A stretch of 35,542 nt of DNA from Chromobacterium piscinae (GTDB lineage Bacteria > Pseudomonadota > Gammaproteobacteria > Burkholderiales > Chromobacteriaceae): assembly GCF_021129175.1 (NCBI RefSeq), contig NZ_JAJOHV010000014.1:1-35542 (forward strand), given 5' to 3'. The notes beneath the pieces were generated by a model. That model searched no databases and had not been told where the DNA came from. It saw only the letters and a list, made by a program, of their open reading frames with translations. A program made the translations under genes and the position numbers. Shown here piece by piece: positions 1 through 35,542 of the stretch. The stretch's first letter is position 1. Every line of letters starts with the position of its first letter.

Positions 1-23
1 CCAGTCTTCTGGCGGGGTTTTTT
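1..23 (+). terminator. Rho-independent terminator, left part cut by the window edge
   Basis: The window opens with ccag-tctt-ctgg followed by cgggg and six T residues (18-23). The visible part of the stem is closed by a four-base loop. The remaining left arm (expected ccccg) would lie just outside the window. Read on the plus strand it would end a gene entering from the left, facing the minus-strand lipoprotein gene that stops at 43. The arm outside the window is inferred. Confidence 0.6.
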
Positions 24-42
24 ATTGCCGTTCGCGGGGCGC

Positions 43-1197
43 TTACAAACCGACCCACTTGCCTTGCTTCAACTGGTAAAGCGAGACGGTGGCGTTCTGG
101 ATGTCGCCCTTGGCGTCGAACTTCACCGGGCCGGTGACGCCCTGGTAGTCGGTCTTGGCGATTTCCGGCAGATACTTGGCCGGTTCGGCCGAGCCGGCGC
201 GTTTCATCGCGGCGATCAGCACCTTGGCGGCGTCGTAGGTGTACGGCGCGTAAGCCTGGATGTCGGCCTGGAACTGCTGCTTGTACTTCTGGCTGAACTC
301 GCCGTAACCGGGCAGTTTTTCCTTGGGCGCGCCGGCGCTGGAGGCGTAGCTGCCTTCGGCGTTGTCGCCGCCCAGCTTGGCGAACTCCGGCGTGTTGACG
401 CCGTCGGCGCCCATGAAGGCGGCCTTGAGGCCGAGCTTGGCCATCTGCTTGACCATCGGTCCTGCCTGGGCGTCCATGCCGCCGTAGAACAGCAGATCGG
501 GCTTCTCGCCCTTGATCGAGGTGAGCACCGCCATGAAGTCGGTGGCGGTGTTGGTGGTGAATTCGCGCTTCACGACCTTGGCGCCGGCTTGTTCGGCGGA
601 CTTGGCGAAGTCGTCGGCTAGGCCCTGGCCGTAGGTGGTGCGGTCGTCGATGACGGCGACGCGCTTGGCGCCCAGCTTGTCCACCGCGTACTTCGCCAGC
701 GCCTGGCCTTGCTGCAGGTCGTTGGCGATCAGGCGGTAGGTGTTGTGGTAGCCCTGCTGGGTGAACGACGGGCTGGTGACCGAGCCGGAAATCATCGGGA
801 TGCCGGCGTCGGCGTAGATGCGGGAAGCGGGGATGGCCGCGCCGGAGGTCAGGTGGCCGACGATGCCGGCTACCTTGGCGTCCACCATGCGCTGGGCGAC
901 CTGGGTGGCGACCTTGGGGTCGGCCTGATCGTCTTCCGATACCACTTCGAAGGTGACCGGCTTGCCGTCCAGGGTCAGTTTCTCGGCGTTGGCTTCCTGC
1001 ACCGCCAGCTTGACGCCGTTGTCGGCGTCGCGCCCCCAGTGGGCGAAGGGGCCGGTCAGCGGATTGGCGGTGCCGATCTTGACCACCGCGGAACCGGCGG
1101 CGGCCTGTTCCTGTTGAGGCGCCTGGCTGGCGGGTTTGTTGCAAGCGGCGACGCCTGCCACCAAGGTGCACAGCAGCAGACTGTGTCGGGTTTTCAT
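43..1197 (-). CDS. Branched-chain amino-acid-type ABC transporter substrate-binding lipoprotein (LivJ/LivK-like)
   Basis: A 384-residue periplasmic binding protein of the Leu/Ile/Val (type I, Peripla_BP_6) family, which binds amino acids or related ligands and delivers them to an ABC permease. The start at 1197 was chosen over upstream in-frame codons. It has a good AGGAGAG ribosome site just upstream and opens a clean signal peptide (MKTRHSLLLCTLVAGVAACN) with a lipobox ending at Cys19, so the mature protein should be a lipoprotein. The family's typical opening, KIGTANPLTGPFAHWG, follows a Gln/Ala-rich linker, and the blocks YGQGLADDFAKSAEQAGAKV and DLLFYGGMDAQAGPMVKQM match the two-lobed fold. 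No permease or ATPase genes are adjacent, so the ligand cannot be told from context. It is the left chromosomal flank of the tail locus. Confidence 0.9.
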   Translation of the reverse strand: MKTRHSLLLCTLVAGVAACNKPASQAPQQEQAAAGSAVVKIGTANPLTGPFAHWGRDADNGVKLAVQEANAEKLTLDGKPVTFEVVSEDDQADPKVATQVAQRMVDAKVAGIVGHLTSGAAIPASRIYADAGIPMISGSVTSPSFTQQGYHNTYRLIANDLQQGQALAKYAVDKLGAKRVAVIDDRTTYGQGLADDFAKSAEQAGAKVVKREFTTNTATDFMAVLTSIKGEKPDLLFYGGMDAQAGPMVKQMAKLGLKAAFMGADGVNTPEFAKLGGDNAEGSYASSAGAPKEKLPGYGEFSQKYKQQFQADIQAYAPYTYDAAKVLIAAMKRAGSAEPAKYLPEIAKTDYQGVTGPVKFDAKGDIQNATVSLYQLKQGKWVGL

Positions 1198-1262
1198 GAT
1201 GAATCTCTCCTGATGCTCTTTGTTTATTTTGATATTGCGCCGGTGCGATGGCGTGAGCTTAC

Positions 1263-1289
1263 TGTGTCGGCCGATCCTGCTTTTGTCAA
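1263..1289 (-). promoter_or_regulatory. Possible promoter of the binding-lipoprotein gene
   Basis: On the minus strand a perfect TTGACA (1284-1289) lies about 90 bases upstream of the lipoprotein start. The best -10 candidate, ACAGTA, is about 18 bases further on and is weak. It sits in the 137-base gap after the Mor-like gene. Only the -35 hexamer is convincing, so this is tentative. Confidence 0.3.
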
Positions 1290-1334
1290 TCGGCGCGGCG
1301 GCAGGATCTGCCGCTGGAGAGCGGTGCGGAATGG

Positions 1335-1655
1335 TTAAGCGGCGCTGCGCGCGTTCTTGATGATCTTGTATACCCATTGCACCGAGATGCCGTGCTTCTG
1401 CGCCAGCGAGGCGTGGTTGGAGCCGTTGAATTCCGCCAGGATGCAGCGGTCTCGCTCGGCCGATTTGCTGCTCTTGCCCAAGGGGAAGTAGACGTTCTGG
1501 CCGCCCCAGTGCTGGGCCATGCGCCGGGTGATTTCGCGGGCGATCTTCTCAGCCTGTCTGTCCTCGGTGTTCGCCAGCTGCCGCAGCGCCGCGGTGATGT
1601 GGTCGGTCAGGTCGGCCAGCAGTTCCGGTCCCTTGCTGCGAAGTTGTGCCTGCAT
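1335..1655 (-). CDS. Mor/C-family transcription activator (Mu-like middle operon regulator)
   Basis: A 106-residue protein of the Mor transcription activator family. In phage Mu these proteins dimerise, bind a dyad and recruit host sigma-70 RNA polymerase to promoters with a poor -35. The C-terminal helix-turn-helix is clear: FNGSNHASLAQKHGISVQWV followed by YKIIK, with the family's beta-strand segment (NVYFPLGKSSKSAERD) before it. The N-terminal half is helical and fits the dimerisation region. The start at 1655 has GGGAG seven bases upstream; an in-frame ATG at 1700 has no such site. It is divergent from the tail operon with 232 bp between them, which suits a dedicated activator of the tail genes. 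That target is inferred. No repressor or SOS-type regulator is present nearby. Confidence 0.85.
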   Translation of the reverse strand: MQAQLRSKGPELLADLTDHITAALRQLANTEDRQAEKIAREITRRMAQHWGGQNVYFPLGKSSKSAERDRCILAEFNGSNHASLAQKHGISVQWVYKIIKNARSAA

Positions 1656-1887
1656 GTGCGCTCCCGCGTGATGTCGTTCTGATGGATGGCATTGTTCCAT
1701 TTCCCCGTATCGCGGGCCGGATGACCGGTGTCAGCGCGATGTCAGTGCCGCATTTAGTAATGGCGGCTACAAGAACCCAACCCTCTCTCTGCTGCATTCT
1801 TCGCCACATCCGGCAAGCAACCCCGCTGGCCGGCAGTCCGAGCGCGGTTTCCGCGCGTCCCTTTTCCCCTCTGCTTGGAGTTCCGCT
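1656..1887. promoter_or_regulatory. Divergent intergenic region between the Mor-like gene and the tail operon
   Basis: This 232-bp gap must hold the promoter of the tail operon and probably that of the regulator. It contains two GTCAG words 13 bases apart near 1730-1745, then an AT-rich stretch (gcatttagtaatgg, about 1749-1762) that could be a -10 region. No convincing sigma-70 -35/-10 pair is visible, which would fit an activator-dependent promoter. The conserved element found at the other four module boundaries is not recognisable here. Confidence 0.4.
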
Positions 1888-2346
1888 GTGGCAAGCACTT
1901 CCCAGATTGTCGGCGCGCTGTTGGCGCGTTTGCGCGGCGCGGCGCCGCAACTGACCGTCGAGTATTACGCCGGCGCCGAGGACGACTATCCGCTGGCGCA
2001 TCCGCGGGGCGCGGCGTTGCTGTGCCTGCGCGGCAGCCAGTTCGGCCCGCTGCGCGACGGCTACGGCCAGGTGCGCACGCTGCAGCTGGCGATCACGGTG
2101 CTGCTGAACCAGCGCGACGCCGGGCTGGGGGATTGCGACGCGCTGGACGCGATACGGCGGGCCTGCCTCGGCTTCGCCCTGCCGGATTGCCAGCCGGCGT
2201 GGCTGCTGTCGGAAACCTTTCTGGGCTATCGCGACGGCGTGGCGCGCTACGCCATCGCGCTGGCCACCGACACTTTGCAAGTGACGGAGGCCGACCTGGA
2301 GCCCGTGATCATGCTTAACGCAGTCTCATACGAGGAGCAACCATGA
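1888..2346 (+). CDS. Phage tail terminator / gp37-like protein (DUF1834 type)
   Basis: A 152-residue protein resembling the Mu gp37/DUF1834 family, whose members sit just before gp38 and the sheath gene and are thought to cap the tail end. The family style is visible: an N-terminal helix (SQIVGALLARLRGA), a central block with LLCLRGSQFGPLRDGYG and RTLQLAITVLLNQRD, and a C-terminal YRDGVARYAIALATDTLQV. The start is a GTG at 1888 with CTTGGAG seven bases upstream. The stop overlaps the next ATG (ATGA at 2343), so the two are translationally coupled. It is the first gene of the tail operon. In a headless tail a terminator of this kind would close the tube and sheath where a head would otherwise dock. 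Family assignment is by pattern and position. Confidence 0.7.
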   Translation: MASTSQIVGALLARLRGAAPQLTVEYYAGAEDDYPLAHPRGAALLCLRGSQFGPLRDGYGQVRTLQLAITVLLNQRDAGLGDCDALDAIRRACLGFALPDCQPAWLLSETFLGYRDGVARYAIALATDTLQVTEADLEPVIMLNAVSYEEQP

Positions 2347-2537
2347 AGTATCTGTATTCCGGTCCGATCAGCGGCGTCACCCTGGGCGACGGCCAGGAAA
2401 TCATGCTGTTTCCCGGCAAGGAAGTGGAGATGCCGGAAGAACACAGCTACACCCGCACCCTGGTGGCGCTGGGCTACCTGAGCGCGCAGTCCGCGGGCGA
2501 AACCATCCCTTCCCATACCGCTGAACAAGGAGAGTAA
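2343..2537 (+). CDS. Small gp38-like phage protein (DUF2635-like)
   Basis: A 64-residue protein between the tail terminator and the sheath gene, the place occupied by Mu gp38 (DUF2635 family, function unknown). It begins MKYLYSGPISGVTLGDGQEI and has a core LFPGKEVEMPEEHSYTRTLV reading like a small beta protein. It overlaps the previous stop by ATGA and ends just before the sheath's ribosome site. No membrane segment or catalytic motif is seen. The assignment rests on size and position. Confidence 0.65.
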   Translation: MKYLYSGPISGVTLGDGQEIMLFPGKEVEMPEEHSYTRTLVALGYLSAQSAGETIPSHTAEQGE

Positions 2538-2539
2538 GC

Positions 2540-3967
2540 ATGGCGGCAAACTATCTGCATGGCGTTGAAACGATCGAAGTCGAACGCGGCCCGCGCCCGG
2601 TGCGCACCGTCAAGTCGGCGGTGATCGGCCTGATCGGCACCGCGCCGGCCGGCGCGGTCAACGTGACCACGCTGACCCTGTCGGAAAAAGACGCGGCGGC
2701 CTTCGGCCCGCAGCTGCCCGGCTTCACCATTCCGCAGGCGCTGACCGGGATCTACGATCACGGCGCCGGCACCGTGGTGGTGATCAACGTGCTGGACCCG
2801 GCAGTGCACAAAGGCTCGGCCAAGGACGAGACCATGACCCTGGACCCGGCCACCGACTCCGCGCGCCTGAAGTATCCGGCGGTAGCCAATGTGGTGGTCA
2901 AGAGCGCCGACGGCGCCACCGCTTACATTGCGGGCCAGGACTACGTGCTGGACGCGGTGTACGGCAAGATCACTCGCCTGAAGACCGGCGCCGTCGCGAT
3001 CGGCGCAGGCCTGAAGGTCAGCTACGACTACGCCGATCCGTCCAAGGTGACCGCCGCCGACATCATCGGCGCTGTCAACGCCGCGGGCAACCGCACCGGC
3101 ATCAAGGCGCTGCAGGACACCTACAACAAGTTCGGCTTCTTCGCCAAGCTGCTGATCGCCCCGGGCTTCTGCACCCAGAACACCGTCGCCGCGGAAATGG
3201 CGGCGATGGCCGACAAATTGGACGCCATCGCTTACGTCGACGCGCCGATCGGCACCGCCTTCGCCGACGCGCTGGCCGGCCGCGGCCCGGTGGGCACCAT
3301 CAACTTCAATACCTCCAGCGACCGCGTCCGCCTGTGTTACCCGCACGTGATGGTGGCCGACGGCAACGGCGGCCTGCGCTACGAGCCGTTGTCGTCCCGC
3401 GCCGCCGGCCTGCGCGCCAAGGTGGACAACGACAAGGGCTTCTGGTGGTCCAGCTCCAACCAGGAACTGGCCGGCGTGGTCGGCGTCGAGCGCCAGCTGA
3501 CCGCGATGATCGACGATCCGAACTGCGAAGTGAACCAGCTGAACGCGTCCGGCATCACCACCGTGTTCAACAGCTACGGCTCCGGCTTCCGCCTGTGGGG
3601 CAACCGCACCGCGGCTTGGCCGACCGTCAGCCACATGCGCAACTTCGAGAACGTGCGCCGCACCGGCGACGTGATCAACGAGTCGATCCGCTATTTCAGC
3701 CAGCAGTTCATCGACATGCCGCTGAACCAGGCCACCATCGACGCGCTGGTGGAGTCGGTGAACGGCTATGGCCGCAAACTGATCGGCGACGGCGCGCTGC
3801 TGGGCTTCAAGGCCTGGTTCGACCCGGCCCGCAATCCGGCGACCGAGCTGTCCGCAGGCCACCTGCTGATCAGCTACAAGTACACCGTGGCCCCGCCGCT
3901 GGAACGCCTGACCTTTGAAACCGAGATCACTTCGGAATACCTGCTCAGCCTGAAAGGAGGCAATTAA
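2540..3967 (+). CDS. Contractile tail sheath protein (P2 FI / Mu gpL type)
   Basis: A 475-residue tail sheath subunit. Rings of this protein surround the tube and contract to drive the spike through the target envelope. The N-terminus (LHGVETIEVERGPRPVRTVK, then SAVIGLIGTAPAG) is typical. Residues about 90-170 form an insertion rich in beta strands that would project outward. The C-terminal half carries the conserved sheath features around residues 345-400, including YGSGFRLWGNRTA, followed by the helix with YFSQQFIDMPLNQATIDALV. The end (YKYTVAPPLERLTFETEIT) matches the strand that links neighbouring subunits. AAGGAGAG precedes the ATG. Length agrees with Mu-type sheaths. It appears intact. 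Confidence 0.95.
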   Translation: MAANYLHGVETIEVERGPRPVRTVKSAVIGLIGTAPAGAVNVTTLTLSEKDAAAFGPQLPGFTIPQALTGIYDHGAGTVVVINVLDPAVHKGSAKDETMTLDPATDSARLKYPAVANVVVKSADGATAYIAGQDYVLDAVYGKITRLKTGAVAIGAGLKVSYDYADPSKVTAADIIGAVNAAGNRTGIKALQDTYNKFGFFAKLLIAPGFCTQNTVAAEMAAMADKLDAIAYVDAPIGTAFADALAGRGPVGTINFNTSSDRVRLCYPHVMVADGNGGLRYEPLSSRAAGLRAKVDNDKGFWWSSSNQELAGVVGVERQLTAMIDDPNCEVNQLNASGITTVFNSYGSGFRLWGNRTAAWPTVSHMRNFENVRRTGDVINESIRYFSQQFIDMPLNQATIDALVESVNGYGRKLIGDGALLGFKAWFDPARNPATELSAGHLLISYKYTVAPPLERLTFETEITSEYLLSLKGGN

Positions 3968-3969
3968 TC

Positions 3970-4494
3970 ATGGCCGGCAAGATTGAAATCAACCGCATCA
4001 CCAACGCCAACATCTACATCAACGGCAACTCGCTCTTGGGCCGCGCCGAAGAGATCAAGCTGCCGGACGTGTCCGCCATCATGCAGGAGCACAAGGCGCT
4101 GGGCATGGTCGGCAAGATCGAGCTGCCGGCCGGCTTCGAGAAGCTGGAAGGCGAGATCAAGTGGAACTCGCTGTACAAGGACGTGGCCAAGATCATCGCC
4201 AATCCGTTCCAGGCGGTGCAGCTGCAAGCCCGTTCCAGCATCGAGACCTACGGCTCGCAAGGCCGCCTGCAGCAGGTGAGCCTGGTCACCTTCCTGACCG
4301 TGATGTTCAAGAAGAACCCGCTGGGCACCTTCAAGCAGCATGAAAACGCCGACTTCAGCTCCGCCTTCACCGCCACCTACGTCAAGCAGGTGGTGGACGG
4401 CGAGGACATCCTGGAGCTGGACTACATGGCCAACATCTTCCGCGTAGGCGGCAGCGACATGCTGGAGCTGTACCGCCAGAACATCGGCGGCTAA
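3970..4494 (+). CDS. Major tail tube protein (P2 FII type)
   Basis: A 174-residue inner tube protein that stacks into hexameric rings around the tape measure. The opening (KIEINRITNANIYINGNSLL), the GRAEEIKLPDVSAIMQEHKA block and GKIELPAGFEKLEGEIKWNS are characteristic of the P2 FII family. Its length matches the family (about 170 residues). It starts two bases after the sheath stop with a strong AAAGGAGG ribosome site nine bases upstream, so a high expression level equal to the sheath is expected. Nothing is missing. Confidence 0.95.
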   Translation: MAGKIEINRITNANIYINGNSLLGRAEEIKLPDVSAIMQEHKALGMVGKIELPAGFEKLEGEIKWNSLYKDVAKIIANPFQAVQLQARSSIETYGSQGRLQQVSLVTFLTVMFKKNPLGTFKQHENADFSSAFTATYVKQVVDGEDILELDYMANIFRVGGSDMLELYRQNIGG

Positions 4495-4500
4495 TCCCGG

Positions 4501-4569
4501 CTCGCCCGCGGACTTGATCCGCGGGCGAGTGGGCGCGGTTTGGCGGGGAGGACGCCTCCCGACCCCGCC
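4501..4569 (+). terminator. Two hairpins after the tube gene (attenuator or mRNA-stabilising)
   Basis: A perfect 12-bp stem (4501-4512 with 4518-4529, five-base loop) begins six bases after the tube stop. A second GC-rich inverted repeat (ggcgggg at 4542 pairing with ccccgcc ending at 4569) follows. Neither is followed by a long T run, though tttta occurs at 4576. This is where the abundant sheath/tube mRNA could be protected at its 3' end or partly terminated. Confidence 0.55.
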
Positions 4570-4589
4570 GGCCGCTTTTAAAGCCAATC

Positions 4590-4637
4590 CCTAAAGCGCT
4601 TTCGCATACCCCGGATACGGGCTGCCGGAAAATGACG
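4590..4637 (+). promoter_or_regulatory. Conserved module-boundary element, copy A
   Basis: First of four gap-free related elements. All begin CCTAA and reach AT(G/A) 38 bases after it. In this copy CCTAA is at 4590-4594 and ATG at 4632, with a CCCG-gata-CGGG dyad between. The ATG is not used as a start here: the chaperone gene begins at 4666. This is the most divergent copy. Function is unknown; operator/promoter is the leading idea. Confidence 0.45.
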
Positions 4638-4665
4638 GCATCCCAACCCGCTTCAAGGAGCCATC

Positions 4666-4920
4666 ATGCAGATCAAGCTGCAATACCCGTTCACCAACGC
4701 CGCCGGCCAACGCATCGACACGCTGGACGTGGCGCGCCTGAAGCGCGCCGACCTGAAGGCCGCCAGCCATCACAGCCAGGACGACGCCGACCAGGAAGAC
4801 TTCCTGTTCGCCCGCATGACCGGCCTGACGCTGGAAGACATCGACCAGCTGGACATCGCCGACAGCCGCGCGCTGGCCGACAGCTTTCGCGAAATGGTGG
4901 GCGGATCCGACAACGCTTAA
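4666..4920 (+). CDS. Tail assembly chaperone, short form (gpE / Mu gp41 type)
   Basis: An 84-residue protein between the tube and tape-measure genes, the standard place for the short tail assembly chaperone. These proteins coat the tape measure while tube polymerises and are not part of the finished tail. It has a strand-rich start (MQIKLQYPFTNAAGQRIDTL) and helical segments ending ADSFREMVGGSDNA. The ribosome site CAAGGAG is well placed. The frame beyond its stop continues in another phase (see the extension), as in the E/E' and G/GT pairs. Confidence 0.8.
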   Translation: MQIKLQYPFTNAAGQRIDTLDVARLKRADLKAASHHSQDDADQEDFLFARMTGLTLEDIDQLDIADSRALADSFREMVGGSDNA

Positions 4921-5074
4921 GTCGTTCGACGAGGTCTTGCTGACGGTGCTGAATTTGCCGCCGTCGGAGATAGACGCGCTGGCGATGGACGACTACTGGT
5001 TCTGGTGCGAAGTCGCCGAGCGCGAAGTCCAGCGCCGCAACGAGCGCCAGCAGCACCTGCTGGACGCCATGTAA
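4829..5074 (+). CDS. Out-of-frame chaperone extension (E'-like), probably made by frameshifting
   Basis: From 4829 to 5074 a second phase is open. After the short form's stop it encodes a plausible E'-like tail of about 50 residues: SFDEVLLTVLNLPPSEIDAL, then MDDYWFWCEVAEREVQ and a basic end. No ATG or GTG start with a ribosome site lies in the overlap, so translation by ribosomal frameshift from the upstream gene is the likely route. The phase corresponds to a -2 (or +1) shift rather than the common -1. Mu is reported to use -2. I cannot identify an obvious slippery heptamer; the G-rich atggtgggcgga near 4895 is the best candidate. The coordinates give the open phase, not a mature product. 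Confidence 0.65.
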   Translation, partial: RWKTSTSWTSPTAARWPTAFAKWWADPTTLKSFDEVLLTVLNLPPSEIDALAMDDYWFWCEVAEREVQRRNERQQHLLDAM

Positions 5075-5075
5075 G

Positions 5076-5149
5076 GCGGCTGTCCAGCCGCTCCCAGTCC
5101 GAATCTTTTCCTGATCGGCCGCCTCCCGCCCGCCGGGACGGGGCCGATC
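5076..5149 (+). other. Two hairpins between chaperone extension and tape measure
   Basis: Two bases after the E'-like stop lies a perfect 7-bp stem with a two-base loop (5076-5091). A longer structure follows, closed by GATCGGCC (5113-5120) and GGCCGATC (5142-5149). A pyrimidine-rich stretch then leads to the tape-measure start at 5183. They may lower read-through into the tape-measure gene, of which only a few copies per tail are needed. Confidence 0.45.
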
Positions 5150-5182
5150 GCCCTTTCTATTCCCCAAATACAGGCAATCACC

Positions 5183-8020
5183 ATGGTAAGCGAGTTTTTC
5201 ATCGGCCTTAAGGTGGGCGCGACGCTGTCCGGGGTGTTCGACAACGCCTTCCGCTCCGCGCGCTCCGCGATGGACGATCTGCGCAAGAGCAGCTTGCGCT
5301 TGTCCGACGCGCAGAAGGACCTGGCCGGCAATGTCGAGCGCACGCGCCGGGCCTATGCCGGCCTGGACCTGGCGCGGCTGGAGCGCCAGCACCGCCAGCT
5401 GGAGGCCACGCTGGGCCGGCTGACCCGCCAGCACGAGGCGTGGCAGGCCAGCTTGCGCCGCGGCCGGGCGTTGAGCATCGCGCCGGGCGGCGCGCTGCAG
5501 TCGACGCTGCGCATCCAGCAAAGCCGGATCGAGGTCATGGCCTCGGTCCGGTTGAGCGCATCCATCCGCCAGGTCGAGCAGAAGCTGGAAAGCCAGCGCC
5601 GCGACCAGGACAAGGCCGAGCGCAATCTGCCGCCGGCGGGCGAGCCCCGCACCGGCGCGCGCGGCGGCCAGGGGGGAGGGAGCAAGAGCGGCAATCGGAG
5701 CGGCGGCGGCAACGATGCCGGCGACGCGCCCGCCAAACGCCCTTCTTCTTCCTCTCCGTCCTCTTCTTCCGGCTGGCGCTGGCCCAGCATCGATCTCTCC
5801 CTTGGCAAACTCCGCCTGCCGACCCGGCAGGAACTGATTCGCGTCGCCGATTTCGCTCAAAAGGCAGGCGCCGCCGTCGCCAACGCCAGCGGCAAGGCGC
5901 ATGCGGCATTGTCGACGGGCGAAGGGCGCAAGGCGCTGGATGCGATCCACGCCAAGCTCAATCCCAAGCTGGGCGGCAAGCTGCCCAGCGTCGACAAGAT
6001 CCTGGACGGCCTCAAGACCGCCGAGACAGTCGGCCAGGTGGTATCCAAGAGCGGCCAGCTGGCCGGCGTGACGCTGCGCAGCCTGGATGGCGTCAAATGG
6101 GGTGATCTCAAGCCCGGCAACGCCGGCAAGAGCCTGATCGGCGCCGCCGATTACGCCAAGCGCGGCGGGGCGGTGATCGCCGACGCCAGCGGCAAGTTGC
6201 ATGGCGCCTTGTCCAAGGGCGAAGGACGAGAAGCGCTGGACTTCGTCCACGGCAAGCTGGACAAGGCCTTGGGCGGCAAGCTGCCCAGCGTCGAAAAAAT
6301 CCTTGGCGGCCTCAAGACCGCCGAGACAGTCGGCCAGGTGGTGTCCAAGACGGGTCAGTTGGCCGGCGTGACGCTGCGCAGCCTGGACGGCGTCAAATGG
6401 TCGGATCTCAAACCGGGCAACGCCGGCAAGAGCCTGACCGGCGCCGCCGATTACGCCAAGCGCGGCGGGGCGGTGATCGCCGACGCCAGCGGCAAGTTGC
6501 ATGGCGCCTTGTCCAAGGGCGAAGGGCGCGAAGCGCTGGACTTCGTCCACGGCAAGCTGGACAAGGCCTTGGGCGGCAAATTGCCCAGCGTCGACAAGAT
6601 CCTGGGGGGTCTCAAGACCGCCGAGACGGTCGGCCAAGTGGTGTCCAAGACTGGCCAGCTGGCTGGCGTGACGCTGCGCAGCCTGGACGGCGTCAAATGG
6701 TCGGATCTGAAGCCCGGCAACGCCGGCAAGAGCTTGACCGGCGCCGCCGACTACGCCAAGCGCGGCGGGGCGGTGATCGCCGACGCCAGCGGCAAGCTGC
6801 ACAGCGCCTTGTCCAAGGGCGAGGGGCGCGAAGCGCTGGACTACGTGCATGGCAAGCTCAACGCCAAGCTGGGCGGCGTGCTGCCCAGCGTCGATTCGAT
6901 ACTGGGCGGACTGGGACAGCTGGAGGAGTTGGGCAAGACCGTGTCCCAGGCCGGCGGGATGGCGGGCAAGGCCTTGCGCGCTTACTCCGGCGCGTCCGGC
7001 AACGTTTTCCAGAAGGCGATGGCAGCCGCCGGCGCGCTGCTGAGCGGCGATGAGGCCGACAGCGGCCCCCAAGCCGGCGGCAAGGGCGAGAAGGGGAAAA
7101 AGCGCGCGGCCGCCAAGCCGGCGGCGAAATCCACGCCGAAACCGGCACCCAAAACCACAGCGCCGGCCAAAGCCAAGCCGGTATCCAAGCCTGCCGCCAA
7201 ACCGGCACCCAAGCCGGCGGCGAAGCCATCGGTCAAGCCTGGCAATGCGTTGAAGGAAGCGCGCGGCGTGCCGGGCAAGAGCAAGAGTTTGCTGTCCGGA
7301 TTGAAGCTGCCCAAGTCCGGCGGAGGCTTGCTGAACACCGGGCTCAAAGCGCTGAGCAAGGGCGGCAAGGGCTTGAAGAGTTTGATCGGCAAGGCCGATC
7401 TGCTGGGCGTGGGCATGGATCTGCTGGCCACCAGCCGATCCAATCTGAGCCCGCAAGCCAAGGCGGCCGCCTACGGCAAGACGCTGGGCGGCACCGCCGG
7501 GGCCTTGGCCGGCGGCGCGGCCGGCGCCGCCATCGGCACCATGCTGCTGCCCGGCGTCGGCACTTTCGTCGGCCGGCAGGTGGGCAGCTGGCTGGGGCAG
7601 AAGGGCGGCGAATGGCTGGGCGAGAAGATAGGCAACTGGGCAGGCAAGCCGGGTACGGCGCCGAAGCCGGTGGCGGTGCCCAAGCGGGCGACCCCACCCA
7701 AGCCGGTGGCGGTTCCCAAGCCGGCGGCTCCAGCCAAGCCATCGCCCAAACCCGCTGCCAAGCCGGCAGCCCAGGCGCAGCAGGCGCAACAACTGCGACG
7801 CATCCAGCAGACGGCCAACAAGGCCGCGGCCAAGCCCGCCGGCCCGGCCGCCGTGTTCAACATCACCTTCTCGCCGCAGATCACCATCAACGGCGCGGCA
7901 TCCGCCGGCGTCAAGCAGCAGGCGCAGCAGGCGATGCAGCAGTCTTTCGCCGAGTTCGAACGAATGATGAAGCGCTATGAGGCGGACCGTCAGCGGCGCA
8001 GCTACGCGGCGCGGGGCTGA
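5183..8020 (+). CDS. Tail tape measure protein with 100-residue tandem repeats
   Basis: A 945-residue protein in the tape-measure position. It fixes tail length by spanning the tube lumen and is ejected on firing. The N-terminus (FFIGLKVGATLSGVFDNAFR) and a charged coiled coil (about residues 25-145) are typical of P2 gpT-like proteins. Residues about 220-610 are four tandem copies of a 100-residue unit containing GGKLPSVDKILGGLKTAETV. Two Ala/Lys/Pro-rich linkers (about 655-690 and 825-860) flank a glycine-zipper segment (about 769-825, GALAGGAAGAAIGTMLLPG) that could insert into a membrane. The C-terminus (FNITFSPQITING plus a helix) is the usual tape-measure end. The ribosome site is weak. 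Other frames are long open shadows because of the GC bias. Confidence 0.9.
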   Translation: MVSEFFIGLKVGATLSGVFDNAFRSARSAMDDLRKSSLRLSDAQKDLAGNVERTRRAYAGLDLARLERQHRQLEATLGRLTRQHEAWQASLRRGRALSIAPGGALQSTLRIQQSRIEVMASVRLSASIRQVEQKLESQRRDQDKAERNLPPAGEPRTGARGGQGGGSKSGNRSGGGNDAGDAPAKRPSSSSPSSSSGWRWPSIDLSLGKLRLPTRQELIRVADFAQKAGAAVANASGKAHAALSTGEGRKALDAIHAKLNPKLGGKLPSVDKILDGLKTAETVGQVVSKSGQLAGVTLRSLDGVKWGDLKPGNAGKSLIGAADYAKRGGAVIADASGKLHGALSKGEGREALDFVHGKLDKALGGKLPSVEKILGGLKTAETVGQVVSKTGQLAGVTLRSLDGVKWSDLKPGNAGKSLTGAADYAKRGGAVIADASGKLHGALSKGEGREALDFVHGKLDKALGGKLPSVDKILGGLKTAETVGQVVSKTGQLAGVTLRSLDGVKWSDLKPGNAGKSLTGAADYAKRGGAVIADASGKLHSALSKGEGREALDYVHGKLNAKLGGVLPSVDSILGGLGQLEELGKTVSQAGGMAGKALRAYSGASGNVFQKAMAAAGALLSGDEADSGPQAGGKGEKGKKRAAAKPAAKSTPKPAPKTTAPAKAKPVSKPAAKPAPKPAAKPSVKPGNALKEARGVPGKSKSLLSGLKLPKSGGGLLNTGLKALSKGGKGLKSLIGKADLLGVGMDLLATSRSNLSPQAKAAAYGKTLGGTAGALAGGAAGAAIGTMLLPGVGTFVGRQVGSWLGQKGGEWLGEKIGNWAGKPGTAPKPVAVPKRATPPKPVAVPKPAAPAKPSPKPAAKPAAQAQQAQQLRRIQQTANKAAAKPAGPAAVFNITFSPQITINGAASAGVKQQAQQAMQQSFAEFERMMKRYEADRQRRSYAARG
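5840..7000 (+). repeat. 300-bp tandem repeats inside the tape-measure gene
   Basis: Units start at 5840, 6140, 6440 and 6740, exactly 300 bp (100 codons) apart, so copy-number change keeps the frame. The units at 6140 and 6440 are nearly identical in DNA (roughly 94% by eye). The first is more diverged, and the last decays after about 6900. Recombination between copies would lengthen or shorten the protein in 100-residue steps. Confidence 0.9.
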
Positions 8021-8051
8021 GGAGGCGCATCCATGAAGAAAGGAGCAAACG

Positions 8052-8966
8052 ATGTACGCGGTACTGGGTGACATCGAGTTCGACCTGATCAGTTATTTCG
8101 ACGGCCTGGAGCAGCGCGGCGGCAGCGATTACGCCGAGCACGCGCGGATAGGCGGCAAACCGGTGCTGCAGTTCGTCGGCGACCGTCTGGACGAGGTCCG
8201 CATCGACCTGGTGCTGCACGCCGCCTATTGCCAGCCGGACGCCGAGCTGCAGCGGCTGCACGCCGCCCGCCAGACGCACCAAGCTCTGGCATTGGTACTG
8301 GGCAACGGCGATCACAAAGGCCATTTCGTGATCACCGAGCTGACCAGCACCGGCCGTCAGAGCGACCGCACCGGCAATCTGCTGGCGGTGGAGGCGCAGC
8401 TGTCGCTGCGCGAATTCCGCGGCCAAGCGGCGCCGTCGCCCAAGCCCGGCCTGCTGGGCAGCGTCAGCGGCCTGCCGCAGGCCAAGCTGCAGCAGTCGCT
8501 GGCCGGCGCCGGCTTCAAGCCGGACCTGTCCGGCCTGAGCAAGGCGCTGTCCCAGGCCAAGACCATGGCGGTGCAGGCACGCAAGGTGGTCAACGACGTG
8601 CGCGAGCTGAAAGACCTGGCGCGGCGCGACCCCTTGTCGGCGTTGGGCCGGGTCCCTGGCGTGCTCAAGGATGTGCAGACGGCGGTGCCCGGCATCGCCC
8701 AGGGCGTGGAGAAACTGAACCAGTTCATCCAGCCGTATTCGCGGCTGGCTGAGAGCATCAAGCCTCTGATCCCGCAGTTTCAGGCCATGGGCCGCCAGCT
8801 TGGCGCGCTGGCCGAAACGATGCAGGGCTGCACGCTGGACAACGTCGCCGACAAGCTGGGCAAGGCGGAGGCGACGGTCCGCGACATCGACAAGAACTGG
8901 CCGACACGCGATATCGAGATGGCGAAGTTGGCCGCCAAAGCGGTGCTGCGCCGCATTCTGGAGTGA
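8052..8966 (+). CDS. gpU-like tail protein with long helical C-terminal extension
   Basis: A 304-residue protein directly after the tape measure. Residues 1-130 match the phage P2 gpU family: YAVLGDIEFDLISYFDGLEQ, then AEHARIGGKPVLQFVGDRLD, and GDHKGHFVITELTSTGRQSD. The rest, about 170 residues, is helical with heptad-like segments (LSKALSQAKTMAVQARKVVN, VEKLNQFIQPYSRLAESIKP). P2 gpU is only about half this length, so the extension is an addition that may contact the tape measure or baseplate hub. The start at 8052 has AAAGGAG. A 12-codon ORF (8032-8070) with GGAGG overlaps it and may couple translation to the tape measure. Confidence 0.8.
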   Translation: MYAVLGDIEFDLISYFDGLEQRGGSDYAEHARIGGKPVLQFVGDRLDEVRIDLVLHAAYCQPDAELQRLHAARQTHQALALVLGNGDHKGHFVITELTSTGRQSDRTGNLLAVEAQLSLREFRGQAAPSPKPGLLGSVSGLPQAKLQQSLAGAGFKPDLSGLSKALSQAKTMAVQARKVVNDVRELKDLARRDPLSALGRVPGVLKDVQTAVPGIAQGVEKLNQFIQPYSRLAESIKPLIPQFQAMGRQLGALAETMQGCTLDNVADKLGKAEATVRDIDKNWPTRDIEMAKLAAKAVLRRILE

Positions 8967-8969
8967 ACC

Positions 8970-9185
8970 ATGTTTCTCAAGCACATCTGTCAGGAAGGAG
9001 AGCGCTGGGACCAGATCGCCTGGCGCTATTACGGCGACGTCGGCCAGATGGTGATGCTGATCGCCGCCAATCCGCAGGCGCCGATCAGCGAGACGCTGCC
9101 GGCCGGCACCCAGCTGGCCATCCCGCTGTTGGAGGCGCGCGACGAGGCGGCGCTGGATGAGCTGCCGCCGTGGAGGCGCTCATGA
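8970..9185 (+). CDS. Tail protein X (gpX, LysM-like)
   Basis: A 71-residue protein of the phage tail protein X family, a small LysM-like module of the baseplate hub. The core FLKHICQEGERWDQIAWRYY followed by GDV, and the ending LPAGTQLAIPLLE, are diagnostic. It starts three bases after gpU and its stop overlaps the gpD start (ATGA at 9182), so U, X and D form one coupled block as in P2. Confidence 0.9.
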   Translation: MFLKHICQEGERWDQIAWRYYGDVGQMVMLIAANPQAPISETLPAGTQLAIPLLEARDEAALDELPPWRRS

Positions 9186-10228
9186 CCGACAGCCGCATCC
9201 AGGATGTGGCGGCGCCGGCGTTCGAGCTCAGCTACAACGGCAAGTCCATCACCGCCGACATCGCCCAGTACGCGCTCAACATCAGCTACACCGACCATCT
9301 GTCCGGCGAATCGGATGAACTGGAGGTGGAGCTGGAGGATTGCGACGGCCGCTGGCTGAACGGCTGGTATCCGGACAAGGGCGCGACGCTGGACTTCAAG
9401 CTGGGCTACCGCGGCGCGGCGCTGGTGGCGCTGGGCAGCTTCGACGTGGACGAGGTCGATTACAGCGCGCCGCCATCGGTGGTCCACATCCGCGCGCTGG
9501 CCACCGGCGTCCAGCATCCGCTGCGCACGCCGGAGGGCCGCGCCTACGACAAGCTGACGCTGCAGGCGTTGGCGCAGCGCATCGCCAAGCGTCACGGCAT
9601 GAAGCTGGAAGGCAAGATCGAGGATGTCGAGATCGAGCGCCTGACCCAGTACCACGAAACCGACCTGCAATTCCTGCAGCGGGTGTCCAGCCACTACGGC
9701 TACGTCTGCAAGGTGATGGACAACAACCGCAAGCTGGTGTTCTGGAAGCGAGCCGAGCTAGTGGCGTCCGCCAGCGTGCGCCAGTTCGCGCCGGCGGACT
9801 TGATCGCCTGGCGCGCGCGCGACCAGCTGTCGCAGGTGCCCAGCGCGGTGGAGGTCAGCTACCACGACTCGCACAAACGCAAGCTGCAGACGGCGCGGGT
9901 GGGCGCCGACGCGCGCTCGCCCGGCGGCAAGGCCAGCAGCGCCGACGTGGTCAAGCTCACTCGCAAGTCGGGCGGACGGGTGCAGGCGGAGCTGCAGGCC
10001 AAGGCCGAGATGGAGCGCCGCCAGCTCGCGCGCACCGAGATGAGCGTCACCGTGGACGGCTCGCCGCAGCTGGCCGCCGGCCGCAACGTGGAGCTGTCCG
10101 GCTTCGGCAAGCTGTCTGGCCGCTATCTGATCGAGCGCGCCCGCCACCGCCTGTCGCGGCAGGAAGGCTATATCTGCGAACTGGATCTGAAACGCGCGGC
10201 GCCCGCCGCGGCCAAGGAGAAAAAATGA
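9182..10228 (+). CDS. Baseplate hub protein gpD (phage late control D family)
   Basis: A 348-residue member of the late control D family, the baseplate hub (gp27-like) that joins the tube to the spike. It shows the family's first domain (ALNISYTDHLSGESDELEVE, then GRWLNGWYPDKGATLDFKLG), the KLTLQALAQRIAKRHGMKLE segment and the central YHETDLQFLQRVSSHYGYVC motif. The C-terminal domain includes LARTEMSVTVDGSPQLAAGR. The start at 9182 was preferred to an in-frame ATG at 9170 because GGAGG lies six bases upstream and gpX ends by overlapping it. The stop overlaps the gpV start (ATGA at 10225). Confidence 0.93.
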   Translation: MTDSRIQDVAAPAFELSYNGKSITADIAQYALNISYTDHLSGESDELEVELEDCDGRWLNGWYPDKGATLDFKLGYRGAALVALGSFDVDEVDYSAPPSVVHIRALATGVQHPLRTPEGRAYDKLTLQALAQRIAKRHGMKLEGKIEDVEIERLTQYHETDLQFLQRVSSHYGYVCKVMDNNRKLVFWKRAELVASASVRQFAPADLIAWRARDQLSQVPSAVEVSYHDSHKRKLQTARVGADARSPGGKASSADVVKLTRKSGGRVQAELQAKAEMERRQLARTEMSVTVDGSPQLAAGRNVELSGFGKLSGRYLIERARHRLSRQEGYICELDLKRAAPAAAKEKK

Positions 10229-10902
10229 ACGATGTTTCCCTGCCCGATGCGCTGGCCACGCTGAAATTCGGCAGTGTGGCCGAGCATGACGCCCCCACCC
10301 AGCGGGTGCGGGTGCGGCTGCCGGAGCTGGGCCAGCTGCTGACGGCCTGGCTGCCGGTGCTCAGCCGCAAGAGCCTGAAGGACAAGGACTATTGGCTACC
10401 GGATATCGGCGAGCAGGTGGCGGTGCTGATGGACGCCCGCGGCGAGGACGGCGTGGTGCTGGGCGCCATTTACTCCGAGGCGGACGCGGTGCCGGTGGCG
10501 AGCGAGGAGAAATGGCAGCGCCGCTTCGCCGACGGCGCGGTGCTGGAGTACGACCGGCAGCAGAACCAGCTGACCGTCAACGGCGGGGTCAAGCACGTGG
10601 TGGTGGACACCCAGGCCGACGTGCTGATCAAGGCCGCCTCCAGCATCACCATAGATGGCGGCCAGACCGTCACCGTCAAGGCCGGGAGCAAGGTCAGCAT
10701 CAACGCGCCGGCCACCGAGATCAGCGGCACGCTGACGGTGCAGGGCGCGATCACCGGCAAGGGCGGCCTAGCGGTGTCCGGCGGCGGCGGCGCCACTGTA
10801 ACGGGCAGCGTCAGCGTCAGCGGCGACGTCACCGCCAGCGGCAAGAGCCTGGTGGGCCACAACCACATGGGCGCCCACGGCCCGACCAGCCCGCCGCTAT
10901 GA
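10225..10902 (+). CDS. Baseplate spike protein gpV
   Basis: A 225-residue spike of the P2 gpV/Mu gp45 type, the trimeric needle that pierces the target membrane. The N-terminal OB-fold part (FGSVAEHDAPTQRVRVRLPE, then YWLPDIGEQVAVLMDARGED) is followed by a triple-stranded beta-helix stretch of short V/T/S/G repeats (ADVLIKAASSITIDGGQTVT and on). The tip ends GHNHMGAHGPTSPPL, with the HxH arrangement that binds iron in known spikes. The start overlaps gpD and is preceded by AAGGAGA. In P2 this gene is followed by W, J and I; here it is followed by a fibre gene, and W is almost 13 kb downstream. Confidence 0.9.
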   Translation: MNDVSLPDALATLKFGSVAEHDAPTQRVRVRLPELGQLLTAWLPVLSRKSLKDKDYWLPDIGEQVAVLMDARGEDGVVLGAIYSEADAVPVASEEKWQRRFADGAVLEYDRQQNQLTVNGGVKHVVVDTQADVLIKAASSITIDGGQTVTVKAGSKVSINAPATEISGTLTVQGAITGKGGLAVSGGGGATVTGSVSVSGDVTASGKSLVGHNHMGAHGPTSPPL

Positions 10903-10943
10903 GCCGCGGCGCCATCTTATTCGCAGTTTGATTGGAGACCATG

Positions 10944-12893
10944 ATGAACAACGATTTCTTCACCCTGCTCACCGCCGTCGGCAAGGCCAAGCTGGCTGCA
11001 GCCGCCAGCGGCGGCGCGCCGCTGAAGCTCAGCCAGATGGCGGTGGGCGAGGGCGACAACGGCGCGTATTACACGCCGGCCGAAAGCCAGACCGCGCTGA
11101 AAAGCGAGGCCTGGCGCGCCGGGCTCAACCATCTGTCCACCGACCCGGCCAACCCCAACTGGATCGTCGCCGAGCTGGTGATCCCGGACCAGGTGGGCGG
11201 CTTTACCATCCGCGAAGTGGGTGTGTTCGACGCCGACGGCGCGTTGTTCGCGGTGGGCAAGTTCCCTGAGAGCTACAAGCCGGTCTTGGCTGACGGCGCC
11301 AACAAGCAGCTTTACGTGCGGATGATCCTGGAAGTATCCAACGCCGCGGCGGTGACGCTGATGGTGGACCCGAGCGTGGTGCTGGCCACTCGCGGCAGCG
11401 TCGATCAACGCATCGCCGAGGAGCTGGCCAAGCTGGACGGCAAGCCGTCGGTCCGGGCCGCCACCACCGCCCCCATTACGCTGACCGGCTTGCAGACGGT
11501 AGACGGCGTCGTGCTGCAGCTGGGCGACCGGGTGTTGGTCAAGAACCAGGCGGCGGGCGCCGACAACGGCATCTACGTGGCCGGAGCCGGCAACTGGGCG
11601 CGCGCCGCCGACGCCAACATCAGCTTGGAAGTGACGCCGGGCTTGTTTGTCGCGGTGGAGCAGGGCGCGGCCAACGGTGGGGCGATCTGGCAATTGCTGG
11701 ACGCCGGCGCGCCGGTAACGTTGGGCAAAACGCCGCTTTCCTTCGAACGGGTTTCCGGCCGCACTGGCGTGTCCGCCGGCAGCTACAACCGGGTGACGGT
11801 GGGCGCGCGCGGCGAAGTGCTGGGCGGCTCGCAGCTGGTGGCCTTCGACCCGGCTCAGACCTTCCCGATCCAGGCTTACCGGCGCAATTTGCTGATCAAC
11901 GGCGGCTTCGACATTTGGCAGCGCGGCTTGAGCCAGACGACAACCGGATACGGTTCCGCGGATCGCTGGCTGATGGATTTGGGTAGTGGCTTGCCTGGGG
12001 TGACGATGGCAAAGATGGATGCCAGCGTAGCGGATACCGAGGCGCTTGGCGGAGCCACTTCTTTTCTGCGTTTAACCTTGGCCAAGGCCCCTTCATCCAA
12101 GGTCCGGGAATACTGCCAAATTAACCAGCGCGTCGAGAACCTGCGCCGTTTTTCCGGCAAGCAGCTGACGCTGAGCTTTTGGGCTAGGGCTGACAAGCCT
12201 TGCTCCATCTTGGCTTATGTCGAGCAGTGGTTCAGCGCGCCTTATGTCGAGGCGGTCAAAAACCGCGCGTTGAATAGCACAGCGGCAAATCTGAGCAGTT
12301 CCTGGCAGCGTTTCAGTTTCACATTCACCTCGCCTAGCTTGCAGGGGCGTGCCATTGGTAGCCAAGGCGATGATTGTCTGAGCGTGTTTATCGGCCTTTC
12401 GTATAGCGATGCGCTTCCTGAGTTGAATGCCATTGCCACCGCGCAAACCGGCGCGTTCGATATCGCCCAGGTGCAGTTGGAGGAGGGACCGGTGGCTACG
12501 CCGTTCGAATACCGTCCATTTGGCGACGAACTGCGCTCTTGTCAGCGCTATTTCGAGAAAAGCTATCCGCTGGGCGATATGCCGGGGAAAAACTATGGGC
12601 CGGAGTCGGCGCAGAAGCCGGCAATTCTAGCCAAGATGTTTCATCTGAATGCCGGCGCTGTAAGTATCGCTCCCATCAATACCACCACGCCTTTCCTCGT
12701 GGAAAAGCGCATTCCGCCTAGCGTGGTATTTTATGACGGCCTCGGCGCGGCGGGAAAGATGGCGACCAGTTTGGGAAATGGGGTGGATATTTCCGTATCA
12801 AGTAGTTTTACTCGTTTCGTCAACCCGATTCCAGTCTTCGCGGCCAATACCAGCTGGATTGCTTACCACTGGACGGCGGACGCCGAAATCTGA
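10944..12893 (+). CDS. Tail fibre 1 (DUF3751-type collar/fibre protein)
   Basis: A 649-residue tail fibre. Residues 1-150 resemble the DUF3751 tail-fibre N-terminal domain that docks on the baseplate (FFTLLTAVGKAKLAAAASGG, then VAELVIPDQVGGFTIREVGV). Residues about 165-270 are a common fibre shaft module (TGLQTVDGVVLQLGDRVLVK, NGIYVAGAGNWARAADAN). A turn-rich linker (SAGSYNRVTVGARGEVLGGS) leads to a C-terminal region opening RNLLINGGFDIWQRG, a carbohydrate-binding-like start often seen in fibre tips. The start at 10944 was chosen because GGAG is six bases upstream; an ATG three bases earlier would be too close. Base use becomes more A+T-rich after about 11930, suggesting an exchanged receptor-binding part. 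Confidence 0.85.
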   Translation: MNNDFFTLLTAVGKAKLAAAASGGAPLKLSQMAVGEGDNGAYYTPAESQTALKSEAWRAGLNHLSTDPANPNWIVAELVIPDQVGGFTIREVGVFDADGALFAVGKFPESYKPVLADGANKQLYVRMILEVSNAAAVTLMVDPSVVLATRGSVDQRIAEELAKLDGKPSVRAATTAPITLTGLQTVDGVVLQLGDRVLVKNQAAGADNGIYVAGAGNWARAADANISLEVTPGLFVAVEQGAANGGAIWQLLDAGAPVTLGKTPLSFERVSGRTGVSAGSYNRVTVGARGEVLGGSQLVAFDPAQTFPIQAYRRNLLINGGFDIWQRGLSQTTTGYGSADRWLMDLGSGLPGVTMAKMDASVADTEALGGATSFLRLTLAKAPSSKVREYCQINQRVENLRRFSGKQLTLSFWARADKPCSILAYVEQWFSAPYVEAVKNRALNSTAANLSSSWQRFSFTFTSPSLQGRAIGSQGDDCLSVFIGLSYSDALPELNAIATAQTGAFDIAQVQLEEGPVATPFEYRPFGDELRSCQRYFEKSYPLGDMPGKNYGPESAQKPAILAKMFHLNAGAVSIAPINTTTPFLVEKRIPPSVVFYDGLGAAGKMATSLGNGVDISVSSSFTRFVNPIPVFAANTSWIAYHWTADAEI

Positions 12894-12923
12894 TGAATGC
12901 CTTTGTAAGAAAGCGAGCATGCA

Positions 12924-13523
12924 ATGTATAGACTGACCGATTCGCCGGACTTGATCATCCGTCTGGCTGATGGGGCGGCCATTCCCAGAGAACACCGTTT
13001 CTGGGCCGACTATCAGGCCTGGCTGGACCAGGGCAACGCGCCGGCGCCGGCGGAAAGCCCGGAGCAGTTGCTGCCGCGCCTGCTGCGTAACATCGACGCC
13101 GCCGCCGACGCCGCCAGCCAGCTCTACATCGGCAATGAGCTGCGCGCGCTGGAATACCGGCAGGCCGCCGCCGAGGCCCAGTCCTATAAAGATGGCGGCT
13201 ACAAGGGCGACGCGCCGCCGGCGGTGCAGGCCTGGGCCAGCGCCAAAGGCCTATCCGGCAAGGACGCGGCCGATGGCATCCTGGTCAAGGCCGCCGCCTG
13301 CGACCAGGCCTTGTACGCGATCCGCGCGTTGCGCCTGTCCGGCAAAGAAGCGGTGCGACAGGCGGCCGACGCCGACGCCGCCCGCGCGGCGGCCGACGAC
13401 GCGCTGGCCAAGCTGCGGCAGCTGGCCGAGTCGCCGGACGCGCTGGCCGCGCCGGAAAGCGACGCGGCCAATGCCGGCGGCTTCTGGCGTTCCTCCCTCA
13501 AGCTGTTCTCCCGGGGCGCTTGA
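12924..13523 (+). CDS. Tail fibre assembly protein 1
   Basis: A 199-residue protein directly behind fibre 1. The N-terminus (RLTDSPDLIIRLADGAAIPR, FWADYQAWLDQGNAPAPAE) is typical of tail fibre assembly chaperones. The middle (YRQAAAEAQSYKDGGYKGDA, then PPAVQAWASAKG) resembles the DUF4376 module found in such proteins. The C-terminal third is Ala-rich and helical. It is expected to trimerise or load fibre 1 and may stay on the fibre tip. The ribosome site is poor. Partner specificity is inferred from adjacency. Confidence 0.7.
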   Translation: MYRLTDSPDLIIRLADGAAIPREHRFWADYQAWLDQGNAPAPAESPEQLLPRLLRNIDAAADAASQLYIGNELRALEYRQAAAEAQSYKDGGYKGDAPPAVQAWASAKGLSGKDAADGILVKAAACDQALYAIRALRLSGKEAVRQAADADAARAAADDALAKLRQLAESPDALAAPESDAANAGGFWRSSLKLFSRGA

Positions 13524-13529
13524 TCCCCA

Positions 13530-13552
13530 GCCGGCGGCCGTGGGCCGCCGGC
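13530..13552 (+). other. Perfect GC hairpin between fibre-assembly gene and gpI-1
   Basis: GCCGGCGGCC (13530-13539), a three-base loop, then GGCCGCCGGC (13543-13552), seven bases after the assembly-protein stop. No T run follows, so it is more likely an mRNA 3'-end or pausing structure than a strong intrinsic terminator. A second, smaller inverted repeat (ccggcc-att-ccggccgg) lies just downstream. Confidence 0.5.
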
Positions 13553-13606
13553 ATTCCCTCCCGCGCCCGGCCATTCCGGCCGGCGCGTTGTTTCCAAGGC
13601 TATCCG

Positions 13607-14335
13607 ATGACCGACATCACTCCCAATGTGCTGGCCGGCGACAAGCGGCTGTCGCCGCTGGCCGAACTGAGCCGGCGCCTGCAACGCATCGATCTGGCCC
13701 CCTTTCTGGTCTACCTGGTGGATCAGGTGGAGGCCGATTTCCTGCCGCTGCTGGCAGAGCAGCTGCACGTGGCCGGCGACGAGGGCTGGCAGCTGGCCGC
13801 CGACGAAGCGCAGCGGCGCGATCTGATCAAGCAGGCGATAGAACTGCACCGCTACAAGGGCACCCGCTGGGCCTTGCAGCGGGTATTGGCCACGCTGGGC
13901 CTGGATGGCCGCGTCAGCGAGTGGTTCGAGTACCAGGGCCGGCCCTTCCATTTCAAGATCGATCTCGACCTGTCCGGCCGCGGCCTGGGCGAAGCCACCT
14001 ACCAGGCGCTGCGGCAGATGCTGGACCAGTACCGCAACGCCCGTTCCCGGCTGGAGAGCCTGGACCTGCGGGTGGAGCTGCGCGAGCGGCTGCCGGTGGT
14101 CGCCGCGGTTTCCGCCGGCGGCGAGGTGGCCAGCGTCTATCCGCAGGCGCGGCGCGAACTGCGCCAGCAGGGACCGCTGCGTCTGGGCGCGGCCCATGGC
14201 GGCGTCGAAACCGTCACCGTTCTGCCTTGGCAGCGGGGACGGCTGGATGGCCAGGCTGCGCTGCGCTGGGGCATGGGCCTGCCGTGCCGGGAGGCGGTCA
14301 CGCTATATCCGCGCCCGCTTCAACTGATTTCCTAA
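13607..14335 (+). CDS. Tail protein I, copy 1 (gpI baseplate wedge/fibre adaptor)
   Basis: A 242-residue gpI-family protein, which in P2-type baseplates joins gpJ to the tail fibre. The family core is present: FLPLLAEQLHVAGDEGWQLA and IELHRYKGTRWALQRVLATL. After about residue 165 comes a copy-specific C-terminal domain (EVASVYPQARRELRQQGPLR). The start at 13607 is supported by the family's N-terminus; the ribosome site (aagg) is modest. No gpJ lies directly in front of it, which is unusual: it follows a fibre and its assembly protein. It is one of four gpI genes here. Its stop codon lies inside the conserved element at 14331. Confidence 0.88.
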   Translation: MTDITPNVLAGDKRLSPLAELSRRLQRIDLAPFLVYLVDQVEADFLPLLAEQLHVAGDEGWQLAADEAQRRDLIKQAIELHRYKGTRWALQRVLATLGLDGRVSEWFEYQGRPFHFKIDLDLSGRGLGEATYQALRQMLDQYRNARSRLESLDLRVELRERLPVVAAVSAGGEVASVYPQARRELRQQGPLRLGAAHGGVETVTVLPWQRGRLDGQAALRWGMGLPCREAVTLYPRPLQLIS

Positions 14336-14378
14336 ATCGCTTCAAAAGCCGCGTCCGCGGCGATTTGCAAATATGACG
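14331..14378 (+). promoter_or_regulatory. Conserved module-boundary element, copy B
   Basis: Second copy of the element: CCTAA at 14331-14335, a GCCGCG-tc-CGCGGC dyad at 14348-14361, and ATGACG from 14373. About 29 of the 40 bases after CCTAA agree with copy C. It precedes the decayed gpW and J-1, as copy C precedes the intact gpW and J-2, so the pair marks the start of the duplicated module. Confidence 0.55.
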
Positions 14379-14609
14379 TGACGATAACGGCTGCCGGCAT
14401 ACCGCGGCTGCTCCGGCTGCCGGTGGCGTGCGCCAGCGCGCGCAATGGAAGTCAGCCGGCGGCGTGATCCACGAAATCCAACGTAGACCCGCTAACAAAA
14501 CCCCTGATCCTGCGTTGCGCCCCCTTGTCGCACGGGTGGGCTCTGCCTGCGTCGGCGCGCCTTGGCTCAGGCTCTGTGCAAGGTTTTGTTAGCGACTCTT
14601 AGGCTGTAA
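14373..14609 (+). pseudogene. Remnant of a gpW (gp25-like) baseplate gene, deleted internally and interrupted
   Basis: The 60 bases at 14422-14481 align without gaps to 23912-23971, the 3' end of the intact gpW (about 78% identical by eye). Translated in the matching frame they read GGVRQRAQWKSAGGVIHEIQ, against GGAHLCAQWKLADGVIRETE in the intact copy. The last codons, ctt-agg-ctg-taa (14598-14609), follow after a 111-bp insertion and match the intact gene's LRL-stop. Roughly 290 bases of the body are gone. The product cannot be made. It shows that the J-1 module once had its own gpW. Confidence 0.8.
14487..14597. mobile_element. 111-bp MITE-like element with 16-bp terminal inverted repeats
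   Basis: Left end acccgctaacaaaacc (14487-14502) and right end ggttttgttagcgact (14582-14597) are inverted repeats matching at 14 of 16 positions. The flanks are cgtag (14482-14486) and cttag (14598-14602), a 5-bp target duplication with one mismatch. Removing the element and one flank restores the gpW reading frame end. There is no room for a transposase, so it would be a non-autonomous derivative. The ends resemble IS5-type termini, but this is an impression only. Confidence 0.75.
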
Positions 14610-14631
14610 GCCAACCGACAAGGACCCGTCC

Positions 14632-15921
14632 ATGAGCCCGAACCTCCCCGATCTGCCCGACTTGCCCATGGTCGATCCGGCCGCCGCCGCCAGCGCCATG
14701 GCCGACGCCTATCTGAAACTGGGCGGCCAGCAGCAATACCCCAAGCAAATGGCGCAACTGTTGACGGAAATGCTGGCCAACCGCCAGCCCGGACTCGCCG
14801 CCGCCGACCTGCCCAAATTCATCGACGACGACCCCAAAACCGTCGCCGCTCAGATGGCCGCCACCTATCAGGACATGGCCGGCAAGCGGCTGTATCCGGG
14901 CCAGGTGGAGCAGCTGCTGATTGATCTGTTCGCCTACCGCGAAAGCCTGGCGCGCGCCGCCTTCAACGATGCCGGAAGGCAAAACCTGGTGGCCTTCGCC
15001 CGCGCGCCGATGCTGGATTACCTGGGCGAACTGGTGGGCGTGGCGCGTCAGCCGGCCCAGGCGGCGACGGCGCGGGTGACGCTGACCTTTCCGGCCTATG
15101 TCGAAGGCGGGCCGAAGCAAGTGATTCTGCCCGCCGGCGCGCGCATCTCCGGCAATGCCGCGACACAGTTCCAGACCACCGCCCCGCTGGCGGTGAATTT
15201 GGCGGACAAGCCGCAGGATCTGGCCTGCGAGGTAGCGGCCACGGTGCCGGGCGAGGCGGGCAATCTGCCGCAGGCGGGCGATCTCAACCAGCTGCTGGAT
15301 GATCCCGGAGTCAAGGTGGAGGTGGCCGGAGCGGAGAAGCCGTGGGGCGGCGCCGAGGCGGAAGACGACGAGCATCTGCGCCAGCGCATCCGGCTGGCGC
15401 CAGAAGCCTATTCCTGGGGCTCGGCCAACCGCTACCGGCTGGCGGCGATGACGGCGGCCGCCGACGCGGCGGATGTGAGGGTGATTTCGCCGCGTCCGGA
15501 CGGCACGGTGCAAGTGGTGGTGCTGGGGAAAGACGGCGCGCCGTCGGCGGAAACCCTGCGCCGCGTCCGGACGGCGCTGGCGGACGACAAGGCCAGGATG
15601 ATCAACGACAGGATAGAGGTGGTACCGGCCGAGGTGGTGGATTACGCGATCCTGCTGGAGGTCGACGTGCTGACCACCCGCATCCCGGACCTGGTGTGCC
15701 GGATGGCGAAGGAACGCTGCCAGGGATACGCGGCCAATCTGGCCCGCAGGCTGGGCGGCGACATCGTGCCGTCGCAGATCAAGACTGCGCTGCACGACAT
15801 CGACGGCTTGTACGACGTGCGCGTGCTGGAGCCGGCCGACAAGCGGGTGCTGTCGTCGTCTCAATGGCCGCGCTGCGCGGCGGTGGAGGTGACGCTGGGA
15901 AGGATGGTGAGCGATGGCTGA
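14632..15921 (+). CDS. Baseplate assembly protein J, copy 1 (with duplicated N-terminal segment)
   Basis: A 429-residue baseplate J-family wedge protein (P2 gpJ/Mu gp47 type). Core blocks: LPKFIDDDPKTVAAQMAATY, AFNDAGRQNLVAFARAPMLD, AEDDEHLRQRIRLAPEAYSW, and the C-terminal GGDIVPSQIKTALHDIDGLY. Residues 15-52 repeat as 67-104 (offset 52), so the start carries an extra copy of the N-terminal helical segment that J-2 lacks. The central beta domain also differs from J-2. AAGGA precedes the ATG at 14632. The last eight bases overlap gpI-2, exactly as J-2 overlaps gpI-3. It appears intact although its gpW is destroyed. Confidence 0.9.
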   Translation: MSPNLPDLPDLPMVDPAAAASAMADAYLKLGGQQQYPKQMAQLLTEMLANRQPGLAAADLPKFIDDDPKTVAAQMAATYQDMAGKRLYPGQVEQLLIDLFAYRESLARAAFNDAGRQNLVAFARAPMLDYLGELVGVARQPAQAATARVTLTFPAYVEGGPKQVILPAGARISGNAATQFQTTAPLAVNLADKPQDLACEVAATVPGEAGNLPQAGDLNQLLDDPGVKVEVAGAEKPWGGAEAEDDEHLRQRIRLAPEAYSWGSANRYRLAAMTAAADAADVRVISPRPDGTVQVVVLGKDGAPSAETLRRVRTALADDKARMINDRIEVVPAEVVDYAILLEVDVLTTRIPDLVCRMAKERCQGYAANLARRLGGDIVPSQIKTALHDIDGLYDVRVLEPADKRVLSSSQWPRCAAVEVTLGRMVSDG

Positions 15922-17242
15922 GCTGCTGGTTCCCCCGCTGGCGGGCGACGCGCGCGGCCGGGCTTTCGACGCGCTGTCGGCGCGCAGCGCCGGCTTCGAC
16001 CTGTCGCCGGCGCTGATCTACCTGATCGACCAGGCGCCGGCCGAGCTCTTGCCCCTGCTGGCCGAGCAATTCAACGTGGTCGGCCCGCTGTGGGCCTACC
16101 TGCCCGATGACGCGGCCAAGCGGCGCGCGATCAAGGAGTCGGCGGCGTGGCACCGGGCCAAGGGCTCGCCCTGGTCGGTGGAGGCCGCGCTGTCGTGGGC
16201 GGGTTACGCGGGCAAGGTGGAGGACGCCACCGCGCCGGCCACCCGCTGGGCGGAATTCCAGCTGGAGCTGGACGCGCCGGTGGATGGCGACGCCTTGCTG
16301 ACGGTGCTGGAGTTGGCCCGTTTCGCCGCGCCGGCTCGCTCGCACCTGGCGCGGCTGTACGGCGGCTACGACCGCCGCGTGCTGAACGCGTCGAGCGGCG
16401 ACCGCTGGTCGGATGCTTTCCTGTCGGACGATTCCGGCGTGTGGCGCGACGGCGTGCAGCTGAGTTTTGGCCGACGGCGGCCGCTGTTCTCGGTTTGCCC
16501 GGCGGCGGCCTCCGGGTTGGGGCGCCGGCGCGTGCATGCGTCGCGCACGCTCTACCCGGACATGCTGCGCTATGGCACCGCCCACTTCGGCGACGCGCCG
16601 GTGCTCAACCATCCGGTAATGCGCAGCCGCCTGATCGGCCTGGGCAACAAAGAGGGATTGCGCGATCCGGTGATCCTGGCCGGCAATCCGCCCTCGCCCA
16701 GATGGACCGGCGGCTGGGACGACAGGACATGGGGACGCTGGCTGCCGATGACGCCGCACCGGCGCACCGCCCGCGCCGCCTTGGTGCTGTCCGGCGACAC
16801 GCGGCTGGGCGAGCCCAACACCCGCTTCGGCGGCTGGGCTGAAACCGCGGCCGGGCGCTTCGTCTGGTCCGACTCCGCATGCAAATTGTCCGATTTCGAC
16901 CCCGGCCGCGCGCGCCTGGTCATCGAAGCCGTCGAAGTGGCCGTGCATGGCCTGGCGGCGGTCCGGCCCGACGATGGCGACGCGATGGGCGCGCGCACTA
17001 CCCGACGTTCGTTGCACGCCGGCCAGATCGACTGGCGCGGCGCGATCCGGATGGACGGCGGGCTGCGCTGGTCGGACCGGCCGCTGGCCGAATCCGCCGG
17101 TTGGCGGCTGGAGTACCGGCTGACTACCGGCGCCGCCGCCGGGCTCGGCCCGCGCGCCGACCGCTATGGCTGGCGCGGCCGCTGGGATGACCGGCGCTGG
17201 CGCGGAGATCTCTCTCTCACCCACCAAACCTTAACCACCTGA
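15914..17242 (+). CDS. Tail protein I, copy 2, with long C-terminal extension
   Basis: A 442-residue protein whose first 150 residues are a diverged gpI (ELLPLLAEQFNVVGPLWAYL, WHRAKGSPWSVEAALSWAGY). The invariant HRYKG of the other copies is HRAKG here. The remaining 290 residues are Trp/Arg/Asp-rich, with similar turns at 268 (WDDRTWGRW) and 424 (WDDRRWRG) and a related segment near 164 (RWSDAFLSDDSGVWRDG). I do not recognise this extension. It may be an adaptor for the unusual tip proteins encoded next. It overlaps J-1 by eight bases, and the ribosome site (gaagga) is inside J-1. Confidence 0.78.
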   Translation: MAELLVPPLAGDARGRAFDALSARSAGFDLSPALIYLIDQAPAELLPLLAEQFNVVGPLWAYLPDDAAKRRAIKESAAWHRAKGSPWSVEAALSWAGYAGKVEDATAPATRWAEFQLELDAPVDGDALLTVLELARFAAPARSHLARLYGGYDRRVLNASSGDRWSDAFLSDDSGVWRDGVQLSFGRRRPLFSVCPAAASGLGRRRVHASRTLYPDMLRYGTAHFGDAPVLNHPVMRSRLIGLGNKEGLRDPVILAGNPPSPRWTGGWDDRTWGRWLPMTPHRRTARAALVLSGDTRLGEPNTRFGGWAETAAGRFVWSDSACKLSDFDPGRARLVIEAVEVAVHGLAAVRPDDGDAMGARTTRRSLHAGQIDWRGAIRMDGGLRWSDRPLAESAGWRLEYRLTTGAAAGLGPRADRYGWRGRWDDRRWRGDLSLTHQTLTT

Positions 17243-17255
17243 GGAAAACAACCTT

Positions 17256-17738
17256 ATGGCAACCCTGACCCATAGCGGTCGCGCCGCGTTGGCCGCCGCG
17301 CTGGCGTCCCAGACCCTGCATTTCGCCTGGGGCATCGGCCAGGCGGCTTGGGACGACAAGCCCGTTCCCGAACCGATAGACGCTACGGCGCTGGTGTCGG
17401 AAGTAGGCCGCCGCCTGATCACCGAGGTGCGCTTCGTCACCGAAGACCCGGCCGGCGAAATCGTCGTCCCCACCGGCCGCTACCGCGTTTCCAACGATCC
17501 GACGCGCCATTTGCTGCTGCGCATCGCCTTCGAGTTCGGCGACGCGCCGGCCTCGGTGATCCGCGAAGTCGCCGTTTTCGCCGGCAGCAAGACCCAGCCC
17601 GATCTGCCGGCCGGCCAGCGCTACTTCACGCCAGACCAGATCGCCGCCCCCGGCATTTTGGTCGCGCTGGAACGCATCACCCCTATCCACCGTTCGCCGG
17701 CCACCCGCGAAACCTTCGAACACGTCATCTCCCTGTAA
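17256..17738 (+). CDS. Phage tail-tip protein of unknown function (upstream of DUF4815 gene)
   Basis: A 160-residue protein starting TLTHSGRAALAAALASQTLH and containing FAWGIGQAAWDD, GRYRVSNDPTRHLLLRIAFE and IREVAVFAG. This layout, a short N-terminal helix, a beta body and an IREV(A/G)VF motif, is like the baseplate-docking domain of fibre 1 (FTIREVGVFD). It is probably a short adaptor of the same fold without a fibre shaft. It lies between gpI-2 and the DUF4815 gene with GAGGA upstream. No catalytic motif is seen. The exact role is unknown. Confidence 0.6.
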   Translation: MATLTHSGRAALAAALASQTLHFAWGIGQAAWDDKPVPEPIDATALVSEVGRRLITEVRFVTEDPAGEIVVPTGRYRVSNDPTRHLLLRIAFEFGDAPASVIREVAVFAGSKTQPDLPAGQRYFTPDQIAAPGILVALERITPIHRSPATRETFEHVISL

Positions 17739-17749
17739 GGATTGCAGCC

Positions 17750-19690
17750 ATGTCCAACATGCCAGACGGTTACTACAACCGTTTCGATCCGGCCAAGCAT
17801 TTCGACGCCCACCTGTTCCGGGCGAGCTATGCGGTGCAAGCGGCCGAGTTCAATGAAGTCCAGTCCAGCCTGTCCGCCCGCATCCAGGGCGTGGCCGACG
17901 CGATGTTCCGCGACGGCAACGTGGTGCGCGACGCCCGCGTGGTGGTGCACGCCGACAGCGGCCAGGCCGTTTGCGAGGCCGGCGCCGTCTATCTGAAGGG
18001 CGCGGTGCGCGGCGTGGCGCCCAAGCAGCTGACGATTCCCGTGGTCGGCGTGGTCGCCATCGGCCTGTATCTGCAGGAATCGGTGGTGACCGAGCTGGAA
18101 GACCCCAGCCTGCGCGATCCGGCGGTGGGCGCGCGCAACTACCAGGAAGCCGGCGCCGCGCGGCTGAAGGTGGAGGCGGTGTGGGGCTTCGCCGGCGATG
18201 GTCAGGCCGGCGAGTTCTTCCCGGTCTACCAGGTGGAAAACGGCGTGCTGCGCGCCAAGGAGCCGCCGCCGCAGCTGGACGGCGTCACTCAGGCGCTGGC
18301 GCGTTACGACCGCGACAGCTCGGGCGGCTCCTATGTGGTGTCCGGCCTGGCCGTGGCCGCCGCCGCCGATTTGCCCGGCGGCGAGCAGGTCTACACCGTC
18401 AGCGAGGGCCGCGCCCGCGTCAACGGCTACGGCGTGGAGCTGAGCACCTCGCGGCGCCTGGTCTACCCGGCCGCCGCCGATCTGCGGCCCATCGACAGCG
18501 AGCCGCATACCAGCGCCAGCGCCGGCGCCCAGCGCATCAATGTCGACCGCGCGCCCATCGCCGTGATCAGCCAGGTGCGCATCACCAAGGAAGTCACCGC
18601 CACGCTGACCCATGGCGGCTATACCGGCGCCCAGGACCCGCTGCCGGACACCTCCGTGATCTCGGTGCTGGAAGTGAAGCAGGGCGGCACCATCTACGCC
18701 GCCGGCACCGATTACAAGCTCAGCGCCGGCAAGCTGGACTGGAGCCTGCCGGGCAACGAGCCGGCGCCGGGCAGCACCTACACGGTCCGCTACCAATTCA
18801 TCGCCGCGGCGCAGCCCACCCAATCCGACGCTACCGGCTTCACTGTGGAAGGCGCGGTGGCCGGCACCCTGGTGCTGGTCAGCTATAGCCAGAAACTGCC
18901 GCGCATCGACCGCCTGGCCATCGGCGCCGACGGCGAGCTGGTGTGGATCAAGGGCGTGGCCGCCGACTGGAATCCGCAGCCGCCGGCGGTGCCGGCGTCC
19001 TTGCTGCCGCTGGCTTCCGTCATCCAGAGCTGGACCCGCGACCGCTTGGTCAGCAACGACGGCGTGCGGGTGGTGCCGATGTCCGACCTGGCCGGGTTGC
19101 AAGGCCGGCTGGACCGGATGGCCGAGCTGATCGCCCAGCAGCGGTTGACTTCGGACGCTCAGCTGCGCGAAGCCGGCGCCAAGAAGGGCCTATTCGTCGA
19201 TCCCTTCCTGTCCGACGGCATGCGCGACGCCGGCATCGTCCAGGCCGCGGCCATCGTCGGCGGCGAGCTGACCCTGCCCATCGCCGCCAGCGCCTCCTCC
19301 GTGCCCAACGACGTGTCCGACCGGACCAGCCTGGCTTTCAGCCTGGCTCCGGCGCTGGAACAGCCGATGCGCACCGGCAGCATGAAGATCAACCCCTATC
19401 TCGCCTTCGACCCGCTGCCGGCCGCGGTGACGCTGACGCCGGCGCTGGACCGCTGGACCGAGCTGCAGACCAGCTGGGCCAGCCCGCTGACCGAGCGCCT
19501 GACGATAGGCAGCGGCAACCGCTCCAGCGTCAGCCAGACCACCACCGACGCGCTGCTGTCCACCAGCCGCAAGCCTATCGAAACCCTGCGCTCCATCGAG
19601 GTGCGCTTCAGCGTGTCCGGTTTCGGCCCCAACGAAGCCCTGTCCAGCCTCAAGTTCGACGGCATCAGCGTCGCGCCCGCCGCCCAGTAA
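17750..19690 (+). CDS. DUF4815-type phage tail protein
   Basis: A 646-residue protein resembling the DUF4815 family, found beside baseplate and fibre genes in some myophages. The N-terminus is characteristic (DGYYNRFDPAKHFDAHLFRA, then AAEFNEVQSSLSARIQGVAD). The first half continues with beta-rich domains (residues about 60-330), and a helical segment occurs around 455-475 (LQGRLDRMAELIAQQRLTSD). The C-terminal region (KKGLFVDPFLSDGMRDAGIV onwards) recalls large-phage tail-tip proteins. A longer open frame extends upstream to 17348 but overlaps the previous gene; the ATG at 17750 with AAGGA is the real start. It probably builds a stalk or tip in the J-1 module. Confidence 0.72.
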   Translation: MSNMPDGYYNRFDPAKHFDAHLFRASYAVQAAEFNEVQSSLSARIQGVADAMFRDGNVVRDARVVVHADSGQAVCEAGAVYLKGAVRGVAPKQLTIPVVGVVAIGLYLQESVVTELEDPSLRDPAVGARNYQEAGAARLKVEAVWGFAGDGQAGEFFPVYQVENGVLRAKEPPPQLDGVTQALARYDRDSSGGSYVVSGLAVAAAADLPGGEQVYTVSEGRARVNGYGVELSTSRRLVYPAAADLRPIDSEPHTSASAGAQRINVDRAPIAVISQVRITKEVTATLTHGGYTGAQDPLPDTSVISVLEVKQGGTIYAAGTDYKLSAGKLDWSLPGNEPAPGSTYTVRYQFIAAAQPTQSDATGFTVEGAVAGTLVLVSYSQKLPRIDRLAIGADGELVWIKGVAADWNPQPPAVPASLLPLASVIQSWTRDRLVSNDGVRVVPMSDLAGLQGRLDRMAELIAQQRLTSDAQLREAGAKKGLFVDPFLSDGMRDAGIVQAAAIVGGELTLPIAASASSVPNDVSDRTSLAFSLAPALEQPMRTGSMKINPYLAFDPLPAAVTLTPALDRWTELQTSWASPLTERLTIGSGNRSSVSQTTTDALLSTSRKPIETLRSIEVRFSVSGFGPNEALSSLKFDGISVAPAAQ

Positions 19691-19699
19691 GGAGAAACC

Positions 19700-20908
19700 A
19701 TGCCTCTCAATGCCAACAGCGCCGGCCTGCTCGCCGGCAAGTTCACCATCCCGCCCGGCGTACCGGCCGGCGTCAAGCGCGTCGAGTTCGTCGGCGCCGG
19801 CGGCAGCCGCGGCGAGGCGGTCTTTGTCGGCCAGGGCGAGCTGCAGACCGAGCTGCGCCGCCAGATCACCCGCATCACCGAAACCCGCTGGCAGGTGGAC
19901 CCGCTGGCGCAGACCTTCACGCTGAACGCCGACACCCAGCTGGGCGGCATCGAGCTGTGGTTCACCGCCAAGGGCGCCAGCCCGGTGGCGGTACAGATCC
20001 GCGAAACCACTACCGGGGTGCCGTCCCGCGCGGTGCTGGCCGAAGCCCACCTGCAGCCGGCCGACATCGTCCTGTCCGGCCCCACCCGCATCCAGTTCGC
20101 CGCGCCGGTGAACCTGCAGGGCAGCGTCGAGTACGCGCTGGTGGTGCTGTGCGACGACGCCGACGCCGCGCTGGCCATCGCCGAGCTGGGCAAGTGGGAC
20201 AACAGCGCCGGCCGCTGGGTGACCAGCCAGCCCTACCAGGTGGGCGTGCTGCTGTCATCCAGCAACGCCAGCAGCTGGACTGCGCACCAGGACCGCGACA
20301 TGGCCTTCCGCCTGCTGGCGGCCAGCTACGCGGTGACCGCCAGGACCGTCGACCTGGGCAAGGTCGACGTGAAGAACGCCACCGACCTGATGCTGTTGTC
20401 GCTGTCCGACAGCCCGTCAGCCGCCGCCCGCGTCGAATACAGCCTGGGCCTGCCCGACGGCAGCGCGGTGCAGGTGGCCGACGGCCAGCCGGTGCGCCTG
20501 CCTGCCCCGCTGAGCGGCCAGGTCGGCGTCTCCGCCCGCCTGCTCGGCACCGAGAGCGCGTCGCCGGTGCTGTTTCCCGGCACCCAGCTGGTCAGCGGCC
20601 AGATCGCGCAAAGCGCCGACTACGTCAGCCGTGCCATTCCGGCCGGCAACAACGCCCGGGTGCGGGTGGTGTTCGACGCGCTGATCCCGGCCGGTGCCAG
20701 CGTGACGGCTGCCGCCTCCGGCATCGACGACGGCGATGTTTTCCAGGCGGTGGCCTACCAGGGCAGCAAGCCGCTGGGCGATGGCTGGATGGAAATGACG
20801 CACGAGCTGGCTTCCATCAGCGAGGCGATGGTCCGGGTCAAGCTGACCTTGTCCGGCAACAGCGCCGCCCGGCCGCGCGTGCGCAATCTGCGCGTGATCG
20901 TGCTGTAA
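19700..20908 (+). CDS. Phage tail-tip/fibre base protein (DPLAQTF type)
   Basis: A 402-residue beta-rich protein. Around residues 70-160 it has WQVDPLAQTFTLNADTQLGG, GIELWFTAKGASPVAVQIRE and GSVEYALVVLCDDADAALAI. This DPLAQTF / VxIRE / EYALV pattern is one I associate with structural proteins that accompany DUF4815 proteins in large myophages. The rest is sandwich-like beta sequence ending RPRVRNLRVIVL. It starts nine bases after the DUF4815 gene with AAGGAGA, so the two are probably made and used together. Function beyond a structural role is unknown. Confidence 0.65.
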   Translation: MPLNANSAGLLAGKFTIPPGVPAGVKRVEFVGAGGSRGEAVFVGQGELQTELRRQITRITETRWQVDPLAQTFTLNADTQLGGIELWFTAKGASPVAVQIRETTTGVPSRAVLAEAHLQPADIVLSGPTRIQFAAPVNLQGSVEYALVVLCDDADAALAIAELGKWDNSAGRWVTSQPYQVGVLLSSSNASSWTAHQDRDMAFRLLAASYAVTARTVDLGKVDVKNATDLMLLSLSDSPSAAARVEYSLGLPDGSAVQVADGQPVRLPAPLSGQVGVSARLLGTESASPVLFPGTQLVSGQIAQSADYVSRAIPAGNNARVRVVFDALIPAGASVTAAASGIDDGDVFQAVAYQGSKPLGDGWMEMTHELASISEAMVRVKLTLSGNSAARPRVRNLRVIVL

Positions 20909-20918
20909 GGAGGGGGCG

Positions 20919-21212
20919 ATGGACAATCAGACCCCCCATCTGAACCTGCCGCTGCCGAATCCTGGCAACAGTCTGGCCGAGGATGTGCTGCGGATACGCG
21001 ACGCTTTCACCGCGTTGGATCAGAAGATGGCCAGCCTGGACGCGCTGTTGTCCAGCGACGACCTGAACCTGGACACCGTCCAGGAGCTGGTGGCCGCCGT
21101 CAAGCGCGCCCGCGGCGACATCGACGCCGCGGCCGGCCAGTTTACCGAACAGAAGCGCATCGTCGACGCTCGGCTGCAAATCCTGACCGCGCTGGCCAGT
21201 GCCGGCCTGTAA
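20919..21212 (+). CDS. Small helical tail protein (fibre-attachment-like)
   Basis: A 97-residue protein. Its start, TPHLNLPLPNPGNSLAEDVL, is a pattern common at the beginning of fibre proteins that dock to the tail tip. It continues as a helix (RIRDAFTALDQKMASLDALL and VQELVAAVKRARGDIDAAAG). AAGGAGGGGG precedes it. It may be a detached fibre N-terminus serving the repeat fibre that follows. That is inference. Confidence 0.55.
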   Translation: MDNQTPHLNLPLPNPGNSLAEDVLRIRDAFTALDQKMASLDALLSSDDLNLDTVQELVAAVKRARGDIDAAAGQFTEQKRIVDARLQILTALASAGL

Positions 21213-21226
21213 AACCCGGAGGAACC

Positions 21227-22690
21227 ATGTCAAAAGATTTACCGGAATATCGCGCGCAATACCTGGCGCGCATCAAGAGCCAGTTGCTCGGGACCGATCT
21301 TAGCAGCGCCGGCGCCACTGATCTGGTGATGCAGTCGGCGCTGCTCAGGGCGCACAGCCTGGTCAGCAGTCTGGATCTGCAGGACATCGACTATCTGCGC
21401 GACATGAACGGCGCCGCGCTGGAAAACTATCTGCAGCAGGCGGGGAACCGCGCGCGCTTCGAGCAGCAGCTGGCTTCCGCCGGCGTGATGCCGTCCATCG
21501 TCTCCAGCGCCGTCATCATGGCCGCCGTCGCCGACAGTCCGACGGCGATGGCCTCGGTCGCTGGCAGCGCGCCGGCGATGACGGCCATCGTCGGCAATGC
21601 GCCTATCACCAATCTGTTGGTCGGCAACGCCACTGCGATGAAGGCGGTGGCCGCCAGCGCGGTGGCCATGGTCGCCGTGATTGCCTCTCCGGCGGCGATG
21701 GCGGTTGTGGCGGTGTCGTCGACCGCGATGGCGGCGATGGCGTCGTCGCCGACCGGAATGGCCGCCTTGCTGGCGAACGCGTCGGCGTGGGCGAGCGTCG
21801 TATCGTCGCCGGTTGCGATGACCGCAGTGGCCACATCGTCGACTGCGCTGTTGGCCTTGCTGGCGAACCTGTCCGCATGGGCGACCGTTGTCTCGTCGCC
21901 GACAGCGATGGCGGCGGTGGCGGCGTCGTCGACTGCGATGAATGCGGCCATCGTCTCGCCGAGCGCGATGGCGGCGGTGGTGGCGTCCACCATCGCGATG
22001 ACCGCGGTGGCGGCATCGTCCACTGCGATGGTCGTGGTGATCGCGTCGCCGACCATCTTGTCCGCGATGTTGGCCAGTCCATCGGCATGGTCGGCGATTG
22101 TCGCATCCCCGGTTGCGATGAATGCGGTGGTGTCGTCATCGACCACGATGACTGCTGTGATGGCGTCGCCGGCAGCGATGCTGGCGATAGCGGCCTCCTC
22201 AACGGCAATGAACGCGCTGCTGGCGAATGCATCGTCGCTGTCGGCGGTGGTGGGATCCCCGGTCGCGATGGCTGCCGTGGTCGCGTCTCCGACAGCCATG
22301 ACCGCAGTCTTTGCGTCCGCGGCGGCGCGGCAGGCGGTATGGGGGGCGGATGCTGCGGTACAGGCCATCGCCAACGATGCGTCGGCCATCGCCTGGCTGG
22401 TGGCCAACCGGGCGACGACACCGGCGGCGAGGACGGATTCCGCTCCCTACACCTACTACAGCGGCCGGGCCTTGATCCTGCGCCATCAGCAGCTGTCCAC
22501 GCCCAGCCCCAATGCCAGCTGGTTCCATAACTTCGCTACTCGAAGGGCGGGATCGAGCGTTGGCCAGTTGCAGACGCCGCAGCCCGGGTCCAGCGAGGGA
22601 TGGAAAACCAATGTGGTGGCGGTTAACCCGCTCCAGTTCAATAACAACACCGGCCACTCGTCGCAGCTGCAATACGTGGTGATGGACTAA
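21227..22690 (+). CDS. Decapeptide-repeat tail fibre
   Basis: A 487-residue protein in a fibre position. Residues 1-92 are an ordinary helical head (LPEYRAQYLARIKSQLLGTD). Residues 93 to about 392 are some 30 uninterrupted 10-residue repeats with consensus S-S/P-T-A-M-x-A-V-V/A-A (for example SPTAMAAVAA, SSTAMNALLA). Trp or Leu sometimes replaces Met. The last 90 residues are a different, Tyr/Asn-rich domain (YTYYSGRALILRHQQLSTPS) that could be the receptor-binding tip. A 10-residue period without gaps suggests a regular solenoid or trimeric shaft. Similar repeats occur in other phage fibres to my knowledge, but I know of no enzymatic role. GGAGG precedes the ATG. Confidence 0.72.
   Translation: MSKDLPEYRAQYLARIKSQLLGTDLSSAGATDLVMQSALLRAHSLVSSLDLQDIDYLRDMNGAALENYLQQAGNRARFEQQLASAGVMPSIVSSAVIMAAVADSPTAMASVAGSAPAMTAIVGNAPITNLLVGNATAMKAVAASAVAMVAVIASPAAMAVVAVSSTAMAAMASSPTGMAALLANASAWASVVSSPVAMTAVATSSTALLALLANLSAWATVVSSPTAMAAVAASSTAMNAAIVSPSAMAAVVASTIAMTAVAASSTAMVVVIASPTILSAMLASPSAWSAIVASPVAMNAVVSSSTTMTAVMASPAAMLAIAASSTAMNALLANASSLSAVVGSPVAMAAVVASPTAMTAVFASAAARQAVWGADAAVQAIANDASAIAWLVANRATTPAARTDSAPYTYYSGRALILRHQQLSTPSPNASWFHNFATRRAGSSVGQLQTPQPGSSEGWKTNVVAVNPLQFNNNTGHSSQLQYVVMD
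21503..22402 (+). repeat. About 30 tandem 30-bp (10-codon) repeats in a fibre gene
   Basis: The coding repeat has a strict 30-bp period over about 900 bp, with recurring words such as tcgtcgac(c/t)gcgatg and gcgatgaatgcg. Copies are diverged, unlike the tape-measure repeats, but keep the period without indels. The same bias keeps an antisense frame open across 21427-22407, which I regard as a shadow. Confidence 0.85.
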
Positions 22691-22698
22691 GGATAAAC

Positions 22699-23376
22699 AT
22701 GAAAATCATTGTTGATTTACAGACCAAAACAGTGGCTGGCGTCACGGTGGATGGCGACTTCCTGGCGGGAAAGAATCAGGCGCTGATTGCGCCGCCGGAA
22801 GATTTCGATATCGATGCGATGGGCGATTACACCTTTGACGGCGCCTCGCTTGTTCGGGATGTCCAGGCGGCGTTGTCCCGCGCCAAGGCCGCCCGCAAGG
22901 CCCGCATCAAGCTGGAAGCCGCCCATCTGATCGAGGCCGACGATTGGAAGCTGCAACGCGCCCGTGAACGCGAGGCGGCCGGCTGGGGCACCCTGGCCGA
23001 GGTGGACGCGGAGCTGGCCGCGCGCGAGTCGATACGTCGCTCGTCCAACGCCGCCGAGCAGGCTGTCGATAGCTTGACCGACGCGGCCAGCGTGCAGGCT
23101 TTCGTCTGGGCGGTCGACGTCGCCGTCGCGGCGCCGCGCCGGATGACGCACAAGCAGTTCATGGCGCGCTTCACCGACGCGGAGATCCAGGCGATGCTCA
23201 AGGCCTTCGGCGACAATCCCGCGCTGCGGCCCTGGTGGGAGCGTTTCAGCCTGGCGCGCGACATCAGCCTGGATGACGCGGTCACCCAGAACGGCGTCCA
23301 GGCGCTGGAGGCGGCCGGCCTGATCGGCAAGGGCCGGGCCGCTGAGGTGCTGGCCAACGCCCCGGCCGCAGTCTGA
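22699..23376 (+). CDS. Fibre-associated protein (probable assembly/accessory protein 2)
   Basis: A 225-residue protein directly after the decapeptide-repeat fibre. A short beta N-terminus (KIIVDLQTKTVAGVTVDGDF) leads to an Ala/Arg-rich coiled coil (about residues 55-125). The C-terminal domain contains RMTHKQFMARFTDAEIQAML and ISLDDAVTQNGVQALEAAGL, a module I associate with proteins encoded behind tail fibres. It is therefore probably the chaperone or accessory of that fibre. It does not resemble the other three assembly proteins. AAGGA precedes it. Confidence 0.5.
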   Translation: MKIIVDLQTKTVAGVTVDGDFLAGKNQALIAPPEDFDIDAMGDYTFDGASLVRDVQAALSRAKAARKARIKLEAAHLIEADDWKLQRAREREAAGWGTLAEVDAELAARESIRRSSNAAEQAVDSLTDAASVQAFVWAVDVAVAAPRRMTHKQFMARFTDAEIQAMLKAFGDNPALRPWWERFSLARDISLDDAVTQNGVQALEAAGLIGKGRAAEVLANAPAAV

Positions 23377-23413
23377 TTCGACCGTCCAACTCATCTGTTC
23401 CTTCGCCTTGCTC

Positions 23414-23440
23414 GGCGCGCCCCTCTCAACGGGGCGCGCC
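23414..23440 (+). other. Perfect GC hairpin after the repeat-fibre module
   Basis: GGCGCGCCCC (23414-23423), seven-base loop, GGGGCGCGCC (23431-23440), 37 bases past the accessory-gene stop. No T run follows, so termination would be weak. It belongs to the 214-bp spacer (23377-23590), which also holds the palindrome ccgCATCCGGATGgcgg and element copy C. Confidence 0.5.
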
Positions 23441-23540
23441 ATCTCCCCAGCTCGTCCGCATCCGGATGGCGGACTCAATCCACTCTCTTCCACGCGCCGC
23501 AGTGGCCCTCCGCTGAAAACGGGCGGGTTTCCACTCCGTT

Positions 23541-23588
23541 CCTAATCCGGTTTAAAAGCCCCGCCGGCGGCGCTTTGGCACCATAAGG
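23541..23588 (+). promoter_or_regulatory. Conserved module-boundary element, copy C
   Basis: Third copy: CCTAA at 23541-23545 and ATAAGG from 23583. It has the clearest dyad, AAAGC...CCGCC-GGCGG...GCTTT, centred at 23565-23566. It ends three bases before the gpW start at 23591, and its AAGG (23585-23588) is the likely ribosome site. Here the element must therefore lie at the very 5' end of the message, or in its leader. Confidence 0.55.
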
Positions 23589-23590
23589 CC

Positions 23591-23983
23591 ATGACACAGC
23601 TAACCGACATCTCATCCCTGCACTGGCAGCCGGCGCTGCAGCCGCGCGATGCCAGACCCGGCGCCGGCGTCGCCGACATCGTCGAGAACCTGGACGACAT
23701 CCACCAGGCCTTGCGGATCATCCTGGGCACGCCCAAGGGCAGCGATCCGTTGCGGCCGGAGTTCGGCAGCGACCTGTTCCGCTATCTGGACTACCCGGTG
23801 GACCGCGCCCGCCCGCATGTGGTGCGGGAGGCGGTGGCGGCGATCAGCCATCCGCTGTACGGCGAGCCGCGCGTTCAGTTGCTGAAGGTGCTGTTCAGCA
23901 TCGAGGCCGACGGCGGCGCGCACTTGTGCGCGCAATGGAAGCTGGCCGACGGCGTGATCCGCGAAACCGAACTCAGGCTGTGA
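23591..23983 (+). CDS. Baseplate protein gpW (gp25-like, lysozyme-like fold)
   Basis: A 130-residue gpW/gp25 family protein, the small wedge component that primes the sheath at the baseplate. Diagnostic blocks: IVENLDDIHQALRIILGTPK, then LRPEFGSDLFRYLDYPVDRA and VREAVAAISHPLYGEPR. The name recalls a lysozyme-like fold, but the family is structural. This is the only intact copy; the copy before J-1 is a remnant. It is followed by J-2 after 16 bases in the standard W-J-I order. Confidence 0.93.
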   Translation: MTQLTDISSLHWQPALQPRDARPGAGVADIVENLDDIHQALRIILGTPKGSDPLRPEFGSDLFRYLDYPVDRARPHVVREAVAAISHPLYGEPRVQLLKVLFSIEADGGAHLCAQWKLADGVIRETELRL

Positions 23984-23999
23984 ATCTAGGACAAGAGCC

Positions 24000-25166
24000 A
24001 TGAATCAGACGACGACCGACCTTCCGAAGTTTATCGACGACGATCCGCAGCAGATCACCAACGAGCTGATCACCGCCTACCAGAACATGGCCGGCAAGAC
24101 GCTGTATCCGGGCCAGGTGGAACGGCTGCTGATCGACCTGATCGCCTATCGCGAGAGCGTGGCCCGCGCCGCCTTCAACGACGCCGGGCGGCAAAACCTG
24201 GTGGCTTTCGCCCGCGCGCCGATGCTGGACTATCTGGGCGAGCTGGTGGGCGTCGCCCGCCTGCCGGCGCAGCCGGCGCGCAGCAAGGTGAGCTTCACCT
24301 TCGCTGCCGGCGCGCCGCAGACGGTAGTCATCAAGCGGCAGACGCTGGTGGCCGGCCGCGGCGACATCCAGTTCCAGACCATCGATGAGGCGGTGGTGAA
24401 CATCTTGAAGGACCAGGAGGTGCCGGTGACGCTGGCCGTGGTGGCGGTGGAGCCGGGCATGGGCGGCAACGGCCAAGAGCCGGGCGCCATCAATCAGCTG
24501 GTGGACGATCTGAGCGTGAACGTGACCGTCAGGAACACGGAAGTCAGCGCCGGCGGCGCCGACGCCGAGGACGACGAGCGGCTGCGCCAGCGCATCCGCC
24601 TGGCACCGGAATCGTTCAGCGTGGCCGGCAGCGCCGCCGCCTATCGCCACCACGCGCTGCGCGCCGACCAGAGCATCGTCGATGTGGCGGTGGTCAGCGC
24701 CAACAATCTGGAAGAGGGCGGCAAGCCGGAAGATGTGCCGCAGCCGGGCGAAGTCTGGCTGTATCCGCTGGCGAGCGGCGGGCTGCCCAGCGACGACCTG
24801 CGGGCCAAGGTGGCCAACACCTGCAGCGCCGACCGCGTGCGGCCGCTGACCGACAAGGTGTCGGTGAAGCCGCCGGTGGAATTCGCCTACCAGGTTGCGG
24901 CCAGCCTGCAGCTCTACGCCGGCTCCGACGCCAAACAGGTGCTGCAGCGGGCGCAAGACGCGCTGCAAGCCTACCTGCAAACCCAACAGGCCAAGCTGGG
25001 CAACGACATCGTGCCCTCGCAGCTGGTGGCGGCGCTGTCGGTGCCGGGCGTGTACCAGGTGAATCTGCAGCAGCCGGTTGCGGTGCGGAAAGTACCGTCC
25101 TACGGCTGGGCGCACTGCACCAACGGCATCGCGGGACTGACCGTGGACAGCCTCAACAATGGCTAA
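24000..25166 (+). CDS. Baseplate assembly protein J, copy 2
   Basis: A 388-residue baseplate J-family protein, the main wedge subunit. It shares strong blocks with J-1: LPKFIDDDPQQITNELITAY, AFNDAGRQNLVAFARAPMLD and AEDDERLRQRIRLAPESFSV. The C-terminus GNDIVPSQLVAALSVPGVYQ is the family ending. Unlike J-1 it has only one N-terminal helical segment, and it carries a longer middle insert (LEEGGKPEDVPQPGEVWLYP). AGGA lies upstream. It overlaps gpI-3 by eight bases. With the intact gpW in front, this is the complete canonical wedge set. Confidence 0.93.
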   Translation: MNQTTTDLPKFIDDDPQQITNELITAYQNMAGKTLYPGQVERLLIDLIAYRESVARAAFNDAGRQNLVAFARAPMLDYLGELVGVARLPAQPARSKVSFTFAAGAPQTVVIKRQTLVAGRGDIQFQTIDEAVVNILKDQEVPVTLAVVAVEPGMGGNGQEPGAINQLVDDLSVNVTVRNTEVSAGGADAEDDERLRQRIRLAPESFSVAGSAAAYRHHALRADQSIVDVAVVSANNLEEGGKPEDVPQPGEVWLYPLASGGLPSDDLRAKVANTCSADRVRPLTDKVSVKPPVEFAYQVAASLQLYAGSDAKQVLQRAQDALQAYLQTQQAKLGNDIVPSQLVAALSVPGVYQVNLQQPVAVRKVPSYGWAHCTNGIAGLTVDSLNNG

Positions 25167-25869
25167 GGACGCGACGCCGGGCCTGTTGGCGCGGGACGCC
25201 CGCTTCGGCCCGCTGGCCGAGCTGACCCGCCGTCTGGGTGTGCCGCGCGGGGGCGAGGCCAATCCGCAAACGCAAGGCCGTTTCGACACGCTGGATCTGC
25301 TGGTCAACCTGGTGGACTGCGCGCAGCCCAAGCTGCTGCCGCTGCTGGCCGAGCAGTTCCACGTGTCCGGCGACGAAGGCTGGCTGCTGGCCAATGAGGA
25401 AACCCAGCGGCGCGAGCTGATCAAGCGCGCGATCGAGCTGCACCGCTACAAGGGCACGCGCTGGGCGGTGAACGAGGTGTTCCGGGTGCTGGGCATCGAG
25501 ATCGAGCTGAAGGAGTGGTGGGAGCAGAAGGGCTCCGGTCAGCCTTACACCTTCGATCTGACCGCCTGGGCCAACGACAATCTGATGTCGGATCGGGCGG
25601 TGCTCAATCCGGATCTGTATGCCCGCTTGCGGCGAATGATCGAGCACGTCAAACCCGCACGCAGCAGTTACGGCTTCAAGATCGGCGCGGTATTCAACCA
25701 GCCCTTGCGTTGGGCCGGCGCCATGCAGGGGTGGGCGCTGAACCGCAGCGGCGCCGAGTGTCGGCCGAATCCGGCCAAACCTTTATCGCAGCCGCTGCGT
25801 TTCGCAGGCGTTTTGACGTCGCTGGCGGTGGTGCGTTTTCCAATGGAGATGAACCGCGATGAGCAGTAA
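25159..25869 (+). CDS. Tail protein I, copy 3
   Basis: A 236-residue gpI-family protein. The core reads KLLPLLAEQFHVSGDEGWLL and AIELHRYKGTRWAVNEVFRV, with an N-terminal PLAELTRRLG segment shared with copy 1. The C-terminal 60 residues are specific: FNQPLRWAGAMQGWALNRSG and RFAGVLTSLAVVRFPMEM. No good ribosome site is seen, and it overlaps J-2 by eight bases, so translation is probably coupled. It overlaps the next gene by 11 bases. It likely docks the short fibre and beta-helix spike encoded downstream. Confidence 0.9.
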   Translation: MAKDATPGLLARDARFGPLAELTRRLGVPRGGEANPQTQGRFDTLDLLVNLVDCAQPKLLPLLAEQFHVSGDEGWLLANEETQRRELIKRAIELHRYKGTRWAVNEVFRVLGIEIELKEWWEQKGSGQPYTFDLTAWANDNLMSDRAVLNPDLYARLRRMIEHVKPARSSYGFKIGAVFNQPLRWAGAMQGWALNRSGAECRPNPAKPLSQPLRFAGVLTSLAVVRFPMEMNRDEQ

Positions 25870-26575
25870 CCCATTGATTCCGCAGATCCTGGATGGCGGC
25901 TTGGCTGCGATTCAGCTGGCCAGCCATGACGGCGTCCAGCTCAGGATCACCCATGTCGCGCTCGGCGATGCCGGCTACCAGCCGGATGCGGGCCAAACCG
26001 GTTTGCGCAACGAGATCGTTCGTTACCCGATCGCCGATGGCCAGAGCCAGGGCCCGCGCCAGCTGCATCTGACCGCGTTGGCCAGCGACCAGACTGAATT
26101 CTGGGTGCGCGAGGTGGCTTTCATCCTGGAAGGCGGCCAGCCGCTGGCCATCTGGTCCGATCCCAAGCAAGCGTTGGCTTATAAGCAGGCTGGGTTGGAA
26201 CTGCTGCTGGCCTTTGATCTGGCACTGTCCGGCGTGCCGGCGGGCAGTGTGACGGTCCAGTCGACCGGCGCCGGCTTGAGTCTGGCGCTGGCTGAGGAAC
26301 TAGCCACTTTGGGTGCAAGCCAGATCGGCCAGATGGCACGGAGTCTGAATCATGGCGATCAATTGCGCGAGCATCGGCAACGTTTGGATGGCATGTCCGG
26401 AGACATTTCCGCTTTACGACAGCGTACTAGCGGAATGGAAGTGCGCTACCAGCAGCAACTGCAAAGGCTGGAACAGCAAGCGCAAAACCAGCGTGAACAA
26501 CTGGAGTTGGCGGCGAGTATCGCCGCTGCTCTGATCAATCTGCAAAACCTCTATACCAAGGGAGTTCTGAAATGA
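25859..26575 (+). CDS. Short collar/fibre protein with coiled-coil C-terminus
   Basis: A 238-residue protein. Residues 1-135 resemble the baseplate-docking domain of DUF3751-type fibres (LDGGLAAIQLASHDGVQLRI, then THVALGDAGY and FWVREVAFILEGG). After about 150 it becomes a Gln/Leu-rich coiled coil (VRYQQQLQRLEQQAQNQREQ). It lacks a receptor-binding tip of its own, so it may act as a trimeric adaptor to which the following beta-helix protein attaches. It overlaps gpI-3 at the start and the spike gene at the end (ATGA at 26572). Confidence 0.72.
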   Translation: MSSNPLIPQILDGGLAAIQLASHDGVQLRITHVALGDAGYQPDAGQTGLRNEIVRYPIADGQSQGPRQLHLTALASDQTEFWVREVAFILEGGQPLAIWSDPKQALAYKQAGLELLLAFDLALSGVPAGSVTVQSTGAGLSLALAEELATLGASQIGQMARSLNHGDQLREHRQRLDGMSGDISALRQRTSGMEVRYQQQLQRLEQQAQNQREQLELAASIAAALINLQNLYTKGVLK

Positions 26576-27762
26576 GTTTGGAATCCAGCATCAGCGATCT
26601 GGTACGCGCCAGCAACGACTTGACCGGCGCGGTCAGCGGCAAGATGGACCAGATCAATAATACGCTGGCCCAATGGGCTGTACTGGCCCCTATAACGCTC
26701 GGCGTGGGGGCCGGCCAGCAATTCGCCTCCATCCAGGATGCGTGGAATAGTTTATTGGGCAAGGTGTTGAAGGCTCCGGTGACGATTCAGGTGGCGGATG
26801 GCGTGTATCCAATGACGCAGCTGATTTTGGAAAATCAGCCTTATGCGCATTTGATTACCATTCAAGGCAATGTAGCTAATCCTGCCAATTGCATTTTGAA
26901 ATTTATTCCGGATAGTGATCGGAAAAGTCATGGTGTATTTTTGAAAAATGTGCGCCGATTGAATTTTTCCGGCTTCAAAATGATTGGGGAAAATACTAAT
27001 AGTAATTGGACATGGCGGTGCATGTATTTTTCCAATGCCGAAGTCTATGTGAATGATAACTCGCTGATTTTCTCTGGCGCGCAATACGGTATTGAGATGC
27101 ATGATAGTTCTGTTCTCCAAGCCAAGGGAGTACAACTTTCCCAACAAGCGGGAGCTGCAGTTTTTGTCGGAGATGGTTCGCTAGCAAGGCTGGAGAAATT
27201 GAATATTGTCGGGCCTGGGAAAGATAGCCGTATTCCAACGGCGGTATCCGGACAGCTCTATGATGTTTTCCCCGATGGCATCAGCTGTGTGGATACAGCA
27301 AAAGCATGGTGCGCGGATGCGACTATCTCCAATGTCAGACTGGCGATGGCTGTTGAGCGGAATGCATATCTTTGGGCTCCCCGAGTAACTATCGATAAAG
27401 TTGCAAGCGGTGCGCTTGCGAATGCCGGTGGTTGTTTATGGACAGATGATGGTGGTACCAAGGTGCCAAGTAAAGTAACGAATGCCAATTATGGATATCA
27501 GGCTCTAAGCAATGGCATGATCATCGCGCCGATGGCAATTGCAGAAAACTGCATAAATGGATTTGCGGCTGAGCTGCGTGGGTATATCTATGCAGAAAAT
27601 GGTTATGCAAAATCTTGCACGAGTACCGGCTACTACGCAGGGCGTTCAGGTTATATCGACGCGGTAGGAACTGCAAAAAACTCTGTAGGCAATGCTACCC
27701 AGTACAATCCGGCATCGTCAGGCGTGGCCGGTAATTCGAATGCCAGTATTGATTTCTCCTAG
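26572..27762 (+). CDS. Pectate-lyase-like beta-helix tail spike
   Basis: A 396-residue protein. An N-terminal helix (LESSISDLVRASNDLTGAVS) can pair with the coiled coil of the preceding protein. From about residue 48 it reads as a right-handed parallel beta-helix: FASIQDAWNSLLGKVLKAPV, then TIQVADGVYPMTQ, followed by repeated short N/G/S-rich rungs (VRRLNFSGFKMIG, EVYVNDNSLIFSGAQYGIEM, VTIDKVASGALANAGGCLW). This is the single-strand fold of many phage tail spikes that bind or cleave surface polysaccharide. I cannot point to catalytic residues. Base composition is clearly more A+T-rich than the baseplate genes, so this receptor-binding part was probably acquired separately. Confidence 0.72.
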   Translation: MSLESSISDLVRASNDLTGAVSGKMDQINNTLAQWAVLAPITLGVGAGQQFASIQDAWNSLLGKVLKAPVTIQVADGVYPMTQLILENQPYAHLITIQGNVANPANCILKFIPDSDRKSHGVFLKNVRRLNFSGFKMIGENTNSNWTWRCMYFSNAEVYVNDNSLIFSGAQYGIEMHDSSVLQAKGVQLSQQAGAAVFVGDGSLARLEKLNIVGPGKDSRIPTAVSGQLYDVFPDGISCVDTAKAWCADATISNVRLAMAVERNAYLWAPRVTIDKVASGALANAGGCLWTDDGGTKVPSKVTNANYGYQALSNGMIIAPMAIAENCINGFAAELRGYIYAENGYAKSCTSTGYYAGRSGYIDAVGTAKNSVGNATQYNPASSGVAGNSNASIDFS

Positions 27763-27777
27763 GATAGAGAGGGTGAT

Positions 27778-28035
27778 ATGTTTGATGAAGTAATAATGCA
27801 AAATCCGATGAGCGTGGTAGCTCAAGATATCCCAGTGGACCAGAAAATGCGGAATATGGCACAGAATTATATTCGCGTATATTACCAGGAGTGGGATCAG
27901 CTTAATATTCTTCGCAAGGGTGATGCCAAGGAGATTGCCAAGATGGGCACTTTTATCGATGCGGTACGGTCTTGGAGTAATGGCGTTGAGCCGGATATGG
28001 CTGCTTTACATGCTATCAAGCCGTTGGATCAGTGA
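27778..28035 (+). CDS. Small protein downstream of the beta-helix spike
   Basis: An 85-residue hydrophilic protein with a gagaggg ribosome site, 15 bases after the spike gene. It contains MRNMAQNYIRVYYQEWDQLN and AKMGTFIDAVRSWSNGVEPD and is predicted mostly helical. I do not recognise it. Its place fits a spike chaperone or accessory, and it shares the spike's A+T-rich composition, so the two probably moved together. Confidence 0.5.
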   Translation: MFDEVIMQNPMSVVAQDIPVDQKMRNMAQNYIRVYYQEWDQLNILRKGDAKEIAKMGTFIDAVRSWSNGVEPDMAALHAIKPLDQ

Positions 28036-28716
28036 AATAGATCAAGTTTTGAAGTGGCTGCGTTTTACATAATATAAGTTTGTTAGCAGGTTGCATGTTC
28101 AAGTATGGCCATTTGATGTAGTTATTTATTCTGTCACTCCTCATGTCACGCCGGGCTTTGCCCGAAGTCCGGCGTTCTTTTCTCCCCCTTCCGTTTGTCT
28201 TTGATGTTTGCAGCCGTAATAATTCTATTATTGGCTCTATCCTTCTAAACCCTTGTGTTTGATTGCGTAATCTTTCCCTGTCTTGTCTTCAGTTTCTTGA
28301 CTGCCATCTTGGCACTCATTCCTTCAAGTTTTCCCTCTCCCGGGTTCCCGGAGTCCCTCCCATGTTTCTCTCCCATACTTCCGTGGCAGACGCACGCGAA
28401 CTATCTCCGTCTTCGCAATCCTCCCGAGCTGAGCAGTACTCCAATTCCCACTCGCCCGTCCAATCGGAACCCGCCAGTCTGAGCTTTCGCTTCCACCCTC
28501 TGGCCGTGCTGCGCGTGGCTATGCACGCCCGCTGACTTCTCTCCGGCGGCAATTCCGCCGCCATTCCTCCCTTCCCATTAACGGACCGCGCAGGCGCTCC
28601 GTCCCATCCCTCATCCCCGTTCAAGCACAAGGAGGTCTCCATGCATCTGCAACCCGGCCTTCGCCCGCGCCGTCAAGCGGCGACGGGCGGATATTCCCAG
28701 CCAGGAGGCGTGAGCG
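28036..28716. other. 681-bp region without a convincing gene
   Basis: The first 110 bases are A+T-rich. A terminator follows at 28148. From about 28180 to 28620 the plus strand is strongly pyrimidine-rich (C and T), with no supported gene in any frame; short open frames there have no ribosome site and unlikely composition. A small hairpin cggcgg-caatt-ccgccg lies at 28544-28560. A strong ribosome site at 28629-28635 leads into a 27-codon ORF before gpI-4. This may be a decayed fibre cassette. Confidence 0.6.
28148..28180 (+). terminator. Rho-independent terminator after the beta-helix spike module
   Basis: ACGCCGG (28148-28154) pairs with CCGGCGT (28169-28175) and can extend by four inner pairs including one G-U. 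It is followed by tctttt. It would stop transcription of the J-2 module before the pyrimidine-rich gap, so gpI-4 and its fibres need another promoter or read-through. Confidence 0.75.
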
Positions 28717-28724
28717 ATGACTGA
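28641..28724 (+). CDS. 27-codon leader-like ORF before gpI-4
   Basis: A tiny ORF (MHLQPGLRPRRQAATGGYSQ and seven more residues) has an unusually strong ribosome site, aaggagg at 28629-28635. It ends eight bases inside gpI-4, whose own site ggaggcg lies within it. It may couple translation into gpI-4 or be the remains of a longer gene. No homology is recognised. Confidence 0.3.
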   Translation: MHLQPGLRPRRQAATGGYSQPGGVSDD

Positions 28725-29292
28725 CGCCATTCCCTCCATTCTGGCGCGCGACCAGCGCTTCGGGCCGCTGTCCCGGCTCACCGAGCGGGTGTCGGGCCTT
28801 GATCTGTCGGTGTTCCTGGTCAACTTGATCGACACCGTGCAGCCGGACGTGCTGCCGCTGCTGGCCGAGCAATTCCATATCCACGGCGAGGAAGGCTGGA
28901 CGCTGGCCGAGTCCGACGACGCCCGCCGAGCGTTGTTGCACAGCGCCAATGAGCTGCACCGCTATAAGGGCACGCCATGGGCGATACGCGAGGTGATCCG
29001 CCGCCTGGGCCTGGGCGAAGTGACGTTGATCGAGGGCCTGGCCGGCCAGCAGCGCAACGGCCTCATCCGCCGCAACGGCTACTACGTCCACGGCGACCCG
29101 ACCAGCTGGAACCAATACCGGGTGCTGCTGAGCCAGCCCATCACCAACGACCAGGCCGCCCAGCTGCGCCGCATGCTGGCGCTGTACGCGCCGGCGCGCT
29201 GCCAGCTGGCCAGTCTGGAGTACCAAGCCGTGGCCAACCGCCACAACGGCGCCATTCGCCGCAACAAGCAATTCAACCGAGGAACCGCCTGA
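28717..29292 (+). CDS. Tail protein I, copy 4
   Basis: A 191-residue gpI-family protein of canonical length: VLPLLAEQFHIHGEEGWTLA, then ANELHRYKGTPWAIREVIRR. The C-terminal half (RNGYYVHGDPTSWNQYRVLL, LRRMLALYAPARCQLASLEY) is the standard gpI end, without the added domain of copies 1 and 2. No gpW or gpJ is directly in front; it follows a 681-bp non-coding gap. It overlaps the fibre-3 gene by one base (TGATG), the usual I-H arrangement of P2-like phages. Confidence 0.92.
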   Translation: MTDAIPSILARDQRFGPLSRLTERVSGLDLSVFLVNLIDTVQPDVLPLLAEQFHIHGEEGWTLAESDDARRALLHSANELHRYKGTPWAIREVIRRLGLGEVTLIEGLAGQQRNGLIRRNGYYVHGDPTSWNQYRVLLSQPITNDQAAQLRRMLALYAPARCQLASLEYQAVANRHNGAIRRNKQFNRGTA

Positions 29293-31655
29293 TGGCTAAT
29301 CTGCAAGAAAAAATCACCTGGGAACCCGGCATTTATCAACTGGAAACCTCAGATCCGGTGTTGGCCGGCCCTGACGGCGTGGACAACCTGCAAGGCAAGC
29401 AGCTGGCCAATCGCACCGCCTATCTGAAAAAACAGATCGATGATCTGGTTTCCGGCGCGCTGGTGGCGGAGTTCGCCGATAGGCTGAAAACGCCGCGCAA
29501 CATCGCGATGACAGGCGACGGCAATTGGAACGTGATGTTCGATGGCAGCGGCAACGCCAGCGCGGCGATGACGCTGCGCGACAGCGGCGTGGCGCCGGGC
29601 AGCTACGGCATGGTGACAGTAGACGGGAAAGGCCGGGTCACCGCAGGCCGGCAAATGAGCGGCGACGACGTGCCGGCGCACGACTGGAACAAGATATCCA
29701 CCGGCAAGCCAAGCACGCTGGCGGGGTATGGCATTAACGACGGCGCCAGCAAAACCGATCTTCAGAATGCGGTGAATGGCCTGGTGTCCGGCGCGCCGGC
29801 GAATCTGAACACGTTGCAGGAGCTGGCGGCGGCGCTGAACAACGATCCCAAGTATTCGGCGACGGTAGACGGCAAGCTGGCGGGCAAGGCGGACAAGGCG
29901 ACCACGCTGGCCGGCTACGGCATTGCCGATGCCGCCAGCGCTAACGATCTGGCCAAGGTGGCGGCCAGAGTTAACAGCCGTCGGATGATACGCGTGCGTG
30001 CCGGCGGCTACTCAGCGAAAAATGGCGTCTCCGGGGTCGAGATCGACGGAGTTGGCGTAGGGCCTGTGGCCCGCAGTTACAACATGGTGCAGCTGGATGC
30101 TGTCGGAGCAGTCAGCCGTTCCGCCACGTTTGATGTATGCGGCGGCAATGGCCAGGACAAGGCTGCAGCGGATTGGCTCAATGCTGTGCCGGATGGCGCG
30201 ACGGTCATTGTTTACACTTGGGACGAACCACAGGGCAATCGTCTGACCGGCGGCTTGCCGCAGGCGCTGTATCGCTGCGGCGCCAGCAGCGCGGTGTTTG
30301 CCAGCGACAAATTCCAGTATCGCAGCGCCTATTTATTGATTGGCCGGGCGGGATGCGGAGAAAGCCAGGGCCTGGAACGATATCGGGGGGACAAGGCGGA
30401 CAGTGCCGATGCGCAGTTGGACGTGGCGTTCGAGTTGGTGAATGGCTTGCCTTTGTTGAGCGGCGGGCAGGTCAGCGGGGCTGCGGCTCCATCAGGGCAG
30501 GTTGCTTATTTCACGATGCCCAATGCGCCCGATGGTTGGCTGAAGGCCAATGGCGCCCAAGTTTCCCAGTCCACTTACGGCAATCTGTACGCGGCGATTG
30601 GCCAGACCTTCGCTCCGATCGATCCCTCGACGCAGGCGATGTTGCGGCTTGACGCCGCGGACACCCTGTTGGATCGCGTCTGGAACAAGCAACTGATTGT
30701 ATATGGCGGCACGGACATGTCCACTGAGCAGGCCAAGTTCGGCGGCGCTAGTCTGAAGACAGTGGCCGGCGGCGGTTATGCGACCTTCGGTCTGACCGAT
30801 GCTTTCAATGCCGATGCCTTCACTATCGAGGGTTGGCATTATCCGACTTTCGCCGGCACAGGCGGATCCAATGGCTACAGCGCGGCCTGGCTGGTCAGCA
30901 TGAATGCCTCCGCCGTAACCGGCGAGATCACGATCGCCATAGATAGAGCCAGCCGCGCGCCTCTGGTATGGCTGTGCAACAGCAGCAGTTTCTTTGCCAA
31001 TGCATCGCTGGGGACTGCCGGCGTATTCAACTCGCCACGCTGGTATCACGTCGCCTTCAGCTATGACGGTGCGGCTTACCGTTTGTTTGTCGATGGGGTG
31101 CAAGTGTGGAGCCTGGTTAGCGCGACTCGGGTGGCCATCCCGGACAACACGCTGGTGTTCGGCGTGGATGGCGGCGCACCGGGTGTCGCGGGCTCCACCA
31201 CGGCTTACTACCAAGACTGGAAAATCAGCAAAGTGTGCCGCTATGCCGGTAATTTTGCGGTGCCGACCATTCCGACGGGCTATCAGCTTGCCCCGGATGC
31301 CGGGAAATTCTATCTGCCTAATCTGTGCGGCGAATTCATTCGCGGCTGGAGCGATAGTCGCAAGGACATTGAGAAACGCGCGTTTGGCTCATGGCAGAAA
31401 GGAACGCTGGCCTTTTCGGACCCGAATCTCGACTCAATCGCCATCAGCGCGCCCATTCACACGACCAATATCAATCAGGACGCATACCAGGACTTGGGCG
31501 CCGATCCTGTCAGCAAGGCTTGGTATCAGATGGGGCGGGCCTATGTCCCGCTCGAAAATAAATTTGCAGGGGATCTGGACGCGGTCGGTTTTTATTCCGG
31601 CTATGGCTCCACCCGCCCTCGCAATGTCGCGCTGCTCGCCTGCGTCAAATACTGA
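29292..31655 (+). CDS. Multidomain tail fibre 3 (ILEI/PANDER-like, LamG-like and tail-collar domains)
   Basis: A 787-residue fibre. Residues 1-155 are a docking and shaft region (LQEKITWEPGIYQLETSDPV, VAPGSYGMVTVDGKGRVTAG, repeated TLAGYGI at 142 and 205). Residues about 230-385 look like an ILEI/PANDER (FAM3-type) domain: a FDVCGG strand, VPDGATVIVYTWDE, then GASSAVF...YRSAYLLIGRAG and a following E. Residues 407-443 (YFTMPNAPDGWLKANGAQVS, YAAIGQTF) and 672-700 (KFYLPNLCGEFIRGW) are the two halves of a phage tail-collar domain. Between them, about 450-665, lies a LamG/concanavalin-like domain (FTIEGWHYPTFAG, WYHVAFSYDGAAYRLFVDGV). Both carbohydrate-binding-like modules suggest glycan receptors. 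The longer open frame starting at 28977 is spurious upstream of 29292. Confidence 0.85.
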   Translation: MANLQEKITWEPGIYQLETSDPVLAGPDGVDNLQGKQLANRTAYLKKQIDDLVSGALVAEFADRLKTPRNIAMTGDGNWNVMFDGSGNASAAMTLRDSGVAPGSYGMVTVDGKGRVTAGRQMSGDDVPAHDWNKISTGKPSTLAGYGINDGASKTDLQNAVNGLVSGAPANLNTLQELAAALNNDPKYSATVDGKLAGKADKATTLAGYGIADAASANDLAKVAARVNSRRMIRVRAGGYSAKNGVSGVEIDGVGVGPVARSYNMVQLDAVGAVSRSATFDVCGGNGQDKAAADWLNAVPDGATVIVYTWDEPQGNRLTGGLPQALYRCGASSAVFASDKFQYRSAYLLIGRAGCGESQGLERYRGDKADSADAQLDVAFELVNGLPLLSGGQVSGAAAPSGQVAYFTMPNAPDGWLKANGAQVSQSTYGNLYAAIGQTFAPIDPSTQAMLRLDAADTLLDRVWNKQLIVYGGTDMSTEQAKFGGASLKTVAGGGYATFGLTDAFNADAFTIEGWHYPTFAGTGGSNGYSAAWLVSMNASAVTGEITIAIDRASRAPLVWLCNSSSFFANASLGTAGVFNSPRWYHVAFSYDGAAYRLFVDGVQVWSLVSATRVAIPDNTLVFGVDGGAPGVAGSTTAYYQDWKISKVCRYAGNFAVPTIPTGYQLAPDAGKFYLPNLCGEFIRGWSDSRKDIEKRAFGSWQKGTLAFSDPNLDSIAISAPIHTTNINQDAYQDLGADPVSKAWYQMGRAYVPLENKFAGDLDAVGFYSGYGSTRPRNVALLACVKY

Positions 31656-31666
31656 GGAGATTCGTT

Positions 31667-32245
31667 ATGCAAGAACAGAAAATCGTTTACAGCTATCACC
31701 CGCAAACCGGTGAGTACTTGGGCCTGGCAATGGCTGACCGATCGCCGCTGGATGCGGAGGAGGTCTGGTTGATCCCGGGTTTCACGACAGAGCAACAACC
31801 ACCGCAGGCTGGAGAGCGTCAGGTTGCCGTGTTCTGCGATGGCGCATGGGCCTTGCAGGTTGATTGGCGCGCGACGCCTCTGTGGAGCAAACAGACGGCT
31901 CAGCTGGCCATGCCGAAAATCGGCGACACGCCGGACAGCCTGAACGCCACGATGCAGCAGCCTCCTGCTTTCGCCGTGTGGAAGGACGATGCATGGGCGG
32001 TGGATGACGCCGCGCAACGGGCGGCCCAGACGGCGGCGGCGCAACTGCGGCAACAGCAGCATTTGTCAGCGGCTTTGCAGCAGCGCAAGCCTTTGGAGGA
32101 TGCGGTGGAGTTGGGTATCGCCAGCGCTGCTGAACAGGCCAAGCTGGCGGAGTGGAAACGCTACTGCGTCGATTTATCCCGCCTGCCGCAACAAGCAGGT
32201 TGGCCGTCGCTGGCGGACAGCGCATGGCCCGCGCAGCCGGCCTGA
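31667..32245 (+). CDS. Tail fibre assembly protein 3
   Basis: A 192-residue tail fibre assembly protein. The N-terminus (KIVYSYHPQTGEYLGLAMAD) and the C-terminal block (KLAEWKRYCVDLSRLPQQAG, then WPSLADSAWPAQPA) are typical of the caudoviral assembly family that matures gpH-like fibres. It begins 11 bases after fibre 3 with TGAGGAG and is probably specific to it. The middle is Gln/Ala-rich and helical. Confidence 0.88.
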   Translation: MQEQKIVYSYHPQTGEYLGLAMADRSPLDAEEVWLIPGFTTEQQPPQAGERQVAVFCDGAWALQVDWRATPLWSKQTAQLAMPKIGDTPDSLNATMQQPPAFAVWKDDAWAVDDAAQRAAQTAAAQLRQQQHLSAALQQRKPLEDAVELGIASAAEQAKLAEWKRYCVDLSRLPQQAGWPSLADSAWPAQPA

Positions 32246-32282
32246 GCATCTTGTCGTATAGGCGGAAGTCGTAAATCCCTTT

Positions 32283-32330
32283 CCTAAACCTCGTTCCAAT
32301 CCGCCCGTCGCGCGCTTGGGCACCATGTCG
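32283..32330 (+). promoter_or_regulatory. Conserved module-boundary element, copy D
   Basis: Fourth copy: CCTAA at 32283-32287 and ATGTCG from 32325. A weaker dyad, CCAA (32296-32299) with TTGG (32316-32319), has the same centre as in copy C. A strong terminator follows only 15 bases later, so if this copy drives transcription the product would be very short or subject to attenuation. Confidence 0.5.
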
Positions 32331-32344
32331 TCCTGACCGGAAAG

Positions 32345-32371
32345 CCGGCCTCTGTCTTGAGGCCGGTTTTT
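32345..32371 (+). terminator. Rho-independent terminator between fibre-3 and fibre-4 modules
   Basis: CCGGCCTC (32345-32352), a six-base loop, GAGGCCGG (32359-32366) and five T residues. The stem is perfect. It should end the gpI-4/fibre-3 transcript and separate the alternative fibre 4 from it. Confidence 0.88.
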
Positions 32372-32496
32372 GCCGCGCATCTGGCGCGGCTCAGGCGTTT
32401 GGACGGGAAGGCATGCGTTCATCGCCATGGTCTTGATTTCGCTTCTGCCGCCTGCGGGTCGGCAATCCATCACTATTCATGACCGTGAGGAATGAC

Positions 32497-33849
32497 ATGG
32501 CCAATCTGCAGGAAAAGCTGTTTTGGGAACCCGGCATTTACCAATTGGAAACCTCCGACCCGGTGTTGGCCGGGCCGGACGGCATCGACAATCTGCAAGG
32601 CAAGCAGCTTGCCAACCGCACCGTCTATCTGAAGGACCAGGTCGAGCAACTAGCGAGCGGTAAGCAACCTGCCGGCCACGCGGCCAAGCTGAGCGCCGCG
32701 CGCAAGATCGAAATCACTGGCGACGGTAGCTGGAATGTTTCCTTTGACGGCAGCAAGGATGTCAGCGGCCAGCTGACGCTGCGCGACAGCGGCGTGGCGC
32801 CGGGCGACTACGGCATGGTGACCGTGGACGCGAAGGGCCGCGTTACCAAGGCGCGGCAAATGAGCGGCGACGACGTGCCGGCGCATGACTGGGGCAAGAT
32901 ATCCACCGGCAAGCCGACCACGCTGGCGGGGTATGGCATTACTGATGCGGCTAGTAAGGATACCGGCAACCGAGTGTGGGCCAATGCCTTTCGCGCAAGC
33001 AAAGGTTTGCCGACGGGGGATGACTCTAGCTCAGGTTTTGCATTCGGTTCAGATGGAGATACGGGGCTGTTTGCTGATGCATCGGGCAGTAGCGCCAATA
33101 TGGGGACAAATAATCTATTCCTGCACATTGATTCGACTCGAGTATTTCAAGTTAGCAATGCAGGCCGGGTATGGGCTTCGTCTTATGGATTTTTAGACGA
33201 CAAGTTTGCATCGAAAGTGGATACATTCCGCACGCAAGGTCAGCCAGTAGATAAAGTCGACTGGAATACTCTGCTTGAGCCTGGTGTTTATTCTATTGTT
33301 GATACGACTTTTAGTGGGTTGAATGCTCCACCAGCCAGCTACTTTTGGGGGACGTTGCAAGTTATGCGGGGTAGTCCAAGAGGAAGTGTCGGTGGAGTTA
33401 CACAAATCTATACAACGCATGGTGGAATGGCTGTTTGGCTACGCACAGCCTGGAATGATCAGGCCTGGCAGCCATGGCAGCAACTCTGGCATAGCGGCAA
33501 TCAGGTTTTCTCCAGCTTGATAGAAGGAAATGGCTACCAGAGATTGCCTAGTGGTTTGATCATCCAATGGGGGCAGGGCAGTTTGACTGCTACGCTGGGT
33601 TTACCCAGCGGCTTCGCGACGGCATTGTTCGCGACAGGCGAGATCACGTTCCGGACCAGTTTCCCAACCGCATGTTGCTCCATCATGGTGAATGGCAACG
33701 AGAATAGTGTCAGTGGCCAGACACAAGAAGGCTATTTCTGGGTAGGGGGGCGATCCAAGGAAAAGGCGACGATTGGTTACACCCAGACATTCGGTTCTGC
33801 AGGTGTGGGCGAGAGAACCGCATTCGACTGGATTGCCATTGGATATTGA
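32497..33849 (+). CDS. Tail fibre 4 (alternative fibre sharing the fibre-3 N-terminus)
   Basis: A 450-residue fibre. Its first 155 residues closely match fibre 3 (EPGIYQLETSDPVLAGPDG, VAPGDYGMVTVDAKGRVTKA, TLAGYGITDAAS), and the DNA is similar too. It then switches to a shaft module with SDGDTGLFADASGSSANMGT and a pyocin-knob-like block around residue 258 (VDWNTLLEPGVYSIVD, then AWNDQAWQPWQQLWHSGNQV). The C-terminus is gp53-like (YQRLPSGLIIQWGQGS, ending FDWIAIGY). The start at 32497 has GTGAGG upstream and fits fibre 3; an in-frame ATG at 32479 does not. The middle is more A+T-rich than its ends. No gpI gene precedes it, so it would use the gpI-4 dock. Confidence 0.87.
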   Translation: MANLQEKLFWEPGIYQLETSDPVLAGPDGIDNLQGKQLANRTVYLKDQVEQLASGKQPAGHAAKLSAARKIEITGDGSWNVSFDGSKDVSGQLTLRDSGVAPGDYGMVTVDAKGRVTKARQMSGDDVPAHDWGKISTGKPTTLAGYGITDAASKDTGNRVWANAFRASKGLPTGDDSSSGFAFGSDGDTGLFADASGSSANMGTNNLFLHIDSTRVFQVSNAGRVWASSYGFLDDKFASKVDTFRTQGQPVDKVDWNTLLEPGVYSIVDTTFSGLNAPPASYFWGTLQVMRGSPRGSVGGVTQIYTTHGGMAVWLRTAWNDQAWQPWQQLWHSGNQVFSSLIEGNGYQRLPSGLIIQWGQGSLTATLGLPSGFATALFATGEITFRTSFPTACCSIMVNGNENSVSGQTQEGYFWVGGRSKEKATIGYTQTFGSAGVGERTAFDWIAIGY

Positions 33850-33866
33850 TAGCTGAGGAGAGCGAA

Positions 33867-34307
33867 ATGACCATTTTCTATTCTGCGAGCACAGGTGGTT
33901 TTTACGATAGCGAGATCCATGGAGAAGGCTACCCCGCCGATGCGGTCCAGGTGGAGGGCTCTGTGTATGAGGCACTGTTTCGCGGGCAGGCAGCGGGCAA
34001 GCTTATCCAGGCGGATGGCAACGGTTGCCCCGCCTTGGTTGACGGTCCGGCGCTTTCCATTGAGCAACAGCGCCAAACCCGAATGGCGCGTTGCCAAGGG
34101 GAGATCGGCCGATTAGAGGCCGATCAGCATCGAGCGGTCAGAGAACTGTTGACGGCGATGCTAGGCGGCGCGGCGCCGGCGGATGCGCTGAAGACCGAGG
34201 CGGGGCAGAGGCTGCAGCAGGTGGATACCGCTATTGCCCGGCTGCGCGCGGTGCAGGAGCGGATCGCCAAGGCACAGACTCCAGCGGAGCTGAATGAAAT
34301 TGTCTGA
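33867..34307 (+). CDS. Tail fibre assembly protein 4
   Basis: A 146-residue assembly protein. The N-terminus, FYSASTGGFYDSEIHGEGYP followed by VYEALFRGQAAGKLIQADGN, matches the Mu gpU / lambda Tfa-type chaperones. The C-terminal half is a helix with Gln/Arg-rich heptads. GAGGAG supports the start at 33867. It differs from assembly protein 3 though their fibres share a start, consistent with the chaperone recognising the fibre tip. It is the last gene of the tail locus. Confidence 0.88.
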   Translation: MTIFYSASTGGFYDSEIHGEGYPADAVQVEGSVYEALFRGQAAGKLIQADGNGCPALVDGPALSIEQQRQTRMARCQGEIGRLEADQHRAVRELLTAMLGGAAPADALKTEAGQRLQQVDTAIARLRAVQERIAKAQTPAELNEIV

Positions 34308-34334
34308 TCTTAGTTTATCAAGGGATGACATAAA

Positions 34335-34362
34335 AAAACCTGCCTGATGCCAGGCAGGTTTT
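34335..34362. terminator. Bidirectional terminator closing the tail locus
   Basis: AAAACCTGCCTG (34335-34346), loop atgc, CAGGCAGGTTTT (34351-34362): a perfect 12-bp stem with A residues before and T residues after. It can stop both the plus-strand tail operon and the minus-strand efflux gene that ends at 34385. Confidence 0.93.
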
Positions 34363-34384
34363 CCCATTTTGGAGCGAGGAGACG

Positions 34385-35542
34385 TTACTGCTTCCCTGCT
34401 TCCCACCCCCCGCCCAGCGCCTTGTAGACGCCGATGGTGGTGTTCAGCTTGTCCAGCTTGGCGTTGACCAGGTTCAGCTCGGCCTGGAAGCTGTTGCGCT
34501 GCGCGTCCAGCACGTCCAGGTAGCTGGCGTAGCCGTTGTCGTAGCGCAGGCCGGCCAGCTTCAGGGTGCGGTTCAGCGCCGTCGCCTGGGTGGCTTGCGC
34601 TTGCAGGATGTCGCGGGAGGCGCTGTTGGCGGCCAGCGAATCCAGCGCGTCCTTGAACGCCGACTGCACCGTTTTCTGGTACTGCGCCAGCGCCTGCTTC
34701 TGGCCAGCGGTCGCGGCGTCCACGCCGTAGCCGGTGGCGCCGAAGTTGAAGATCGGCGCGGCCAGGTTGCCGGCGAAGCTCCAGGTGCGGGTGGGGCCGG
34801 TGAACAGGCTGTCCAGCGACAGGCTTTGCGAACCCAGCGCGCCGGTCAGGTTGATGCTGGGAAAGTAGGCGGCCTTGGCCACGCCGATGCGGGCGTTGGC
34901 GGCGATCAACTGCTGCTCGCTGGAGGCGACGTCGGGACGGCGCTCCAGCAGGCTGGACGGCAGGTCGGCCGGCACGTCGGGCGGGCTGGCCAGGCTGTTG
35001 ATGTCCTTGCCGCGAACCAGGCCGCCGTCTACCAGCTGCTTGGGGCTGTGGCCCAGCAGCACGCCGAGCGCGGTTTCGGTCTGCTCCAGCGAACGGGCGA
35101 ACTGCGGGACGGAGGCGCGGGCCGACGCGGCCTCCACCTCGGCCTGGCGTTGGTCCAGCTCGGAGATCAGGCCGCCGTGGAAGCGCTTGGTCTGCAGCTT
35201 CAGCGATTCCTCGCGGCTTTGCAGCGTGCGCTTGGCGATGTCCAGCTGGGCGTCCAGCGCCCGCATCTGGAAGTAGGTTTGCGCCACCTGGGCCGCCAGC
35301 GCCAGCTGGGCGGCGTCGCGGTCGTAGCGGCTGGCCTGGTAGCTGGCGCGCGCCGCTTCGTTGCTGCGGCGCAGCTTGCCCCACAGGTCAAGTTCCCACG
35401 ACGCGGTCAGGTTGGCCGAGCGGACGTCGTTGACCAGCGGCGCGCCCGGGGTGGCGAGCTGCTGCGAGGCGCGGTTTCTCTGGTAGCCGGCATTGGCGCC
35501 GAGCGCGGGCAGCAGCGCCGCGCGGGCGATGCCGGCCTGCGC
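34385..35542 (-). CDS. Outer-membrane efflux channel, OprM/NodT family (5' end outside the window)
   Basis: The frame is open from the window edge to the stop at 34385 (385 residues seen). It is the C-terminal part of a TolC-like outer-membrane factor that forms the exit duct of a tripartite RND efflux pump. Typical blocks: SWELDLWGKLRRSNEAARAS, LLERRPDVASSEQQLIAANA, RIGVAKAAYFPSINLTGALG and LRYDNGYASYLDVLDAQRNS. The usual length of about 470 residues means roughly 85 residues, including the lipoprotein signal, lie beyond 35542. A start at 35287 suggested by reading only from the first GTG would be wrong. It is the right chromosomal flank; its inner-membrane pump and adaptor genes should lie further right. 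Confidence 0.93.
   Translation of the reverse strand, partial: AQAGIARAALLPALGANAGYQRNRASQQLATPGAPLVNDVRSANLTASWELDLWGKLRRSNEAARASYQASRYDRDAAQLALAAQVAQTYFQMRALDAQLDIAKRTLQSREESLKLQTKRFHGGLISELDQRQAEVEAASARASVPQFARSLEQTETALGVLLGHSPKQLVDGGLVRGKDINSLASPPDVPADLPSSLLERRPDVASSEQQLIAANARIGVAKAAYFPSINLTGALGSQSLSLDSLFTGPTRTWSFAGNLAAPIFNFGATGYGVDAATAGQKQALAQYQKTVQSAFKDALDSLAANSASRDILQAQATQATALNRTLKLAGLRYDNGYASYLDVLDAQRNSFQAELNLVNAKLDKLNTTIGVYKALGGGWEAGKQ

What the first reader, a model, noticed from the sequence alone, without database searches (positions are those of the whole stretch)
13607..29292. Four gpI adaptors and two baseplate J genes in one tail locus
gpI copies begin at 13607, 15914, 25159 and 28717, and J copies at 14632 and 24000. 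Both J-I junctions overlap by exactly eight bases, which points to module duplication. Each gpI has a different C-terminal part next to a different fibre group. A single baseplate would normally need one J and one I, so the particle may mix wedges, or one locus may make alternative particles with different fibres.
Basis: partly seen in the sequence, partly recalled or inferred. Interest (0 to 1): 0.78.

Follow-up and report, generated by a model that had tools for sequence, protein, structure and literature searches.

The report
Tailocin with stacked fibre adaptor modules
A headless phage-tail gene cluster in Chromobacterium carries two versions of a baseplate protein and four fibre-holding adaptors on one shared tail, which suggests that one bacterial weapon can be built with several different target-recognising ends.

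Summary
In detail: four Tail_P2_I (gpI) and two Baseplate_J genes lie in one tail locus, all full length. It is a headless contractile-tail (tailocin-type) locus, found in 15 of 19 Chromobacterium genomes. The 8-bp J-I overlap is no sign of duplication; single-J phages share it. The four gpI are four old lineages stacked beside their own fibres, not copies of each other. The two J share a duplicated native N-terminal half, but J1 is a chimera: beyond residue 234-259 it matches the J of L108, a single-J locus that also carries I2-like and DUF4815 genes. The joint sits at a domain boundary of a predicted structure. A decayed gp25 (W) copy lies before J1 here and before J2 in a relative, so one W probably serves both J. 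I read this as one trunk with several wedge-fibre sets. Whether one particle mixes them or separate particles form is unresolved; I favour separate baseplates for J1 and J2. No particle has been seen.

The parts
43..1377 (-). left flank: periplasmic binding protein (host gene)
   Evidence: Pfam PF13458; same gene beside the locus in 5 further genomes
1335..1700 (-). Mor-family transcription activator, divergent from the tail genes
   Evidence: PF08765 E 3e-32; beside the trunk genes in 15 of 15 genomes
1888..2346 (+). Gp37-family tail protein
   Evidence: PF09646
2540..3967 (+). tail sheath
   Evidence: PF04984, PF17482
3970..4494 (+). tail tube
   Evidence: PF04985
4666..4920 (+). tail assembly chaperone
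   Evidence: PF10109
5183..8020 (+). tape measure protein
   Evidence: PHROG hits
8052..8966 (+). gpU
   Evidence: PF06995
8970..9185 (+). gpX
   Evidence: PF05489
9170..10228 (+). gpD hub
   Evidence: PF05954
10225..10902 (+). gpV spike
   Evidence: PF04717
10932..12893 (+). fibre 1
   Evidence: PF12571
12924..13523 (+). fibre 1 assembly protein (tfa1)
   Evidence: PHROG 8983 (unknown function) and 8258 (fibre assembly, E 8e-6)
13607..14335 (+). I1, gpI adaptor of the fibre 1 module
   Evidence: PF09684; beside fibre 1 or tfa1 in 15 of 15 loci
14415..14482 (+). decayed remnant of a second W gene (W bases 315-382)
   Evidence: 68 bp, 78% identity, 0 of 200 shuffles as good
14632..15921 (+). 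J1, chimeric baseplate J: native type up to residue about 234-259, L108 type after
   Evidence: PF04865
15914..17242 (+). I2, gpI adaptor with a long C-terminal part
   Evidence: PF09684; 65% identity to the L108 gpI
17256..17738 (+). 160-aa protein ahead of DUF4815
   Evidence: 89-99% identity in the five other J1 genomes
17742..19690 (+). DUF4815 (VrlC-like) protein; exact start uncertain, the longest open frame begins at 17348
   Evidence: PF16075 E 8e-190
19700..20908 (+). second half of a VrlC-like protein
   Evidence: PHROG 877 and 5986
20919..21212 (+). small protein of the J1 cassette, present in the six J1 loci
   Evidence: PHROG 14493
21227..22690 (+). fibre 2
   Evidence: PHROG 7809
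22699..23376 (+). unknown protein closing the J1 cassette, present in the six J1 loci
   Evidence: PHROG 25252
23591..23983 (+). W (gp25), the only intact copy
   Evidence: PF04965
24000..25166 (+). J2, native baseplate J
   Evidence: PF04865; present in 15 of 15 loci
25159..25869 (+). I3, gpI adaptor of fibre 3
   Evidence: PF09684
25859..26575 (+). fibre 3
   Evidence: PF12571 E 1e-5, PHROG 3737
28717..29292 (+). I4, gpI adaptor of fibre 4; closest to the gpI of PhiKM and KP12
   Evidence: PF09684; 54.5% to KP12 and PhiKM
29292..31655 (+). fibre 4; start ATG overlaps the I4 stop by one base
   Evidence: PF07484; sequence
31667..32245 (+). fibre 4 assembly protein
   Evidence: PF02413
32479..33849 (+). 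fibre 5, N-terminal part 75% identical to fibre 4
   Evidence: PF21882
33846..34307 (+). fibre 5 assembly protein
   Evidence: PHROG 188
34385..35287 (-). right flank: outer membrane efflux protein (host gene)
   Evidence: PF02321; beside the locus in 12 of 15 genomes

Best explanation
This is a genus-conserved, headless contractile-tail locus (tailocin type) that builds one shared trunk (sheath, tube, ruler, hub, spike) and one shared W, and can finish it with several wedge-fibre sets. In known tails each wedge is W plus two J plus one gpI, and the fibre binds gpI. Here the four gpI act as fibre-specific adaptors, each paired with its own fibre. J2 is the native J and serves I3, I4 and I1. 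J1 arose when the native J N-terminal half, which in known baseplates forms the helical core bound by W, was joined to the C-terminal half of a foreign J together with that J's gpI (I2) and DUF4815 complex. This lets the foreign fibre set dock on the native trunk. I think J1/I2 and J2 baseplates mostly form separately, so a producer releases a mixture of particles. Shown from sequence: gene content, conservation, chimera, W remnants, gpI-fibre linkage. Inferred: assembly, particle mixture, killing.
For: gpI-fibre linkage: I1 beside the fibre 1 module in 15 of 15 loci, I3 beside fibre 3 in 14 of 14, I4 beside a fibre 4/5 N-terminus in 10 of 10, I2 beside DUF4815 in 6 of 6; in G009 I3 and fibre 3 are missing together. 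Three gpI with a single J in 4 genomes and two with a single J in 5, so several gpI per J is usual here. J1 never without J2 (6 of 6). J1 chimera: of 174 informative sites, 56 native and 16 foreign left of the break, 11 native and 91 foreign right of it; from residue 241 on, 40-residue windows are 67-87% to L108 but 7-65% to four J2, 35 of 40 values at or below 45%. Break at 234-259; in the model the beta domain ends at 241 and the C-terminal domain starts at 246. Sequence and fold match R2 pyocin Tri1 (PA0618) and Mu gp47. W remnants before J1 in G000 and G012, before J2 in G009, after the J1 cassette in G008 and G017: 0 of 200 shuffles each; 4 of 4 control gaps beside intact W negative. Selection: 56 of 57 dN/dS values at or below 0.43. 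A separate lineage (G185) has four J-I pairs with one W, one V, one sheath and one tube. Literature: (J)2-I wedge, fibres bind gpI, the gp25-like protein locks the helical tip (PMC10811340, section 11 part 1).
Against: No expression, particle or killing data. No holin or endolysin gene was recognised in the locus, so release is unexplained (only weak endolysin-like PHROG matches inside the ruler protein). G014 shows no W remnant (157 of 200 shuffles as good). The C-terminal part of I2 could not be modelled (pLDDT under 50 beyond residue 150 almost throughout). Foldseek TM-scores of the J1 model to whole J chains are low (0.26-0.49 by query length in the listed whole-chain matches), with rmsd above 10 in most, so domain placement differs; the R2 pyocin C-terminal domain fits well (TM 0.82 by target). 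No complex prediction could be run, so J1 with J2 in one wedge or baseplate is not excluded. In the phage Milano fibres bind J as well as gpI (PMC10811340), so gpI may not be the only fibre holder. The J1 tree position rests on the native half and long branches make it unsure. The dN/dS of 0.65 (J2, G000-G017) is unexplained and may reflect recombination. Two of four control phage J also lean to the foreign side right of the break, far more weakly (15 to 8 and 16 to 8 sites).
Confidence: 0.57

Rival explanations
1. Mosaic baseplates: J1 and J2 wedges, and the different gpI, co-assemble in the same six-wedge baseplate, so each particle carries several fibre types at once.
For: J1 keeps the native N-terminal half, 75-84% identical to J2 of the same genome over the first 88 residues of J2; one W serves both; all genes run in one direction, and no plus-strand terminator-like site lies between J1 and J2.
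Against: The C-terminal part of J, which in known tails helps link neighbouring wedges (PMC10811340), is foreign in J1. A review states that contraction is triggered by binding of multiple fibres (PMC10598620, passages), which would weaken a mixed particle.
Confidence: 0.26
2. J1 and J2 form an obligate heterodimer inside each wedge.
For: Wedges hold two J copies (PMC10811340); J1 is always found with J2 (6 of 6).
Against: 9 of 15 loci have J2 without J1; the donor-type locus L108 has one J of the J1 C-terminal type in the stretch held.
Confidence: 0.07
3. The extra J and gpI modules are relics of past recombination without function.
For: The locus holds clear relics (W remnants) and loses modules (G009 lacks I3 and fibre 3).
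Against: W, J and gpI have full length wherever present in the 15 loci; 47 of 57 dN/dS values are at or below 0.30; the J1-I2-DUF4815 module is kept in 6 genomes while the redundant W decayed.
Confidence: 0.06
4. Two tail loci of two phages lie in tandem or fused, each normally with its own trunk.
For: J1-I2-DUF4815 resembles a foreign phage module.
Against: The locus holds one sheath, tube, ruler, hub, spike and intact W. The joint locus recurs in six genomes, with the efflux gene on its right side in all six, which also speaks against misassembly.
Confidence: 0.04

Closest known systems
R-type pyocins and other R-tailocins
   Same: Headless contractile tail at a fixed chromosomal site; J and gpI wedge proteins; J matches PA0618 of R2 pyocin by sequence and fold.
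   Different: Several J and gpI with several fibre sets instead of one of each; no lysis gene recognised in the locus; Mor-type activator.
BcepMu-like phages (PhiKM is filed so) and relatives KP12, Bise, Komp, AFS-2018a
   Same: Gene order U-X-D-V-W-J-I, usually an 8-base J-I overlap, I4 54.5% to PhiKM and KP12.
   Different: One J and one gpI place per record in the searches made.
Single-J tail loci elsewhere in Chromobacterium genomes (presumed prophages; head genes not checked)
   Same: Related W, J and gpI; gpI of I4 type in five and I3 type in two.
   Different: One gpI each, where the tailocin locus stacks several.
Fibre-switching phages (Mu invertase, recalled; KP12 has a DNA-invertase)
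   Same: One tail with alternative fibres.
   Different: No invertase among the scanned frames and no inverted repeat of 22 bases or more with a 14-base exact seed in 10900-34400; here gpI and J modules are stacked.
eCIS with Tail_P2_I adaptors (PMC12923769, passages)
   Same: Tail_P2_I named as putative fibre adaptor; some loci have several fibres.
   Different: That paper speaks of up to four fibres on a Tail_P2_I adaptor; here several adaptors and two J share one trunk.
G185-type records (IMG/VR 2728369616 and relatives)
   Same: Four J-I pairs, one with DUF4815, on one trunk with one W.
   Different: Another phage lineage (J 279-343 aa, 35-49% identical to each other in the first third); host not named by my tools.

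Membership tests
R-type tailocin | contractile sheath and tube, hub, spike, baseplate | tested here: met
   Pfam and PHROG matches
R-type tailocin | no capsid, portal, terminase or integrase in the locus | tested here: met
   None among 37 window frames scanned with Pfam and 30 with PHROGs. PHROG labels 'head closure' (on the Pfam tail tube) and 'head decoration' or 'structural' (on fibres, weaker than other hits) do occur. Frames 2343-2537 and 17256-17738 were not scanned.
R-type tailocin | fixed chromosomal site | tested here: met
   Efflux gene on the right in 12 of 15 genomes (contig ends too soon in G001, G013, G018), Mor gene on the left in 15 of 15, periplasmic binding protein in 6; rRNA operon on the left shown in G009 and G005
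R-type tailocin | lysis genes for release (usual, not universal) | tested here: inconclusive
   None recognised in the scanned frames; small frames and the rest of the genome were not searched for them
R-type tailocin | purified particle that kills related strains | not testable with these tools
   needs a bench test
(J)2-gpI-W baseplate wedge | Baseplate_J, Tail_P2_I and gp25 families; J with the wedge fold | tested here: met
   PA0618 by sequence E 1e-94 with a 29-row profile; J1 model pLDDT 84
(J)2-gpI-W baseplate wedge | one J and one gpI per particle type | tested here: inconclusive
   two J and four gpI genes; which enter one particle is unknown
Invertible fibre cassette | invertase gene and inverted repeats | tested here: not met
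   no invertase among the scanned frames; 0 inverted repeat pairs of at least 22 bases
Recent module duplication of gpI | the four gpI more alike to each other than to gpI from elsewhere | tested here: not met
   four clades; I4, I3 and I1 each group with gpI of single-J loci

The most novel reading that the evidence does not exclude
A polyvalent tail architecture: one trunk and one W carry interchangeable wedge chassis (J) and fibre adaptors (gpI), extended by joining the native J N-terminal half to a foreign J-gpI-fibre module at a domain boundary. It has arisen at least twice (Chromobacterium tailocins and the G185 lineage with four J-I modules), and one cell makes particles of several specificities from one operon.
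Probability: 0.4. Interest if true: 0.8.

Novelty: new variant of a known kind. Interest (0 to 1): 0.66.

Why it matters
It shows how a contractile killing particle could gain target range by adding whole wedge modules rather than swapping fibre tips, and nature marks the joint: the break inside J1. That makes an open question (which part of a wedge must match the trunk and which the fibre) directly testable by comparing the natural J1, J2 and gpI. The decayed W copies point to W as the shared part.

Tried and rejected
Module duplication from the 8-base overlap: rejected, the overlap is common in single-J relatives. J1 as a plain paralogue: first trees put J1 inside the tailocin J clade; adding L108 showed that this came from the native N-terminal half and the lack of a donor. 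J1 as a plain import: rejected by the same comparison. Invertible fibres: no invertase, no inverted repeats. Phage rather than tailocin: no head genes recognised at the site. Separate transcription of modules: seven terminator-like sites against 10.8 expected and four promoter-like sites against 2.2 in 12800-29400, so no claim; the one at 28148-28175 is noted. Structure of I2: too poor beyond residue 150. Host of the G185 records: no close match among phages or plasmids; its sheath is 66-68% like that of Pseudomonas and Escherichia phages (best 8 of 409 records), which does not name the host. Donor type L108: one protein of its record matched a PHROG named portal protein, which I do not lean on; its host is unknown.

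Literature: seven searches (listings) showed no paper on a Chromobacterium tailocin or on several gpI per tail; the library holds open-licence papers only. Papers opened: PMC10811340 (passages and section 11 part 1 of 2), PMC12923769, PMC10598620 and PMC10697841 (passages only; the last names violacein and a type VI system for C. violaceum). Not tested: promoter use, complex prediction, lysis genes elsewhere, competition of I1, I3 and I4 for J2, head genes of the single-J Chromobacterium loci.
Full report
What was checked. The window is one whole contig (35542 bp) of a Chromobacterium genome; the genus is known because two same-genus genomes, G012 and G008, match named contigs of C. vaccinii MWU205 and C. 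alticapitis in length and content. I call them I1, J1, I2, J2, I3 and I4 as in the parts list.

What the locus is. From left to right: a Mor-type activator (opposite strand), Gp37, sheath, tube, chaperone, ruler, U, X, D, V, then the baseplate and fibre modules, between a periplasmic binding protein and an outer membrane efflux protein. No capsid, portal, terminase or integrase was recognised among 37 window frames scanned with Pfam and 30 with PHROGs; two frames (2343-2537, 17256-17738) were not scanned, and PHROG's 'head closure' and 'head decoration' labels fall on the tail tube and on fibres. The efflux gene is on the right in 12 of 15 genomes with the locus (in the other three the contig ends too soon) and the Mor gene on the left of the trunk in 15 of 15; the periplasmic binding protein is there in six. 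An rRNA operon lies on the left in G009 and G005. It is best read as a headless tail locus of tailocin type. No lysis gene was recognised in it.

How it varies. Of 19 genomes of the genus, 15 have the locus. Six carry J1 and J2 (G000, G012, G014, G017, G008 with four gpI, G009 with three). Four have J2 with I1, I3 and I4 (G015, G006, G003, G004). Five have J2 with I1 and I3 (G001, G002, G005, G013, G018); in these the trunk genes lie at a second place. In G007, G010, G011 and G016 the family searches showed no such set. Totals over the 15: W 15, J2 15, I1 15, I3 14, I4 10, J1 6, I2 6. J1 was never seen without J2. Module order differs: in G017 and G008 the J1 module precedes the fibre 1 module; in G009 W stands before J1 rather than J2. 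Each gpI stays with its fibre: I1 with the fibre 1 module in 15 of 15, I3 with fibre 3 in 14 of 14, I4 with a fibre 4/5 N-terminus in 10 of 10, I2 with DUF4815 in 6 of 6. In G009 I3 and fibre 3 are lost together, and J2 there still ends in ATGGCTAG, a likely trace of the lost I3 start.

Where the gpI come from. In a tree of 59 gpI (first 170 residues), I4 groups with PhiKM, KP12, Komp, AFS-2018a and five single-J Chromobacterium loci, I3 with two single-J Chromobacterium loci, I1 with a Salmonella prophage gpI, and I2 is a deep branch (several long branches, so the deep order is unsure). So they are four old lineages brought together. The single-J loci show that I4-like and I3-like gpI replace one another one for one, where the tailocin has stacked them. 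Elsewhere several gpI in one locus are rare: only this genome among 25 with a match in the order sample (150 searched) and among 29 in the class sample (369 searched); and one place per record in 165 of 165 phage records for I3 and 10 of 10 for I4 (only relatives of the query are seen).

Where J1 comes from. Trees without a donor placed J1 inside the tailocin J clade. A search with DUF4815 found L108, a locus with one W, J and gpI in the stretch held and DUF4815; its gpI is 65% like I2 in the alignment and its DUF4815 77% like ours. From J1 residue 241 on, L108 is 67-87% identical to the window's J1 in 40-residue windows (57-87% over three J1 tried), while the four J2 tried are at 7-65%, 35 of 40 values at or below 45%. 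Before that the native type is closer: G017 J2 in 13 of 13 windows from residue 46, the window's own J2 in 12 of 13. With G017 J2 and L108 as the two parents, J1 of the window has 174 informative sites; the best break is at 234-259 with 56 native and 16 foreign sites on the left, 11 native and 91 foreign on the right; the other five J1 give breaks between 233 and 259. With four other phage J in place of L108 the right side reads 15 other to 8 native, 16 to 8, 18 to 17 and 11 to 16; the first two lean the same way but far more weakly. J2 of the window is mainly native on both sides (42 to 20, 66 to 8). The break covers the conserved stretch AEDDE.LR.RI.LAPE. The predicted J1 structure (pLDDT 84) has helices to residue 134, a beta domain 143-241 and a C-terminal domain from 246, so the joint is between domains. 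Solved relatives by sequence and fold are R2 pyocin PA0618 and Mu gp47 among others, with low whole-chain TM-scores and a good fit of the PA0618 C-terminal domain. In G014 the J2 carries the J1-type N-terminal extension, so exchange has also gone the other way.

The W remnants. If W and J were duplicated together, W-J1 and W-J2 should once have stood in one locus. In the window, the 296-base gap before J1 holds 68 bases matching the 3' part of W at 78% (14415-14482). G012 has a 28-base match in the same gap. In G009, where the intact W stands before J1, the gap before J2 holds 49- and 40-base matches. G008 and G017 have the first 34 bases of W after the J1 cassette, and G008 also a 78-base piece of V. 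For the best W match in each of these five gaps, 0 of 200 shuffles scored as high; G014 is negative (157 of 200), and four gaps beside an intact W are negative (100 to 163 of 200). Different species lost different W copies and all six kept both J. I infer that W is the shared part and that J1 and J2 are not redundant.

Selection. Ten genome pairs gave 57 dN/dS values for W, J1, J2 and I1-I4: 47 at or below 0.30, 56 at or below 0.43, and one of 0.65 (J2, G000-G017, where recombination is possible). There is no sign that a J or gpI is decaying.

How it works. In known contractile tails the wedge holds two J and one gpI; their N-terminal parts form a helical structure whose tip is bound by the gp25-like W, the globular parts link wedges and hold fibres, mostly through the gpI, in phage Milano through J as well (PMC10811340, section 11 part 1). 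Placed on this plan, J1 keeps the part that must fit the trunk and W, and brings a foreign part that must fit I2 and the DUF4815 complex. I therefore expect J1-I2 wedges to build on the same trunk as J2 wedges. Because the wedge-linking part of J1 is foreign, I think separate J1 and J2 baseplates more likely than mosaic ones, but this is inference. I1, I3 and I4 have only J2 to use in four genomes; whether they mix or compete on one J2 baseplate is open.

A second case. Of 94 loci from two contig scans, 72 are not of the Chromobacterium type (judged by identity to the window); five of these (L153-L157) hold more than one J in the stretch held, all of one lineage. The record G185 has four J-I pairs, one with DUF4815, and one each of V, W, sheath and tube. 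Its J are 35-49% identical to each other in the first third and 21-32% in the last third, again with the N-terminal part held back. This suggests that stacking wedge modules on one trunk has happened more than once.

Novelty. The parts are known (tailocin, wedge, fibre adaptor); the stacking of gpI adaptors, the chimeric second J and the shared W were not found described in seven searches of an open library. I rate it a new variant of a known kind.

Noticed in passing
G001:C24/C25, G002:C68/C5, G005:C1, G013:C5/C56, G018:C62/C18/C68 (L043-L052, L080-L085, L088): In five Chromobacterium genomes the tailocin is split between V and W: trunk genes at one place (beside an rRNA operon in G005), W-J-gpI-fibre genes at another (beside the efflux gene in G002 and G005); about 300 kb apart in the single-contig genome G005 if it is circular.
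   Followed up: yes
L178/L179 (IMG/VR 2728369616), L153-L157, L181-L186: A separate phage-tail lineage with four J-gpI modules on one trunk; its host is not known to me.
   Followed up: partly
J1 residues about 15-52 and 67-105 (window 14632-15921): The J1 N-terminus holds a second, diverged copy of its helical motif (DP..MA..Y...G...YP.Q..QLL), read from the alignment; absent from J2 except in G014.
   Followed up: no
G000:C12:147725-148394: Another contig of the genome seems to end inside a Baseplate_J gene, so a further contractile element may be cut by the assembly.
   Followed up: no
G000:C57:30336-31097: A J gene in a 432-aa frame, with no Tail_P2_I match in the genome outside the window; it must use a diverged gpI or none.
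   Followed up: no
window 28148-28175: A 12-pair stem with a T-rich tail just ahead of the I4-fibre 4 module; terminator-like sites overall are no more frequent than chance.
   Followed up: no
G014:C1:1803909-1806104, G017:C1:3480847-3486856: Several partial copies of fibre 4/5 pieces downstream of fibre 4, like a store of fibre segments.
   Followed up: no
window 17256-17738 and 17348-19690: The conserved 160-aa frame overlaps the start of the longest DUF4815 frame; in G185 they are two separate frames, so DUF4815 probably starts near 17742.
   Followed up: partly
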